A DNA stretch of 52,994 nt from a virus, in the IMG/VR virus record IMGVR_UViG_3300042374_001596, positions 1 to 52,994 of that record; one strand, 5' to 3'. Below the pieces are notes generated by a model. That model did no database searches, was not told where the DNA came from, and saw only the letters and a list, made by a program, of their open reading frames with translations. Numbering within the stretch: the first letter of the stretch is position 1; each line of letters opens with the position of its first letter. Shown in pieces: positions 1 through 52,994 of this stretch. Position numbers and translations under genes: made by a program.

Positions 1-615
1 ATCTTCACCAGCAAACCAGCGGCTTCCAGACTGTTCGCAAGAAAATTCTTTGTTAAAAACAATCCACTTATCATGACCTTTTAATTCGCTGCCAATCCAT
101 GCCCCGCCATCTCGCCAAACAACTCGATTACCAGGCTGCAAAAAGTATTGACCACCTTCACCAACGATTAGATGTCCTTGCTTATGACCCCCTGGGTTTT
201 CACTTTGACCTGTTTGAAATTCTGGCCCATAAGACCAATCAATAGTCATTAAATATTTTCCGTTGTGCCATTTTTTATCTTTTAAAAGAATTTTACAAGC
301 ACTATTTTTTAAATATTCGTACCTATGAACTGAAAAATATGGAGAATAACTATCCCAAAGTTCTAGCCAGTCGAGAGGATAATCGCTTAATCCATTTTCT
401 GGCAGCTTGTCATTCAAATAATGAATTGGAACCCTAGTATGAATACTTCCCATTTCAGTCATTACTGAGAATAGGCCACAACGACGATTTAAAGAAGTAA
501 ATCCAAAAACCTCTACAGGAATAAATTCTCCAGTTCCTCTAGCCTCTTTGTTGTAAAGAAAACTAGTATCCAGCCATGAAGTAAAAAGTGGTATATCAGA
601 ATTAATATAAGCCAT
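1..615 (-). CDS. conserved phage hypothetical protein, 3' end cut by window edge
   Basis: The frame is open from an ATG at 615 to base 1, so about 205 residues are visible and the C-terminus is missing. It starts MAYINSDIPLFTSWLD and ends, as far as seen, KEFSCEQSGSRWFAGED. The composition is soluble and rich in Trp, Tyr and Phe, with no membrane segment or signal peptide. No clear Shine-Dalgarno precedes the start. It is the last visible member of the minus-strand block that starts near 3435. I recall similar proteins of unknown function in large phages but cannot assign a role. Confidence 0.75.
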   Translation of the reverse strand, partial: MAYINSDIPLFTSWLDTSFLYNKEARGTGEFIPVEVFGFTSLNRRCGLFSVMTEMGSIHTRVPIHYLNDKLPENGLSDYPLDWLELWDSYSPYFSVHRYEYLKNSACKILLKDKKWHNGKYLMTIDWSYGPEFQTGQSENPGGHKQGHLIVGEGGQYFLQPGNRVVWRDGGAWIGSELKGHDKWIVFNKEFSCEQSGSRWFAGED

Positions 616-626
616 TTCTATAGTGA

Positions 627-782
627 TTAATTATTCCAATCTGGAAGTGGCGGCTCTAGATATTCTTTTATAAATTTAATATCTTTTTTAATATGAATTA
701 ACCTTACTTCGCTAGAGAGTAAAACAAAAAATATTCCCAACAATAATCCTAAAATTGCAAAATCGAAATAGTGCCTATTCAT
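627..782 (-). CDS. small membrane protein, 51 aa
   Basis: ATG at 782, TAA at 627. After MNRHYFDF comes a hydrophobic stretch of about 17 residues (AILGLLLGIFFVLL), then a charged helix and a PPLPDWNN end. This predicts one membrane span near the N-terminus with a cytoplasmic or periplasmic tail. The start codon overlaps the stop of the upstream gene (GAAAATGAATAG), which suggests translational coupling and supports a real gene. Function unknown. Confidence 0.6.
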   Translation of the reverse strand: MNRHYFDFAILGLLLGIFFVLLSSEVRLIHIKKDIKFIKEYLEPPLPDWNN

Positions 783-990
783 TTTCTACAAAGTCAAGAT
801 GAGTGTTTTCTGGAAGTGTAAATCCAATAGCTTGCAAAAATCTTTCAAAAGCATACAGGTGATCACTCAATCCAGATTGCTGATCAATTTGCATATGAAC
901 AGTTGGAAAAACCTGATCTTTAGATGGGCCGAGAGTATCAACCACAGTATAAGTATGATTTTCAGCTTGTTTAACTTTTAAATTTGTCAT
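775..990 (-). CDS. phage hypothetical protein, 71 aa
   Basis: A small soluble protein with ATG at 990. It has a beta-rich N-terminal half (YTVVDTLGP) and a C-terminal helix followed by AIGFTLPENTHLDF. It overlaps the end of the upstream gene by about 20 bases and the start of the downstream small membrane gene by 8, so it sits inside a tight operon. I do not recognise a named family. Confidence 0.65.
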   Translation of the reverse strand: MTNLKVKQAENHTYTVVDTLGPSKDQVFPTVHMQIDQQSGLSDHLYAFERFLQAIGFTLPENTHLDFVENE

Positions 991-1267
991 AATTTTTAAG
1001 AGATTCTTCTAAAAGATTTGAAATTACATCATTTACAGAGATGTCTTTTTCGCAAGATTCTTGGATAATAAACAAAAGCAATTCTTGTGGCCAACTATCC
1101 ATGTCCAACTCCATCTTTACAAATGGTTTAATGGTGATAGCCCCAGTTTCTTCATCGACTTTCATTGAAAGTTTTTGATTTTTTTCCCAACCAAGTTCCT
1201 CCATTTCTTCTTCGGAGAATTGGATAAAAAGATCTTTTTTTTCTTGGACTTTTTTATGTTTTTCCAT
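971..1267 (-). CDS. AbrB/MazE-like small protein, 98 aa
   Basis: Residues about 13-48 (FSEEEMEELGWEKNQKLSMK, followed by DEETGAITIKP) have the spacing of a swapped-hairpin AbrB/SpoVT domain: an acidic helix, L/GW, a Lys-rich turn, then D-x-x-x-G-x-I-x-I-KP. A helical C-terminus follows. AbrB-type domains bind DNA as dimers and are common in antitoxins and regulators, so a DNA-binding role is possible. No toxin-like partner is adjacent. The fold call is inference from the pattern only. Confidence 0.55.
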   Translation of the reverse strand: MEKHKKVQEKKDLFIQFSEEEMEELGWEKNQKLSMKVDEETGAITIKPFVKMELDMDSWPQELLLFIIQESCEKDISVNDVISNLLEESLKNYDKFKS

Positions 1268-1278
1268 TCGCGTATTAT

Positions 1279-1644
1279 CTAACTATTTTCTTTCCATGTC
1301 AATAAATTTTTGTCACTAATTTGTATTTTATAATTTTTATAGTAAAAAATTGTTTCTTCTGTTTCAAGTTTGGAGTGTAGGCTCTGCCAAAGTAAGTCAA
1401 GTAAAAGCGCAGCAGTATCTTCAAAAAGAAAATAGCCATCTAGAGATATCAATTGTTTTATCTGATCGTTTTGTTGGACGATATGATTTATATAATCCTC
1501 TATATTTTTTCTGGCCGCTTTCCATCTAGGATCCAAAGATTCTATTGTGCGCGATTTTAATAATTCATTACGGAAATTATGATCAATCATGTTGGATAAA
1601 TTACCAACAGTTTGATTATATGTATCTACGATTTCCTTTTTCAT
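1279..1644 (-). CDS. hypothetical protein, 121 aa
   Basis: Start chosen at the ATG at 1644 (MKKEIVDTYNQ), because the longer frame begins at a TTG. It is predicted to be mostly helical and acidic, ending in a beta-like segment (FYYKNYKIQISDKNLLTW). There are no Cys/His clusters, membrane spans or recognisable motif. The gene ends 11 bases before the AbrB-like gene starts. Function unknown. Confidence 0.6.
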   Translation of the reverse strand: MKKEIVDTYNQTVGNLSNMIDHNFRNELLKSRTIESLDPRWKAARKNIEDYINHIVQQNDQIKQLISLDGYFLFEDTAALLLDLLWQSLHSKLETEETIFYYKNYKIQISDKNLLTWKENS

Positions 1645-1810
1645 ATCTAAGCCAACCAACTTCAAAAATAAAGTTTCCTAAGTATATGCTGTATTTTCTA
1701 TAAAACCTAGATCGTATGATAAAAACTTTAAATGAGAAATCTTTTTTGCGCCAGATTAGAAAATGATATTTTCCAAAATGAATGTTTTTAATATTTTTCG
1801 TTGTAGTCAT
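1616..1810 (-). CDS. possible small basic protein, 64 aa
   Basis: The frame opens at an ATG at 1810 (MTTTKNIKNIHFGKYH) inside the end of the preceding gene and ends 28 bases inside the next one, bridging a gap of about 140 bases. The C-terminal part (RFYRKYSIYLGNFIFEVGW) has the aromatic and basic look of many small phage proteins. The overlaps on both sides are longer than those of its neighbours, so this may be a chance frame. Confidence 0.35.
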   Translation of the reverse strand: MTTTKNIKNIHFGKYHFLIWRKKDFSFKVFIIRSRFYRKYSIYLGNFIFEVGWLRYEKGNRRYI

Positions 1811-2066
1811 CTGCAAAAATACTTTCTTTGCCATTTTTCATTTGATCGAAACGTTCTTGGGAAAGGTTCATTTTAATAAAGTCAAGAATATGACTAGCCT
1901 CTTCATCTGTTAAGTGAAATTCTAAATTTTCACCATCAAATTTTGACCCGTAATTAAATTCAAAATTAATTACAACATGCGGATCCAAATCCAAAAAAGA
2001 TTTATCACTAAAATCAGAACGATATTCAACTTCTTCTGGTTCAAGTGGTTTTATTACTATTTTCAT
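1788..2066 (-). CDS. hypothetical acidic protein, 92 aa
   Basis: ATG at 2066, overlapping the stop of the upstream gene as ATGA. It is strongly acidic, with a beta-rich first half (VVINFEFNYGSKFDGENLEF) and a helical second half (LTDEEASHILDFIKMNL). No catalytic motif is evident. Its place in a run of overlapping genes supports translation. Function unknown. Confidence 0.65.
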   Translation of the reverse strand: MKIVIKPLEPEEVEYRSDFSDKSFLDLDPHVVINFEFNYGSKFDGENLEFHLTDEEASHILDFIKMNLSQERFDQMKNGKESIFADDYNEKY

Positions 2067-2650
2067 TTTACAAAATACTTTAAGTATCTGCTGTTTTTAT
2101 CAAGATATTGATCAATAGTCAAGAAAATTATGGGCATTTTTTTCCAGATACGCGGGTTTTCGTATGGTGTTGGATACCATTTTCTATAAATAAGTGCATA
2201 TAAGTAAGCAAATAGATAAGAATTTGCTTTCTGTATATATTCTTCCCTGCAGATATCTAGCTTATATTTTTTAATTTTTGCTATGGTTCTTTTTTCACAA
2301 TCAAGTTCTAATGCAATTGTATTTTTAAAACCTTTGTCTCTGCGCTGTTCGCTAATATTCTTTTTATTTATCCAAGCCTCTACAACGCATAGGCTTTCAC
2401 TGTCTGAAACCCATAGTTTTGATTTTTCTAAAAACTGATCAAGATGGCAAGATTCATGAACAAGAACATCTAGCCACTCTCTAACGTTGTTTTTATTAGT
2501 TGCTACTACTAAATTTTTTTCATCAAAATAGCCACTGCATGGAAGGTTTTCTTGATCTACTTTATTAACATAATCTAAATGAAAAAACATTTTATTTTGA
2601 ATGCATTTAAATGCTACGTCGCCAATAAGCTTTTTAATATTTTTATTCAT
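2063..2650 (-). CDS. HExxH motif protein, putative zinc metallopeptidase-like
   Basis: A 195-residue protein. Around residue 87 it has LVHESCHLDQF, a HExxH zinc-binding motif inside a helix that follows a VREWLDVL helix, the arrangement found in zincin-like peptidases. The third zinc ligand cannot be assigned by eye. The rest is basic and aromatic, and there is no signal peptide, so it should act in the cytoplasm. The start overlaps the phosphoesterase stop by ATGA. It could also be a degenerate, non-catalytic relative. The peptidase call is inference from the motif. Confidence 0.5.
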   Translation of the reverse strand: MNKNIKKLIGDVAFKCIQNKMFFHLDYVNKVDQENLPCSGYFDEKNLVVATNKNNVREWLDVLVHESCHLDQFLEKSKLWVSDSESLCVVEAWINKKNISEQRRDKGFKNTIALELDCEKRTIAKIKKYKLDICREEYIQKANSYLFAYLYALIYRKWYPTPYENPRIWKKMPIIFLTIDQYLDKNSRYLKYFVK

Positions 2651-3435
2651 TTAATTTTGTATGTGGAAAATCTGCCATCTCTAATTTTCGCGTAGTCTTT
2701 TAGATTAGTGTCCATATTCCAGCTTTCATATTCTGTATTTATTGCCGTTGCTGTTGGTTCTGGAACATAGCTGTGTCCAAAAACCTGCCTTCCAATATCT
2801 TTGGATGCATGAAATTCATTATGGTAATCAAGCCACAAAAGACCGCCAGTATTGTCTTGTCCACCACGAGCAATACCAACAGCAGAAATAAGTGAATTTT
2901 GACGATAGGTAGTGTTTCTAAAATTGAGCCATACATCTGGCAATACATCGTCAATAACTTGCTCAACGGTCATTCTGTATGGGATTTGACGATTTATCAC
3001 CCCAGCATGAGAAAAAATCCAGCCTTGAGAACGATGTGCTATTTTGAAATTTTCAATGAACCAATCATCCTTCAAGCCCTTATCATAAAAAACTTGCCTG
3101 AAGGTAGCAATTTTGCTTTTTGTAACGCCAGAACACCAATATGTAACGCTTGGCGCAACGCTTGAATAGCCTGTCTTTTTATTATTATAAATATAGGCAA
3201 GATCATGGTTTCCAACAAGGAATACCATTTTTTTATGTTTATTGTTTTCCCAAACAAGATCCCGAACAAAAAGACAAGTATCTTTGAAGCTTGCTACTTT
3301 TGGTGGCTCATGAAAAGAATCAAACCAGTCTCCTAAAAAAACTATTTCATCAAATGAATTAATATCTTCAACGGCAAAAATCTTTTTGACCGCATTGATG
3401 TCTTGATGAACGTCTGGAATGACAAGCGTGATCAT
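2647..3435 (-). CDS. calcineurin-like metallophosphoesterase
   Basis: A 262-residue protein with the ordered metal-binding motifs of this family: D-V-H at residues 8-10, FLGDWFDS, VGNHD, FSHAG and FGHSYV near the C-terminus. These ligands hold two metal ions and hydrolyse phosphomonoesters or diesters. Phage members are often protein phosphatases, nucleases or diadenosine-tetraphosphatase-like enzymes, and the sequence alone does not show which. ATG at 3435 lies 27 bases after the stop of a possible small gene, and the stop overlaps the next gene by ATGA. Confidence 0.88.
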   Translation of the reverse strand: MITLVIPDVHQDINAVKKIFAVEDINSFDEIVFLGDWFDSFHEPPKVASFKDTCLFVRDLVWENNKHKKMVFLVGNHDLAYIYNNKKTGYSSVAPSVTYWCSGVTKSKIATFRQVFYDKGLKDDWFIENFKIAHRSQGWIFSHAGVINRQIPYRMTVEQVIDDVLPDVWLNFRNTTYRQNSLISAVGIARGGQDNTGGLLWLDYHNEFHASKDIGRQVFGHSYVPEPTATAINTEYESWNMDTNLKDYAKIRDGRFSTYKIK

Positions 3436-3462
3436 ATATGGATTATACGCTTTTTTTGAAGT

Positions 3463-3591
3463 TTATGTCCAGATTCTTTTCAAGAGACGCTTTTTAAATG
3501 GAATCCACCAAAAAATAAATTTCATCTTCCATGTAAATTTGTAATTTAATGGATCTGCTGGAATTATAATTTTCTTGCGCTTTACTTCCAA
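3463..3591 (-). CDS. possible small basic protein with TTG start, 42 aa
   Basis: The frame runs from a TTG at 3591, overlapping the end of the lysine-rich gene, to a TAA at 3463. It reads (M)EVKRKKIIIPADPLNY, then FTWKMKFIFWWIPFKKR: very basic and aromatic. It exactly fills the space between the lysine-rich gene and the phosphoesterase, which is the main support. There is no Shine-Dalgarno and the start codon is not ATG, so the call is tentative. Confidence 0.4.
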   Translation of the reverse strand: MEVKRKKIIIPADPLNYKFTWKMKFIFWWIPFKKRLLKRIWT

Positions 3592-3737
3592 AGTGCCAAA
3601 GAAGACAATTTAGAGTGTAGCCACAATGAAAAGTTTTGCCATACGGATTGCTTGGCAGCAACTGGCTTAACAGTCTTTTTTGTGCTATTCTTTTTAGCTA
3701 CTGTCTTTTTTGGTTTTACTGATGTTTTCTTTTTCAT
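3582..3737 (-). CDS. lysine-rich small protein, 51 aa
   Basis: ATG at 3737 lies one base after the TAA of the AAA ATPase gene, the tight spacing used across this window. The first 30 residues are mostly Lys, Thr, Val, Ala and Ser (MKKKTSVKPKKTVAKK and onward), followed by an amphipathic WQNFSLWLHSKLSSLALWK tail. It resembles histone-H1-like or nucleic-acid-binding basic tails. Function unknown. Confidence 0.6.
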   Translation of the reverse strand: MKKKTSVKPKKTVAKKNSTKKTVKPVAAKQSVWQNFSLWLHSKLSSLALWK

Positions 3738-3738
3738 A

Positions 3739-4890
3739 TTAATTAAATCCTATTTTTGGTTTTTCTAAATTTTTAATATTTCCAATTAATTCCTCGTCTG
3801 ATTTTGCATAAAATATATCTGCAAGAGTCATATTATCTTGTGCTTCTATATTTAAATCAAGTTTTTTTATTAATCTATCTGCATTTTCTTTATCTAATCC
3901 CATAAAAGAGTATTCAGCTTTTAGCCGCCCTTTTCTCAAAAGCGCTTCGTCAATATCCTGACGATCACAGTTGTAAGTAACAATTACATTTAATTTTAGC
4001 ACATCACCCAAAATTCCATCAGTCATATTGAGCAGTGTTGACACAAGAGATGGCTGATCTGATAGGCTACGTTTAGTAAGTGCTTTTTCAGCATCTTCAA
4101 GAATCAAAATACAATCTTGCTTTTTGCGAAGCAAGTTTAAAATTGCGGGATTGGTAATTTCATCTATGAATGATGTTGGGAAGAAAATAACATCTTTTTT
4201 AAGAACAGATGCAAGGTATCTAATATAAGTTGTTTTTCCTGTTCCTGGCAATCCATGAAACATGTAAAGGCCAGAATGGTTTTCATGCAATGATTTAATG
4301 ATTTTTTTGTTTATATTGGCGAATTCATCACCATAATTAAAATCAATATCAAAAGTTTCTGGTAAGTTAATTTCAAATTTAGAAAATGAAAAATTTCCAT
4401 ACTCTTGATTTACCATGAATACTTTCGGCTTATTGTCCAGTATTAGAAAATCTTCAAATTCTTTGTTTGTACAAGCATGGCTTGATGGGTAATAAAATGC
4501 TAATTTGCACTTATCACGTTCGCTTTTTGCATCTCCGATGGTAACTTGTATAAAATTATCTTTATAAAAATAAAAGCTGCCCTCTTCATAATCTAGGTTT
4601 GGAAGTATCATTTCTCCACCAATCATAAAGGGCTCATCTTCACTTTCATCACGCAAGGCTTTTTCTATTTTAACCTCTTCGCCAGATTGGATTAGTTTTG
4701 CTTTATTCTTTTTTAAATAACTTAATACTTTATCAAGATCAAAAAAATCTCTGTATCTTTTATAACTTGGCGCAGCGCCATCATAAATATGGCAAATAAG
4801 CGGCATTGGGTTAAGAAACTCAGAGTGAAAAAGATGATACGGATCTAGCGTGGATAGATGCTCTTTTGGGATTTTGTATGTTTTATCCAT
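3739..4890 (-). CDS. AAA+ ATPase, BCS1-like
   Basis: A 383-residue protein. The first 200 residues are a family-specific region. The AAA module follows: Walker A GLPGTGKTT at about 213-221, Walker B CILILEDAE at about 260-268, sensor 1 VIVTYN at about 302, and an RKGR arginine-finger segment at about 319. The order and the GxPGTGKT/ILEDAE pairing match BCS1/Rix7-like single-AAA proteins, which remodel or thread proteins. In phages such ATPases are of uncertain role. The gene lies directly downstream of the tRNA cluster and may be transcribed with it. There is no membrane segment, unlike mitochondrial BCS1. Confidence 0.8.
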   Translation of the reverse strand: MDKTYKIPKEHLSTLDPYHLFHSEFLNPMPLICHIYDGAAPSYKRYRDFFDLDKVLSYLKKNKAKLIQSGEEVKIEKALRDESEDEPFMIGGEMILPNLDYEEGSFYFYKDNFIQVTIGDAKSERDKCKLAFYYPSSHACTNKEFEDFLILDNKPKVFMVNQEYGNFSFSKFEINLPETFDIDFNYGDEFANINKKIIKSLHENHSGLYMFHGLPGTGKTTYIRYLASVLKKDVIFFPTSFIDEITNPAILNLLRKKQDCILILEDAEKALTKRSLSDQPSLVSTLLNMTDGILGDVLKLNVIVTYNCDRQDIDEALLRKGRLKAEYSFMGLDKENADRLIKKLDLNIEAQDNMTLADIFYAKSDEELIGNIKNLEKPKIGFN

Positions 4891-4899
4891 AAATTTAAA

Positions 4900-4972
4900 T
4901 GGAGGTGACAGGGCTCGAACCTGCTACCTTGACCTTGCAAAGGTCCTGCTCTACCAGATGAGCTACACCCCC
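4900..4972 (-). tRNA. tRNA-Ala (UGC)
   Basis: Complete cloverleaf of 73 nt. Acceptor GGGGGTG pairs with CACCTCC and includes the G3-U70 wobble that marks alanine tRNAs. The anticodon loop is TTTGCAA, the T arm has GGTTCGAGCC, and the discriminator is A. CCA is not encoded. Confidence 0.95.
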
Positions 4973-4980
4973 TAAAATGG

Positions 4981-5052
4981 TGGACAGTGAGGGGATCGAA
5001 CCCCCGACCAACTCGGTGTAAACGAGCCGCTCTACCGCTGAGCTAACTGTCC
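4981..5052 (-). tRNA. tRNA-Val (UAC)
   Basis: Complete 72-nt cloverleaf. Acceptor GGACAGT pairs with ACTGTCC, the anticodon loop is TTTACAC and the discriminator is A. It lies 3 bases from tRNA-Tyr and 8 from tRNA-Ala, so the three are processed from one transcript. Confidence 0.95.
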
Positions 5053-5055
5053 ATG

Positions 5056-5139
5056 TGGGAGTGGATGGATTCGAACCAACTAAGCCAAAAGGCGACAGAT
5101 TTACAGTCTGTTGTAACTCTCCAACTTTACCGCGCTCCC
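5056..5139 (-). tRNA. tRNA-Tyr (GUA)
   Basis: An 84-nt type II tRNA with the long variable arm normal for bacterial tyrosine tRNA. The anticodon stem-loop is CAGACTGTAAATCTG. The acceptor (GGGAGCG with CACTCCC) has one apparent C-A mismatch. It is the first tRNA after the promoter at 5153-5181. Confidence 0.93.
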
Positions 5140-5152
5140 AATTCATACTATT

Positions 5153-5181
5153 AGTATACAATTTTTGTATTAAAATGTCAA
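5153..5181 (-). promoter_or_regulatory. sigma-70-type promoter for tRNA-Tyr/Val/Ala
   Basis: On the minus strand TTGACA (5181-5176), a 17-base spacer and TATACT (5158-5153) precede tRNA-Tyr by 13 bases. This near-consensus host promoter lies between tRNA-Arg and tRNA-Tyr, so the tRNA cluster has an internal start. Confidence 0.8.
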
Positions 5182-5190
5182 ATAAAATGG

Positions 5191-5264
5191 CGTTCCCAGC
5201 AGGGATCGAACCTGCAACCTACAGCTTAGAAGGCTGTTGCTCTCTCCAGTTGAGCTATGGGAAC
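5191..5264 (-). tRNA. tRNA-Arg (UCU)
   Basis: A 74-nt cloverleaf. Acceptor GTTCCCA pairs with TGGGAAC, the anticodon stem-loop is ACAGCCTTCTAAGCTGT and the discriminator is G. It reads AGA, a codon common in AT-rich phages. It ends 8 bases downstream of the HNH gene's stop. Confidence 0.95.
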
Positions 5265-5271
5265 GTAATTA

Positions 5272-5658
5272 TTAAATTTTAGGCAAAATCAGCACTAGTC
5301 CCTCATGAACTTCTCTATGGCAGTTGGCGCACAATAGAATACATGGGGTGTTATTAATTTCATCTTTATATTTTTGCTGATTATTGTCCCTACCTATTCG
5401 TGAAAATTCCAGCGTTTTACCTGCGGGATCAACGTGATGCACCTCTAGACCGGATAGGCACTTGTTATAGCCACAAATTTGACATTCACCACCCATGTAT
5501 TCCATTAAAAAATATTTATTGTCTTTTCTTATATCACTTTTTCGCATATTTTTGCATGGTTTGCATTTGTAATATTTTTTATCACCAACAACTTTATTAA
5601 GTTCATGCAATACATCTCCATGTACTTTGCAATTTTTGATTATTGATTTAGCATTCAT
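5272..5658 (-). CDS. HNH endonuclease between two tRNA genes
   Basis: A 128-residue protein starting at the ATG at 5658 (MNAKSIIKNCK), just past tRNA-Asn; a longer frame runs back into the tRNA from a TTG and is not credible. The N-terminal part has CKPCKNMR. The nuclease core is CQICGYNKC, then LEVHHVDP, then LLCANCHREVHEG: Zn-binding cysteine pairs plus H-H and N-H catalytic residues of HNH enzymes. Such genes are often free-standing homing endonucleases that cut a tRNA-gene or phage locus lacking them. It separates tRNA-Asn from tRNA-Arg and is cotranscribed with both. Confidence 0.88.
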   Translation of the reverse strand: MNAKSIIKNCKVHGDVLHELNKVVGDKKYYKCKPCKNMRKSDIRKDNKYFLMEYMGGECQICGYNKCLSGLEVHHVDPAGKTLEFSRIGRDNNQQKYKDEINNTPCILLCANCHREVHEGLVLILPKI

Positions 5659-5666
5659 TAATTTGG

Positions 5667-5738
5667 CTGTCGAGGTAGGATTCGAACCTACAACCAATGA
5701 GTTAACAGCTCATCGCTCTACCATTGAGCTACTCGACA
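5667..5738 (-). tRNA. tRNA-Asn (GUU)
   Basis: A 72-nt cloverleaf. Acceptor TGTCGAG pairs with CTCGACA, the anticodon stem-loop is ATGAGCTGTTAACTCAT and the discriminator is G. It is the first gene after the promoter at 5748-5776. Confidence 0.95.
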
Positions 5739-5747
5739 TTATTACTT

Positions 5748-5776
5748 ATAATACAACTGTATGCGCTCAGGGTCAA
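5748..5776 (-). promoter_or_regulatory. sigma-70-type promoter for tRNA-Asn and the HNH gene
   Basis: TTGACC (5776-5771), a 17-base spacer and TATTAT (5753-5748) on the minus strand, 9 bases before tRNA-Asn. It overlaps the stop codon of the preceding gene. Confidence 0.75.
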
Positions 5777-5964
5777 TTTTTTCTTCTTATATAAAGCACA
5801 GCTTGCTCTTCATAAAAGCACCTAATAAGCGTTTTATCTCCCGAATATCCTTTTAAATAGTAATTTCTCCAAATTGGGAATAAGTTGAATCTCCATTGTG
5901 GCACATAGTATCTTTGCTCATTCTCAATGATTTTTTTAACTCTATAGCTGTATAAAAAATTCAT
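5773..5964 (-). CDS. hypothetical basic protein, 63 aa
   Basis: ATG at 5964. The protein is rich in Tyr, Arg and Trp (YYVPQWRFNLFPIWRNYYLK) with no membrane segment or signal. A GTGTAA element lies exactly 8 bases before the start codon, as for four other genes in this window, which supports the start and argues that it is expressed. No Shine-Dalgarno is present. Function unknown. Confidence 0.6.
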   Translation of the reverse strand: MNFLYSYRVKKIIENEQRYYVPQWRFNLFPIWRNYYLKGYSGDKTLIRCFYEEQAVLYIRRKN

Positions 5965-5972
5965 ACATACTA

Positions 5973-5978
5973 TTACAC
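5973..5978 (-). promoter_or_regulatory. GTGTAA motif, 8 bases before the start at 5964
   Basis: Minus-strand GTGTAA followed by TAGTATGT and ATG. One of the recurring RTGTAA elements proposed here as a phage -10 element. Confidence 0.5.
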
Positions 5979-5993
5979 CATAATTTGTAAAAT

Positions 5994-6034
5994 TAAAAAA
6001 AATAGCAGACTATACTATGATAGCCTGCTATTTT
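5994..6034 (-). terminator. Rho-independent terminator after the small lipoprotein gene
   Basis: Minus-strand arms AAAATAGCAG (6034-6025) and CTGCTATTTT (6008-5999) pair perfectly over 10 bp and run into a T tract. It begins 22 bases after the lipoprotein stop codon. The A-rich left flank could also let it act weakly on the plus strand. Confidence 0.8.
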
Positions 6035-6055
6035 AATACTTTTAAATACGGGTTT

Positions 6056-6163
6056 TTATTTAACAGCAGCGACTGTAGTTTTGCCGCATGGCTGACAAGG
6101 CTTTTTGGAAGCACAGGCTGCCAATGCAACAACTACAACGATTGATAGAATAATATTTTTCAT
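6056..6163 (-). CDS. very small lipoprotein, 35 aa
   Basis: ATG at 6163. MKNIILSIVVVVALAAC is a signal peptide with lipobox LAAC (Cys17), leaving a mature peptide of only 19 residues, ASKKPCQPCGKTTVAAVK after the lipidated Cys. This predicts an outer- or inner-membrane-anchored peptide with a CQPC pair. AAGG lies shortly before the start, and a strong terminator follows. Phage lipopeptides of this kind can act in superinfection exclusion, but nothing here proves that. Confidence 0.7.
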   Translation of the reverse strand: MKNIILSIVVVVALAACASKKPCQPCGKTTVAAVK

Positions 6164-6229
6164 AAGGCCTTATTATATAATGTTTATTAAATAAGTCAAA
6201 TATTTTGTTGGTTAAAAATAATAAAATGG

Positions 6230-6420
6230 TAATGAAGTGTTTTACTCTAGAAATTGTCACTTCTTCAACGAGTTCTGGCATGGAGCCAGATGCATCGTCA
6301 TAGCTTGTATTTTAATAATGATACTTTCGTAGCTTCCCATGACTTTTTGCTCAGTATCGGACCATTCTTATCAATCACCAACAAGCAACTTCAGTTTGGC
6401 TGATCAAGAATATGCGTCAT
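6230..6420 (-). pseudogene. possible multiply frameshifted gene remnant
   Basis: No intact gene fills 6164-6464. Protein-like pieces lie end to end in different minus-strand frames: MTHILDQ from an ATG at 6420; AKLKLLVGD; DKNGPILSKKSWEATKV then SLLKYKL; and YDDASGSMPELVEEVTI then SRVKHF. Joining them needs single-base shifts near 6370 and near 6300. This may be a decayed gene or a cluster of sequencing indels. Confidence 0.35.
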
Positions 6421-6464
6421 GAACTTGATCGTATAAATTATACTACGTTTTTTTAAATGGAAAG

Positions 6465-6650
6465 TCAATCTTTTTTCTTTTTTCTTTCTCTGACCCATTT
6501 ATTTTTAAATCTCATAGTCCAATCTATCAATGCATAGGCAAATCCAACATCGCGCCCAGCCTTTTCACTCTCGTACCACTTATGCTTCATTATCTCCTCT
6601 TTTTGCGCCAAGAATTCTCGATATAATGATGTTTCTGCGATATTCATCAT
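6465..6650 (-). CDS. hypothetical protein, 61 aa
   Basis: ATG ATG at 6650. A charged, helical small protein (MMNIAETSLYREFLAQKEEI, then WYESEKAGRDVGFAYALIDW) ending in a run of Arg and Lys. A GTGTAA element lies exactly 8 bases before the first ATG. Similar short proteins with a 'WYxSEKxGxDVGxxxAxxDW' look occur beside phage tail or regulatory genes, but I cannot assign a function. Confidence 0.65.
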   Translation of the reverse strand: MMNIAETSLYREFLAQKEEIMKHKWYESEKAGRDVGFAYALIDWTMRFKNKWVRERKKKKD

Positions 6651-6658
6651 ACTCTATA

Positions 6659-6664
6659 TTACAC
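6659..6664 (-). promoter_or_regulatory. GTGTAA motif, 8 bases before the start at 6650
   Basis: Minus-strand GTGTAA, then TATAGAGT, then ATG. Same spacing as at 5973, 11144, 15194 and 25214. Confidence 0.5.
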
Positions 6665-6777
6665 TAATATAATAGGATCGCAACAATACTTGCAATTATT
6701 AGTATTGCTGCAAATGTAAAACAACATAAATCCATAACTTGTATGAATTTATCTTTAAATGTAGGATCCGCTCTCAC
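6664..6777 (-). CDS. possible small membrane protein with an unclear start, 37 aa
   Basis: The frame ends at a TAG at 6664. From a GTG at 6777 it reads VRADPTFKDKFIQVMD, then a hydrophobic segment (CCFTFAAILIIASIVAILLY) forming one membrane span at the C-terminus. The frame is open back to about 6810 but contains no ATG. A consensus GGAGG at 6827-6823 lies upstream with no usable start at normal distance, so the start may be rare (ATT) or lost by mutation. Confidence 0.3.
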   Translation of the reverse strand: MRADPTFKDKFIQVMDLCCFTFAAILIIASIVAILLY

Positions 6778-6845
6778 TCTATAGTTTAGTACGAACGCAA
6801 CAATATTTAATTAATTAAATTTCCTCCTTTCTTGTTTTGGTTAAG

Positions 6846-6916
6846 CTGGCTCGCTACGATTTGAACGTAGAAAAGTTCCTCCAAAGGGAACCGTGATACC
6901 GTTTCACCACGAGCCA
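6846..6916 (-). tRNA. tRNA-Gln (UUG)
   Basis: A 71-nt cloverleaf. Acceptor TGGCTCG pairs with CGAGCCA, the anticodon loop is CTTTGGA, the T arm is CTACGTTCAAATCGTAG and the discriminator is G. An ATGTAA element lies 19 bases upstream (6941-6936). Confidence 0.93.
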
Positions 6917-6959
6917 ATATTGTTGTAACTATATATTACATTAAAATAGCTTAATCTTC

Positions 6960-7250
6960 TTAAAAATCAAAGAATTCTTGCCGCTCTCGATCTTGATGAC
7001 ACATCTCCTCTTTGATCATTTTTTCTAGCTTGTGTTCTAAAAAATCTAGAGCTTTATCGTATGTCTCGAAATCTTCATCAATTTCGTCTGCTACGTAACC
7101 ATGATGTTGAACGCAGTATGTTTGATTTTGGCCATAACTCCAAACTGTATTGATGTAAAAATGGCAATCACGATCTTTATGGTGATCCTTACCAATTAAC
7201 TTATACCATTCATCTGTTAATTGTGTTATTTTTTTAAGCTTGTCTTTCAT
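6960..7250 (-). CDS. hypothetical protein, 96 aa
   Basis: ATG at 7250 (MKDKLKKITQLTDEWYKLIG) is chosen because it lies 2 bases past the upstream TAA; the longer frame starts with TTG. The protein has a central beta region with His and Cys (HYGYV-like turn around the CVQHHGYVADE segment) and a helical C-terminus ending HQDRERQEFFDF. Possible metal ligands are H30, H33, H37, C54, H56 and H57. Function unknown. Confidence 0.65.
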   Translation of the reverse strand: MKDKLKKITQLTDEWYKLIGKDHHKDRDCHFYINTVWSYGQNQTYCVQHHGYVADEIDEDFETYDKALDFLEHKLEKMIKEEMCHQDRERQEFFDF

Positions 7251-7252
7251 AA

Positions 7253-7651
7253 TTATCCCAAAGTACAAAGATCAAAATCAATCAATACGGGTTTATTTCT
7301 AATCTTGCCAACATTATCAGAGAAAAGATCATATGTACTCCATCCCATTGATGAAACATTTTTTCTTAACGCGGACATTTCTTCATTATTAAGCCCACCC
7401 TGCATTGCGTGTTCAGTAACATAATAAAAATAGCGTCCTTTGGTTCCCATAAATAATGGTTTGGGGCCAAAGCCCATTTTGTGGGCAGCATCTTGTCGAA
7501 AAAAGCATCCCTTACATTTTAGTTGACTGGTATAGAATTTTACACCATATCGCCCACTAATTTGAATGTAGTACCGAACAGTTGCGGAATCTGTTTGTTC
7601 ATAAAACCGCAAATTGATTTTGTTGATGATTTTTTTAAGTTTAGCAATCAT
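7253..7651 (-). CDS. hypothetical protein with a kinase-like C-terminal motif, 132 aa
   Basis: The C-terminal part reads YDLFSDNVGKIRNKPVLIDF, which resembles the D-x-H-x-x-N-x-G catalytic loop plus IDFG of protein-kinase-like folds, in a protein too short for a complete kinase. The N-terminal half is basic and carries CKGC. It overlaps the neighbouring genes closely (ATGA upstream, 2-base gap downstream). The kinase likeness is a pattern-level inference; the protein could be a small regulator built from a kinase C-lobe. Confidence 0.55.
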   Translation of the reverse strand: MIAKLKKIINKINLRFYEQTDSATVRYYIQISGRYGVKFYTSQLKCKGCFFRQDAAHKMGFGPKPLFMGTKGRYFYYVTEHAMQGGLNNEEMSALRKNVSSMGWSTYDLFSDNVGKIRNKPVLIDFDLCTLG

Positions 7652-7971
7652 GGCTCACAAACAAGAAGTGCAAGACTATTTCCGCTAAAAAACTCTTCTA
7701 CTGTTTTTTTTGCTGTTTTGAAATCATATTTTCCATCGACCCATTTGCAACCACGATCATAAGCAGTGGCTTCTTCAATTGAAGAATACTCCTCATAAAC
7801 AAAATCTTCGCCACAGCACTTGCAAGTTACATTATCTGGATCGCGCTTAAATAGTTCTTTAAAAGTCCTAACGGCTTCTCCAAGCGGCTCATCAATATAT
7901 ATGTGAGCATAAGGCGTCTTCAAATGACCACCACTATGCATATCCATGAAACGTGTAACAGTTTTCTTCAT
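7648..7971 (-). CDS. conserved phage protein with a CxCC metal-site motif, 107 aa
   Basis: The protein begins MKKTVTRFMDMHSGGHLKT, followed by AHIYIDEPLGEA and NVTCKCCGEDF, then YSSIEEATAYDRGC. The SGG-x-x-KT / IYI / VTCxCCGxDY pattern recurs in phage proteins of unknown role. The cysteines could bind Zn. A near-consensus promoter places the transcription start at about the ATG itself, so the mRNA is probably leaderless. Confidence 0.75.
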   Translation of the reverse strand: MKKTVTRFMDMHSGGHLKTPYAHIYIDEPLGEAVRTFKELFKRDPDNVTCKCCGEDFVYEEYSSIEEATAYDRGCKWVDGKYDFKTAKKTVEEFFSGNSLALLVCEP

Positions 7972-7977
7972 ACCACC

Positions 7978-8006
7978 ATTATGGGATTTTTTACAAATTT
8001 TGTCAA
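7978..8006 (-). promoter_or_regulatory. sigma-70-type promoter directly abutting the start codon at 7971
   Basis: TTGACA (8006-8001), a 17-base spacer and CATAAT (7983-7978) on the minus strand, with only 6 bases between the -10 and the ATG. Confidence 0.75.
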
Positions 8007-8365
8007 TAGAAAACTTGGTGTTTTTGTCGCACTTTGGACCAGATCAGAGTTGCGCCCCTGCTGGCATCAGTTAACAATTTTTCTTGATTATAGAGTTAAC
8101 CTCAGAACACCTAACCATTTATACAAGAGTTTTGGCCCATATAGCCTTGGTTTACCCAGAACCTACGCTCTTTTTTTTAATTACATATGTGCGCGCACAC
8201 TATGTGATCTTATTTACTGTGAAACCTATATCATAACGATTATAGGGGGTAGAGTTGCATACCTTATAAGGCGATCCCATTTTTTGGCTGGTCATCGCCA
8301 CACCACCATTTGCAAAATTTTAAAGAACTATTAATATTTATACACACTCTTTATAAAAAGATCAA
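8007..8365 (-). other. 359-base region with no convincing gene
   Basis: No good coding frame fills this gap. On the minus strand a 31-codon frame (ATG 8295 to stop 8200, MTSQKMGSPYKVCNSTPYNR and onward) is possible but unsupported. An inverted repeat GGCGAT/ATCGCC flanks a short loop near 8300-8271, a perfect palindrome GTGCGCGCAC lies near 8200, and GTTAAC occurs twice near 8070-8100. These suggest structured RNA or regulatory DNA, but no known class is recognised. Confidence 0.3.
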
Positions 8366-8539
8366 TTATTTTTTAAAAATTTTTATTTCAAGAATGCGAA
8401 ATTTTGTTCCCAAACCATGGCTTTTAAAATTTTCTACTTCTTGCGTTGCTTTTTTAACATTTTTATAATTGATAAAATCGTGCCTAATCCAAGATTTAAA
8501 CAAGTGGCTCCAGCATTCAATTTGGTAGTATTTATTCAT
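8366..8539 (-). CDS. hypothetical basic protein, 57 aa
   Basis: Start taken at the ATG at 8539 (MNKYYQIECWSHLFKSWIRH), 1 base after the upstream lipoprotein stop. The protein is basic, with a predicted beta-alpha-beta pattern ending FRILEIKIFKK. Small phage proteins of this shape are common; no function is known. Confidence 0.6.
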   Translation of the reverse strand: MNKYYQIECWSHLFKSWIRHDFINYKNVKKATQEVENFKSHGLGTKFRILEIKIFKK

Positions 8540-8540
8540 T

Positions 8541-8798
8541 TTAAAAAAGTATTTCAAGTCCAGTTTCACCATAGTCAGGCATCCCAACATCCATAGAGTG
8601 ATTGCTGATATATGGTTGCGCCATTTTTCCTTTGATATTTAATCGCTCATTAATCGGATAAATTGCAGTAATAACGTGCTTGCCTTTGGTGAATTGCTGA
8701 TTGCTATATTTAGTGCCTGTGACTTCACCCTTGACTTGAATTTTATCCAGATGTTCGCATGCTGTCAGCAGAAGGCATAGTAGTATTATTGCTTTCAT
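8541..8798 (-). CDS. small lipoprotein, 85 aa
   Basis: MKAIILLCLLLTAC is a short type II signal peptide with lipobox LTAC (Cys14). The mature part is beta-rich (KIQVKGEVTGTKYSN, KHVITAIYPINERL) and ends ETGLEILF. It should be anchored in the host envelope. Its start lies inside the 3' end of the 57-residue gene at 8743, a 56-base overlap. A role in exclusion or envelope modification is possible but not shown. Confidence 0.72.
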   Translation of the reverse strand: MKAIILLCLLLTACEHLDKIQVKGEVTGTKYSNQQFTKGKHVITAIYPINERLNIKGKMAQPYISNHSMDVGMPDYGETGLEILF

Positions 8799-8916
8799 CG
8801 TTTTCGTTTTTTTTAGACCAGTCTATCAAATCATAATTATCTTTGAATTTTTTGGAAAAGCAATTTCTTGGCTTATCGCCTTTTCCCGCCCCTTTATTTG
8901 ATGCTTTTTCGCTCAT
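8743..8916 (-). CDS. small GAGKGDKPR-type phage protein, 57 aa
   Basis: ATG at 8916, TAA at 8743. The sequence SNKGAGKGDKPR followed by FSKKFKDNYDLIDW matches a short motif I know from many small phage proteins (GAGKGDxPRxxxxxxYxxNYDxIxW). It overlaps the downstream lipoprotein gene in another frame. The unfolded, Lys/Gly-rich N-terminus and acidic C-terminus suggest a small binding protein. Function unknown. Confidence 0.7.
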   Translation of the reverse strand: MSEKASNKGAGKGDKPRNCFSKKFKDNYDLIDWSKKNENDESNNTTMPSADSMRTSG

Positions 8917-8928
8917 AAATTTGTTAAA

Positions 8929-9000
8929 TAGAGGCAGTAGGACTTGAACCTACAACCCTCACCTTATCAAAGTGATGCTCTGCCATTGAGCTATGCCTCT
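8929..9000 (-). tRNA. tRNA-Ile (GAU)
   Basis: A 72-nt cloverleaf. Acceptor AGAGGCA pairs with TGCCTCT, the anticodon loop is TTGATAA, the T arm is GTAGGTTCAAGTCCTAC and the discriminator is A. Confidence 0.94.
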
Positions 9001-9017
9001 GCGTATTCATAGTTTAG

Positions 9018-9044
9018 ATTATCTAAATTTTATTTAAATGTCAA
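9018..9044 (-). promoter_or_regulatory. candidate promoter for tRNA-Ile
   Basis: TTGACA (9044-9039) and GATAAT (9023-9018) on the minus strand. The spacer is 15 bases, shorter than ideal. It lies between tRNA-Leu and tRNA-Ile. Confidence 0.5.
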
Positions 9045-9051
9045 AAAGAAA

Positions 9052-9133
9052 TGGGCATGAAGGGAGTCGAACCCCTACTCCTTACGGAACCAGATCCTAA
9101 GTCTGGCGCGGCTGCCAGTTACGCCACATGCCC
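9052..9133 (-). tRNA. tRNA-Leu (UAG)
   Basis: An 82-nt type II tRNA. Acceptor GGGCATG pairs with CATGCCC, the anticodon stem-loop is CCAGACTTAGGATCTGG, there is a long variable arm and the discriminator is A. A GTGTAA element (9154-9149) ends 15 bases before its 5' end. Confidence 0.93.
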
Positions 9134-9135
9134 TT

Positions 9136-9402
9136 TTATTTGTTATACTTACACCAAGCATAGACAAGAATCAAGCACATAATTAAACCTACACAGTAGT
9201 TTAAAAACCACCACAGGCCAAATGTGCCCAAAAACATATAAATCATTCCTGAAATATACCCAACGATTGACATTAAAATTAGCATTAATGAAACATCTTT
9301 GGATGAATGATTTTTAAAAATTTTAACTATTTGTGGGATATAGCAAAACATAAAAGCAAATGTCATTACTATCCCAGCAATCTCTCGCATTATCTCTTTC
9401 AT
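9136..9402 (-). CDS. PQ-loop membrane protein, SemiSWEET-like
   Basis: An 88-residue protein with three predicted membrane helices (about 8-22, 38-58 and 62-82). The first helix ends in CYIPQIVKIFKNHSSKDVS, the proline-glutamine motif followed by the K-S-x-D-x-S turn of PQ-loop/SemiSWEET proteins. Bacterial SemiSWEETs are three-helix units of this length that dimerise to move sugars across the inner membrane. Substrate and direction cannot be read from the sequence. The ATG overlaps the stop of the upstream gene (ATGA). Confidence 0.75.
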   Translation of the reverse strand: MKEIMREIAGIVMTFAFMFCYIPQIVKIFKNHSSKDVSLMLILMSIVGYISGMIYMFLGTFGLWWFLNYCVGLIMCLILVYAWCKYNK

Positions 9403-9605
9403 AGTGAATATGCCATTTCGTTATTCCATTCTGCAAACTCTTCAATTTCGTCGATAAGCTGCTTCTCCATAAATTCAATAAATGCAATATCATTACTCAA
9501 TTCACGCTTGGCTATCAGCATAGTATCGGACAATTCTTCTTGTGGAATTGTAAGAAGCCAAAGAATAATTTTACCATATTGATTGACTTTGGTTTCTTTA
9601 TTCAT
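9399..9605 (-). CDS. hypothetical helical protein, 68 aa
   Basis: Start at the ATG at 9605 (MNKETKVNQYGKIILW), chosen because GGAGG lies 6 bases before it. A longer frame would start with TTG. The protein is acidic and helical (ELSNDIAFIEFMEKQLIDEI). It overlaps the upstream gene by 8 bases and the PQ-loop gene by ATGA. Function unknown. Confidence 0.68.
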   Translation of the reverse strand: MNKETKVNQYGKIILWLLTIPQEELSDTMLIAKRELSNDIAFIEFMEKQLIDEIEEFAEWNNEMAYSL

Positions 9606-9936
9606 ATTGCCCTCCAAACAATAAATCTATATCTTCATCTGATGCTTTTAAAATCCATTTGTTCATTTCGGGAATTCTATCTAAGTAGTTTAATATGTCT
9701 AGGTTATACTTTTCTGTGAGAAAAGGCAATATTATAAAATAAAAGATGGATGGATCTTCGAGGTCGCCGTCACGAAACCAGCTTGGCATATTCCAATCAA
9801 ATATATATTTTGAGTCATAGCCGTGATCGTCCATGAAGTTATGGAACGTATTTACAAGATGATTTTTTGGTAGCTTATTGACAATTTTGCAGAAGCTGCA
9901 ATTACAATCTTTTGTTTTGTGAGATTTCCCTTTCAT
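9598..9936 (-). CDS. hypothetical protein with CNCSFC motif, 112 aa
   Basis: The N-terminal SHKTKDCNCSFCKIVNKLPK could bind a metal ion (C11, C13, C16 with H6). The remainder is acidic and aromatic (DWNMPSWFRDGDLEDPSIFY). The start overlaps the stop of the HNH gene by ATGA. No known family recognised. Confidence 0.62.
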   Translation of the reverse strand: MKGKSHKTKDCNCSFCKIVNKLPKNHLVNTFHNFMDDHGYDSKYIFDWNMPSWFRDGDLEDPSIFYFIILPFLTEKYNLDILNYLDRIPEMNKWILKASDEDIDLLFGGQYE

Positions 9937-10574
9937 TTTATTTTATCTAAAAATATTGCCCAATCAGGATTAAGAGCTTTAATAAGTAAATGCGCGGTCA
10001 TAGGTCTTGGATTTTTTAGTTTGTATTTTGGACTGTACCCATGTTTGGACACAAATTCATCAATTGTCATGTCATTTTTTAAACGATTAATTTTTGATGA
10101 TGTGATGGCAAGATTATCCCAAGAATTTTTGCCGCCTTTTGATTTTGGATGCAAATGATCAATTGTTGCTTCGTTATAGGTGAGCTTTTCCCCCGTCCAA
10201 AAATCAACGCCATCATAACGTTCGTAAAGATTCTTTTTTGTAGGTCTAAAAGTTTTAATTGGAAGTTTATTATAATTGCTTCCTACAATAGCCACTGTTG
10301 GAACGCGAATTTCAAGATTGATTGTGTGGATTGAAAACTCATCGTGCTCTCTTGGTGACAATGTGACCCACTCATCCCAGCCAAGTGGGATAATTTCGCT
10401 TGGGCTAGCATAATCTGGCTCCCCATTATCATCTTCTAAATACTCTATCTTAATGGCTTTTTTGGGGTAATTAGCAGAATTCATATCTTCCAATACTTTC
10501 TTAACTGGAAGCGTACAGATGGGCAACCAAGAAGCATTAAGCATTAAAACTTTATGATTTAGAATATTAATCAT
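9933..10574 (-). CDS. HNH endonuclease family protein, 213 aa
   Basis: Residues 1-30 (MLNASWLPI, TLPVKKVLEDM) are the usual N-terminal strand-helix of a free-standing phage/bacterial HNH family. The core reads FWTGEKL, then TIDHLHPKSKGGKNSWDNLA and INRLKNDMT: H-L-H plus N and the N-R-x-K finish of HNH enzymes. The zinc-binding CxxC pairs of classical members are replaced (WTG at the first, SSKIN at the second), so metal binding is reduced. It likely cleaves DNA, but its role is unknown. Confidence 0.8.
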   Translation of the reverse strand: MINILNHKVLMLNASWLPICTLPVKKVLEDMNSANYPKKAIKIEYLEDDNGEPDYASPSEIIPLGWDEWVTLSPREHDEFSIHTINLEIRVPTVAIVGSNYNKLPIKTFRPTKKNLYERYDGVDFWTGEKLTYNEATIDHLHPKSKGGKNSWDNLAITSSKINRLKNDMTIDEFVSKHGYSPKYKLKNPRPMTAHLLIKALNPDWAIFLDKIK

Positions 10575-10631
10575 TTAAAAATAAAGATTAGAATTTTTTG
10601 GGTTAAAAGTAAAGATTATTTAATAATAAAA

Positions 10632-10637
10632 ATGTAA
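10632..10637 (+). promoter_or_regulatory. ATGTAA motif, 15 bases before the start at 10653
   Basis: Plus-strand ATGTAA, then 15 bases including GGTGAAG, then ATG. It heads the plus-strand island. Confidence 0.45.
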
Positions 10638-10652
10638 TGAATGGTGAAGTTT

Positions 10653-11129
10653 ATGGACAAACAAGATTTGCCATTATTGGCGACAACAGAACACAAAGAT
10701 GATATGGGTCGCCGCTCATATGATGAGAATGGTAATGGTAACGGCTGGTCACGATATCAAATAATGGTATTGCAGCAATTAACTGACCACACAAAGCTTC
10801 TTCAAGCATTAATGTCAGAAATTAATACAATAAAGCAGCAAATTGCAATCACGGATATTGTATCAAAAAATTGGAGAGATCAAGCTGATAGGTCAATACA
10901 GGAATTAAAAGATGATGTTGAATTTATTCTTGAGGACGAAGGTGGTATTAACCAAAGATTAAAGAGTATTGAAGATAATACAAAAATAGAAGAAAAGTCA
11001 AGCTTAAAAATAAAAGCATTTTGGGGTCTTTTGGGTGGGGCAGTTGTGGTAATTGTAGATTTGGCAATAAGAGTTGTAAGCTTGATTAGTAGTAAACTGC
11101 AAATTATAATGCAAAATCCGCCGCAGTAA
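10653..11129 (+). CDS. coiled-coil protein with a C-terminal membrane anchor, 158 aa
   Basis: ATG at 10653 (MDKQDLPLLATTEHKDD) is preferred over 10641 because GGTGAAG lies just before it and the ATGTAA element is then 15 bases away. Residues about 40-115 form a long helix with heptads (LQQLTDHTKLLQALMSEINT), then one membrane span (AFWGLLGGAVVVIVDLAIRV). This layout resembles XhlA-type lysis accessory proteins. It faces convergent structural genes. A link to lysis is inference. Confidence 0.65.
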   Translation: MDKQDLPLLATTEHKDDMGRRSYDENGNGNGWSRYQIMVLQQLTDHTKLLQALMSEINTIKQQIAITDIVSKNWRDQADRSIQELKDDVEFILEDEGGINQRLKSIEDNTKIEEKSSLKIKAFWGLLGGAVVVIVDLAIRVVSLISSKLQIIMQNPPQ

Positions 11130-11143
11130 AGTTGCGCTAACTA

Positions 11144-11149
11144 GTGTAA
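11144..11149 (+). promoter_or_regulatory. GTGTAA motif, 8 bases before the start at 11158
   Basis: Plus-strand GTGTAA, CTTTAATT, ATG. It is the only 8-base member on the plus strand and shows that the motif follows gene direction. Confidence 0.5.
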
Positions 11150-11157
11150 CTTTAATT

Positions 11158-11559
11158 ATGGTAGTAAAAACATTTTTTATTTGCCTTAGTGCGGTTTTAG
11201 TTCTCGGACTATTGCCTCATTATTCTACAAAGCCGCCAGAGGAAGATTTTGTACTCAATAATGGCTGTTTAATCTATTCTATTCAATATCAGCACGCACT
11301 AAAGGCTAAAAAAATACTTGGCGAATCAGAAGTTTGGGCTAAAGTTATAATGTACAAAGTATTGGGGGCAAAAGCGGGACATGCTGTTACTCTGTATATT
11401 TATAAAAACTCTACATATGTGTATGATCCGGCATTTGCAAGCTATCAATTGGCGCAATTTCCTGTATACAATCCATACAAGGTTGCAAAAATGATGCATC
11501 CAATGAATGATATTGTATGGGCTGAATATGCAGAGAATGTGATGCTATATAACCCTTAA
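11158..11559 (+). CDS. exported protein with Cys/His/Asp motifs, transglutaminase/peptidase-like
   Basis: A 133-residue protein. MVVKTFFICLSAVLVLGLLP is a signal peptide or signal anchor. The mature part carries NNGCLIYSIQYQHALKAKKI, then AGHAVTLYIYKNSTYVYDP. The order Cys, then GHAV in a beta strand, then YVYDP fits a papain-like or transglutaminase-like Cys-His-Asp triad (C37, H75, D90). That fold acts on proteins or peptidoglycan. It lies beside the lysis region, so a periplasmic hydrolase role is plausible. Catalytic function is inferred, not shown. Confidence 0.5.
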   Translation: MVVKTFFICLSAVLVLGLLPHYSTKPPEEDFVLNNGCLIYSIQYQHALKAKKILGESEVWAKVIMYKVLGAKAGHAVTLYIYKNSTYVYDPAFASYQLAQFPVYNPYKVAKMMHPMNDIVWAEYAENVMLYNP

Positions 11560-11563
11560 TTTT

Positions 11564-12892
11564 TTATCTAGTTTCGCGCCACTGAAGACTGGTTAATACA
11601 TTTGTAGTATTTCCTGGCCCAGTAGCAGCATTTTTTAATAAAACGGCAAATATATTGCTGTCCGTGCTGTCTATGTTTTGACTAATATAATTTCTTTTAG
11701 CGCTAGAAACATTTGCTAAACTTGAAGATACTCCAGCAGTATTGCCAACCCCAACTGCGTTTACCGTAATAAATCCAGCATCAAATAAATTTCCGCCATT
11801 TAAATTAAATCCAGTCGCTGTAATATTATATTCTACAACACTTGAATCGTCTACGCTTTGCCAAGATCCTCCAATTAAAGAAGCACCACTTGGTAGGCGC
11901 CAAAATTCATAAGAGCAAAGTTGGTCGGCACTATAAAGTTGGGAAGATCCCAATCTAACAACACTTCTATTTGGTGCCCCATAATATCCAGTTTTTAATC
12001 TTATTGCAATAACTGGCATTGTAGATCCAGCTGTTATATTTCTATATCCAGTAGTTCTTGCTGCAAAATCTACACCAGCTTCACTATAACCACCTTCGCT
12101 CACTACTGTTGCACAAATTTGATCCATAGAAGATATTCCAGTCGTTCCATTACTATAGTTTCTAATTTCACAACGAATCGGCAAATTAGGATTGCTCCAA
12201 TATACAGTGTTTTTATTATTACTATTATAAAATTCGTGAGCAATAATCGTATTGCCATCATGTACAAATCCCGCACGTACGCGACCAACTCCAAGCCATT
12301 GATAATCAGCTGTAAATAATTGGGTTTTAGTAATATCTAAATTAAAAGCTGATGGGCCAGTTCCATCACAGCGATCTTTATTCCAAGCGGATTGTGGAAT
12401 TACCGTATTTTGAACACTTCCAGATACGTCACTTCTTAATACGATAGCTAAGCTACCATCGCCGCTATGTTGGAAAAATATCCCATTATAATCATCATAC
12501 AAGCCAATCCTTTTATTAGTTCCAGATCTGGGAGGGTGAGAATTAAAGCTTTGTAGTGTTAATTGGCTTTTACCAGCCATATAGTGATGGTACATGCGGC
12601 TTTGATGAATTACATAATCATTTGCGCCAGTGCCAACTGTTAGAATAGCTTTTGCTTGCTTTACATTGAATGCAATATTAGATTGCGTGCCGCTAGTTTT
12701 AGTTAAAAGCTCTGTTTCTTCTCCGTAAACATGAGTATAGTCAGCCAACGTGTATTGCTCTGATACTCTTTGGCGACCAAAAGCATCTATTGTTCCATCT
12801 TTGTACAAATTTTGTACATTCAGAACGCCGTCAGTAACTGAAACTTTTATTGGTGCGTCTTGATATTCTTTTTCTATTCTATAGATGTGCAT
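11564..12892 (-). CDS. phage structural protein, DAFGRxRVS family
   Basis: A 442-residue protein. Near residue 36 it has GTIDAFGRQRVSEQYTLADY, a motif I recognise from virion/tail-associated proteins of large phages. The rest is a beta-rich, Gly/Ser/Asn-rich domain with low charge, as in adhesin or baseplate-associated proteins. It has its own upstream GTGTAA element and terminator and converges with the plus-strand island with only 4 bases between stops. Exact virion position unknown. Confidence 0.7.
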   Translation of the reverse strand: MHIYRIEKEYQDAPIKVSVTDGVLNVQNLYKDGTIDAFGRQRVSEQYTLADYTHVYGEETELLTKTSGTQSNIAFNVKQAKAILTVGTGANDYVIHQSRMYHHYMAGKSQLTLQSFNSHPPRSGTNKRIGLYDDYNGIFFQHSGDGSLAIVLRSDVSGSVQNTVIPQSAWNKDRCDGTGPSAFNLDITKTQLFTADYQWLGVGRVRAGFVHDGNTIIAHEFYNSNNKNTVYWSNPNLPIRCEIRNYSNGTTGISSMDQICATVVSEGGYSEAGVDFAARTTGYRNITAGSTMPVIAIRLKTGYYGAPNRSVVRLGSSQLYSADQLCSYEFWRLPSGASLIGGSWQSVDDSSVVEYNITATGFNLNGGNLFDAGFITVNAVGVGNTAGVSSSLANVSSAKRNYISQNIDSTDSNIFAVLLKNAATGPGNTTNVLTSLQWRETR

Positions 12893-12907
12893 AATTATAT
12901 ATATTAA

Positions 12908-12913
12908 TTACAC
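12908..12913 (-). promoter_or_regulatory. GTGTAA motif, 15 bases before the start at 12892
   Basis: Minus-strand GTGTAATTAATATATATAAT leads into the ATG. It lies directly downstream of a terminator, so it should begin a new transcript. Confidence 0.55.
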
Positions 12914-12924
12914 ACAATAAAATT

Positions 12925-12968
12925 AAAAAAAATTAAAAATATCCCCCACGCGCGAACGCATGAGGGAT
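12925..12968 (-). terminator. strong Rho-independent terminator
   Basis: Minus-strand 12-bp stem ATCCCTCATGCG / CGCGTGGGGGAT (two G-U pairs) with a TTCG loop, followed by an interrupted T tract (12940-12925). It ends the transcript of the small gene at 12991. Confidence 0.88.
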
Positions 12969-12990
12969 TATATATTTTATTTATTATTTA

Positions 12991-13149
12991 TTAAAATAAA
13001 GCCATTATGGTTTTTTTGGCCCAACGAAATAATCCGAAAAAAATCTTACCGATTTCCTTCAAATCTTCCCGCTGTATTGTTCCTGCATAGCCAATTGATC
13101 CATAAGGACCAAAAATGATCCCTAACTGGTGAGTTTGATAACGTTCCAT
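12991..13149 (-). CDS. small protein with consensus Shine-Dalgarno, 52 aa
   Basis: ATG at 13149, TAA at 12991. It is preceded by AAAGGAGGTG with 10 bases to the ATG, the best ribosome-binding site in the window, and by a candidate host-type promoter, and it is followed by a strong terminator. It is thus a one-gene transcription unit. The protein MERYQTHQLGIIFGPYGSIG and onward has a short hydrophobic Gly-rich part and a basic amphipathic C-terminus (FFGLFRWAKKTIMALF). High translation and small size suit an early host-takeover or inhibitor protein; this is inference. Confidence 0.75.
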   Translation of the reverse strand: MERYQTHQLGIIFGPYGSIGYAGTIQREDLKEIGKIFFGLFRWAKKTIMALF

Positions 13150-13178
13150 TAAGATTAGCACCTCCTTTCATATACTGT

Positions 13179-13206
13179 ATATTACAGCAATTTAGGTGCC
13201 AATCAA
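13179..13206 (-). promoter_or_regulatory. candidate sigma-70 promoter for the gene at 12991
   Basis: TTGATT (13206-13201), a 16-base spacer and TAATAT (13184-13179) on the minus strand. The predicted start is about 10 bases before the Shine-Dalgarno. Confidence 0.5.
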
Positions 13207-13218
13207 GTTACAATTTTG

Positions 13219-13914
13219 TTATAAATAGGCTGCTTGGAAGTGCATCCAGTCATAATTACGCCTTCTACCCAAGCTTGTCCAGCCCTCAGCTTCTACAATT
13301 TTCCAGAATGGTTCATATTCTTTCTTGCTAAATGTAGCTTTGGGACTGCTCCATTTTAATTGATTATTGTCGGGATCAAGGTCAATTGCAGCGCCCCAAC
13401 TGTGTATTGACCAAGCTGATCCGCCGCGCATTTTACGAACATTCAAGCATCCGCCAAACATATTTAATCTTAATTTCTCAATATCTTTTTCGCCATATGT
13501 TTTTAATGTATTATCAAAAATAATACCAAGCGATTGTGCAACTTTTTGATTGCATGTAATTCTTGATAGTGTGGTTGATGGCGCCCATGCTAGTTTTATT
13601 TTATATGGCAACTCTAGCTTGATTTGATTTTCGCCAACCGAACCATAAAAATCAACCATACTATTGTAGTCTTGTTTTGGCCAGCGTTGTGATAGTGGTG
13701 TATTTTTTGAAACGTTTGTTACAAATTTCCAAGTCTTGGGACCAACAACACCATCTGCCTTTAATCCGTTTTTAAGCTGAAATTTTAAAGTTTCACGCTC
13801 TGTTGCTGGGCCAAAAGCACCATCAACATATGGAATTTTATAACCAGTGCTTTGTAGAAACAATTGCCATTGTTTTACTTCTTCTCCAAAACTACCTTTT
13901 TTCAAAGCTTCCAT
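13219..13914 (-). CDS. endolysin: peptidoglycan-binding domain plus M15-type peptidase
   Basis: A 231-residue protein. Residues 4-66 are a PG_binding_1 repeat (GSFGEEVKQWQLFLQSTGY, VDGAFGPATERE, ADGVVGPKTW). The C-terminal catalytic part has SIHSWGAAIDLDP (zinc ligands His and Asp of the SxHxxGxAxD motif) and DWMHFQ (third ligand His). These are the marks of D-alanyl-D-alanine carboxypeptidase/L-Ala-D-Glu endopeptidases (VanY/M15) that cut peptide cross-links. There is no signal peptide, so a holin or the adjacent membrane proteins must release it. Start and holin-like stop overlap as TAATG. Confidence 0.92.
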   Translation of the reverse strand: MEALKKGSFGEEVKQWQLFLQSTGYKIPYVDGAFGPATERETLKFQLKNGLKADGVVGPKTWKFVTNVSKNTPLSQRWPKQDYNSMVDFYGSVGENQIKLELPYKIKLAWAPSTTLSRITCNQKVAQSLGIIFDNTLKTYGEKDIEKLRLNMFGGCLNVRKMRGGSAWSIHSWGAAIDLDPDNNQLKWSSPKATFSKKEYEPFWKIVEAEGWTSLGRRRNYDWMHFQAAYL

Positions 13915-14393
13915 TACTGTTTGCCCTCCTGATCAAATACCCATTCTATGGGAGCATAGGATGGATCGTCTTTGTATTTTTCTGCATAAACAATTGTTTG
14001 CTCTTCTATAATTTTTTCTTCCCTTTGTTCGGATGTTAATAGGGAATCTAAATTAACACTTGATGAGCTGCCATACTTGAGATCAATCGCGGCTTGTACC
14101 CCAATGTAAGAAGCTACAATGATTGCTACAATTTCAATGGTCTTTGTAAAAATAGTAACATAACCAGCAATAAGTTCATTTCTGCTTGGTAATAAAAATA
14201 ATATACCAACAGATGTCAGATAAAAAAACAATAAACCAACAAAAGAAGAAAATGCTAAGAAAAATTTTTTAGACTTGAAGTGATTTTCTTTTCGTAGTGA
14301 GCTTTGTAACTCGATTGGGGTTCCTGGCGGAACGCGATTCGATGTTAAAAAAGAAGCTGCACTGCTTGCGATATTTTTTAAGTTACCCCACAT
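13914..14393 (-). CDS. holin-like membrane protein, 159 aa
   Basis: Start at the ATG at 14393 (MWGNLKNIASSAASFL), 1 base past the upstream TAA; a longer TTG-start frame would overlap by 46 bases. Two membrane helices (KFFLAFSSFVGLLFFYLTSV and onward; FTKTIEIVAIIVASYIGV) are followed by an acidic cytoplasmic tail. Position directly before the endolysin and the two-helix shape suggest a holin or other membrane lysis factor, without a specific family match. Confidence 0.6.
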   Translation of the reverse strand: MWGNLKNIASSAASFLTSNRVPPGTPIELQSSLRKENHFKSKKFFLAFSSFVGLLFFYLTSVGILFLLPSRNELIAGYVTIFTKTIEIVAIIVASYIGVQAAIDLKYGSSSSVNLDSLLTSEQREEKIIEEQTIVYAEKYKDDPSYAPIEWVFDQEGKQ

Positions 14394-14394
14394 A

Positions 14395-14913
14395 TTATAA
14401 AAATACCCAAACAAGTGTTGCGAATAATCCAGCACCGCCAATTGGAACTAGTAAGCTGTATGGTGGAGGAACAAAGCTCATAATTTGCAAGCCCAAAAGT
14501 ACGCCGACTGCGCCAGCTATAATTGCAGCAATCCATTTAAGACGGTGATAGCGCTTGATTGCATTAGTGTATTTTTCAAGCCATTTTTGCGCTTCGGCTT
14601 GCTGAACAACGCCCCACTCTTTTAATGCGTCAATATCTTTTTTAAGTTTATCAATTTGTAAAAAGCTGTCTTTTAAATTACCGTTTGCTTTACTTAAGTT
14701 ATCTTTAAGTTTTGCATTTTCCGACTTGGCAACTCTTAATTCCGATTGCAATTCTTTAACAATTTGTTTTGCATCTTGAACTGGAGTTTTAGACTTTTGC
14801 ACAACTGCGACTGGTGTTGGCTGTGCTTTTGGCTTTGGCTTGAACCAATTGAATTGGCTGTAGCCAGTGCTTGTTAGGATTAATAATAAAACTATTGGTA
14901 CTAATTTTTTCAT
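14395..14913 (-). CDS. secreted coiled-coil membrane protein of the lysis cassette, 172 aa
   Basis: MKKLVPIVLLLILTSTGYSQ is a cleavable signal peptide. A Pro/Lys-rich linker and a long coiled coil follow (KELQSELRVAKSENAKLKDN, then LKDSFLQIDKLKKDIDALKE), and two C-terminal hydrophobic segments (IAAIIAGAVGVLLGL, LLVPIGGAGLFATLVWVFL). Periplasmic coiled coil plus membrane anchoring, next to a lipoprotein and an endolysin, fits a spanin-type partner, although classical inner-membrane spanins are anchored at the N-terminus. The start overlaps the lipoprotein stop (ATGA). Confidence 0.6.
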   Translation of the reverse strand: MKKLVPIVLLLILTSTGYSQFNWFKPKPKAQPTPVAVVQKSKTPVQDAKQIVKELQSELRVAKSENAKLKDNLSKANGNLKDSFLQIDKLKKDIDALKEWGVVQQAEAQKWLEKYTNAIKRYHRLKWIAAIIAGAVGVLLGLQIMSFVPPPYSLLVPIGGAGLFATLVWVFL

Positions 14914-15185
14914 TTGATTGGTTCCTTTACTATTTTGGAGCTGGACTGTTCCTCGATTTGCTCAAGAAGCTTTTCAAGCCGCTCGGCCAATGTTAGTGCT
15001 GTTTCTACCTTGTCGCCAACAATTGTGTTGGATTCTCCAGCTTTGGCAAGATCTTCTTGTGTTTTTTCCAAGGATTGTATAACTTCGCCTGTATTGGCAA
15101 TTGGCGGAGCTGCCTTTTTGTGATCTGGATTCAAGCATACGCATCCAGTTAAAAATGGAATAATAATTAATAAAAAATACCTCAT
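14910..15185 (-). CDS. lipoprotein, spanin-like (outer-membrane subunit candidate)
   Basis: A 91-residue protein. MRYFLLIIIPFLTGC is a type II signal peptide with lipobox LTGC (Cys15). The mature part is an amphipathic helix (IQSLEKTQEDLAKAGE, LERLEKLLEQIEEQ) able to form a coiled coil. Size, lipidation and position immediately before a periplasmic coiled-coil gene match o-spanin/i-spanin pairs that fuse inner and outer membranes at lysis. It is the first gene of the lysis transcript and has GTGTAA 8 bases before its ATG. Confidence 0.72.
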   Translation of the reverse strand: MRYFLLIIIPFLTGCVCLNPDHKKAAPPIANTGEVIQSLEKTQEDLAKAGESNTIVGDKVETALTLAERLEKLLEQIEEQSSSKIVKEPIK

Positions 15186-15193
15186 ACTATTCT

Positions 15194-15199
15194 TTACAC
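15194..15199 (-). promoter_or_regulatory. GTGTAA motif, 8 bases before the start at 15185
   Basis: Minus-strand GTGTAAAGAATAGTATG. Nearly the same sequence as the element at 25214 (GTGTAAAGCATACTATG). Confidence 0.55.
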
Positions 15200-15227
15200 C
15201 AAATATTATTGGGTTAGAATTAAATAA

Positions 15228-15659
15228 TTAATTGGCAGAAAGTGTTTGCGCTGCTTCTCCGCTAGTTTCAGCATAAGTAAATGGTGCGGATGGAAAGCTA
15301 CTAGATGATTGTGCAAACATCATAGCCTCTAACCATTGTTTGGACGCTTCCATTTTTGGACCAAGTGTTTTTCCTTGAGATAGGATAGCCTGTTCAAGGC
15401 GCATTAGTGCTATGACTTCGAGATTTGTGAAGTATTTGCCGACCCACTCCTCTGCCGTGTAGGTTGGAAGGGTTAGGTTTTCAACCAGCCACCCGCCATT
15501 GCCCCAAACTAAAAATTGCGTTTCTGGATTATACTCTGGCTCTGGCGGTGTTAGTTGCCAATTATTGGCTTTTGGATTGCCATTATTAATCCAACCATCC
15601 ATAGTTTCGTCACTAATGTCGCGCCTTTCAAAGGTTAATGTGTTGTAATAATTTTTCAT
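15228..15659 (-). CDS. tail-fibre-associated or assembly-type protein, 143 aa
   Basis: ATG at 15659 (MKNYYNTLTFERRDISDETM) lies 4 bases past the LamG gene stop; an earlier in-frame ATG at 15704 would overlap by 41 bases. The protein has an aromatic N-terminal region (WINNGNPKANNWQLTPPEPE, TQFLVWGNGGW) and a helical, Ala/Ser-rich C-terminal half. Position after a fibre gene and Pro/Trp-rich repeats resemble fibre tip or chaperone proteins. The role is inference. Confidence 0.5.
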   Translation of the reverse strand: MKNYYNTLTFERRDISDETMDGWINNGNPKANNWQLTPPEPEYNPETQFLVWGNGGWLVENLTLPTYTAEEWVGKYFTNLEVIALMRLEQAILSQGKTLGPKMEASKQWLEAMMFAQSSSSFPSAPFTYAETSGEAAQTLSAN

Positions 15660-15663
15660 AATT

Positions 15664-16314
15664 TTATGCGTAAACTCTTGGATGTGCGGTAACTGTTGGA
15701 CCATTATTCGCTGTGAGGATTAGGCCACCTTTAGTGTCTATCAAATCTCTAACTAAAGGCGCATAAAATACTAAATTTTGAGGTCTAATTTTATTACAAG
15801 TAACGCCCTTAGCTAATGAGATAATTTCTGACTGGGTAAGCGCTACGTTCCACGCGCCAACCTCTGCAATAATACCCTCTAACCATCCAGCTGTTGCAGT
15901 GTTTGTAAAATTGGCTCCAATATTTATATTAGTAATATTTAGAGCTCCGGCAACCGTTGTATTCGTTGATGTTGTTGTTCCATTTAAATAAATTGAACGA
16001 GAGGATGTGGAATTAAATACAGCTGCTCCATGATAAAAATTATTAGCTATTACAGAGCCAGGAGGAGTATCTGCGGTACCGAGCCCAGCAGTGCTGTTAT
16101 GTAATGCGCGTAAAAAGGTACTGTTAGCTGGCACAACCATTCGGTATGAGTTGGAGGTAGAGCCGAAACTAAAGTTATTTAGTTGAACAATTACTTGTAA
16201 GGCAGATCTTGGAACTGTTGTTAATCTAAACCAAGCAGCTAGAGTTAAGGGAAGATTTGTTACTGGAGCAATGGCTGATATGCTTTGAGTAGTTCCGTTA
16301 AAATTATAAGCCAT
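15664..16314 (-). CDS. LamG/concanavalin-like tail adhesin, 216 aa
   Basis: Reads MAYNFNGTTQSISAIAPVTN, then LTLAAWFRLT, FYHGAAVFNSTSSRSIYLNG and LEGIIAEVGAWNVALTQSEI: the strand pattern of a LamG/pentraxin jelly roll (F/Y-G-x(n)-AWF, YLNG, IAEVGxWxxALxxxEI). Such domains bind sugars or proteins at the cell surface. It is likely a fibre or host-recognition component made with the upstream fibre gene at 16316. The start overlaps only spacer sequence. Confidence 0.75.
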   Translation of the reverse strand: MAYNFNGTTQSISAIAPVTNLPLTLAAWFRLTTVPRSALQVIVQLNNFSFGSTSNSYRMVVPANSTFLRALHNSTAGLGTADTPPGSVIANNFYHGAAVFNSTSSRSIYLNGTTTSTNTTVAGALNITNINIGANFTNTATAGWLEGIIAEVGAWNVALTQSEIISLAKGVTCNKIRPQNLVFYAPLVRDLIDTKGGLILTANNGPTVTAHPRVYA

Positions 16315-16315
16315 A

Positions 16316-17395
16316 TTATACCGCCCTCACTTCAATAAAATTTATCTCAGCATCTCCAAGCATCGTATCATTCACAGTGTCCGCACTATTTCTAAAAACA
16401 AGCATTCGGTAAAAACTGCCAGTGGTCAGCCCGTTAATACCAGTGCATGTTATTTGGGTTACTGTTGGAACGCCATTTGTGGCATTTGCCACACCGCTAC
16501 CAAAACCAGCAACGTCAAAACTATCAATGTCTAAATCTGTATTTAGATTCATAAATCGTGCGCCCCAAACACAACTTCCGCTAGTTCCTGATACTGCAGA
16601 CCAATTAATCCTAACATTTAATCCATTTGAAATATTTGCCGTATCTGGTATTGATCCAACAAAAGTTCCGGACTCTGTGAGCGTATCATCAAAATCTAAA
16701 ACTAAAATTGAATTGCGCGTATCGAATTGTGCGAAACCTGTAGATGGCGGTTGATTTTGAGATGGTGTAAATTTATCAATTATTTTTGATATATCTTGTT
16801 TGTATGCAACGTTGCCAGTTTGATTAAAAGTTATCTTGCCATTGCCAATAGCAGCGCCATTTAAAAACTCTAAAGAGTATACATTTCCAGCATCACCTCT
16901 TAAAATAAAAGCTGCGTCATCAAGCTCTGGGGATTCAGATGCTTCTTGTGGTGGAATTGCAAACCTAATTTTGTTTATGCCATTATTAATAGTTAAAAAT
17001 GGATTATCGTACGTGTTGGTCGTGCCAGTATTATAAATACTTATATTTCCATTAAGTATTGATAATGGTCCATTATAACTTGGCTGGCCACCACCATACT
17101 GAAAACTGCCGTCATTCATTTTTGCTGCTATAACCTCATCATTATCAGTAATAAGGCCAAGCTCGCCACTGATACTGTCATCTGATATTGAAACAGTACC
17201 GTTAAGACCCATACCAAAATGGGATAATTGGCTATAAAAAGTTTTAATTCCACTAATTGTTTGATCACCAGTTGTAAAAACAACATTCTCTACAGATCCG
17301 CCAGCAGCCTCGCCCTGTAATAGAACGCCAGTACCATTAACCGTTGGTCGATTTTGTACTTCTAAATATCCAATCTGTAAACGCTCATTAATCAT
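16316..17395 (-). CDS. tail-fibre protein with TTGDQTISGIKTF module, 359 aa
   Basis: The N-terminus contains NRPTVNGTGVLLQGEAAGG and VVFTTGDQTISGIKTFYSQL, modules repeated in the fibre genes at 22965 and 30358. The central part (ELGLITDNDEVIAAKMNDGS, FQYGGGQPSYNGPLSIL) is also shared with 30358. The C-terminal 140 residues are a separate beta-rich domain, probably the exposed end. A large extracellular fibre component is the most likely role. Confidence 0.72.
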   Translation of the reverse strand: MINERLQIGYLEVQNRPTVNGTGVLLQGEAAGGSVENVVFTTGDQTISGIKTFYSQLSHFGMGLNGTVSISDDSISGELGLITDNDEVIAAKMNDGSFQYGGGQPSYNGPLSILNGNISIYNTGTTNTYDNPFLTINNGINKIRFAIPPQEASESPELDDAAFILRGDAGNVYSLEFLNGAAIGNGKITFNQTGNVAYKQDISKIIDKFTPSQNQPPSTGFAQFDTRNSILVLDFDDTLTESGTFVGSIPDTANISNGLNVRINWSAVSGTSGSCVWGARFMNLNTDLDIDSFDVAGFGSGVANATNGVPTVTQITCTGINGLTTGSFYRMLVFRNSADTVNDTMLGDAEINFIEVRAV

Positions 17396-17510
17396 ATTTT
17401 ATTATTTAATATACCAACAAGGACTGGCCTTTGTGGCAGTCCACATGAAATCATTTTTGCATGAAATCACGTAGGCATAGCTATGAACTAGCCCTTGTTG
17501 ATATACTATT
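17396..17510 (-). other. structured intergenic element between two fibre genes
   Basis: On the minus strand a 13-bp stem (TATATCAACAAGG near 17503-17491 with CCTTGTTGGTATA near 17423-17411, one G-U) closes the region. Inside lie the hairpin GGACTGCC-ACAAA-GGCCAGTCC, which shares two bases with the outer stem, the palindrome CATAGCTATG and two copies of TGATTTCATG. There is no open frame. It may be a structured leader RNA for the gene at 16316, or a recombination or processing site. Confidence 0.45.
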
Positions 17511-19565
17511 TTACCAATGTTTAAATTCTGATCCATTTGGTCCCTTATCTATTAATATTACACGTTCTTTTTGTACAAAATTATAATTTGCCCCACTTAA
17601 TGTAAATATTGGAGTATTGTTATTTATATCCAGACCGCTAATTACGCATGGGTTGTTATCGGCTTCAAAATCAAAACGTAAATTCATACAAGTTCCTTGG
17701 ACAAATGGAAAGCTATTTGGCCTACTAAATAATATATATCTTATTCCTCCGCCATTTGGCACACTAATATCATAAAATGTTTCTAATCTGCGCGTTTTGG
17801 GCCTGATAATTGGACAATTTGTTGTATCGTATCCTGCTGATAAAACAAATCTTTCATAGCCATTTCCAACTGTAGAATTATAACGTACTTTTCTTATTGC
17901 CTTTCCTGAATAATTGCTATCATCTGGAAATTTTATAAGATTGCGATTTGATGGACCGCCATTGTAATCAACAATAACCCCAGGGTTTACTTTTAATGTT
18001 TTAGAATAGGGGTTAACATTGCCTATTCCTTCTGATAGGGGTTCTTCAAAATATAAATTAACAAGATCACCATTCTCCATTCCTGATTTATGAATTTGAC
18101 TTGTTAAAATATTTTCTTGTTGAAGATATTGATCTGTCTTATTAGTTTGTATATAATATTTATGCAAACCATTATTTATAATAAACCCGCTAGGGTTATC
18201 TTTCGTATAAAAGTTAGAAGTGTTTATTCCTGTTATAAAGCCGCTTGGATTGTTTCTTGGATATAGATTCGATAAATCAACTCCTGTAATAAATCCGCTA
18301 GAATTAATGTTGTTAATTTGTTGTTGTAAATTAGATCCAGTAGATGCTAGATTTAAAATTGTAGCATATTTATTATTTACAAATCCGCTATAATTTATTA
18401 TGTCTTGAACGGCGGCAATGTCATTTAATACAGAGAGATCATCACTTCTTCTAGCTATGCCAAATTTAAATTTATTACTATGATCAAAGCCAATGATTGG
18501 CCCATAATCATTTGCGCCAGTTAAGCCACTTCCAGTAACGAAGAATATGCCGCCATCTGTAGAGCCGCCTGTTAAATTTAATAAAATATAAGAGCTTTCT
18601 ATAAAATTATTTTGTACATTGGCAATAAACTCTGTTCCAGTAACATACAAATCATGAATATAAACACTATTTCTAAATGTTTTTGTTCCATCAATAGTTT
18701 GATTGCCATAAACTAGTACAGAAACTCCACTTAAATTATTAATTTTAGAATCTAAATTTAGCCCAGTTAAGGCAAGATTAGAAATGCTGGCATAGTTACC
18801 TGTTAATGTTCCGCTAAGATTATTGATTTGTGCGGTTAGAGTAGATCCTGTCGCTGCTAGATTAGCGGTTGTGGCATATGAGCTTAAATTAACTCCTGTT
18901 ATAAATCCACTTGGGTTGCTGCGCGGATATAGATGTGATAAATCTACGCCTGTAATAAAGCCACTACCATATAAATTATTAATTTGTTGCTGTAGATTAG
19001 ACCCTGTTTGTGATAACTGAAGATCGCTGGCATAATTTAAATCAAGATTGTTTATTTGATTCTGTAAATTTTGCCCAGTACTTTGCAAATTTGCAACTGT
19101 TGCGTATGGAGATAAATTTACCCCTGTTATAAATCCACTTGGATTTGTATTCGGATAAAAATTGGAATTGCTATATCCACTTAAATTATTAATTTGATTC
19201 TGTAGATTTAAGCCAGTGGATTGAAGATTGGTAATGGTGGAAAATGTACTATTGCTATATCCGCTTAAACTATTTATTGCAGAATTTAAATTACTACCAG
19301 TTTGCGCCAGTAATCCGCTGAGTATATTTATTTCTGTTTGAGACGCATATCCAGTACCTAATTGATCTATTTGGTATTGTAAATGACCGCTGGCTCCCAA
19401 TATGCTTAAATTTTCGACATTAGAAAGGCCAACATCTGATTTGTCTAATGTTACAAAGCCTATTCTTCCATTAACGGCCTGAACTGGCGCATAATCTTGC
19501 TGCACCTCAATATATACCGCTTCTCCGGTAATGGGCTGAACTGTAACTAAAACTTCTTTTGCCAT
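17511..19565 (-). CDS. long modular tail-fibre protein, 684 aa
   Basis: The N-terminal PVQAVNGRIGFVTLDKSDVG is the VNG-x-x-G-x-V-x-L segment common at fibre N-termini. About 300 residues of tandem units follow (LQNQINNLSGYSNS, NPSGFITGVNLS, YATVANLQSTG), a heptad-like, trimer-forming shaft. A TIDGTKTF module and the 100-residue GGIFFVTGSG/GPIIGFDHS block duplicated in the gene at 22965 come next. The C-terminal 190 residues are unique and probably receptor-facing. GTGTAA lies 15 bases before the ATG. Confidence 0.8.
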   Translation of the reverse strand: MAKEVLVTVQPITGEAVYIEVQQDYAPVQAVNGRIGFVTLDKSDVGLSNVENLSILGASGHLQYQIDQLGTGYASQTEINILSGLLAQTGSNLNSAINSLSGYSNSTFSTITNLQSTGLNLQNQINNLSGYSNSNFYPNTNPSGFITGVNLSPYATVANLQSTGQNLQNQINNLDLNYASDLQLSQTGSNLQQQINNLYGSGFITGVDLSHLYPRSNPSGFITGVNLSSYATTANLAATGSTLTAQINNLSGTLTGNYASISNLALTGLNLDSKINNLSGVSVLVYGNQTIDGTKTFRNSVYIHDLYVTGTEFIANVQNNFIESSYILLNLTGGSTDGGIFFVTGSGLTGANDYGPIIGFDHSNKFKFGIARRSDDLSVLNDIAAVQDIINYSGFVNNKYATILNLASTGSNLQQQINNINSSGFITGVDLSNLYPRNNPSGFITGINTSNFYTKDNPSGFIINNGLHKYYIQTNKTDQYLQQENILTSQIHKSGMENGDLVNLYFEEPLSEGIGNVNPYSKTLKVNPGVIVDYNGGPSNRNLIKFPDDSNYSGKAIRKVRYNSTVGNGYERFVLSAGYDTTNCPIIRPKTRRLETFYDISVPNGGGIRYILFSRPNSFPFVQGTCMNLRFDFEADNNPCVISGLDINNNTPIFTLSGANYNFVQKERVILIDKGPNGSEFKHW
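18309..18605 (-). repeat. fibre module copy 1 (about 100 codons), paired with 24220-24510
   Basis: Encodes LNLTGGSTDGGIFFVTGSGL, NDYGPIIGFDHSNKFKFGIA, RRSDDLSVLNDIAAVQD and NLASTGSNLQQQINN. The copy at 24220-24510 differs by scattered substitutions at both DNA and protein level. Confidence 0.85.
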
Positions 19566-19580
19566 GACTTTATTATTACA

Positions 19581-19586
19581 TTACAC
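19581..19586 (-). promoter_or_regulatory. GTGTAA motif, 15 bases before the start at 19565
   Basis: Minus-strand GTGTAATGTAATAATAAAGT, then CATG. An AT-rich inverted repeat (TTAATTAAT/ATTAATTAA) lies upstream and may end the previous transcript. Confidence 0.55.
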
Positions 19587-19630
19587 CTCTAGTGCAATAT
19601 ATTTTTTAATTAATTAATCGATTAAAATAA

Positions 19631-19804
19631 TTAATTAAATATACCATTTTTTCCACTCGCAAAGCAATCTTCTATGGTATCAAGCCCACTGCCCGCGCTA
19701 TTAAAGCCTGTTATAAAAATAAATATATTATCAATTGGATCTGAATTATTAATTTCATTAATTCCAGAAATAAAAATATCTGTGCTATCTGCAAGTATGC
19801 ACAT
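19631..19804 (-). CDS. small protein in the fibre region, 57 aa
   Basis: ATG at 19804, TAA at 19631. Reads MCILADSTDIFISGINEINN, then IDNIFIFITGFNSAGSGLDT. Acidic, with Gly/Ser-rich loops, like a short beta structure. It starts 4 bases after the preceding small gene. The ISGIN/ITGF rhythm recalls the fibre modules, so it may be a fibre fragment turned into a separate gene. Confidence 0.6.
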   Translation of the reverse strand: MCILADSTDIFISGINEINNSDPIDNIFIFITGFNSAGSGLDTIEDCFASGKNGIFN

Positions 19805-19808
19805 TTGA

Positions 19809-19967
19809 TTATTCTTGTATTTTTTTTATAATTTCTTCTACATCTTCTATTTCTTTGATACAAGATTCATATAATGCTATATCGCCATTTGTAAATGCAG
19901 CATTTTTTTTATCATTTAAATTGCGCAATTTATTCTGTAAAAGGGTTTTTAATTCTTGAATATTCAT
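19809..19967 (-). CDS. small helical protein, 52 aa
   Basis: ATG at 19967, 1 base past the stop of the 822-residue structural gene. MNIQELKTLLQNKLRNLNDK, then LYESCIKEIEDVEEIIKKIQ predicts two antiparallel helices or a coiled coil. It could be a small virion-assembly or tail accessory protein. Function unknown. Confidence 0.65.
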   Translation of the reverse strand: MNIQELKTLLQNKLRNLNDKKNAAFTNGDIALYESCIKEIEDVEEIIKKIQE

Positions 19968-19968
19968 C

Positions 19969-22437
19969 TTAAGTATAAATTAATGTTCTCATTGATTGAC
20001 TTGTGCTTGGAAGCATAAAATATAAAAATATCAAATCATCACTTATTTTATACATTGGAAATGTCTTTATTCTTGAGAAATTGTTATTGTTTGATGTGTA
20101 TGGAAAAAACGCGCATGTTTCTACTTTAAAATTATTTAAATCTATATAACCACATTGCTGACTGTTTCCTCCATATGTAAAATATAAACGATCTTTAAAA
20201 TCATATGTTGTTTGTGCTCCCAAAGAAAATGGATTGTTTTGGCCTTGATTTTCTATATTTGGTAGAAATGCCTCCCACTGTTCTGTAGTTACATTATATC
20301 TTAAAAATGTAAATTTAAAAGCAGCCGTACCGACAGCTCCAGCATTATAATATACGTATTTGCCGCGATTTTGCGTGCTATTTTCTACGCAGTTAAGCAT
20401 TATATTGCTACCACCCAAGGCTTGACGACTATTGCCAAGAATCGCGTAAACGCTAGTAGTATCCAATGAAGTGGTTGTGGCTGCGGTAGTTAATGCTGTA
20501 GCAGTGTTAGACGTAATTGTAGTCTCAGTAAAAGAAGAGGTACCAGCTAAAATTGCTACTCTTTTACCAGCATGAATATTTGTAGTCCAGTTTTTTGTAG
20601 AGTCTGTTATAACGCCAGCTGCACTTGAAGCCGTACAAGTTCCATATCCATCTTTATCTGCTGTTGTGCCATCTGTTACATCCACACCAGCTGGTCTTAA
20701 ATTAACTATATAGTATCTAGCTCCAGCACTAGGGGCGCTGGCCATAGCATTGACTGTTAAGCTATTAGATGTGTTTGATGTTATTTTTCTTACAATGCTG
20801 GTAGGAGTCGCTGTATTTTGTACAGCAGATTGAACTAGTAGTAATCCATATCCAGACCATTGATTCGTTGCCCAATTTTTAGAAAGATCAAATACTTGTG
20901 TGGCTGAAAATACATTTGATGCAGCTGCGGCTACTGTTCCAGTAAGCGCGGCAGTTAAAGTAGTTACAGATGCTGCACCAGTAAATGTGAATGATTGATT
21001 AAAAGAACTATCCGTGCATCCCGTTATAGCTCCAATATCACCAGTTGAAAGCAAATGATCACGAACAGTTGTAAATGTTCCTACGCCACCAGCTCTCGTA
21101 ATTGTAGAAATTGGTATTGGTTCAAATCCAGAAACATTTGCTCCTGTTGGAGTTAAAAGAATATTGTTTAAATATCCTTTATCGTACCAGTAATTATTCG
21201 GCATCCAAACATCTTCATCTTCATTATAAATGAACCATTTTTGAGATGTGCTGGTTTGTGTATAAAGTTTTGTATTGTCTTGACCAATATGGTATTGGCT
21301 AGAAGAATCTGGCTCGGTATCAAATGGTCTGTGCAGTGTGATTTTAGTATCTGTATTTTCAGAAATTACTCTATATTGCCCAGCGCCAACGCCACTAGTA
21401 ATAGAAAGTAACATATTTCTATAGTCACCAGTAGTCCAATTCGCGCCAGTATCATTAATTTCTGTTGTTGTTGCGCTGGTTACAGTCCCACTTGTGAATC
21501 CGGACGCCATATTGGAAAAAGAATCAATCGTCAAATCGCTTGGACTTGATGGCGTCATATTGTTAACTGTTTTATTATACCAAACATTTGAACCTAAATC
21601 ATATTTTACCAAATTCCATGGCGCATTTTGAACTGATGCATAAAAAATACATTCTGTGTCTAAAATTTCAAAAAAAGATGTTTTGTCTGGTACTATATCC
21701 CAAGGCGAATCTATAGTAGCTTCAGAATATTGAATTCCTATTATTGATTGAGAACCAGCTGTTGTACTTATAGCGACTGGAAGATATTGCCCCCAATCTT
21801 GGCGAACACCAACTAAGTTAACTTGGGTCAATGCTATAGCGCTTGGACCATTTGATAAAATTTTTCTAATACTGTTTGTACCAGCGCCAATTAAGATTTT
21901 CATTTCGTATCCCATCCATCTATTTGTAGGCCAAGATTTTGTAGAATCTGTAATAGATTGTGCTACTGCCCAAGTTGTACCAACAGTTGACGAAGTTGGT
22001 ACTAATTTTTCTTCTGTAACTGGCGCTGAAATACTAGTTATTGTTCTAATTTGATTTTTACCTTTGCCTTTATAAATTCTGATTTTTTTACCAACAAATT
22101 CAGGCTTAGAATCAACAAAAGCTGCGCTTACTTTATTTGATGAAGCAGTAATTACTTGACCTTTATACCCATCATTTGAATAAACTAAATTTACTGCAGT
22201 ATTAGTGGTAGTGTAAGGCGGAAGTCCAATTTGTGTAGTCAAAACAGAATCTGAAATTAAATCATTTCTATATATTCCGTTTCCAGCACCATTGTTATAA
22301 TAATAATATCTATCTTTTAAATCTTTTCTGAAACAAATAGATCCATTAGCAGCATTTGCGCCAATTATATAAGAACTTTTTAAAAATTCATATGTTGGCT
22401 GATCTAAAACAGGAACTAATTTATTTTGAATACCCAT
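19969..22437 (-). CDS. large virion/tail protein, 822 aa
   Basis: Thr/Ser/Asn-rich, beta-dominated protein. Internal pseudo-repeats of the type 'DSTKSWPTNRWMGYEMKILI / GAGTNSIRKI', 'DTGANWTTGDYRNMLLSI / GAGQYRVI' and 'DLSKNWATNQWSGYGLLL' recur at intervals (near residues 168, 330 and 505), each a W-x-x-N/G-x-W/Y-x-G block followed by an 'IxxNTxxxLT' strand. The C-terminal part has aromatic WEAFLPNIENQ and YGGNSQQCGYIDL. The repeats suggest a beta-propeller or stacked beta-domain adhesin. No precise family match. Confidence 0.65.
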   Translation of the reverse strand: MGIQNKLVPVLDQPTYEFLKSSYIIGANAANGSICFRKDLKDRYYYYNNGAGNGIYRNDLISDSVLTTQIGLPPYTTTNTAVNLVYSNDGYKGQVITASSNKVSAAFVDSKPEFVGKKIRIYKGKGKNQIRTITSISAPVTEEKLVPTSSTVGTTWAVAQSITDSTKSWPTNRWMGYEMKILIGAGTNSIRKILSNGPSAIALTQVNLVGVRQDWGQYLPVAISTTAGSQSIIGIQYSEATIDSPWDIVPDKTSFFEILDTECIFYASVQNAPWNLVKYDLGSNVWYNKTVNNMTPSSPSDLTIDSFSNMASGFTSGTVTSATTTEINDTGANWTTGDYRNMLLSITSGVGAGQYRVISENTDTKITLHRPFDTEPDSSSQYHIGQDNTKLYTQTSTSQKWFIYNEDEDVWMPNNYWYDKGYLNNILLTPTGANVSGFEPIPISTITRAGGVGTFTTVRDHLLSTGDIGAITGCTDSSFNQSFTFTGAASVTTLTAALTGTVAAAASNVFSATQVFDLSKNWATNQWSGYGLLLVQSAVQNTATPTSIVRKITSNTSNSLTVNAMASAPSAGARYYIVNLRPAGVDVTDGTTADKDGYGTCTASSAAGVITDSTKNWTTNIHAGKRVAILAGTSSFTETTITSNTATALTTAATTTSLDTTSVYAILGNSRQALGGSNIMLNCVENSTQNRGKYVYYNAGAVGTAAFKFTFLRYNVTTEQWEAFLPNIENQGQNNPFSLGAQTTYDFKDRLYFTYGGNSQQCGYIDLNNFKVETCAFFPYTSNNNNFSRIKTFPMYKISDDLIFLYFMLPSTSQSMRTLIYT

Positions 22438-22440
22438 ATT

Positions 22441-22962
22441 TTATGTATTTATTATATTTGCACGAGTGCCATTTGCAAATGTTCTTCTTGTTTCGTTTAT
22501 TAATTGTTCGTTTACTCCAAAAGTACCAATAGTATTAATATTCACATTTTGGTTTCCTGGTAAATTTCCAGCAATACTGTCTATAACTACGCGCTGCCTG
22601 CTCGCTGTGTCAATTATGCCTAAACTTTGAGACATTAATAGTAATTTTCTAAGGATAGCCGAATTATCGTTTATAGAATTTAATAAATCTTGAAGGGTTT
22701 GGTCTTTTGCAGAAATATACCCATCCTCTATAAAAATTTGCAAACTATCACTGTTAGACATGCCGCTTGTGTCAAAGCCCAGATTCAATACATTTCCAGA
22801 TACTGTCCCGCCTCTTGTTGAATCGGCAAAATTATAAATAATAATATTATTAGTAACATTTGTTACTAAAAGTATCGATTCAAGATTTACAGAGGCATAG
22901 TCTGTAAGAGTAATTTCTCCAGAAGCTGCATTAAATGTATAATTTTCTACAAGAATTTTCAT
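22441..22962 (-). CDS. conserved phage structural protein, 173 aa
   Basis: The N-terminal half reads TFNAASGEITLTDYASVNLE, ILLVTNVTNNIIIYNFADS, GGTVSGNVLNLGFDTSGMSN and DSLQIFIEDG, an alternating strand pattern I recall from tail/baseplate-associated proteins of large phages ('F.a...tIt...y..i.Le.il.ItNvT...iIYnf'). The C-terminal half is helical with ASRQRVVID and NVNINTIGTFG. It lies between two large virion genes with 2-3-base gaps. Probably a virion adaptor. Confidence 0.62.
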   Translation of the reverse strand: MKILVENYTFNAASGEITLTDYASVNLESILLVTNVTNNIIIYNFADSTRGGTVSGNVLNLGFDTSGMSNSDSLQIFIEDGYISAKDQTLQDLLNSINDNSAILRKLLLMSQSLGIIDTASRQRVVIDSIAGNLPGNQNVNINTIGTFGVNEQLINETRRTFANGTRANIINT

Positions 22963-22964
22963 AT

Positions 22965-24869
22965 TTACCCCAAAGCTATTGCAAATGCAATACTATTGTT
23001 TACACCTAAATTATTTATCTGGTTTTGTAAATTTACATTTACCTGATTTAATTGTCCAGTGGTTGCATAATTAGACAAATCAATTCCAGTAATAAAGCCA
23101 CTTGGATTATTATTCGTATAAAACGCTCCAGTTTGGTTGGATGTAATAAAATTACCAGTTTCAGAAGGGCGTACAACACTGCCCGTAGTATAATTTGATA
23201 AATCAACTCCTGTTATAAAACCACTTGGATTATCTTTTGTATAATAATTAGATAAATCTATATTAATTCCTGTTAATACAGGGTTTCCGGAAACGGTTAA
23301 AAGGTTGTTAACATTAACGGAATTTTGACGAACAACTAAATTATCGGCGGCACCAAGAGCACCATTGCCGCTTTTATAAATAATAAATTCTCTAGACTTA
23401 ATGGGATCTGGATTAATATAAATATTTCCATGAGCAATAATTGGTCCGCCTCTGTTATCTGAAGTTCTTGCTCCACCATATAAATTAATGCTGCCAATAG
23501 TTTCTGGAAGTGGAGCAAATGTGGGTAAATTTCCACCACTACCACCTATTATAGTTATATTACCTGGCGTTACTGGGGGAAATCCACCTGATAGGGCATT
23601 GCCGCCTATTAAAGTAATATTTCCGCCATTTGCAAATGAAAATGCACTTCCATCTCCAACTCCAGATCCGCCGCGTATTATAACTGATTCTCCGAATGCA
23701 TCTGTAATTCCTACAACATCTTTTCCTGCAAGATTTATAGTACCACCAGTAATGATTATACCGCTTGAGAAAGTTTTTAGGCCGCCAATAGTTTGATTTC
23801 CAGTTGTATTTACATATGTTGTTGGGTCAATAGTTATTCCGCTAATTTTTAGTGATAGGCCATTTTGTATATTAAGATCAGAATCATTAACGCTAATAAC
23901 TGGCGTACCAACATCTCCACTTTTATAAAATAGAACGCTTAAGTCTTTATTTGTGCCGCGATTTATAGAAATGCTGGATTGCAATTGAATATTTCCATTT
24001 GCGTTTGCGCCTGTCCCCCCCTGAATAACTACAGGACCACCAAATCCACCACCATCTCCTCCAAATAAATTTAATTGGTTACCAAAAAAACCGTCTGGCC
24101 TACCTTTTATCTGATTAGCATAAACCGTGCTTAAAAATGTTTTTATACCACTAACTGCTTGATCACCAATCGTATATACCAAATTTTCAATTCCGGTTAT
24201 AAAACCAGAGTTATTTAAATTATTGATCTGATTTTGCAAATTAGATCCTGTAGATTCTAAGTTTAGAATTGTAGAATATTTATTATCAACGAAACCACTA
24301 TAATTTGTTACGTCTTGAATAGCAGCAATGTCATTTAGAGTTGAAAGATCATCACTTCTTCTTGCAATACCAAATTTAAAATTCTTGCTATGGTCAAAAC
24401 CAATGATTGGCCCATAATCATTGATGCCAGAAAAACCGCTACCAGTTACGAAAAATATTCCCCCATCAACCGCACCGCCAGTTAAATTTAAAATTAAGTA
24501 TGGGCTTTGAACATTAAAATTTGTAGTACTAACTATAGTTTCTGTTCCTGTAACAAACAAGTTTTTTATATAAATATTATCAACAAAATTTTTAATACCA
24601 GAAATCGTTTGATCGCCAGTTGTAAATACAACATTTGTTGTTGTTATATATCCGCTAGGATTCGACGCCGCGTAAAACGCTCCAGTTTGGCCTGTCGTTA
24701 TATACGGCGAAAGATCTACGCCTGTAATAAAACCGCTAGGGTTATCTCTGGTGTAGTAGTTTGAAAGGTCTACGTTTACCGCCTCGCCAGATAATAAAAT
24801 ATTATACTTTCCAAATCGGCTTTGATCTGAAAGTATTTTTTTATTGAATATATCTACTGATAGTGGCAT
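22965..24869 (-). CDS. modular tail-fibre protein, 634 aa
   Basis: Built from the same parts as the fibre genes at 17511 and 30358: NPSGFITGVDLSPY units, three copies of a 'TTGDQTISGIKNF' module (near residues 78, 235 and 360), and the GGIFFVTGSG/GPIIGFDHS block. It also has Gly-rich stretches (GGDGGGFGGPVVIQGGTGAN; GGNALSGGFPPVTPGNITII) resembling collagen-like or polyGly-II tips. It likely forms a trimeric fibre. Directly downstream of the membrane/Pro-rich gene at 24876. Confidence 0.78.
   Translation of the reverse strand: MPLSVDIFNKKILSDQSRFGKYNILLSGEAVNVDLSNYYTRDNPSGFITGVDLSPYITTGQTGAFYAASNPSGYITTTNVVFTTGDQTISGIKNFVDNIYIKNLFVTGTETIVSTTNFNVQSPYLILNLTGGAVDGGIFFVTGSGFSGINDYGPIIGFDHSKNFKFGIARRSDDLSTLNDIAAIQDVTNYSGFVDNKYSTILNLESTGSNLQNQINNLNNSGFITGIENLVYTIGDQAVSGIKTFLSTVYANQIKGRPDGFFGNQLNLFGGDGGGFGGPVVIQGGTGANANGNIQLQSSISINRGTNKDLSVLFYKSGDVGTPVISVNDSDLNIQNGLSLKISGITIDPTTYVNTTGNQTIGGLKTFSSGIIITGGTINLAGKDVVGITDAFGESVIIRGGSGVGDGSAFSFANGGNITLIGGNALSGGFPPVTPGNITIIGGSGGNLPTFAPLPETIGSINLYGGARTSDNRGGPIIAHGNIYINPDPIKSREFIIYKSGNGALGAADNLVVRQNSVNVNNLLTVSGNPVLTGINIDLSNYYTKDNPSGFITGVDLSNYTTGSVVRPSETGNFITSNQTGAFYTNNNPSGFITGIDLSNYATTGQLNQVNVNLQNQINNLGVNNSIAFAIALG
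24220..24510 (-). repeat. fibre module copy 2 (about 100 codons), paired with 18309-18605
   Basis: Encodes LNLTGGAVDGGIFFVTGSGF, NDYGPIIGFDHSKNFKFGIA, RRSDDLSTLNDIAAIQD and NLESTGSNLQNQINN. Confidence 0.85.
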
Positions 24870-24875
24870 GTAGTG

Positions 24876-25205
24876 TTAATTATTTGTATTTGTAATTGAA
24901 TTCGTTACTGGAAAATTGGTTGAAAAATTTGTTGCAACATTGGTTGGGAAAACTTGCGGCGGAGCTGGTGTTATCGCTGGAATCGGGGCAACAATTGGGT
25001 TTATTGGTTCATCTATTGGCGTGACTATCGGTGGGTTAATAACGTCACCACCCACGGCAATATTTGTAAAAATTCTTGTATTAAACGCGTAATTTGGAAA
25101 AGTTTTCGGCCCGTAGCTTGCTGGCCAAACTAATATAAAACTTAAAAATAGCCCAATTATGGCAAAAATAATGGTGTCTGTGGGTAGTCTGAGAATAGAA
25201 ATCAT
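24876..25205 (-). CDS. single-span membrane protein with Pro-rich tail, 109 aa
   Basis: A hydrophobic segment (TIIFAIIGLFLSFILVWPA) at residues 10-28 is followed by a tail rich in Pro, Thr, Asn and Ile (PIVTPIDEPINPIVAPIPAI) and ending in TN repeats. It could be a membrane-anchored lysis or envelope factor, or a virion cap. GTGTAA lies 8 bases before the ATG, making it the first gene of the fibre transcript at 22965. Function unknown. Confidence 0.62.
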   Translation of the reverse strand: MISILRLPTDTIIFAIIGLFLSFILVWPASYGPKTFPNYAFNTRIFTNIAVGGDVINPPIVTPIDEPINPIVAPIPAITPAPPQVFPTNVATNFSTNFPVTNSITNTNN

Positions 25206-25213
25206 AGTATGCT

Positions 25214-25219
25214 TTACAC
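25214..25219 (-). promoter_or_regulatory. GTGTAA motif, 8 bases before the start at 25205
   Basis: Minus-strand GTGTAAAGCATACTATG. Compare the near-identical element at 15194. Confidence 0.55.
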
Positions 25220-25259
25220 TTATAACTCATTAAACATAGGCACATCAATCAAAATACTT

Positions 25260-25826
25260 TTATTTTTCTATAAAATCAACCAATTGACCTGAAGAGTTTA
25301 GTTGTTTTTTAATTGGCGTGATAAATTCGTTGCATAATTCTAAATTAAATTTGTTTTTAATTTTATTAACAGTGCCTTCCTGACTTGCCTGTAAATCTTC
25401 AAAATTTATCATAATAGATATGTCGGGATTTTGTTCACAAAAGTCTGTGTAAATTTTTTGCCTTTGGGTATAAAAATCCAAATCATCTTTATAAACTTCT
25501 AAGCCCATAGGAGTATTATAAAACCAAATATCTTTATTTGCTAGCCTTGGTAAAAATTCAAAGGTATTTTGATGCTTTAATTTAACACTCTCTGACCAAC
25601 AATCATAATTTCGGTTTGTGAAAATAAAATAAGGCTGTTCATTTGTGTATTTTTTAATGTATTCTAAAATAATCTCAGACGGAGGAACCCCATGTTTCCA
25701 TCCAAGATAGTGCGTGTGATGCTCTCCCAAGTCGCAAACATATGCTTTAAAATTTATAGTAAGTAGACATTGCAGCAGATTTGTTCCTGTTCGTGGCATG
25801 CCGTAAACTTTTAAAATCTCTTTCAT
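25260..25826 (-). CDS. sulfotransferase-like protein, 188 aa
   Basis: The N-terminal VYGMPRTGTNLLQCLL is the phosphate-binding loop (GxPRSGTxLLxxxL) that holds the 5'-phosphosulfate of PAPS in sulfotransferases. Later segments FTNRNYDCWSESVKLK (the 3'-phosphate-binding R/N..S step) and ISIMINFEDLQASQEG (strand then E-D-L) keep the family order, in a short version. Predicted to move sulfate onto a sugar or protein. It sits beside a glycosyltransferase-like gene inside the fibre cluster, so a fibre or cell-surface glycan may be the target. Confidence 0.75.
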   Translation of the reverse strand: MKEILKVYGMPRTGTNLLQCLLTINFKAYVCDLGEHHTHYLGWKHGVPPSEIILEYIKKYTNEQPYFIFTNRNYDCWSESVKLKHQNTFEFLPRLANKDIWFYNTPMGLEVYKDDLDFYTQRQKIYTDFCEQNPDISIMINFEDLQASQEGTVNKIKNKFNLELCNEFITPIKKQLNSSGQLVDFIEK

Positions 25827-25835
25827 TGGGCGTTA

Positions 25836-26621
25836 TTAAAGATTTAATCTTTGAACTAAATTTTCTATTTTTTCCGAAATTCCGTACTGATTTTTTGCAC
25901 CCATCAAGTGAGTGTATTTTTTAGCCATTGCCTCTTCATTACTTGGCCACCCATTTGGAAAAACAAAATCTATTTTTTTATCATAGAACTTCGCTATTGC
26001 AGAAAGATAATATTGTTCGGCTATTACGGCTTTTGTCCATTGATTATGTTTAAACCCGTGGTAATGAGTCCAAAAATCTTGATTGCTAGGATCTTCTACA
26101 AATTGAATTGCTGATTTGCTGTATTTTCTTATAAAATCTGTATCATGCCCGCCAATAACACCAACATTTACTGCATATTCTGGTTTAGAATTATTAATTA
26201 TATGCAAATTTGGACAATGTCTTTCTAGTTTTTCAATTTCATAAAAATAATTAACAGCATTTTCTGGAGATTGGGCAAAAATTGCAGAGTTTGAAATATT
26301 TCCAATTCCCTCATATAGAAAAACATCGTAATCCACATGAATAAATGGTTGTTTTTTTTCTGCAATTTGCCCGTAAGCATAGAGCTTACTAATGCTCCAA
26401 GTCTGTGAATATTTTGAATCTACCTCGTTAAGCCCTTCTGAAATAGATGTCCATTTTATGTCTTTAAAAATTTCTGCACCTTTTGTATCAGTAATAAAAT
26501 GCACCTCGCCAAAATTTTTTAATAAAAAATATGATGATAATTTATGTAAATTTATTATAAATGGAGAAGGATTAGCGGCGTAACCATTTGTCCAATATGA
26601 CATGTATGGTACTAGTTTCAT
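25836..26621 (-). CDS. glycosyltransferase-like protein, 261 aa
   Basis: Starts MKLVPYMSYWTNGY. A central strand QPFIHVDYDVFLYEG carries a D-x-D (D-Y-D) in the position of the metal/nucleotide-sugar site of GT-A enzymes. NVGVIGGHDTDFIRKYSKSA follows, then WTKAVIAEQYYLSAIA. This order fits a family of bacterial GT-like proteins around 260-280 residues. Donor and acceptor are unknown. The neighbouring sulfotransferase suggests stepwise decoration of one glycan. Start overlaps the fibre gene at 26618 by ATGA. Confidence 0.7.
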   Translation of the reverse strand: MKLVPYMSYWTNGYAANPSPFIINLHKLSSYFLLKNFGEVHFITDTKGAEIFKDIKWTSISEGLNEVDSKYSQTWSISKLYAYGQIAEKKQPFIHVDYDVFLYEGIGNISNSAIFAQSPENAVNYFYEIEKLERHCPNLHIINNSKPEYAVNVGVIGGHDTDFIRKYSKSAIQFVEDPSNQDFWTHYHGFKHNQWTKAVIAEQYYLSAIAKFYDKKIDFVFPNGWPSNEEAMAKKYTHLMGAKNQYGISEKIENLVQRLNL

Positions 26622-27163
26622 AAAATTTCGAGAAGTTCGTCAATTAAATTAATGCCAATACCAACAACACCTTGGTTATTGTAATTATAAAAATAATTTG
26701 ATGGTGGCGTTACGCTAACAGATGAAAAATTAATTACATTATCACCAATATTTTGCAATAAAATTCTTGTAGTATACCCCTCAAATGAATATATGATATT
26801 TTCATCGCCGAGTTCTGCAAAAACTGTATTTGATGGAAAGGTGTGAGCAACGTGCCCTTGATGATCGGCAATTAAATATACATTTATGTTTTTTCCAATT
26901 GCAAAATTGGCATAAAAAACTGTTAATGAATCAGCTGCTTTTATTAAAAATGTATCATAATTTTTAATATCTAAAGTTACATTATTTTGATTTTCTATAT
27001 ATTGTATTGTGCTAATTGTTGGATCTGCCCATGTTCCGTCGCCGCGTAAAAAGTTTTTATTATCACCAGTAGTGGCTTGTGGAACAAAACCGGGGCGACC
27101 AGCATAACTACCAGAAACACCGTCATATGTTTTTGCTACATAATATTTATTGAGATCTATCAT
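26618..27163 (-). CDS. tail-fibre or tip protein with FLRGDGTW motif, 181 aa
   Basis: Carries NKNFLRGDGTWADPT, the hallmark found near the ends of many phage and bacterial fibre proteins, then a beta-rich domain (YDTFLIKAADSLTVFYANFA) and a C-terminal half with SSVSVTPPSNYFYNYNNQG. The acidic end LIDELLEIL is exposed. Stop and next start overlap (ATGA). Probably a fibre subunit whose surface is modified by the downstream enzymes. Confidence 0.65.
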   Translation of the reverse strand: MIDLNKYYVAKTYDGVSGSYAGRPGFVPQATTGDNKNFLRGDGTWADPTISTIQYIENQNNVTLDIKNYDTFLIKAADSLTVFYANFAIGKNINVYLIADHQGHVAHTFPSNTVFAELGDENIIYSFEGYTTRILLQNIGDNVINFSSVSVTPPSNYFYNYNNQGVVGIGINLIDELLEIL

Positions 27164-27172
27164 GATTAAAAA

Positions 27173-30100
27173 TTAAATATTGGCATAGGTTTCGATTTGT
27201 GTAATTTCTTCTGAAGATAGCTCCCTGTTATAAATTAGTATTTCTACTATTTGACCTGGTAATATTTCATCAGGAGTGCCCCTTCCCCCTATAACGATAT
27301 TAGTCAACTGTGGCAAGTTATTCATCGTGCCGTATGATATATTATATGATGTTACGCCATTAATGCGAATAAAATTAGAATTGGGTATGCCGTTATGCAC
27401 AACAGTTTGAACATGATAATTCGCAAGGCTGCTTGAAGAAGCGGCTGTTGGCCCAGCAATTTGTCTGGCTTCGGTGTAGTAGTAGCCCCTATCTTCGTTA
27501 GCGTTTTTAAAGACGTAACACAAATCTCCTGATGTTGAGTTTAAGTAACCTTTTTGACCTGTGGTAGCAGGGTTATTATATCTACCAATAACTACAAAGG
27601 TGCGAGGTGCGCCATTGCTTATAGGGGTAGGAAATGTAAACGTAAAATATGTATTAGAGCCATTAAATGAAACAGCTTTGCGGCCATTAAACTCATTTGT
27701 TAGCAAGGTCGGATTATTAAATGCGGTGGCTACTACTCCATTCTGCTGATCGGTCCAAGAGGTAATGTTGCCACCAGACTCACTAATACCACTATCGGCA
27801 TTGAATCTAACAAGCAATCCATTTCTAGGAATCTCAGAAACAGGATTTGCAAATGGTGCAGTCTGAGGTACAAAGTTTGCAGTATATCGGGCAACACCTT
27901 TGGTAATTCTTAGTTCGTCGATGTAGCCGTTAAAAGAACCATCCCCACCTCTACCGATATAGATATTTGATGGTAAAGAATGAGATTGTAGAATAGGAAT
28001 ATTTAAATTTGTAAGACCTGAATCTGCTACCCCGTTTACGTAAACTGTGGTATTTGCACCATTACGTACCCAGGCTATATGTGTCCATTGATTTTGAGGA
28101 ATAGTTGCATTGCCCACTATTGGGGCACCCCCAAACGGTTGATACCAAGAGCTAGAACCATTTTGTATTAATAGGCCTATTTTGTTTGAAGAGGTTATTT
28201 GCAATTCCCAGGGAGAATATATTCCAGCAAGTCTTGTTGTAATTAATGCCCCGCCAGATTGAGATGCTGCGCTAAAAACCCACATTTCAACGGTGTAATT
28301 AGTATTATAAAAATTAAAAGTACTATTACCCGCAATTTCTAAATAATCCCCATTACCATCAAAAAGAGCCGCTCCACTTCCAAACTTTTTAATAGCCGTA
28401 TCTATCTGAGCATTTCCATAAGCTGTCAAAGCGAAATTATTCGCAGAAGAGTCGGTAAAAGGTGCAGGATTAAAGTTTAATAATAATGAAACATTATTAA
28501 AGTTTGGGTCATCATTGATATTTGATGGTAATTGGGTGGCAGGAGGAGTAAAGGTTGTTGTATATCTAGCAACTCCCTTGGTTACTCTTAAATCATCGAT
28601 ATAGCCATTAATAGTATACGATCCAATAGTTTCTGTAATCGTGCTAATTAAAACACCACCTCTTGAAAAATTTACAGAGTTAGTTAAAGATATAACACTG
28701 ATACCGTTTAAAAATACCTTTAAAGAAGAGCCAGAGCGGGAAACTGCTATATGGTTCCATGTATTAATTATTGGATGAGATGAGGCATTAGTTGGAGTTC
28801 CATTATGGAAAAAATACAGTTGCCCAGATGAATCTACCGCAATTGCAAATCCATCTGATCTTGTAGAGTTTTGATTTGGCAACGTAGCATCATATAAGCA
28901 TTGGTTGGTAGACAATGATAGAGGATAATACCACATTTCTACAGTAAAATCTCCAGGAAACTGAAATGCTTCATTGAATGAAGAAGCTAGATAATCCCCA
29001 CTACCATCAAAACTAACAGAACCTCCTCCATACTTGTACGTAGAAGTACTAATTTTCGTATTTCCATACTTTGTTAGTTTAAAATTATTTTTAGATTTAT
29101 CCGCATAAGAATCTCCATCCATGTGTAGTAATAAAGAAACATTATCGCCGTGTGGATCTGAAGGATCGGGTAATTGTTGCGCTGGCGGGGTAAAGTTCGA
29201 AGTATATCGGGCAATGCCAGATGTAATTCGAAAATCATCTAAATATCCTTGAAAATAGAAACCGTAATTAGGTGCTCCACCTATTGTAAAAATATTGTTA
29301 GTTACTGGGTATGTTTGATTGCCTGACCCAACAGCGGTTCCATTTATATAAAGAGTATTAACATTATTGTTTCGTACAATAGCAAAATGTACCCACTGGT
29401 TAAGCGTAGCGGTGCCGCCTTGAAAATCGGGTGTGAAACCATCATTTAAAACAAATGTACCGTCACCATCTATATAAAAATGCACCCCACCTTGACCAGG
29501 TTGAATATCTCCAGCTTCAAAAATTGTGCCAAGACTACCGCTGCCAGTACGATATACCCAACCCTCAATAGTAAAATTGGAACTATAATCAAAAAGTTGA
29601 TTTCCTCTTATGTAATCTCCATTACCATCAAAATAGGCTGAGCCTCCTCCGTATTTCGTAATTGAAGTATCTAATTTAGCATTTCCATTTGGTGTTAATT
29701 GTAAACTGTTTGTTGATGAATCTTCTAAGAATAATATTCCTTCTGGCTCTAAGCCGTTTCCGTTATTGTATAATGCTTGAACTTCTTGCAATGTTAAAGG
29801 CCTATCCCAAATTCCTACAGCATCAAACATTCCATCTGTAACATTGTCGTTGTATGTATAAGCAATTGAGATTTTTCCTGCAGATGTAAATGTGTGTGTA
29901 TTAGATCCTATTAAAACCCCATTTAAATAAAACGATACAACTCCATTGCTGCTAACGCCACATAAATGATACCATGTATTTGTAGTAATACCTCCAGAAG
30001 AAGAAGATACAATTGCATTATTACCAGAGTTGTTTCCAATATAAACAGTACCATTGGTTAGTGAACCAAATGTAAACGCATTAACAGTTCCATCTGCACC

Positions 30101-30349
30101 AAATTTACCACCATTCGTTAAGGTATTTAATTTTAACCAGCAAGATACAGAAAAGTTTCCACTAGCATATGGAACAGGTGGGCTAAAAAGGGCTTCAAGA
30201 CTACGCCCTAATTGAAATACAGCTCCTTGGCCTATTTTTCCCGATGCAAAAGTAACGCCATTAACGTTTGTTAAAGTGTATCTATTACCTCGACTATCTA
30301 TTAGATCGTCAAGTTTCCAAAATGCTAGTAAATTTTCTTTAGGAAACAT
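27173..30349 (-). CDS. giant tandem-LamG adhesin, 1058 aa
   Basis: Five concanavalin/LamG-like domains in a row. The first (about 1-195) has FSVSCWLKLN, FYLNGVLIG and DAVGIWDRPLTLQEV. The second to fourth (about 205-395, 405-615 and 625-840) are close paralogues, each with KYGGGSAYFDGNGDY-like, FTIEGW/TVEMW, NTLYINGTAV-like and YIDDLRVTKGVARYT-like segments. The last (about 845-1058) has SWTDQQNG and VEILIYNRELSSEEI. LamG domains bind carbohydrates. The protein is probably a host-binding tail component. It follows the PKD fibre gene with a short gap. Confidence 0.85.
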   Translation of the reverse strand: MFPKENLLAFWKLDDLIDSRGNRYTLTNVNGVTFASGKIGQGAVFQLGRSLEALFSPPVPYASGNFSVSCWLKLNTLTNGGKFGADGTVNAFTFGSLTNGTVYIGNNSGNNAIVSSSSGGITTNTWYHLCGVSSNGVVSFYLNGVLIGSNTHTFTSAGKISIAYTYNDNVTDGMFDAVGIWDRPLTLQEVQALYNNGNGLEPEGILFLEDSSTNSLQLTPNGNAKLDTSITKYGGGSAYFDGNGDYIRGNQLFDYSSNFTIEGWVYRTGSGSLGTIFEAGDIQPGQGGVHFYIDGDGTFVLNDGFTPDFQGGTATLNQWVHFAIVRNNNVNTLYINGTAVGSGNQTYPVTNNIFTIGGAPNYGFYFQGYLDDFRITSGIARYTSNFTPPAQQLPDPSDPHGDNVSLLLHMDGDSYADKSKNNFKLTKYGNTKISTSTYKYGGGSVSFDGSGDYLASSFNEAFQFPGDFTVEMWYYPLSLSTNQCLYDATLPNQNSTRSDGFAIAVDSSGQLYFFHNGTPTNASSHPIINTWNHIAVSRSGSSLKVFLNGISVISLTNSVNFSRGGVLISTITETIGSYTINGYIDDLRVTKGVARYTTTFTPPATQLPSNINDDPNFNNVSLLLNFNPAPFTDSSANNFALTAYGNAQIDTAIKKFGSGAALFDGNGDYLEIAGNSTFNFYNTNYTVEMWVFSAASQSGGALITTRLAGIYSPWELQITSSNKIGLLIQNGSSSWYQPFGGAPIVGNATIPQNQWTHIAWVRNGANTTVYVNGVADSGLTNLNIPILQSHSLPSNIYIGRGGDGSFNGYIDELRITKGVARYTANFVPQTAPFANPVSEIPRNGLLVRFNADSGISESGGNITSWTDQQNGVVATAFNNPTLLTNEFNGRKAVSFNGSNTYFTFTFPTPISNGAPRTFVVIGRYNNPATTGQKGYLNSTSGDLCYVFKNANEDRGYYYTEARQIAGPTAASSSSLANYHVQTVVHNGIPNSNFIRINGVTSYNISYGTMNNLPQLTNIVIGGRGTPDEILPGQIVEILIYNRELSSEEITQIETYANI

Positions 30350-30357
30350 ATTATATT

Positions 30358-32022
30358 TTAATTAAAGTGAAGTAGTAAAGTAACATAGTCCGAATATGGA
30401 TCGGCTCCTGTTGTAATCGGTGGAACTTCAAGAATTGAGAATGTTCCACTAGCCAAGCCACTACCGCCACTGTTAACGGCTGTAAGGTAGAATGTATAAT
30501 TTCCAGTTTCATTGAATGTATAAGTTATTACACTCTGATCAAACTCTGGGGCGGAATCTCCGCTAACGTTCCAGTACCAGTGATCAACTGGCGAAAATTC
30601 AGCTGGAGTTTGTAGATTTATCCCTGTAAATGAGAGAGTCAATGGGGCAAATCCAGAGATGCTTGAAGTGGAAATTGCTGGTATTGGTGGAAGTGGGTTA
30701 AATACATTGATAAATCTATTCTCAACATCAAATCCAGCTGCGTTCGACCCAGAAAGTGTTACATTATAAATTCCAGTTTGTAAGTATGTATAATTAATAG
30801 TTTGACCAGTTACTACATATCCATTTCCAGTGTTTAGATTCCAGTACCATTCATCAACTGGCGCTTGTGCTGGATCAAGCAAGTTAACCCCCGTGAGAGC
30901 GATAGAGAATGGAACGATTCCACTCAATGATGCGCCCGTAATGGCAATCGATGGCGGTAAGAATAGTGGTACATTATGTATTGGCATTGGATAAATTCTC
31001 CAACCAATATTATTTTGTGTTGTATAAATTAACTTAATTAGCCCATGACGGACATTGCATTCTAACTTGTCTTTTTTCTGCTCAATATAATTTCCATTAT
31101 TATCAATAACTAATGGATTAATATGCCAAGTGCCAGCACTGTCATAAAGCTCAATCTCGTCGCCCTTTTGAGGATTGGCTGGTAAAATTCCAGTTACAAG
31201 CCCTGAAAATGTATCAAATGAATAACGATTATTAGAAAGTAAATTAACAACCCCACTGGCTGGAAAATATCTAAAGTTGGCACTTCCAGCAGCTTCGCCG
31301 CTTAGTAGAACGCCAGTTCCATTAACCGTTGGTCTATTAGTAAAATTTGCAATGCCACTCAATATGGATAATGGTGCAAAGCCAGGTGCTCCGCCACCAT
31401 ATTGAAAACTACCACTAGCCTCACCCCCCATCATTTTTATAGCTAGCACTTCCTCTTCGTTTATGAGTAGCCCCAATTCGCCGCCATATAGGTCATCCCC
31501 TATTGTTACTATTGAGCCAAAATTGACTCCAAAATTTGTTGCGGAATTTTTAAATGCTTTTCTACCGCTAATATCTTGATTGCCAGTGGTATAAACTATT
31601 GTGCTTGGTAGACTAGCCGCTTCCCCACTTAATAGTACGCCAGTTCCATTAACGGTTGGGCGATTTAAAAATTGTCCGCTTGTTTTTGTGACATAATTTG
31701 ATAGATTAACCCCTGTAATATAACCACTAGGATTGTCTCTGGTATAATAATTAGATAAATCAACTAAAAAATTACCTTCTCCGCTTAATAATACTCCTGT
31801 CCCATTAACTGTTGGGCGAGTAATGAAATTTTTTATACCAAATATATTTTGATCTCCAGTTGTTAAAACAGCATTTTGCGCACTATCAATTACTACGTGC
31901 CCAACCTGTCCATTTACAGATAAGACAGATTGACTCCCAACAACAATATCAACCGTTATATCTTCACTGTATGGATCTGGCGTTACTACAATAACTTCCT
32001 GATCTGAATTTTCTAAAATCAT
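30358..32022 (-). CDS. tail-fibre protein with two PKD domains, 554 aa
   Basis: N-terminal SVLSVNGQVGHVVID matches fibre-type N-termini. Three NRPTVNGTGVLLSGE modules and two TTGDQNIFGIKNF/TTGNQDISGRKAF modules follow. Residues about 365-450 and 455-540 are PKD domains: PPSIAITGASLSGIVPFSIA, DEWYWNLNTGNGYV, YTYLQTGIYNVTLSGSNAAG; then HWYWNVSGDSAPEFDQSV and TYTFNETGNYTFYLTAVNSG. PKD repeats act as stalks or binding units outside the cell. A short linker to YVTLLLHFN ends it, a phrase that recurs in the LamG gene. Confidence 0.82.
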   Translation of the reverse strand: MILENSDQEVIVVTPDPYSEDITVDIVVGSQSVLSVNGQVGHVVIDSAQNAVLTTGDQNIFGIKNFITRPTVNGTGVLLSGEGNFLVDLSNYYTRDNPSGYITGVNLSNYVTKTSGQFLNRPTVNGTGVLLSGEAASLPSTIVYTTGNQDISGRKAFKNSATNFGVNFGSIVTIGDDLYGGELGLLINEEEVLAIKMMGGEASGSFQYGGGAPGFAPLSILSGIANFTNRPTVNGTGVLLSGEAAGSANFRYFPASGVVNLLSNNRYSFDTFSGLVTGILPANPQKGDEIELYDSAGTWHINPLVIDNNGNYIEQKKDKLECNVRHGLIKLIYTTQNNIGWRIYPMPIHNVPLFLPPSIAITGASLSGIVPFSIALTGVNLLDPAQAPVDEWYWNLNTGNGYVVTGQTINYTYLQTGIYNVTLSGSNAAGFDVENRFINVFNPLPPIPAISTSSISGFAPLTLSFTGINLQTPAEFSPVDHWYWNVSGDSAPEFDQSVITYTFNETGNYTFYLTAVNSGGSGLASGTFSILEVPPITTGADPYSDYVTLLLHFN

Positions 32023-32375
32023 TATTCTGTAACATCAGTAATATCTTGATAAACGGATACGTCTCCGCGAACATATGTTCTTACCACATTGCCAGACATT
32101 AATTGCAAATCATAACCATATGTACTTGCATTTATTTCCATTTGCTCCCCAGGCTTTGGCAGCATTGTTACTGCGTTGCCAGATATTGACATTGTATTAT
32201 CAATGGTGTCCCATGCAGCAACAACTTCATTTGTTCTTTTATTTCTAAATTGAACTGATGCTCGCACACCACTTAGCGGTATTCCGCTTCCACTAACATC
32301 AGTAAATTTAAAAATTATTGGACCGTAACTATCGCCACGATATGCGTCTGGTAAATTGTAAATTGCTGGTATCAT
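32022..32375 (-). CDS. small virion/fibre-base protein, 117 aa
   Basis: Reads YRGDSYGPIIFKFTDVSGSG, then GVRASVQFRNKRTNEVVAAW, MLPKPGEQMEI and YGYDLQLMSGNVVRTYVRG, an Ig-like beta sandwich pattern often found at the base of phage fibres (BppU-type N-terminal domains). The stop overlaps the fibre gene start. It is the first gene of the fibre transcript, with a GTGTAA element 38 bases upstream. Confidence 0.68.
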   Translation of the reverse strand: MIPAIYNLPDAYRGDSYGPIIFKFTDVSGSGIPLSGVRASVQFRNKRTNEVVAAWDTIDNTMSISGNAVTMLPKPGEQMEINASTYGYDLQLMSGNVVRTYVRGDVSVYQDITDVTE

Positions 32376-32413
32376 AAGAGTAAAAATGTATTAAGATATA
32401 ATTTCTTAATTAA

Positions 32414-32419
32414 TTACAC
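32414..32419 (-). promoter_or_regulatory. GTGTAA motif, 38 bases before the start at 32375
   Basis: Minus-strand ACGGTGTAATTAATTAAG. The longer distance would allow a normal leader. Same core as at 12908 and 35603. Confidence 0.5.
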
Positions 32420-32463
32420 CGTTTTTTACTCTAAATACGCCACTTAAAATAAATATTTTAATA

Positions 32464-32551
32464 CGGTGAGAGAGAGATTCGAACTCTCGGTAGACTTTTG
32501 GCCTACGGGACTTTAGCAAAGTCCTGCCTTAAACCGCTCGGCCATCTCACC
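32464..32551 (-). tRNA. tRNA-Ser (GCU)
   Basis: An 88-nt type II tRNA. Acceptor GGTGAGA pairs with TCTCACC, the anticodon stem-loop is GGACTTTGCTAAAGTCC, there is a long variable arm and the discriminator is G. It is last in the tRNA/tmRNA array. Confidence 0.93.
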
Positions 32552-32577
32552 TAATAGCTAATAGCTAATAGCTAATA
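32551..32577. repeat. 7-bp tandem repeat, about four copies
   Basis: CTAATAG repeated almost four times between tmRNA and tRNA-Ser, overlapping the first base of the tRNA. Likely a slippage-prone spacer. A related TATTAGCTATTA string lies upstream of the array near 33473. Confidence 0.85.
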
Positions 32578-32592
32578 TTTTTTTATAAAAAA

Positions 32593-33027
32593 TGGTGGAG
32601 GTGAGGGGAGTTGAACCCCTGTCCAATTAATTTACATTAAAAATTCTACATGTTTATGTGTTTTTGGCGTTTGATTGGCTAAAGGCCACCTTGGCAACAC
32701 AAGCCTAACTTTTAAAGCCTGCCTATGCAGAGAACGTTCTGCATAACGCCCAACAATTATTTTTACAATTAAGTTGGCTTGGTAAACCTATTGCGTTTCC
32801 AATGCTTTTAATAGGATCCAGACATTGGTTCTTAGGCTGCTAAGAGCATTTCGTCCTCAACGCCAGCGAGAAACTCGTCAGCGTTGTTGAAGATATACTC
32901 GGCTTCAGCCAAGATATCAGAAGTATTATCTTCTGCGTTTAGTTTTTAATCGATTTTTAACGAGGCCGTCGATCAACCTCGACATGCATTTTTAATTTCA
33001 ACTAGCTGTCGAAACCAATACACCCCC
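32593..33027 (-). ncRNA. ssrA: tmRNA (transfer-messenger RNA) with a 34-codon tag
   Basis: The 5' end GGGGGTGTATTGGTTTCGAC and 3' end GGGGTTCAACTCCCC plus CACCTCCACCA form the tRNA-Ala-like domain. The acceptor stem is identical to that of the phage tRNA-Ala at 4900, including G3-U70, and CCA is encoded. The messenger part resumes at GCA (32935) after ACTAAAC and runs 34 codons to TAA: it begins AEDNTSDILAEAEYIFNNAD and ends EMLLAA. With the alanine from the tRNA part the added tag is 35 residues. tmRNA with host SmpB rescues stalled ribosomes and marks proteins for ClpXP-type proteases, whose signal is the LAA end. No smpB gene is in the window. Confidence 0.95.
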
Positions 33028-33035
33028 CCAAAAAG

Positions 33036-33111
33036 TGGAGCCTGAGGTCGGACTCGAACCGACGACCACGCGATTACAAATCGAGCGCTCTACCAACTGA
33101 GCTACACAGGC
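33036..33111 (-). tRNA. tRNA-Thr (UGU)
   Basis: A 76-nt cloverleaf with encoded CCA. Acceptor GCCTGTG pairs with CTCAGGC with one mismatch, the anticodon loop is TTTGTAA and the T arm is GTCGGTTCGAGTCCGAC. It lies 8 bases from the tmRNA 5' end. Confidence 0.92.
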
Positions 33112-33119
33112 ATAAAAAT

Positions 33120-33193
33120 TGGAGCGGAATGAGAGAATCGAACTCTCGTTACCTGCTTGGAAGGCAGAAGTTTTACCATTAAACTAATCCCGC
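33120..33193 (-). tRNA. tRNA-Gly (UCC)
   Basis: A 74-nt cloverleaf with encoded CCA. Acceptor GCGGGAT pairs with ATTCCGC, the anticodon loop is CTTCCAA and the T arm is GAGAGTTCGATTCTCTC. Confidence 0.94.
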
Positions 33194-33197
33194 AAAA

Positions 33198-33270
33198 TCG
33201 GGCAGAGAGGACTCGAACCTCCGGTACCCTGCTCCCAAAGCAGGTGCCATAGCCACTAGGCGACTGCCCG
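33198..33270 (-). tRNA. tRNA-Pro (UGG)
   Basis: A 73-nt cloverleaf. Acceptor CGGGCAG pairs with CTGCCCG, the anticodon stem-loop is CCTGCTTTGGGAGCAGG, the discriminator is A and CCA is not encoded. Confidence 0.94.
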
Positions 33271-33275
33271 TTAAA

Positions 33276-33369
33276 TGGTGGTTGATGTGGGAATCGAACC
33301 CACGCTCGGCCCTCATCTAGGGCACACAGTTTATAAAACTGTCGATGCTTCCAATTACATTAATCAACC
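33276..33369 (-). tRNA. type II tRNA with anticodon UAU (AUA decoder)
   Basis: 94 nt with encoded CCA. Acceptor GGTTGAT pairs with ATCAACC and the T arm is GTGGGTTCGATTCCCAC. The anticodon stem-loop ACAGTTTTATAAACTGT is fully paired, giving loop TTTATAA and anticodon UAU. A long variable arm contains the stem GCCCT/AGGGC. One extra base separates the D arm from the anticodon stem. UAU should read AUA (Ile), but a long variable arm with A73 is the leucine-type build, so the charging identity is uncertain. Confidence 0.75.
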
Positions 33370-33376
33370 ATAAAAT

Positions 33377-33463
33377 TGGTAGCGGGGGTGGGATTTGAAC
33401 CCACGAGGCCAAAGGGCGGTACGTTATGAGCGTACTGAGCTACCAGACTGCTCGCACCCCGCA
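33377..33463 (-). tRNA. tRNA-Met (CAU), initiator-like
   Basis: 87 nt with encoded CCA. The D arm GAGCAGTCTGGTAGCTC and the overall layout follow bacterial initiator tRNA. Acceptor TGCGGGG pairs with CCCCGC except for an unpaired T1/T72, the initiator hallmark position. Anticodon loop CTCATAA. The anticodon stem (GTACG/CGTAC) lacks the three consecutive G-C pairs of fMet tRNA, and the variable region is enlarged (14 nt, with GCC/GGC pairing). A TATAAT box lies about 18 bases upstream (33486-33481). Confidence 0.78.
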
Positions 33464-33599
33464 ATTAAAAAATATTAGCTATTATACACAGATTGTGTTG
33501 CCCATTTAGCTCAGGGTCGTGGCTTGATTGTTTTTAGGCTCAAGTCTTAGAAGGCCAATGTCTAGTATGTTCTTACAATTATTGTATTAAAAATCTTCT

Positions 33600-33839
33600 C
33601 TATTGTCTAATTTCTTGTTTGGTAACAATTCGTACAGTTACCATACCATCATCATGATAAGTAATATCACGGTTAATAATTTGCGCTGTGCCTTTGTATT
33701 TTTTGGCATCAGCGAATGCAGTATCAAATGCTTTGCCAGTTCCGTAATGCACTTGATTGATAACAATATTTTTATCATTACCAATGCAATTAAGTGCTGG
33801 GATTAGCAGCAAACAGCTTGCAAAAATAAATGCTTTCAT
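33600..33839 (-). CDS. small exported protein, 79 aa
   Basis: MKAFIFASCLLLIPALNC is a signal peptide; a Cys at 18 is preceded by ALN, a poor lipobox. The mature part is a compact alpha-beta protein (NIVINQVHYGTGKAFDTAFA, then RDITYHDDGMVTVRIVTK). It is predicted to be periplasmic. The pattern 'I..V..G.GK.F..A..DA...' resembles short dodecin/YmgD-like folds only loosely. Function unknown. Confidence 0.62.
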   Translation of the reverse strand: MKAFIFASCLLLIPALNCIGNDKNIVINQVHYGTGKAFDTAFADAKKYKGTAQIINRDITYHDDGMVTVRIVTKQEIRQ

Positions 33840-33885
33840 CGTTTAAGGATGATAGGCTTTATTTATTTAAAAGTCAAACAGAAAA

Positions 33886-34032
33886 TTAATCTTCTTGATC
33901 ATCAATGCCGTTTTTGGATGACTGATAGTTATCTACGCCATCAAAATCATCTTCATCAGTAGCATAAAGATCAATAGAATTAAATTTGTTTAAATTATCG
34001 TCATCTTCATTAAGCCAAGATGGATTTAACAT
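33886..34032 (-). CDS. small acidic protein, 48 aa
   Basis: ATG at 34032, TAA at 33886. MLNPSWLNEDDDNLNKFNSI and onward, ending NGIDDQED: about a third Asp or Glu, no hydrophobic core, probably unfolded. It follows a virion-protein-type gene with a 35-base gap. It may be an acidic scaffold or a DNA-mimic-like peptide. Function unknown. Confidence 0.58.
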   Translation of the reverse strand: MLNPSWLNEDDDNLNKFNSIDLYATDEDDFDGVDNYQSSKNGIDDQED

Positions 34033-34067
34033 ATTTTATCTATTAAGATATTGGCAAAATTTAATAA

Positions 34068-34700
34068 TTAACTACCAAATAATTCTTCCTGTGTTGGTAG
34101 GTTTTGCCAATTTACAACTTCCTGTTCGCCTTTTTCCTCCACAATTTCCTTTGATAACAAACTTGTTACACTGGGTTTAGACCAAAACTTACAACTCCAA
34201 TAGCGAGCTTTCCATTTAGGACCAGGATTGTCACAGCCATGTCTAGCTCTAAAATTGCGCCGTCTTTCTGGATCGTCGCGTTTTATTGACATATTCGGAT
34301 CACCAAAATTTACTTTGACAATATTTCCCTTGTCATTCTTTACATAAACAGAAAATTTCTTTGGGCCACCTGGGGTTCTAAATGGCTTATTTAGTTTCTT
34401 TTTTGCTTCTTTGGCTTTTACTTCAGAAACTTCTTCTTCTGATCCGCAATCAAGATCAGCCTCGCATATAGAATAATTAACAACTATTTTTTCTTCTTTG
34501 CCTTTTATGCTTTTTTTGATAGAGGTGCGTGATGGTTTTTTGTCAGTATATGATACTTTTCCACCGCGCCTTTTGTACTCATTTAAAATCCAAAGATTTT
34601 TAACATAACTGTTGCCGCTGAATTTTTTGTCAGCAGCTTGCCTCACTCTCTCATAAAGAGCATTGTCTTTGTATTTTACTGATGCAAGAATGTCATCCAT
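34068..34700 (-). CDS. phage protein with a C-terminal RRNFRARHGCDNPG domain, 210 aa
   Basis: Start at the ATG at 34700 (MDDILASVKYKDNALYERVR), 2 bases after the upstream TAA; the longer frame begins with TTG. Residues about 115-175 read GGPKKFSVYVKNDKGNIVKV, GDPNMSIKRDDPERRRNFRA and RHGCDNPGPKWKARYWSCKF. This block recurs in large phages, often in or next to head-maturation or scaffold-type proteins. The middle is Lys/Glu-rich and unfolded. The end QNLPTQEELFGS is acidic. A head-assembly or DNA-associated role is plausible, not shown. Confidence 0.65.
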   Translation of the reverse strand: MDDILASVKYKDNALYERVRQAADKKFSGNSYVKNLWILNEYKRRGGKVSYTDKKPSRTSIKKSIKGKEEKIVVNYSICEADLDCGSEEEVSEVKAKEAKKKLNKPFRTPGGPKKFSVYVKNDKGNIVKVNFGDPNMSIKRDDPERRRNFRARHGCDNPGPKWKARYWSCKFWSKPSVTSLLSKEIVEEKGEQEVVNWQNLPTQEELFGS

Positions 34701-34702
34701 AC

Positions 34703-35587
34703 TTACATTTTTTTGTTTTTTTCGCCCCCGCAACCAGCGTCATCAATCTCATTCATTTCGACCTCTTCAGTCTCAGATTTATAATTTGATGAACCGCAAT
34801 TTGGACACTTTTCAGCTTTTTCGCCTTCGTATCCGCAATCTTCACATTCATATTCGTCTTCTTCTTCGTCTTCCGAAGATTTAATTTTTTTTGCCAAAAC
34901 TTCTTTTGCTTCGGCTTTATTTTCTTCAACAAACATGATATAATTATGAATAGCCAACATATAATCTTCTGTAATGGCTATTTTGCCTTGTAGCCAAGGC
35001 TCTGTTAAATTTTCTTTAACCATTGGGCTGTCAATGGCCGCAATAATATTTTCTGCATGCTTTTTGATAGAATTTAAAGAGCCTAATGACATATGGAAGA
35101 AATCCATCTTGTACTCTTCCAAAGAGTCTTCCGAAGCAGTCAAGTTATGTTCTTTTTTTGTGCTTTCTGGAATAGCATTTACAAATTCTTGACCTTTACT
35201 TTTTGCCTTGCGATAAAGTTTTTTAACAAAAGCATCGTAACTCATATTGCCGCCCATTCTGCCAAAATTGCTAATAGCATCACGTACATCTTGAGGGCTT
35301 ACGATTGGAAAACTGCGTGTTTCTGGAAATAAAAAGTCACTATCTTTTAGTTCACTGCGTTTTTTACCACCATAAGTTTTTTGTGCAGCTTCGTTAATGA
35401 TTAAAATTTCATTTCCTTCTGATCCTAAAACAACATCGGCGCTAGCTTTAGCTTTTTCCCACAGAGAATAGCATACAGCAGCGCGCTGCTTTTGATTTTC
35501 AAAATCTTTGCCCATTGTATTGTCACCCATACATCTGGATACAAAGTCACTTTGCTTTTCTTTTCCTTTTGGGCTTGGTAATGGCAT
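34703..35587 (-). CDS. phage virion-associated protein with zinc ribbon, 294 aa
   Basis: N-terminal LPSPKGKEKQSDFVSRCMGD, then FENQKQRAAVCYSLWEKAK is a recognisable phage block. A second block reads DFLFPETRSFPIVSPQDVRD and SNFGRMGGNMSYDAFVKKLY. The C-terminal YECEDCGYEGEKAEKCPNCG is a CxxC...CxxC zinc ribbon within a highly acidic stretch. The pattern fits accessory parts of head-protease or scaffold gene products. It is first in its transcript, with GTGTAA 15 bases before the ATG. Confidence 0.65.
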   Translation of the reverse strand: MPLPSPKGKEKQSDFVSRCMGDNTMGKDFENQKQRAAVCYSLWEKAKASADVVLGSEGNEILIINEAAQKTYGGKKRSELKDSDFLFPETRSFPIVSPQDVRDAISNFGRMGGNMSYDAFVKKLYRKAKSKGQEFVNAIPESTKKEHNLTASEDSLEEYKMDFFHMSLGSLNSIKKHAENIIAAIDSPMVKENLTEPWLQGKIAITEDYMLAIHNYIMFVEENKAEAKEVLAKKIKSSEDEEEDEYECEDCGYEGEKAEKCPNCGSSNYKSETEEVEMNEIDDAGCGGEKNKKM

Positions 35588-35602
35588 AATTATTAATATT
35601 AA

Positions 35603-35608
35603 TTACAC
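35603..35608 (-). promoter_or_regulatory. GTGTAA motif, 15 bases before the start at 35587
   Basis: Minus-strand GGGTGTAATTAATATTAATA, then ATTATG. It lies at the very end of the polymerase gene, marking the switch from replication operon to virion genes. Confidence 0.55.
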
Positions 35609-35609
35609 C

Positions 35610-38192
35610 CTAATTTTCCAAAGTTTCCTTTGAATCTTTTAAATCCTTTAATTTGCAATAAATCTTGTTGGACTGTATGCCTAAATCATTTATATAAATT
35701 GCGTCTGGCCCCTTTACGGCTCCAGAAATGACTACGATGTCGTTCTCTTCTGGAAGCTTGCCACCATTCTTGTCCATCATTTCTTGAATTTTATTGCGGT
35801 TACTGTCAAAAACCATAGCTGCGACTTCACTAGTTTCGTCAGAAATCATAACTTTAACATATTTATTGCCGCGCTGCGATGTTCGTTTGGTAACTTCTTG
35901 AACAACGCCAACAACCATTACTTTATCACCCTCTTTTTTGCTTTTAATATCAATAATAGAATTAAAAGATGGATTCTTTTCTCGATAAATTTTATTTAAA
36001 GATTGCGAGTATGGATTTCCAAGAAGAGTATATTCATACCAAAAATTTGCCAGATCTTCATTTCTACTATTTAATAAATAGATTTTTTTGTAAGGCTCAT
36101 ATTTTTTCTTAATAGTTTCAAACCTAGATGGCTTGATAATAAAATCACCATCGGTTGCATCTGAAAGCTTTTTAATATTATCAAGAATATCTGTTTCTCC
36201 ATTGGCAAACATTTGACGGATCATGTTTTTTTCACGATCTGTAAGAATATTGTATGTTTGAGCTTCTAATGCTAGTTTAGATCTTGACTTGCCAAAGCCA
36301 TCAAGCGCACCAGCTTGAATCATTGCCGAAAGAGCGCCAATATTAATTTTAGCTTCTTTAGCAGCATCAAAGCATTCAATTTTATTTGTAAAATTAGAAC
36401 GAAATGCAATAACATTTTTAAGAGTTTTTTCTGAAATACCCTTAATGGCTGAAAGTCCGTAGCGAATGTTATCACCTTCAATTTTAAAATCAACATCTGA
36501 TTTAGCCAAATGCGGCGGCAGCAGTTCAATGCCAAAAGCTTTCATTTCATGACAAATCAATCTTGATTGCTCAAGGAAATCTGATTCGTTAACAGCCATT
36601 CGTAGAAGTGCCAAGAAAAATTCTTTGGGATAATTAAACTTTAAATATGTGGTAATTGCAGAAAGAGATGCGTATGGATAGGCATGCCCTGCACAGAATG
36701 AATAGTTCGCGCTGTCTTCGAGAATTTTCCAATAGAAATCAGCAATCTCTTCGCCAAGTTTTAGTTCTTTTGCTTTGGTATAAATAATCTCTTTCCATTT
36801 AGGCATCTCTTCGCGCTTTTTCTTACCAACAATCTTTCTTAAGGTTTCAGCTTCGCTCAGTGTGAGCCCAAAAACTTTATGCCCAATCGCCATCATTTGC
36901 TCTTGGTACAGTGCAGCGCCACCAGTTCTTTTTAATACCTCATCAACCTTTGGGTGAAATTCTGGAAATTCTCCATAGTTTGCATATCGGGCATATTGCT
37001 CTGCGAAAGCTAAAGCCCCTGGTCTTGCAATTGCTACTACGGCAGCAAGCTGATCTAGATTTTTTGGCTTTACTTGCTTACAAACATTATAATTTGTAAA
37101 CGCCTCAATTTGAAAAATTCCATGCGGGTATTTTAAATCTTGTAAATGTGCATAAACAGTCTCGTAATCTTCAACATCAATATCAAAATAGTTTATGCCC
37201 ACTTGCGTACAAACATCTTGCACTACAGAAAGGCTTTTTAGACCCAAGATATCAAGTTTGAGATTTATTTTTCCTGCCCATTCCATGTTGTATGAAGAAA
37301 CTCTCTCCTTGTCAGATGTCAGCTCCGTTGGGCAAAAATTATTAATATTTTCATAAGAAACAAGATTTCCAGAGGCGTGAACGCTTTTGTTCCTCATCAA
37401 GTCTTTTAATTGAATAGCTACATCGTAAATATCTTTATTTTCGTCACACCATTTTTTAAAATCTTCGTTATCTTTATATTCATCGTCAATTTCGTTAATC
37501 TTGCCAAACTTTGACTGGATCATAGAAGTAACAGCGTTCATCTCATCTTCTGTTTTATCTCCAACTGTCTTTCCGCAATCTTTGATTAAAGCTCTTCCAG
37601 ATAGGGTGCTTGTATTTAAAATTTTTGCCGTCCTATTGGGGTAACGCTTTTCTAAGTACTTAATAACTTCTTGGCGACGATAATAGCAAAAATCCATGTC
37701 AATATCTGGCAAGAAGCTTCCATCAAAATAAACAATACCATCCACAATAGTTTTTTTGGCTCTTGTAGCTGAAATGAATCTTTCAAAATAAAGATCATAC
37801 TTGATAGGGTCTACCTTTGTAACTCCAATCAGATAAAGTATTAGGCTTGATGCTGCAGATCCGCGACCAGGCCCAGTTGGAATGTTTTCTTTTTCGCAAA
37901 AGTTGATCACATCCCAAATCATTAAAATATAGTCAACAAATCCAAGATCTTGCAGCACTTTGAATTCTTTAACAGTACGCTCTTTGTATAAGTCAATATT
38001 TGCCCCATCTTCTTTTAATTTGGGAATAATTTTTTTAAAACCAGACTGGCAAAGAGCCTGTAAAAAGTCATCATTTGATGCATCTTTTGATAGCCCAATT
38101 TTCTTTTTTTGAGTTGCTGTAAACTCAATAGTGGGACATCTTACGCCATGCAGAGGCAAGTCTAATTTATCAAAAGATTCTAGAAAGTTCAT
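35610..38192 (-). CDS. dnaE: DNA polymerase III alpha, polymerase half (palm, fingers, beta-binding, OB)
   Basis: An 860-residue protein. GPGRGSAASSLILYLIGVTK and FLPDIDMDFCYYRR (catalytic D-x-D) mark the palm, and KINLKLDILGLKSLS holds the third catalytic Asp. QEQMMAIGHKVFGLTLSEAE and GHAYPYASLSAITTYLKF are finger and helix-hairpin-helix regions. The C-terminal DKVMVVGVVQEVTKRTSQRG is an OB fold. The protein starts at what is normally the end of the PHP domain; that domain is encoded separately at 39488-40243. A complete bacterial alpha subunit is about 1100-1160 residues, close to the two parts together. The start overlaps the ClpP-like gene by ATGA. Confidence 0.95.
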   Translation of the reverse strand: MNFLESFDKLDLPLHGVRCPTIEFTATQKKKIGLSKDASNDDFLQALCQSGFKKIIPKLKEDGANIDLYKERTVKEFKVLQDLGFVDYILMIWDVINFCEKENIPTGPGRGSAASSLILYLIGVTKVDPIKYDLYFERFISATRAKKTIVDGIVYFDGSFLPDIDMDFCYYRRQEVIKYLEKRYPNRTAKILNTSTLSGRALIKDCGKTVGDKTEDEMNAVTSMIQSKFGKINEIDDEYKDNEDFKKWCDENKDIYDVAIQLKDLMRNKSVHASGNLVSYENINNFCPTELTSDKERVSSYNMEWAGKINLKLDILGLKSLSVVQDVCTQVGINYFDIDVEDYETVYAHLQDLKYPHGIFQIEAFTNYNVCKQVKPKNLDQLAAVVAIARPGALAFAEQYARYANYGEFPEFHPKVDEVLKRTGGAALYQEQMMAIGHKVFGLTLSEAETLRKIVGKKKREEMPKWKEIIYTKAKELKLGEEIADFYWKILEDSANYSFCAGHAYPYASLSAITTYLKFNYPKEFFLALLRMAVNESDFLEQSRLICHEMKAFGIELLPPHLAKSDVDFKIEGDNIRYGLSAIKGISEKTLKNVIAFRSNFTNKIECFDAAKEAKINIGALSAMIQAGALDGFGKSRSKLALEAQTYNILTDREKNMIRQMFANGETDILDNIKKLSDATDGDFIIKPSRFETIKKKYEPYKKIYLLNSRNEDLANFWYEYTLLGNPYSQSLNKIYREKNPSFNSIIDIKSKKEGDKVMVVGVVQEVTKRTSQRGNKYVKVMISDETSEVAAMVFDSNRNKIQEMMDKNGGKLPEENDIVVISGAVKGPDAIYINDLGIQSNKIYCKLKDLKDSKETLEN

Positions 38193-38857
38193 TTCTTTCT
38201 TAGCCTATTCTTTTTTGAATAATTTAGCAACATTGTTTGTTCTGTTTTTTGCATTTCGACTTTTAATCTTGGGACACCAATATGATCAGCAATTCCTAGT
38301 TGATATGTCGCTTTTGCATCCAAATAAAGATCAGCGTTATTATTTTTAATAAGCATTTTTTCAAAAGTGCCAGATTTCTTTTTGCAATTTTTATCCAGCA
38401 TTAGAAGTAAATTACTATTTAGTTCAGAACAATGCTCTGCGCTAACAGCAATATCTGAGAATTTTCCATAATACTCATGAGATACCTGATGGACAAGAAC
38501 ATAGCCATATTTTGAAATAAATCTCATTCCATGATCACCAGCAGATAACAAAACTGCGCCACAGCTAAACGCTTTTCCATCACAAATTGTAGCAACTTTT
38601 TTGGTAGAGCTTTCAATAATAGAAAGCATTGCATGGAGAGCATAAACATCGCCACCATAAGAATCTACGATTATGGGAATAATTTCTTGATCAGAAGATT
38701 CGAGTCTGAAAAAATCTTCCCGAAATTCGTTAACTGCACCTTCGCAAATTTCATTAACAATAATAAAGTTATTGTTTTTTCTTTTATTTAAACCTTGTAA
38801 ATCTTGAATATCGATTTCAAACGGCAAATCATCTTGATTAATTTTAATTTCTTTCAT
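38189..38857 (-). CDS. ClpP/SppA-like serine protease, 222 aa
   Basis: A crotonase/ClpP-type fold with an apparently intact triad: Ser in GKAFSCGAVLLSAGD, His in YGYVLVHQVS, Asp in TYQLGIADHIG. PIIVDSYGGDVYALHAML is the oxyanion strand-turn. Phage relatives serve as head-maturation proteases or ClpP homologues. Here the gene is embedded between exonuclease and polymerase genes, so a role in processing replication proteins is also possible. Overlaps both neighbours by ATGA. Confidence 0.82.
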   Translation of the reverse strand: MKEIKINQDDLPFEIDIQDLQGLNKRKNNNFIIVNEICEGAVNEFREDFFRLESSDQEIIPIIVDSYGGDVYALHAMLSIIESSTKKVATICDGKAFSCGAVLLSAGDHGMRFISKYGYVLVHQVSHEYYGKFSDIAVSAEHCSELNSNLLLMLDKNCKKKSGTFEKMLIKNNNADLYLDAKATYQLGIADHIGVPRLKVEMQKTEQTMLLNYSKKNRLRKK

Positions 38858-39498
38858 TGGTTTAATAAGTAAAGTTGTTTTTTTAGAATTTGATATGTTA
38901 GTTCAACATCGTACAAGCCATTGTGAGCAAGACTTTTATCGTATGGGATGCTGTATTTCTTACAAAGGTATTCTACTGAAGTTTTAAGGCCTTTTCTATT
39001 AAAAGATTTAAGTTTAAAATTCCAAGCTGCTTGTGATTGGCCTTCAGGTTTTTGATATCCAATCTCTATAGCTTTTTCAATATTTTGAACATCGTATATT
39101 CGTTCAACATACGAGTAATCACTTTTCTTACCTAAAGATCTTCGAAAAGTGTTATGTATAAAAATATCAAAACCAATCAGGTTAGCTCCAGAGATTAAAA
39201 TGTCTCTATCGAATAAGTATTTCTCAAAATGTTCGAGAACTTCGCTTGGATCTTCGCTTTTTTGCTTGTATTCGCTATGAATAAAGCCAGTTATTCTTGC
39301 AGCATCTGTAGACATTTTTAAATCTGGCCAGAATGGAAAGCGATCATATTCTTCAATTTTTTCATTCCCTTGATAAAGGCAGTAAGAAAGTTGCCAAGGT
39401 CTGGATGAAAATAAATTTAAATCCTCAGTTTCAAAATCGAAAATGAGCCACTTTTTATTATTATCAAATCTTAATAAATTATTAATTTTACGAGCCAT
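38854..39498 (-). CDS. DnaQ-like 3'-5' exonuclease (proofreading), DEDDh
   Basis: Start at the ATG at 39498 (MARKINNLLRFDNNKK); the longer frame begins with TTG. Motif I is WLIFDFETED (D-x-E), motif II is LIGFDIFIHNTF, and motif III is KSLAHNGLYDVELTYQIL with the H-x-x-x-x-D of the DEDDh class. It is very likely the epsilon-type proofreading partner of the split polymerase and lies between its two halves. 214 residues, near the usual length of the catalytic domain. It overlaps the PHP-half gene by 11 bases. Confidence 0.9.
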   Translation of the reverse strand: MARKINNLLRFDNNKKWLIFDFETEDLNLFSSRPWQLSYCLYQGNEKIEEYDRFPFWPDLKMSTDAARITGFIHSEYKQKSEDPSEVLEHFEKYLFDRDILISGANLIGFDIFIHNTFRRSLGKKSDYSYVERIYDVQNIEKAIEIGYQKPEGQSQAAWNFKLKSFNRKGLKTSVEYLCKKYSIPYDKSLAHNGLYDVELTYQILKKQLYLLNQ

Positions 39499-40243
39499 GA
39501 ACTTCACCCTTCCATCGTTCAAAATTAAATGTATCAGAACTCATATAGTTTAATTCTGGTTTCGATAATTTAGATTTGTTTAAAATACAGCGAAAAGATT
39601 GATATGCTTTGAAATTTTCTGGCTTTTCATAGAAAATTGACTGTGCTGGAGTTAAAGTGCAACCATGATCCGCAGAGCAATATAGCTCTAGAGCATCTTT
39701 TATAATTCCGTCAAACGGAAGACCATTATCTTCAACAAAGAAAGTATGCGGCATTCTAGACAGTGATGGTATGATTTCAGAGAATGTCATTGTATTTTTA
39801 GCTACAAAAGAATCGTAAAATGGAAATGCTATGGTTAAATTCTTAGTGATGAGATCATTAAAGTTTTTCCAATCAATTCTCGGCAAATAATAAAACCCAT
39901 ACTCACTAGCCCAAGCCCAAATCTTGATTAGGTCTTTATATCCTTTAGAATTTTTAATGAATAAAATAATTTTAGATTCATTTTTAAGACTTTCTTCTTT
40001 TGTTGAAGCATCGTCTGTGATGATCAATTTTAATCCAAAACGCAAATTTAAATCAAGATCTTTGCAGTTCGAATATGCCTCAAGAAAACCAGTCATAACG
40101 CTTTCAACCAAATAAACATCTTGAATATTGTTATTTTTGCAAATATCAAGAATGGATTTAGGCCCAATCTCTGGACTTTCTTTATCTAAGGTTAAGATAG
40201 ATCGCCCAGAATAATGGGATGTCCATAAAGGAACTTTAAGCAT
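39488..40243 (-). CDS. dnaE: DNA polymerase III alpha, N-terminal PHP-type half
   Basis: A 251-residue protein. PLWTSHYSGRSILTLDKESP aligns with the H-x-H-Y-S start of the PHP domain (first His replaced by Thr). SILDICKNNNIQDVYLVES matches the 'ELVKxAKExGMxAxALTD' helix-strand, and LRFGLKLIITDD matches 'IKPIIGxEVYV'. KGYKDLIKIWAWASEYGFYY and CTLTPAQSIFYEKPENFKAY, then NYMSSDTFNFERW continue through the region just before the palm. Most PHP metal ligands are missing, so it is probably a structural domain. It ends where the gene at 35610 begins in domain order. Confidence 0.82.
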   Translation of the reverse strand: MLKVPLWTSHYSGRSILTLDKESPEIGPKSILDICKNNNIQDVYLVESVMTGFLEAYSNCKDLDLNLRFGLKLIITDDASTKEESLKNESKIILFIKNSKGYKDLIKIWAWASEYGFYYLPRIDWKNFNDLITKNLTIAFPFYDSFVAKNTMTFSEIIPSLSRMPHTFFVEDNGLPFDGIIKDALELYCSADHGCTLTPAQSIFYEKPENFKAYQSFRCILNKSKLSKPELNYMSSDTFNFERWKGEVHGS

Positions 40244-40274
40244 TTTTTTATATTAGAGCTTGTTGGGGCAAAAA

Positions 40275-41282
40275 TCAATTAAAATCTGCACTGCCATAAT
40301 GTGCGGGACAACCAGCGTATTCTAGCTTTTCCCATGACTGATTATCGCCTACCTTTTCGTACTGAAATTTTTCTAGATAATCTTTTTCAAGAACTGTTTT
40401 AATAATATTTTTATTCTCATCGAATAGTCTGTAGTAAGAAAATGGATCGCGGAATGAGCATTTCCATCCAGACTTTGCGCCACACTTCCATCTTCTTGAA
40501 TTATCATATAGAGCATAATCATTTTTTGCGTCTTGTTCGTCAAAATTAGAAATGATAGTATTCACATAAGATAAATAGTGCCGGAATCCTTCAATTTGCT
40601 CTTCAGTAAATTCAAGCTCTTGGAATGGATTTTTGGCAAATCGTAAAAAAATAAATCGACCAATTACCTTTTTAAAGTTTGGAATTTTACCAGCCTTCTT
40701 TAAGAAATGTGCTGCAAGAGTATACATCATAGCTTGCAAATTACTCTCAAGCTCTTCACCTCTAAACTGCTGCTTGCTTGACTTATAATCAGAAATAAAA
40801 ATTGATTCTGTTTTTTTATTAAAAAGTATTTTATCTATATAGCCAACAATTCTAAATTCAAGCTCTTCGTCAATAATATCAAAAGCATATTCCGAATCAA
40901 GAATTTCTTCGTGATCTTCTGGAAAAAATCCAGCTTCAAGACCTACCTTAATCATTTCATAAATTAAACCTATGTTTGTTTTTTTTGATTTTTTATCCTC
41001 TTCAAACATTTCTAGCCCGTACTTATGACACTTGGCTCTTAAAAATCTTTTTATTAATGGGAACTTTTCAATATCGCAATCTGCTTCGTGCATTTCTTTT
41101 GCAAAACGTATCCATTTCGGCTTTGTTAAGAGTTCAAAAAGGTCATGGCATACTGATCCTCTTAAAGCTCCAGAGTTTGTCGTGTCTGGAAGTTTAAGAT
41201 GATATTTGCTCCAATATAGCCATGAGCACTCTCCAAGGGTTTTAACCCTAGAAGCTGAAAGCTTTGTTAGTTCTTTATCCAT
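40275..41282 (-). CDS. PD-(D/E)XK nuclease, RecB/Cas4-like
   Basis: A 335-residue protein. LSASRVKTLGECSWLYWSKY is the N-terminal 'SxSxxxxxxxCPxxYxxxY' start, GALRGSVCHDLFELL the helix with the conserved His, EFRIVGYIDKILFNKK and FISDYKSSK the catalytic D and D-x-K. ESNLQAMMYTLAA is the Q-x-x-x-Y motif. C-terminal cysteines (WKCGAKSGWKCSF) with the N-terminal Cys may bind an iron-sulfur cluster, as in Cas4/AddB. It likely processes DNA ends in recombination or replication. Confidence 0.85.
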   Translation of the reverse strand: MDKELTKLSASRVKTLGECSWLYWSKYHLKLPDTTNSGALRGSVCHDLFELLTKPKWIRFAKEMHEADCDIEKFPLIKRFLRAKCHKYGLEMFEEDKKSKKTNIGLIYEMIKVGLEAGFFPEDHEEILDSEYAFDIIDEELEFRIVGYIDKILFNKKTESIFISDYKSSKQQFRGEELESNLQAMMYTLAAHFLKKAGKIPNFKKVIGRFIFLRFAKNPFQELEFTEEQIEGFRHYLSYVNTIISNFDEQDAKNDYALYDNSRRWKCGAKSGWKCSFRDPFSYYRLFDENKNIIKTVLEKDYLEKFQYEKVGDNQSWEKLEYAGCPAHYGSADFN

Positions 41283-42156
41283 TTAAAATATTATTTATTT
41301 CTTCTTTTGAAGATTCACCCCAATCCTTACATTTAGGAAGGCGTATTTGAATCTGATCTTTGTTAAAAAATTCAAAAAGAGATTGCTGCATCTTTTCGGC
41401 AGCATTGTTTCCAGCAAAATTATTATCTGAATCATTATTTGTTGATATGATAATTCTATCAGGATCTGCTGCAATTAGCGATTTTAATATTGCCCTACCC
41501 AGCTTAAGCCCGAATAAAACTAAAAAGTTTTTGACACCAGCTTCCCAAAGTGCAAGACCATCGCCAATAGATTCAACAAGGATAATTTCTTTTTTATTTA
41601 AAATATCATCTTTATTCAAAAATGCAGGATATACCCAAGAATCAACAGATCCGAGATGTTTCCATTTCGGAGTATTTTTAGATATTTTTTTGCCAATCCA
41701 TCGCCCAGATATGCCGATAAATTCATTACGGTTATTTTTGATTGGAAAGACGTAGCGATTATACATTGCGCTTTTGGTTGTTTTTGGTATAACTCCACCA
41801 AGAAAGAGTTCTAATGTGGCGTCACTAATACCCCTTTCATTCCAATAAGAGTGATTTTTTTGCAAGCTTTCTAATTCACTTTTATCAAAAACTTCACCAG
41901 ATGAAACTATAGTTTCTTTTTTAACTGGTATTTCTAAATTACCATCAAATTTTCCACCACTTATTTCTACAAGCTTTTTAAAATCCCCACCTGTACCCCT
42001 TGCAAAATCAATCCATTTGCCAGAATCTTTTAGAATTCTTAATGAAGAATCGTTATCTGAATCACGATAAATTGGCTTTGTGCGCCACTCCTTCCCGCGA
42101 TCAAGAAGTGTATATCCCAACCCCTCTAGGACAGTTTTGAAATCTACACTTGTCAT
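41275..42156 (-). CDS. Toprim-domain DNA primase, 293 aa
   Basis: The N-terminal 60 residues (LDRGKEWRTKPIYRDSDNDS, WIDFARGTGGDFKKLVE) match the zinc-finger module of DnaG/phage primases but lack the zinc-binding cysteines. The Toprim core has EIILVESIGDGLALWEAG (catalytic Glu) and RIIISTNNDSDNN with NAAEKM (D-x-D-like). It should make RNA primers for the helicase encoded just upstream. Its ATG overlaps the helicase TAA (TAATG), suggesting coupled, equimolar expression. It lacks a fused helicase, unlike T7 gp4. Confidence 0.88.
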   Translation of the reverse strand: MTSVDFKTVLEGLGYTLLDRGKEWRTKPIYRDSDNDSSLRILKDSGKWIDFARGTGGDFKKLVEISGGKFDGNLEIPVKKETIVSSGEVFDKSELESLQKNHSYWNERGISDATLELFLGGVIPKTTKSAMYNRYVFPIKNNRNEFIGISGRWIGKKISKNTPKWKHLGSVDSWVYPAFLNKDDILNKKEIILVESIGDGLALWEAGVKNFLVLFGLKLGRAILKSLIAADPDRIIISTNNDSDNNFAGNNAAEKMQQSLFEFFNKDQIQIRLPKCKDWGESSKEEINNILNG

Positions 42157-43631
42157 TACAACAATCCATCTTCTTGATTTTCATTTTCAAATACGTTAAC
42201 ATCAACATTTCTTGCGTTAACGACATCTTCAAGCGTTCCACATTCGCTAACTTGAAAATTTTCAACCTTATAATTAATAAAGTTAGGTTTGTAAGTGACT
42301 CTGCCTCGGTCATCGACAACGCGAACAAGATTTGAGTGACCCCTTGCATTTTTACCCTGATAGCGCGTAGCAAGCTCAATATACTTATGAGTGCCAAACT
42401 GGACACCATCTTCAGCCTGCTCTTCGATTGTTTTTCTTCTAAAGATACCAACTTGAGAAGCAAACCACTGTAAACGATCTGACTGTGCAATGGCGCTAGA
42501 GTCATCTGTGCCACCCTCTGCCGATCTGTTTAATTGACATGCAGTAAGTAGTGGAATGTTTAAGCGCAAATGACATTCTTTTAGCTTATCAACCTTTTCT
42601 CCAATAAGCTGATATTCTTGCTTATTTCCATCAGATTCTCCTGTAAGCTTAATATAGTCATAAACCACAATTGCAGGATTTCCACGACCAACATCACCAT
42701 AATACCAGCGCTGAATCAAAGAAGTAATTTCTTCTGTCTTTTTTCTTGCAACTGTCATGTGCTGAACATGGCCAAGAGCTTGTTTTAATTCTTGCTTTTT
42801 GGATTCAAATTTTGCATACAACTCTCTATTCTTTTTATAATTTCCCGTTTCAAGCCACCACATTGGAACGCCAGTGATTGCACTTGCAATTCTAAATTTC
42901 ATATCTTTAGTTTGCATTTCGGTATCCAGAATTAAAGCCTTGCAATTTGGATTAAGCAATGCTGTTTTAAATGCAATATCATTCAAGATTGTGCTTTTGC
43001 CGTGCTTTGGTCGAGACACCCAAGCATATACCTCTCCATTACGAAGACCGCCGTACATTTCATTAAAATTTTTATATGGAGTAACGAGACCAGTATCGTT
43101 GATAGGATTATCTCCTCGCTCCTCAATCATTTCAACAATGTCATCAAAAAGATCTTCAGGCTTTTCATTAAGATTATATGCTGAGATTTTTTCTCCATAC
43201 ATTTTATCAGCCAATGCAACAATTTCATCAGCTTCCATTTCCCCAGCAGAAATCATAGACTGGGCCATGCTTGAGGCCATTGTGTGTATGTCACGCCTAA
43301 TAGAAAGTGTTTTTAATCTACGGCATGCATCTTCCAAAGCCTTATCGCTAATCTTAATGTATGAAAGGCTCTGTAGATAATTTAAAATATCTAAATTTCC
43401 TTTATAGGTAATGCCAAGGCTCTGCAGTCTTTCTGAAACGAGAACTGGATCGCTTGACTTATTATGCAAAGCGCAGTCTTTTAGTATTGCAAATATAGCA
43501 CCGTGAGGCTTATGAATAAAGTCTTCTTCAGAAATTAAATGAATTAACTCAAGTAGCTTCTTGGGATTCTTTAAGAACCCTGCTATACAGTGTTTTTCAA
43601 TTGTTTGATTTGCGATCTTGTCTTGATTCAT
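42156..43631 (-). CDS. dnaB: replicative DNA helicase, DnaB family
   Basis: A 491-residue protein. The N-terminal domain (TIEKHCIAGFLKNPKKLLEL, PHGAIFAILKDCALH) matches DnaB-N. RecA-fold motor: Walker A VSRPKHGKSTI at about 205-215 (unusual H before GKS), Walker B IVVYDYIKLTGE, motif H3 LNIPLLTACQLNRSAEGG, and C-terminal arginine segment VRVVDDRGRVTYKPNF. A hexameric 5'-3' fork helicase. Length is normal for the family. ATGA overlap with the dNMP kinase gene. Confidence 0.94.
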   Translation of the reverse strand: MNQDKIANQTIEKHCIAGFLKNPKKLLELIHLISEEDFIHKPHGAIFAILKDCALHNKSSDPVLVSERLQSLGITYKGNLDILNYLQSLSYIKISDKALEDACRRLKTLSIRRDIHTMASSMAQSMISAGEMEADEIVALADKMYGEKISAYNLNEKPEDLFDDIVEMIEERGDNPINDTGLVTPYKNFNEMYGGLRNGEVYAWVSRPKHGKSTILNDIAFKTALLNPNCKALILDTEMQTKDMKFRIASAITGVPMWWLETGNYKKNRELYAKFESKKQELKQALGHVQHMTVARKKTEEITSLIQRWYYGDVGRGNPAIVVYDYIKLTGESDGNKQEYQLIGEKVDKLKECHLRLNIPLLTACQLNRSAEGGTDDSSAIAQSDRLQWFASQVGIFRRKTIEEQAEDGVQFGTHKYIELATRYQGKNARGHSNLVRVVDDRGRVTYKPNFINYKVENFQVSECGTLEDVVNARNVDVNVFENENQEDGLL

Positions 43632-44242
43632 TGCGGCTTGATTTGGCTATAAATAGGCTTAACAACATTATAGTGATAACTATCAAAATTGTCAATTTCA
43701 ATATTACTCATTGTGTGCCAAGTTACAGCAAAATCAGCATATTCTTTGATCATCGGCGAATTTGCTTTTTCTTCGAAATTGGCTGGGTCAATCAGTTTGT
43801 TGTGTTCAATTCTTTCAAGGTGAATTAATTTTCCACCTTGAGATTTAATCCAGTTATGTTCGTCTTGTTCGTATTCGGCATATCTAATATCTGGAATAAT
43901 TGCAATAAATGGTTTATCGCTAGATACAGAATGGGCATCTGCTACAATTTGTTTTTGCAAGATGCTAGTCCAATATGTTCCATTGGTTCTTATTCTTTGA
44001 ATTTTTCCATAGCTAACTAATAGTTCACGAAATTTTGATTTTTCATTCGTGTCTTCTGTCCAAACATTCATTGAGCATTTTTCAGCCAGAAATTGCTGCA
44101 TATCTTTTTTAAGCTCATTTGCTAATGAGTATTTTTTAGCAATAAATCCATCGCGTTTAAATAGCTCTATAAGACAATTTGCGAACGTATCCTTGCCGAC
44201 TCTAGCTGCGGCACCAACTCCAATAAGTTTAATTTTATTCAT
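43628..44242 (-). CDS. deoxynucleoside monophosphate kinase
   Basis: A 204-residue P-loop protein: GVGAAARVGKDTFAN (G-x4-GKDT) at residues 8-22. YSLANELKKDMQQFLAEKCS and KFRELLVSYGKIQRIRTNGT fit the T4-type dNMP kinase family (lid and substrate region), and FIAIIPDIRYAEYEQD is a Walker-B-like strand with DxRxxxE. It would phosphorylate dNMPs from degraded host DNA to dNDPs. The end overlaps the helicase start. Confidence 0.85.
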   Translation of the reverse strand: MNKIKLIGVGAAARVGKDTFANCLIELFKRDGFIAKKYSLANELKKDMQQFLAEKCSMNVWTEDTNEKSKFRELLVSYGKIQRIRTNGTYWTSILQKQIVADAHSVSSDKPFIAIIPDIRYAEYEQDEHNWIKSQGGKLIHLERIEHNKLIDPANFEEKANSPMIKEYADFAVTWHTMSNIEIDNFDSYHYNVVKPIYSQIKPQ

Positions 44243-44771
44243 GTGCTAAAATTTTCCAATACTTGGGGTCTGCATAAATTTCTCCAGAATTAATTTTCAT
44301 TAAATATTCAACGATTTCACCCCAGGATTCAAATACAAGATCCATATTAATAAGCCCAGCCAACCAAAGTGGAAATTTTTTCTTATCATCAGTATAAATA
44401 AGAATTGGCTTATTCTGCAAAGACGCAATTACAATCTCGTGTATTGTTCCGAAAGTCGGGACTTCTGGATCAATTTTTCCAATAATAAAAGTAGAAAGAT
44501 CAACCATGCGAAGGTCACGGCTAATAACACCTTTCATATATTTAGAAATAGATTTCCAATCACCACATTCTCTTTGAGTTTTTAACTTATCTCTATCTTC
44601 TTGCGTTTCTGTAAGCTGGTTTGCAAAATGGTCATTATTTGGATCGAAACATTTTATGCCAATTTGTTTAACCGCTTCTGTTATTGTAATACGCCAATCA
44701 AAACAATTATCTGAATATTCAATTGGGCCAACCAAATAGCAATAAGAATTTTTTAAAAGTTCAAGATTCAT
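44235..44771 (-). CDS. nucleoside 2-deoxyribosyltransferase-like protein
   Basis: YCYLVGPIEYSDN is the first strand with the G-P-I turn of the family, RDLRMVDLSTFIIGKIDPEV then PTFGTIHEIVIAS carries the active-site D and E (D-x-S-T-F-I-I and GTxxEI), and KPILIYTDDKKKFPLW is the nucleotide-side strand. Members swap bases on deoxyribose or hydrolyse modified nucleotides, so it may help supply or alter the dNTP pool. 178 residues, typical length. Confidence 0.8.
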   Translation of the reverse strand: MNLELLKNSYCYLVGPIEYSDNCFDWRITITEAVKQIGIKCFDPNNDHFANQLTETQEDRDKLKTQRECGDWKSISKYMKGVISRDLRMVDLSTFIIGKIDPEVPTFGTIHEIVIASLQNKPILIYTDDKKKFPLWLAGLINMDLVFESWGEIVEYLMKINSGEIYADPKYWKILAHE

Positions 44772-45211
44772 GAATCATTATTAAAGCAATATTTGCTCTG
44801 TATATCAATATTAAAAGTATTTTGTACCCATTCTAGGCTTAAATTTTTGATATCATTTTCGTTTATTCTAATGATAAAAAAGCCATTGTTTTGTAGCCAC
44901 TCATCTTTTTTTTGGTCGCGCTTCAAGCTATTTAAAAAACCAATTCTATTTTTGTGATGAAATTTTGAAAATGTATTGTGGAAATTACCATCTGCCTCCA
45001 CAGCAAACATTTTATCAAAATTAATTAAATCACAATTTAATTTTGTTCCTAGTACGGGAAACTCTTCAACGCAATTATCGTACTTCCAGTATTGTTTAAA
45101 AAACTGTTTTATATTAAACTGGAATTTACTTTTAGAGCCTTTATCCCAATTAATCCTGTATTTTTTTAACGATACACTTTTTGCCCTACCAAAAACATCT
45201 ATAAGCCTCAC
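44768..45211 (-). CDS. small PD-(D/E)XK/Vsr-type endonuclease
   Basis: 147 residues from a GTG start at 45211 that overlaps the RecA stop (GTGA). NCDLINFDKMFAVEADGNFH is D-x(n)-E-x-D, then KDEWLQNNGFFIIRINENDI is the K/E-L-x-x-x-G-ahxIIRhxxxDI strand of DUF559/Vsr-like nucleases. HNTFSKFHHKNRIGF between them is basic and could contact DNA. It probably nicks or resolves DNA in replication or recombination. No partner methylase is visible. Confidence 0.75.
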   Translation of the reverse strand: MRLIDVFGRAKSVSLKKYRINWDKGSKSKFQFNIKQFFKQYWKYDNCVEEFPVLGTKLNCDLINFDKMFAVEADGNFHNTFSKFHHKNRIGFLNSLKRDQKKDEWLQNNGFFIIRINENDIKNLSLEWVQNTFNIDIQSKYCFNNDS

Positions 45212-46338
45212 ATTGTTAGATCTTTGAATCTGTCAAAAAGATATTTTTGAATTGGTTCACTATCTTCAATGAATTGACGAAGGCCATTAACTCCCTGAAT
45301 TTTTTCTGGCACTTCAATATTTAAAGATGCAGCCATTTCAGTTCTGAAATTTGGTTCTAGTTCAAACCATGCCCCTTTGCCATTTGGTTTGTAGGCAATT
45401 TCCCAAAGCTGAAGTAGATCTGCTAGCTCATAGCTTGTCCAAACGCTTTTGCCGCCTTTTTGGCCATAACGAATTGGGTATTTAACTTCAACCATATTCT
45501 TTTCGTTATTGCTCTTTACAATCTTGGCTTTGGCAAAATGGCCAACTACTTTACTGCCCTTTTCTCCTTCATGGATCAAGTCTCCACCAAATCGTGGAAG
45601 AAATTCAATAACAACGTCTGCTTGGTGTTCAAGCGCTCTTGGACCACTTGCCTTGCCCTGCTTTGGAATTGCAATTTCGTATGGATTAATTTTAATCTGA
45701 TCACGAATTTGTGAAATATAAATATCTACGTGACCACGCTTTGCCATTGCCAAGCCAACCTTTTTAAGAAAGACAGATGTAATCAAGCTTCCGCCGCCAA
45801 CAGTAATAGATTCATCTTCAGCTTTTTTAGCATCATCTCTTTTGATCAGAGAATCAACCGAGTCAGTAATAAAAAAGTATTCTGTGTTTGTTGGATTATT
45901 TGTAATAAGGTCTCGTTTTAATTTAAAAACAGCCTCGTAAATATTACTTTCAAATACGAAACATGAGCCGTCTATCCACTCTGCTGTATTATAAACAAAT
46001 TTAATACCTGATCTATCTCTTATTTCTTCAGAAAGGCGCCCCTCACTTTTGATAAAGATTCCTCTGCGTTTTCTTGAACGGTCATTCAAGAAATGGTGCA
46101 TAAAATCAAGGGATGCGCTGGTTTTGCCACCAGAAGCAAGACCAACGAACCTGTGAGCGCCAGGCCCTAGGCCGCCACTCAGCATAGAGGTAAGAAGAAG
46201 GCTGGAGCATCCAACTTTGTAGTCGTGTGCCTCTTCATAGTTATAGTGATCTTCTTTTGTTGATTTTAAGATAGATTCCAGCTGATCTTCTGGAGCCATT
46301 ACTTTTTCTGTTTCTGTTGAAATTTTACCTTTAGCCAT
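45208..46338 (-). CDS. recA: RecA-family recombinase
   Basis: Start at the ATG at 46338 (MAKGKISTETEKVM), 2 bases after the upstream TAA; a TTG lies 15 bases earlier. Walker A is GLASGGKTSASLDFMHHFL at about 66-84, Walker B EYFFITDSVDSLIKRDDA, loop region SITVGGGSLITSVFLKKVG, and motif HVDI-YISQIRDQIKINPYE. KGAWFELEPNFR resembles the C-terminal 'xGxWY' strand. It should form strand-exchange filaments. 376 residues, near bacterial RecA size. Confidence 0.92.
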   Translation of the reverse strand: MAKGKISTETEKVMAPEDQLESILKSTKEDHYNYEEAHDYKVGCSSLLLTSMLSGGLGPGAHRFVGLASGGKTSASLDFMHHFLNDRSRKRRGIFIKSEGRLSEEIRDRSGIKFVYNTAEWIDGSCFVFESNIYEAVFKLKRDLITNNPTNTEYFFITDSVDSLIKRDDAKKAEDESITVGGGSLITSVFLKKVGLAMAKRGHVDIYISQIRDQIKINPYEIAIPKQGKASGPRALEHQADVVIEFLPRFGGDLIHEGEKGSKVVGHFAKAKIVKSNNEKNMVEVKYPIRYGQKGGKSVWTSYELADLLQLWEIAYKPNGKGAWFELEPNFRTEMAASLNIEVPEKIQGVNGLRQFIEDSEPIQKYLFDRFKDLTM

Positions 46339-46340
46339 AG

Positions 46341-46703
46341 TTATTTTTTCCAAATTTTTAAGAAATCATTAAGTGATTTTAACTTTTCTTTTTTTGGTTC
46401 TTCAGTTAGTATAGCAGGTTTTATTTCTTTTTCAATATCTTCTTCTATTTCAAAATGCTTTATTTTTTCTGGATTGAATTTGTATTTAGCCCACTCCTCT
46501 TTAAGGAATTTATCACCATTTGGAGTAATAAACCAAGCAAGGCTGGGAATTTTAAACTTTAATTCAAGGCCCATCCAGAAAGCTTCATCCTCATGTTTAG
46601 AGGAAAGCTGATTCATTATTTTCATTTCTCTTGGCCAATTGGTATGTTTGCCAAGATGTTTGGATATAAATGATTTTTTAAATGAACTGCTATTTTTTTG
46701 CAC
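46341..46703 (-). CDS. hypothetical protein upstream of recA, 120 aa
   Basis: The frame opens with GTG at 46703 (MQKNSSSFKKSFISKHLGKH); a later ATG (REMKIMNQL) is possible. KHEDEAFWMGLELKFKIPSLAWFITPNG is the best-ordered part, with an acidic helix and a Lys-rich C-terminus ending LNDFLKIWKK. It is the first gene of the replication operon and ends 2 bases before RecA. A TTGTAA element lies 9 bases before the GTG. Function unknown; it may be a loader or regulator. Confidence 0.6.
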   Translation of the reverse strand: MQKNSSSFKKSFISKHLGKHTNWPREMKIMNQLSSKHEDEAFWMGLELKFKIPSLAWFITPNGDKFLKEEWAKYKFNPEKIKHFEIEEDIEKEIKPAILTEEPKKEKLKSLNDFLKIWKK

Positions 46704-46754
46704 TTATCATTTTTACAATAAGTTTTAAAATAAGTCAATTAATTTTAAATTTGA

Positions 46755-47330
46755 TTAAAGCACACAATCTTTCGTAGTCTCGTGTATAAAATCCCATTTT
46801 TTAGTATAAGTTTTGCCAGGCACACTTATAGATTGGGTAATGGTATCGATACCAAAACTTCCGCCGCAAGCGCCTCCACCGGAGGCTCCGCCACCAGCGG
46901 TTTGGGTGAAATAGGAGTTTTTAAATGTCACATTAAATGTTTTTGACTCATCAGTTCCAGAATCCCACTGTGGCTGAGCTGGCTCAATTCGACTATCATA
47001 ATTTGTTCTTTCGTTTCCACATACACATGGTGGAAGTGGCCCATCCGGAGAACATGTTTCTGTGCCACCAACAGGATCTTCAACCGTTTCTCCAATTTCG
47101 GGATCAAATTCAATATCAAAAGGCTCATCCGTGTATCTTTTAAAGCAGCCAGACGAGTCAGGTTGGCCATCTGCTGGTCTCGACACGCTTGGCGTCCCAT
47201 TTGGGACCCATTTCTTTTGAATGTATGGTGTTGTGCATATTTTTGCTCCACCGCCGCCACCGCCAGAACATGGGCAGGCGGATAAAAATTTTGAAACACC
47301 AAATTTTTTATCGTTTAATAATAAATTCAT
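46755..47330 (-). CDS. Cys- and Gly-rich virion-type protein, 191 aa
   Basis: N-terminal ACPCSGGGGGG and PDSSGCFKRY, PLPPCVCGNERTN and AGGGASGGGACGGSFGI carry nine cysteines, several in CPC/CVC pairs, suggesting disulfides or metal binding in an extracellular protein. The composition is otherwise acidic, Pro/Thr-rich and beta-like. It follows a decoration-like gene with 4 bases between. Probably a surface virion part such as a head fibre. No family match. Confidence 0.55.
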   Translation of the reverse strand: MNLLLNDKKFGVSKFLSACPCSGGGGGGAKICTTPYIQKKWVPNGTPSVSRPADGQPDSSGCFKRYTDEPFDIEFDPEIGETVEDPVGGTETCSPDGPLPPCVCGNERTNYDSRIEPAQPQWDSGTDESKTFNVTFKNSYFTQTAGGGASGGGACGGSFGIDTITQSISVPGKTYTKKWDFIHETTKDCVL

Positions 47331-47334
47331 AATT

Positions 47335-47877
47335 TTATTGCACGTTAAGCCTTAAAAGGCAATATCCATTAGCCGTATTTTCGCTAACTTGGCTCAAAAA
47401 TGTGCCTATGCGATTTACACCATTGGTGGCAACCCTGCCGTTTGTTCCAGCATATGCAGCTGCGCCAATCGTTGGGTATCCACCAATGCTTGCATCAATA
47501 TCATTAATAAGAACAATCCCCTTTGTCAAAATTGGAACTGCTTGCTGTGGTAGAACAGCATCTCTTTCAGCAAGAAGCTGTGGTTCCCAGATTAATGGCG
47601 TTCCGTTTTCATCAGTTTCAATAACATTTTTCAAAAGAACACCAATGGCTAAATCAGTAGCCGATGTTGTTTTTGTTACTTTGCCAACTGGTACAAATGA
47701 TGATGACATTGTGTTTCCAATGCTGGAAAGGTTTGAAAGAGAAAGACCCTCACCATACGCATCTTTCCAATTTGTATCGATTTTTACCAATGTTCCGGCT
47801 GTTGCTGTACCATCATAAGCAAAAAGATTGATAACATCGTGTTGGCTGAAATCTCTAAATGGTTTTAAGTTTGGCAT
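47335..47877 (-). CDS. capsid-decoration-like virion protein, 180 aa
   Basis: LKPFRDFSQHDVINLFAYDG, then AGTLVKIDTNW and VPVGKVTKTTSATDLAIGVL, LTKGIVLINDI and NGRVATNGVNRIGTFLSQ, GYCLLRLNVQ form the beta-tulip pattern of decoration and head-fibre proteins (G-T-L-V-K-I, A-I-G-V-L, K-G-I-V, I-G-x-F-L). It likely stabilises or covers the capsid. It lies in a group of virion genes ending at the intron-carrying leader. Confidence 0.68.
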   Translation of the reverse strand: MPNLKPFRDFSQHDVINLFAYDGTATAGTLVKIDTNWKDAYGEGLSLSNLSSIGNTMSSSFVPVGKVTKTTSATDLAIGVLLKNVIETDENGTPLIWEPQLLAERDAVLPQQAVPILTKGIVLINDIDASIGGYPTIGAAAYAGTNGRVATNGVNRIGTFLSQVSENTANGYCLLRLNVQ

Positions 47878-47908
47878 ATTTTTATTATTTAATAGTTATA
47901 GTTTAATT

Positions 47909-50275
47909 TTATGCTTGTCCGGTCGCATATGGGCGCAATCTTTTTCTGATTTGTTGACCGGGCTCGGCACTTTCTGGAATATTCACATAAGAAAATTCAC
48001 CAGACTTTAGCCAAGTAAGTTTTTGCTTGAATTTTTGCAAACGTCTCCATTTTTTATTTTTATATGTAAGTCCGCCAGAGGCCGCATCATTGTTGTAATT
48101 ATATTCACTTGGAAATATTTTATTTACAAGCTGTAATATTTTTGAATTAATTTGCTTAATTGCTGCTGTTTTGGCAATATTTCTTGCATCATTCTCGGTT
48201 GGGCCTGACTTATAGGCTGTATAAACTAGATTGTTATAATCATCAATTGCATGGCGATAAGGATTTCTTTTTTGATGCCATGGTACCTCTCCGGAGACGA
48301 TATATTGTGCTGATGGATTTGGAAATATTGTGTGTGCTCCAGCTGGGCTAATTCCTGTTTGTAGAACTTTATCAATACTGTCTAGGGTTCCATAGCCAGA
48401 ATAAATAACTGAAATATTTCTATCATTTACAATTCCAATTTCAGTGTCAAGCGTGCAAGAAACCAACTCTACGGAAAATCTAACTCCTGAGGGGATTATT
48501 CCATTCCATGTTCCTGTAGCGATAACTTTATTATTATTTTTATATAATTGATTGTAAAATTTATAAAAATATGTATCTTTTAATGGATCTGCTTGTTTGA
48601 AGTGTCCATTAGGATTTATTGCATATTTTGTTCCAGTTGCTGTTCTGGTTGGGATTTGTATTCCAGAATTCAGTATTGTTTGGTAAGTTATTGATCTGCC
48701 ACTGATAATGTATCCGCTCCATGCATTGCCTGTTGGCGCTGGGAGTTGTGTTTCTGGAGACATTCCTGTTGTTGCTGCTCTCCAAGCGCTATAAATAGGA
48801 ACTTGATATGTATAATTTGTTTTGTATATGCCTTCTGGTAGCACCCTGCCGTCATCAATATACCGTGAATCAGGAATTAATGATGGCATTTGGAGCAGCT
48901 TTGAAAGCATTTTTCTTTCTTTTCTGCAGGTTTTAAAAGCGGATACTACCGGAGATTTAACTGATGCGCGATTCAGGTTAATTCCTGATGCTGCTCTTGG
49001 GTGACCGCTAGCAGGTATCCAAACCCCATCAAGCTTTCTTGGATCTGTTTTTTTCCAATCAGTTAGACTGTTTGGTTGATATATATATACAACGCCTCTT
49101 TGCCCCGTGTTTGTTGAGAGATTTACGTTTCCGCTTAGGCAAATAGCCCATGCGCCACTACCATATGGTGTAGATATTGTACTATCAAAATATACTTGCC
49201 TTGCTGGTTTTTCAATGTTATAAAATCTTAACCTGCTAGTATCCTCTGATGGAATTGGTGACTCTTTATAATTTCCATTTAGCGTATCAAGATATCCATA
49301 TTTTCCGCAACCAATAAATCCTGTTGTTCCAGAACCATACCATGAAGACTGATCGATGGTGGCCAATGAGTCTGCACCAGGAACAACAGTTTTAGTTAGT
49401 AACTGTGTTTCTGTGTATAGATCTTCAATAGTGTTTAAAAAACCAGTTTCTATAGTGTGAGGGCTCACATAGCAAATTGTTTTTTGTTCAGCATCACCAG
49501 TTGATATTAGTAATAGCCCGTTTATTGATTGTTCCGTTGGCGATTGGCCATTGTCTTGGTTAAATTTAGGAGCCAATTTGACTGGTACATTAAAAACTGG
49601 ACTATCATAAACAGATACTGCGTTTGGATATGGGATATTGAACCCACTAAGATTCATATTATCATATGGTGATTGTTGCTGTCCAGATTGAAATTGAGTG
49701 GATTGCTTATGCCAGCGATAGTATGCCTTTCTTGATTCCTCTTTTGATAATTTTCCTACAAATTTTGGGGAAAGTTCTTGTTTGCCAGAGCGTGTTTGGA
49801 TTTCAATATCTAATGTGTTTGATGCTTTTTCTGGAAAGCGAAATCTTGCATATGAGAATGAATTTTTATTAAATACGCGTTTTACAACTTTTTCTTCTGA
49901 CCATGGCTTGAAAAAATTATTGTCTTTATAGCTATAATATTCTGAAGGAAAATGTATTTCCGATAATTGTCCTACTAGTGGGGTGTTAATGCGATATCTT
50001 ACAAGAAAGTGCTCTGAAGCAATGGTCTGCCTCCATGTTTTTAAAACTTTTACTTGTGCGCTATTTCCAAGCGTGCCTTCTACTGGTTTTCTAATTACTA
50101 GATATGGATTGGTCTTTCTTAATGGGCCAACATTTTCTAAATCCAAGAAAGCAGATTTTAGATTAAAAACTGCTGTTTTTTGCTGGTCTGTGAAGCCAAT
50201 GTCTTCACCAGCCTTTGTATAGGCGCCAAAGCCTAGCTTTTGCAGGTCTTCTTTGGAAATAGAAAAATTATCCAT
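47909..50275 (-). CDS. large virion-type protein with intron in its leader, 788 aa
   Basis: N-terminal helix region FSISKEDLQKLGFGAYTKAG then KTNPYLVIRKPVEGTLGNSA, and a long beta-dominated body with YRINTPLVGQLSEIHFPSEY, SYARFRFPEKASNTLDIEIQ and Tyr/Ser/Pro-rich segments. The end has FPSEYNYNNDAASGGLTYKN and a basic tail. No catalytic motif is visible. Size and neighbours suggest a baseplate, neck or tail-surface protein. The leader of about 460 bases holds a group I intron core. No clear Shine-Dalgarno is seen at the ATG. Confidence 0.6.
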   Translation of the reverse strand: MDNFSISKEDLQKLGFGAYTKAGEDIGFTDQQKTAVFNLKSAFLDLENVGPLRKTNPYLVIRKPVEGTLGNSAQVKVLKTWRQTIASEHFLVRYRINTPLVGQLSEIHFPSEYYSYKDNNFFKPWSEEKVVKRVFNKNSFSYARFRFPEKASNTLDIEIQTRSGKQELSPKFVGKLSKEESRKAYYRWHKQSTQFQSGQQQSPYDNMNLSGFNIPYPNAVSVYDSPVFNVPVKLAPKFNQDNGQSPTEQSINGLLLISTGDAEQKTICYVSPHTIETGFLNTIEDLYTETQLLTKTVVPGADSLATIDQSSWYGSGTTGFIGCGKYGYLDTLNGNYKESPIPSEDTSRLRFYNIEKPARQVYFDSTISTPYGSGAWAICLSGNVNLSTNTGQRGVVYIYQPNSLTDWKKTDPRKLDGVWIPASGHPRAASGINLNRASVKSPVVSAFKTCRKERKMLSKLLQMPSLIPDSRYIDDGRVLPEGIYKTNYTYQVPIYSAWRAATTGMSPETQLPAPTGNAWSGYIISGRSITYQTILNSGIQIPTRTATGTKYAINPNGHFKQADPLKDTYFYKFYNQLYKNNNKVIATGTWNGIIPSGVRFSVELVSCTLDTEIGIVNDRNISVIYSGYGTLDSIDKVLQTGISPAGAHTIFPNPSAQYIVSGEVPWHQKRNPYRHAIDDYNNLVYTAYKSGPTENDARNIAKTAAIKQINSKILQLVNKIFPSEYNYNNDAASGGLTYKNKKWRRLQKFKQKLTWLKSGEFSYVNIPESAEPGQQIRKRLRPYATGQA

Positions 50276-50299
50276 AAATTTTTAAAATTTTTTTTGATC

Positions 50300-50700
50300 T
50301 TTTAACGTCCGTTCTTAAACACTCCTATCTAGTCAAGTCATTTTATCCGTCCTGGCTTCTCAATCTGTTACCCTGGGGACAAGGCTGAGTTTACTTCTAG
50401 ACGAATCCTCTCGGTGGACCTAACATTCTCAGAATGTGATCGATCAATTTGTTATCGTACAGTTGTTTATACCATACATCTATATATTTCTATATAGTTC
50501 AGACTATATCTTGGTACCAAAAGTTAATTTGGCACACAGGGCGCTCTTGGGCAGTTTTATTGTTGGGACTCAACCGCCTAGTCGTTACACCTTCTGTCCT
50601 ATCTTTCCCAGACAGCTTGGCTCGGTATTGTCTTTTTGGCAAGTTATTCACCAACGAAGATATCCACCGAATTCACCCCGTAAACGCTATTTAAATTTTT
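50300..50700 (-). ncRNA. group I intron-like ribozyme in an untranslated leader
   Basis: Core elements on the minus strand in order: P3 ACGGGGTG (50681-50674), P4 CGGT (50669-50666) with ACCG (50626-50623) inside the Q element AATACCGAGCCAAGC, P6a CTGTC/GACAG (50615, 50594), P7 GACTA (50583-50579), a P7.1 hairpin GGCGGTT/AACTGCC, P3' CGCCCTGT (50543-50536), P8 CCAAATTAACTTTTGG (50532-50517), the S element AAGATATAGTC with P7' TAGTC (50506-50502), and P9 CTATATA-GAAA-TATATAG (50497-50480). More hairpins run to about 50300. Extra helices between P7 and P3' point to subgroup IA. Splice sites are not assigned; no endonuclease is encoded. Ends are approximate. Confidence 0.82.
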
Positions 50701-50738
50701 TAAAGAACTTGAGTAGATTTTACTACTAGCAAATACAA

Positions 50739-50744
50739 TTACAC
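50739..50744 (-). promoter_or_regulatory. GTGTAA motif upstream of the intron-bearing leader
   Basis: Minus-strand TTAGTGTAATTGTATTTG. About 40 bases before the P-core region and 463 bases before the 788-residue gene, immediately after the stop of the gene at 50760. Confidence 0.5.
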
Positions 50745-50759
50745 TAAAAAATGTAGCTT

Positions 50760-50972
50760 TTACCTTTTGTTATCATTTTTTTCAAAATCCCAGCAGTAAT
50801 GACAAATTTCTGGAGTTACTTTAAATATATCCCTTTTTAAACATTTATAGCCAGAGTCTGTATAATCTCCGCCTTGACAGCTGCATCTACGGACAGTAAC
50901 AGTTTCTTCTTTTTCAGATTTGTGCTTGCAGTTTTCGAATTTATATTCGCCCGTCATATTTTCTTCGCTCAT
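50760..50972 (-). CDS. Cys-rich small protein, 70 aa
   Basis: Cysteine pattern ENCKHKSEK, VRRCSCQGGDY, YKCLKRD, ICHYCWDF: six cysteines and two histidines that could hold one or two zinc ions. Acidic N-terminus. It overlaps the oxidoreductase stop by ATGA and ends just before the GTGTAA element. Small zinc-binding phage proteins are often nucleic-acid or host-protein binders. Function unknown. Confidence 0.62.
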   Translation of the reverse strand: MSEENMTGEYKFENCKHKSEKEETVTVRRCSCQGGDYTDSGYKCLKRDIFKVTPEICHYCWDFEKNDNKR

Positions 50973-51937
50973 AGGTTTTCAATTATTGAATAATTTGCGT
51001 CTTGAAATCCACCATTTAAAAATAGTTTAGATGTATCTGATACATTACATGCAGACCCATTCAGTTTGCAAAAAACATCAGAAAAATATTCAGCACTGCA
51101 AGATGTTAAATATGAAGACATGCTTAGCCTATTAATAAAACTATCTTCACTTTCCTCCATTGCCTTTGTATAGCTTTTTGGCATATTATCATCTAAATTT
51201 AAAATTCTATCTGAAAAATTAATTAAAATTGGCATAATTTGATCGTATTTGTCGTAAACCAGCTCTGCTGTTTTTGCATAATCTTGGCCATTTACTTTAA
51301 GATCTAATTTTGGGTACTCATTGTATCCCCATTCAAACACATATGAGATATCATTTGTATAAAATTCGCCAGAAAAATTATCTCTTACGATAAACTTATC
51401 AAAAGATTTTATATTTAAAAACACTGCCGTATTAAAAATTAAATTAAATGCTTGATTAATATAAAATTTCTTTGCTAATTCTGGCTGATCTTTGAATTTT
51501 GGCCCAGAGCATTTAATTGAGAAAAATTTTGCTTTTTTTAAAATTCCTCCTGACATCAATCGCGCAAAATCTTGATCTAAAAAATATGGAAAATTACAAT
51601 AAAATATTTTTTGGCTATTTGATTTTTTTAATAAAAGATCGTATATCTCTTTTCTCTCTGATATAGAATTACAAACAGGTGATTCGCATATAATATGTTT
51701 ATTAAGCTCTATACCGCTTTTGAGATATTCAAATTGAGATTCTCTTGGTGTGGCAACATACCACATGTCTGAATTATTTAAAATTTCTTTTTTATTAGAT
51801 TCATCAGTAGATGTATTTATTGATCCAATAATTTCATATCTGCTGATAAGGCTGGCAACATTTTGGACTTGGGAGCCCCACTCGCCATTACCAATAATAG
51901 CAACTTTTATTTTAGACTTGGCTAATTGAGAATCCAT
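50969..51937 (-). CDS. Gfo/Idh/MocA-type oxidoreductase, 322 aa
   Basis: An N-terminal Rossmann fold: KVAIIGNGEWGSQVQNVASL (residues 11-30, G-x-G-x-x-G), then EIIGSINTSTDES, DMWYVATPRESQFEYLKSGI and IICESPVCNSISE (the 'EKPx' step with Ser for Lys at ESP). The C-terminal part is the alpha-beta substrate domain. The family oxidises or reduces sugars with NAD(P). Because EKP has become ESP, the catalytic Lys may be missing, so activity is uncertain. It may act on surface or virion sugars. It sits alone between virion-type genes. Confidence 0.8.
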   Translation of the reverse strand: MDSQLAKSKIKVAIIGNGEWGSQVQNVASLISRYEIIGSINTSTDESNKKEILNNSDMWYVATPRESQFEYLKSGIELNKHIICESPVCNSISERKEIYDLLLKKSNSQKIFYCNFPYFLDQDFARLMSGGILKKAKFFSIKCSGPKFKDQPELAKKFYINQAFNLIFNTAVFLNIKSFDKFIVRDNFSGEFYTNDISYVFEWGYNEYPKLDLKVNGQDYAKTAELVYDKYDQIMPILINFSDRILNLDDNMPKSYTKAMEESEDSFINRLSMSSYLTSCSAEYFSDVFCKLNGSACNVSDTSKLFLNGGFQDANYSIIENL

Positions 51938-51946
51938 ATGTTTAAT

Positions 51947-51974
51947 ATTATATGTGTCTTTTGTAACAAATCAA
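51947..51974 (-). promoter_or_regulatory. candidate sigma-70 promoter for the oxidoreductase gene
   Basis: TTGATT (51974-51969), a 16-base spacer and TATAAT (51952-51947) on the minus strand, 9 bases before the ATG at 51937, so any leader would be only a few bases long. It overlaps the end of the preceding gene. Confidence 0.45.
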
Positions 51975-52994
51975 AATATATAACCACTCCACCATTTTTG
52001 ATCATAATTTCTCAAATCTATCATAAATTGGTCCATTTGATCATTTAGCATTCTTAATCTATCAAATTTACTTGGCTCTTTGTACCAACCAATATTTGGA
52101 TCACTCCAGTCTATTATTGGTACATTATTTATGCCAGAAACTGAAAGTGTTGGAAATTCCTCTATGGGACCTGAAACATAAAAATCATTGTTATTTTGAC
52201 TTGTAATTGCAAAACTTCCACTTTCTGGATTCCCTAATATTTTTTTTGCCAATTCTAGCATTTTTTTATAATCTTTTATATTTTTCCCATCGCTATCTTT
52301 TGCAAAATTTCCGCTAGTATCTTTTAAAAAATTTTCACCAGTCATTCCTAAAAATTGCATTGGCAAGTCAGTAGAAAAATAATTTTGATGATTGTTAAAA
52401 TCATCCACCCAATAATCTCTTCCAATAACTCCTCCATGCAAATTTCCATCGTATGGTGATGTTTTTCTCTGCGCAGCGCAAGCATATGGGTTTGGAAAAT
52501 AATATCTTCCAGGAGTTAAATCATTTAACATCTCACCAAGTAGGCATTCTTTAAATTCATTATCTCCAGATTTAAAATATAAATTATATGGAGTTTTTAT
52601 AGATTTTTTTTCTATTCTATCAATCCATAAAAATGGATAATATTTTTCAGATTCAGCTATGCCATCAAATAGGTTAAAATATTGGTCTACGTTCAATCTT
52701 CTTGAGCCATTGCCATTTAAAACAATATCGCCACTTTTCAATATTGTTTTACAAAAAACATTTTTTCTCATAATGGTGAGAGGATTGGTATCTTCAAAGT
52801 ATAACGCTGGCATGCCAAAACTATCAAATGATGTTATCGCTGGAGTTACCTCTGCTTTTAGAGGTTTTGGAATATCAACGTAAAGCCAATTATATTTAAA
52901 TATATCTTTTCTTACGTTGTGATTGTAGTGTTTTACAGCGACATTTCTGATAAGATATCCAGCGTCATCCGCCACACCATTAGTTCTAAATCCA
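51971..52994 (-). CDS. virion-type hypothetical protein, N-terminus outside window
   Basis: The frame stays open through the right edge (GFRTNGVADDAGYLIRN is read before any clear start), so the true start is outside and at least 340 residues are present. It is Tyr/Asn/Phe-rich and beta-like, with WIDRIEKKSIKTPYNLYFKS, PYACAAQRKTSPYDGNLHGG and a helical end RLRMLNDQMDQFMIDLRNYD. Probably structural. No family recognised. Confidence 0.65.
   Translation of the reverse strand, partial: GFRTNGVADDAGYLIRNVAVKHYNHNVRKDIFKYNWLYVDIPKPLKAEVTPAITSFDSFGMPALYFEDTNPLTIMRKNVFCKTILKSGDIVLNGNGSRRLNVDQYFNLFDGIAESEKYYPFLWIDRIEKKSIKTPYNLYFKSGDNEFKECLLGEMLNDLTPGRYYFPNPYACAAQRKTSPYDGNLHGGVIGRDYWVDDFNNHQNYFSTDLPMQFLGMTGENFLKDTSGNFAKDSDGKNIKDYKKMLELAKKILGNPESGSFAITSQNNNDFYVSGPIEEFPTLSVSGINNVPIIDWSDPNIGWYKEPSKFDRLRMLNDQMDQFMIDLRNYDQKWWSGYIF

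Follow-up and report, generated by a model that had tools for sequence, protein, structure and literature searches.

The hexamer GTGTAA lies directly upstream of genes, in the direction of the gene and with no accompanying −35 box, in a 52,994-nt stretch of viral DNA (the window) and in related uncultivated phages. GTGTAA(T) is probably a −10-only, phage-specific late promoter used by the host RNA polymerase together with a sigma factor that the phage encodes; of the two candidates, which we call sigma A and sigma B, sigma A is the more likely. The element is conserved at orthologous genes and segregates from a second, sigma70-type promoter class of the same genomes.

Placement of GTGTAA in the window

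A sequence-only reading of the window had listed ten RTGTAA elements lying 8 or 15 bases before their genes, and a direct position check found all ten at these distances (Table 1; the number of bases between an element and the start is called the gap below). The gap of 15 before 10653 hinges on the choice of start codon, as this ORF may open at 10641. The copies reported farther upstream are likewise present, one before 32375 and two before 50275, where the nearer copy lies at 309 bases; the reading had described the latter as an intron leader, and no group I intron was detected in the window at the Rfam gathering threshold. A scan of positions 5700–13300 also confirmed that the element at 12908 follows a terminator-like hairpin. 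In the same scan, we observed a second such hairpin upstream of the element at 5973.

Table 1. Promoter-like elements of the window, with their strand and their position relative to the downstream gene.
Element	Position	Strand	Context
GTGTAA	5973..5978	-	8 bases before ATG 5964 (63-aa ORF); preceded by terminator-like hairpin 5999-6034
GTGTAA	6659..6664	-	8 bases before ATG 6650 (61-aa ORF)
GTGTAA	11144..11149	+	8 bases before ATG 11158 (133-aa ORF)
GTGTAA	15194..15199	-	8 bases before ATG 15185 (91-aa ORF)
GTGTAA	25214..25219	-	8 bases before ATG 25205 (109-aa ORF)
ATGTAA(T)	10632..10637	+	15 bases before ATG 10653; 3 before alternative start 10641
GTGTAA(T)	12908..12913	-	15 bases before virion structural gene at 12892; preceded by terminator-like hairpin 12941-12968
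GTGTAA(T)	19581..19586	-	15 bases before ATG 19565 (684 aa; weak tail-protein match, E 8e-4)
GTGTAA(T)	35603..35608	-	15 bases before ATG 35587 (294 aa)
GTGTAA	9149..9154	-	15 bases before tRNA-Leu (9052-9133)
GTGTAA(T)	32414..32419	-	38 bases before ATG 32375
GTGTAA(T)	50739..50744	-	463 bases before ATG 50275; candidate promoter of a long leader
TTGACA-N17-CATAAT	7978..8006	-	ends 6 bases before ATG 7971 (gene 7648-7971); sigma70-type
Sigma70-type promoter	1274..1302	-	TTGACA at gap 29 before ATG 1267 (gene 971-1267; G001_46227-)

The signal in the window is the position of the element, not its abundance: RTGTAA occurs 69 times against 80.6 expected, a number reached by 92 of 100 shuffled sequences. 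Five of the 26 GTGTAA copies have an ATG at gap 8, where independence would predict 0.47, and each of these ATGs opens an ORF of 61–133 aa. GTGTAA-N15-ATG has four matches, one of which (30512) opens only a 53-aa ORF that overlaps another ORF. A de novo search of the window alone recovered GTGTAA three times at gap 8 and three times at gap 15, against 0.11 expected for each; these counts are lower because two short genes, at 5964 and 6650, escaped the gene caller.

Enrichment and conservation in related phages

One scan confirmed at least 581 stretches of the group. From the best 80 matches of each of two scans we took 149 loci, leaving out the copies of G001, the 170,518-base record that agrees with the window at 6/6 probes with one constant offset, and of the related genomes G003 and G005. 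Nineteen loci share a contig with another locus, and their removal left 130 distinct contigs. Equal frequencies inside and ahead of genes, which the sequence-only reading had named as grounds for giving up the element, were not what we found: GTGTAA is 69 times denser directly upstream of genes (318 of 38,356 positions) than within them (178 of 1,482,484), and 104 of the 130 contigs carry at least one upstream copy while 26 have none. With the 19 overlapping loci included, as they also are in the clade motif comparison and the sigma B permutation control below, the counts are 391 of 46,659 upstream positions and 121 of 149 loci.

ATGTAA is enriched only 1.5-fold upstream of genes in the same contigs, so that R was the wrong degeneracy for the first letter in this group, which mostly has G, and RTGTAA was rejected as a group consensus. 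In the window's own genome, A and G were both borne out, and so was C: G001 has A 7, C 3 and G 7 times before TGTAAT, against 0.43, 0.13 and 0.20 expected. G005 is an exception among the relatives, with four upstream ATGTAAT sites versus 0.38 expected.

GTGTAA at gap 8 was the top pair of 6-mer and gap found de novo in the pooled relatives, with 15 sites versus 0.49 expected in G003, G004 and G005 (p 1.1e-17) and 12 versus 0.38 in G001 and G004; in G003 alone, this signal was absent among the top pairs. Counted in G001, G004 and G005, with G003 left out, gap 8 holds 19 GTGTAA sites and at most two of any single-base variant. The element is kept at orthologous genes of diverged phages, including sites 19–46 bases away from the gene; for instance, the ortholog of 32375 in G004 has GTGTAA at gap 21. 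The site before 35587 recurs at the same gap in G003, and the G004 and G005 orthologs lack it. The idea that a few coincidences were picked by eye in an AT-rich window would fit the lack of an overall RTGTAA excess and the near-chance frequency of ATGTAA in relatives, but in view of the conservation and the upstream enrichment of GTGTAA we regard it as practically negligible.

The enrichment, with its orientation, extends to structural genes, as expected of late promoters read by a phage sigma factor. GTGTAA precedes the tape measure gene in G004 and G005, and in the best-80 sets 81 of 106 contigs have it no more than 70 bases from the portal-like gene, a label that derives from a weak PHROG match (E 7e-5). 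In five contigs seen from both sides, two of which have similar counts and could be near-duplicates, GTGTAA occupies 25 of 2,769 upstream positions near the portal and sigma A genes versus 2 of 2,253 near sigma B (p 4e-5).

Gap distribution, putative start sites and a second promoter class

We reduced the upstream sites to 128 non-redundant ones, using 389 of the 391 and keeping those whose flanks were <60% identical. Eight of them have gaps of 3–7, and at six of these eight a second in-frame ATG lies at gap 10–15; 19 sites have gap 8, 73 gaps of 8–15 (44 lie at 9–12 and four at 15), and 23 gaps of 16–19. Of the two fixed distances originally proposed, 8 therefore reappears as the lower edge in relatives, while 15, with four of 128 sites, was rejected as a universal class and is mainly peculiar to the window's lineage. 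A lower edge at 8 fits the expectation if transcription begins 8–9 bases downstream of GTGTAA. At gap 8, the mRNA would then be leaderless with the A of the ATG as +1, and gaps of 9–19 would give leaders of about 1–11 bases.

In line with this geometry, a pyrimidine (T or C) precedes the ATG at 17 of 18 gap-8 sites, G004/G005 ortholog pairs included. Speaking against it, the purine peak at the expected start is no more than modest among non-redundant sites with a gap of ≥14 to their start codon. Outside gap 8, A at +15 (21 of 26) looked like a strong initiator but was not upheld in the non-redundant set; the 21/26 count took in gap-9 sites, in which this A belongs to the ATG, as well as G004/G005 ortholog pairs. 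Shine-Dalgarno 4-mers are not in excess in G001 (11 of 169 versus 10.7 expected), as the sequence-only reading had claimed for the 8-base class, whose proposed leaderless nature the geometry also supports. In three of four genomes such 4-mers are near chance, and G004 has some excess (12 versus 6.7). Thus, a −10-like element at a fixed distance that would put +1 on the start codon occurs here together with a lack of Shine-Dalgarno sequences.

A distance of 8 is within the usual Shine-Dalgarno range. This distance and the near-chance frequency of Shine-Dalgarno 4-mers would both suit a role of GTGTAA in translation initiation, as a Shine-Dalgarno substitute on the mRNA that pairs with rRNA or with a protein. 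In contrast to such a signal, the gaps show a sharp lower edge and a long upper tail with no symmetric optimum, sites 19–46 bases away are conserved, and two window sites directly follow terminator-like hairpins. GTGTAA also lies 10–15 bases before five of 53 tRNA/tmRNA genes, which are untranslated; three of these five have TTGATT upstream as well, two of which look orthologous. From the gap edge and the tRNA sites above all, we consider a role in translation very improbable. At tRNA-Leu in the window, TTGATT at gap 35 means that a sigma70-type promoter is also possible at the same site.

No −35 partner was found for GTGTAA: among the 128 sites, no column from −50 to −1 had a KL above 0.12, which agrees with the original description of a phage-specific, directional, −10-like element without a −35 box. 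As the reader protein is putative, GTGTAA might instead serve a phage regulator as its operator, or be a borrowed promoter of a host alternative sigma factor. An operator would be expected beside a recognisable promoter, and none was seen in the 128 sites; moreover, GTGTAA is not palindromic and is oriented with the gene, and phage sigma genes are present, so that we judge either version improbable.

The second class has the form TTGACW-N17-TANAAT-N6-ATG. It comprises 26 sites with TTGAC at gap 29 which, although selected on TTGAC alone, have −11A in 26/26 and −7T in 96%; the set was made with G003 left out and includes ORFs added from gaps, and at least one member (G001_50106-) is the leader of tRNA-Tyr. 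These promoters would serve other, probably early, genes, and because they sit 6 bases before the ATG, their mRNAs would be leaderless too. This placement of sigma70-type promoters had been missed in the sequence-only reading. The class reappears around sigma B, where GTGTAA is near background: of 18 sigma B loci, 14 have TTGAC in the 50 bases ahead of the gene and 10 have it at gaps 28–30 (18 of 23 loci were used, some near-identical, namely L211/L212 and L214/L215).

Candidate sigma factors and known systems

A phage sigma factor, which the sequence-only reading had suggested looking for elsewhere in the genome, is present outside the window in G001. Two such factors, sigma A and sigma B, are encoded in the group, with PF04542 over the cut-off in three of four records. 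Sigma A, located in a block with the portal-like and terminase genes, has a conserved four-cysteine insert between region-2-like and region-4-like parts (alignment of 24 proteins, 22 of 90 full-length ones at <80% identity plus two). A profile search gave no PF04545 match for sigma A, and a PDB profile search gave weak matches (top DNA-binding protein E 0.053, best sigma E 0.14). Its structural model matches region 4 of E. coli sigmaE (Z 9.7, rmsd 2.2, 69 residues), and on this modelling sigma A appears to have a region-4 fold; T4 gp55, which is not known to have a region 4, was absent among the fold-search matches listed. Sigma B has regions 2 and 4 by profile, with region 4 over the cut-off only in G001, and region 3 was detected in neither protein. 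Both thus resemble ECF sigma factors, from which sigma A differs by its four-cysteine insert; ECF promoters usually have a −35. Region 4 normally reads a −35, and we note that sigma A appears to carry this region, yet GTGTAA promoters show none. For single-subunit RNA polymerases, the profile PF00940 left the controls themselves without any match.

Presence counts were rejected as a way of choosing the reader. Of 24 records, 21 have sigma A and 14 have sigma B, but these counts do not discriminate because the records were picked for the portal or one of the sigmas: 17 came via the portal or sigma A (A in 17, B in 7) and seven via sigma B (B in 7, A in 4). The same late promoter could be read by sigma B, made early and switching on the late genes including sigma A. 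The TTGAC upstream of sigma B would allow the host polymerase to make it before late transcription, and the gene pair that includes sigma A has a GTGTAA promoter ahead of it in G005, so that sigma A would need another source at first. On the other side, sigma B has a region 4 while GTGTAA promoters have no −35, and it is sigma A, not sigma B, that lies in the block with the portal-like and terminase genes; neither argument settles the matter, because sigma A also models with region 4. We regard sigma B as a less likely, though not negligible, reader, and favor a mechanism in which GTGTAA(T) would be recognized by the host RNA polymerase bound to a phage sigma, the cysteine-insert sigma A being the better candidate.

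Motifs differ somewhat between clades of sigma A. In clade C, GTGTAG and GTGTAT occur as well, and the window's clade is looser in the first letter (11 of 125 loci had no clade label and were left out). This co-variation is only a hint because a single ortholog group accounts for seven of the 11 unique GTGTAG sites, and it rests largely on few ortholog groups. With both sigma family and motif differing between clades, the sigma–DNA code is open to direct testing.

In phiEco32 and phage 7-11, a short −10-like motif upstream of phage genes has been assigned to a phage-encoded sigma factor, as here (PMC4331800). The phiEco32 consensus TAATGTATA, called experimentally determined, has the TGTA core in common with GTGTAA and differs from it in letters; placement at the AUG, as seen for GTGTAA, is not described for phiEco32 in the available part of that article (PMC4331800). 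Like the phiEco32 motif, GTGTAA is thus a short −10-like sequence containing TGTA and lacking a −35. T4 late promoters (gp55, gp33, gp45) are likewise confined to the −10 region and depend on a phage sigma, and their motif shifts with diverged sigmas, e.g., CTAAATA in Aeh1 (PMC1524935). The T4 consensus TATAAATA at −13 to −6 is not that of GTGTAAT, and the bacterial-type sliding clamp PF00712 was found in 0/6 records, which may be fragments. In TA-led leaderless bacterial genes, TANNNT about 10–12 bp before the start places transcription initiation on the start codon, an arrangement that our TTGAC class fits (PMC3160421). As far as the available part of that survey goes, it covers only Pribnow-like signals in cellular genomes, whereas the phage element described here shares this geometry without being Pribnow-like; leaderless genes are widespread but not dominant in bacteria (PMC3160421). 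In a search of mainly non-subscription literature, no phage GTGTAAT promoter was among the titles listed.

These findings suggest that structural genes across an entire phage lineage are expressed from leaderless or short-leader mRNAs. More tentatively, both temporal programmes might run on leaderless or near-leaderless mRNAs, with host sigma70 early and the strict GTGTAA and cysteine-insert sigma late (portal-like, tape-measure). If true, virion translation would rest on leaderless initiation by the host or a phage-modified ribosome. Searches of the phage collection by tblastn found no isolate relative with the portal-like protein, nor with sigma A or sigma B at 1e-5 (phiEco32 may not be in the collection), and GTGTAA offers a way to read the structural-gene regulon of this group from sequence. 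The labels of the nine MAG contigs with a portal relative single out no host, three being Flavobacteriales or Flavobacteriaceae and the others scattered.

Placement of GTGTAA before start codons

All ten hexamers that the sequence-only reading had proposed as a phage -10-like element, RTGTAA (R, A or G), lie exactly where it had put them. As a whole, RTGTAA shows no excess across the window, with 69 matches vs 80.6 in shuffles. GTGTAA occurs there 26 times, in five cases with an ATG after a gap of 8 bases, where independence would predict 0.47; each of these ATGs starts an ORF, the lengths being 61-133 aa. The unusual feature of the hexamer in the window is its placement, not its abundance.

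Counting each 6-mer at each gap before called starts de novo, we found GTGTAA at gap 8 to be the top pair in the pooled records of three relatives (G003, G004 and G005; 15 vs 0.49 expected, p 1.1e-17), in G001 and G004 pooled (12 vs 0.38 expected) and in G004 by itself (7 vs 0.20 expected). The window is a separate virus record from G001, a 170,518-base IMG/VR record containing 6/6 60-base window probes unchanged at a single constant offset. In G005 and G001 singly the pair ranks second, after the TTGACT/TTGACA class, and in G003 by itself it is absent from the top pairs. In the genome-wide scan suggested earlier, GTGTAA is denser between genes than within them in four of four records, e.g., 29 sites in 19,404 intergenic vs 29 in 197,546 genic bases of G004, some of the intergenic sites falling inside tRNA genes or ORFs that had not been called.

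Scanning with the portal-like protein confirmed at least 581 stretches, and scanning with sigma A, a phage sigma with a cysteine insert, at least 567. We analyzed 149 loci from the best stretches of both; 19 share a contig with another, leaving 130 distinct contigs. On these, GTGTAA occupies 318 of 38,356 upstream vs 178 of 1,482,484 genic positions, a 69-fold enrichment that is unchanged with the 19 same-contig loci kept in; its reverse complement reaches 7.6-fold, CTGTAA 2.9-fold and TTGTAA 2.0-fold. At least one upstream GTGTAA is present in 104 of the 130 contigs, the portal-like gene is preceded by it in 81/106, and its sites span 19 ortholog groups in each of two main sigma-A clades (unclustered genes counted as one group). 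The ambiguous first letter holds for the window's own clade, where this position is looser and TGTAAT strongly enriched, which explains why R was read there, but not for the relatives, in which ATGTAA is enriched just 1.5-fold.

Anatomy of the element and known systems

Among 128 non-redundant sites no column stands out from -50 to -1, and therefore the element has no -35 box, as had been proposed; the seventh letter, directly after GTGTAA, is T in 64%. The gap has a lower edge, with eight sites at gaps 3-7, then 19, 11, 14 and 13 at gaps 8, 9, 10 and 11, and in six of the eight short-gap sites another ATG follows in frame, at gap 10-15. Raw counts over the 149 loci give 23 sites at gaps 0-7 and 181 at 8-15, vs 331 and 583 for the 89 further permutations of GTGTAA summed. 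A transcription start 8-9 bases downstream of GTGTAA would explain this edge and its tail, for which an element pairing with the ribosome does not account. Shine-Dalgarno 4-mers exceed chance somewhat in G004 (12 vs 6.7) and stay near it in the other three records, G001, G003 and G005. A pyrimidine, T or C, directly precedes the ATG in 17/18 gap-8 sites, and 5/53 tRNA/tmRNA genes have GTGTAA 10-15 bases upstream, three of these also with TTGATT upstream.

This kind of promoter is already known. The nearest systems are phiEco32, with a phage sigma and the promoter motif TAATGTATA (PMC4331800), and T4 late promoters, with the motif TATAAATA (PMC1524935); the leaderless geometry is that described for bacterial TA-led genes (PMC3160421). 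The GTGTAA letters, the sigma family and the AUG placement in both promoter classes were not found in searches of the open-licence literature.

A second putative promoter class and the genes behind each

TTGAC lies at gap 29 before 26 starts in G001, G004 and G005. Sites selected on this alone show TANAAT ending 6 bases before the ATG (-11A in 26/26, -7T in 96%), which is sigma70 geometry and would put +1 on the A of the ATG. The spacer also holds a conserved A-rich (C/A)AAA at -22 to -19. The class recurs in 18 more loci, some nearly identical to one another, around sigma B, the second phage sigma (12 at gap 29); GTGTAA there does not rise above background (1/6,324 upstream vs 50/309,393 genic positions). 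On five contigs covered from both sides, GTGTAA numbers 25/2,769 near portal/sigma A vs 2/2,253 near sigma B, and TTGAC at 28-31 numbers 0 vs 7.

GTGTAA precedes genes for the portal-like protein (PHROG E 7e-5), the tape measure (E 2e-48) and, in the window, a virion structural protein; of ten such proteins compared with families, six had no match and one matched solely an unknown-function family. TTGAC-class genes encode an aminotransferase, an RNA-ligase-like protein, an HNH protein and sigma B, two further proteins matching nothing in the family comparison; the dNMP kinase gene has this promoter type with TTGAAA in place of TTGAC. From this gene content, the GTGTAA class therefore looks late and the TTGAC class early.

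Candidate sigma factors and related genomes

A search for a phage sigma factor elsewhere in the genome had been suggested, and two sigma genes were found. In sigma A, profile search detects region 2 and an alignment of 24 proteins shows four invariant cysteines; the C-terminal domain of its model (pLDDT 78.9, pTM 0.43; best Foldseek PDB E-value 1.1e-3) resembles region 4 (E. coli sigmaE region 4, Z 9.7, rmsd 2.2, 69 residues). Sigma B has regions 2 and 4 by profile, with cut-offs exceeded only in G001. As the RpoB domain PF00562 was not found in six records searched, we assume that the host core enzyme does the transcription. Presence counts do not discriminate between the two sigmas. We favor sigma A as candidate reader of GTGTAA because of its location in the structural block. 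Sigma B may instead be the reader, since a GTGTAA promoter precedes sigma A itself in G005, and promoters of host type, with TTGAC at gaps 28-30, lie before sigma B in 10/18 loci.

Neither sigma nor the portal-like protein matched among 50,697 phage records; DnaE found distant matches only (at most ~28% identity among matches listed), as did a relative's terminase (23-27% among matches listed). DnaE identity to the window is 99% for G003 and 44% for G004 and G005; G003 is a mosaic relative, identity for the 788-aa protein reaching just 44% in the best segment.

Coordinates of individual features
Record	Positions (strand)	Feature
Window	50276-50759	Long leader holding GTGTAA twice (at 50585 and 50739); gathering score reached by no Rfam intron family
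Window	32593-33027 (-)	tmRNA within tRNA cluster (Rfam RF00023, 152.7 bits); ARAGORN without it
L026 (related phage locus)	3826-4608	GTGTAA-class gene, one of the ten compared with families; match to a 'starvation-inducible transcriptional regulator' family
G007:C1 (further record)	66344-66919 (-)	Sigma B match interrupted by one TGA
G001 (L012)	1-15000	Low called coding fraction
G003 (L033)	100000-107022	Low called coding fraction
G005 (L021)	1-20000	Low called coding fraction

The last three stretches have 0.41-0.48 GC and, by eye, a few short inverted repeats, GTGTAAGT...ACTTAC-like. G005 also has a tmRNA.
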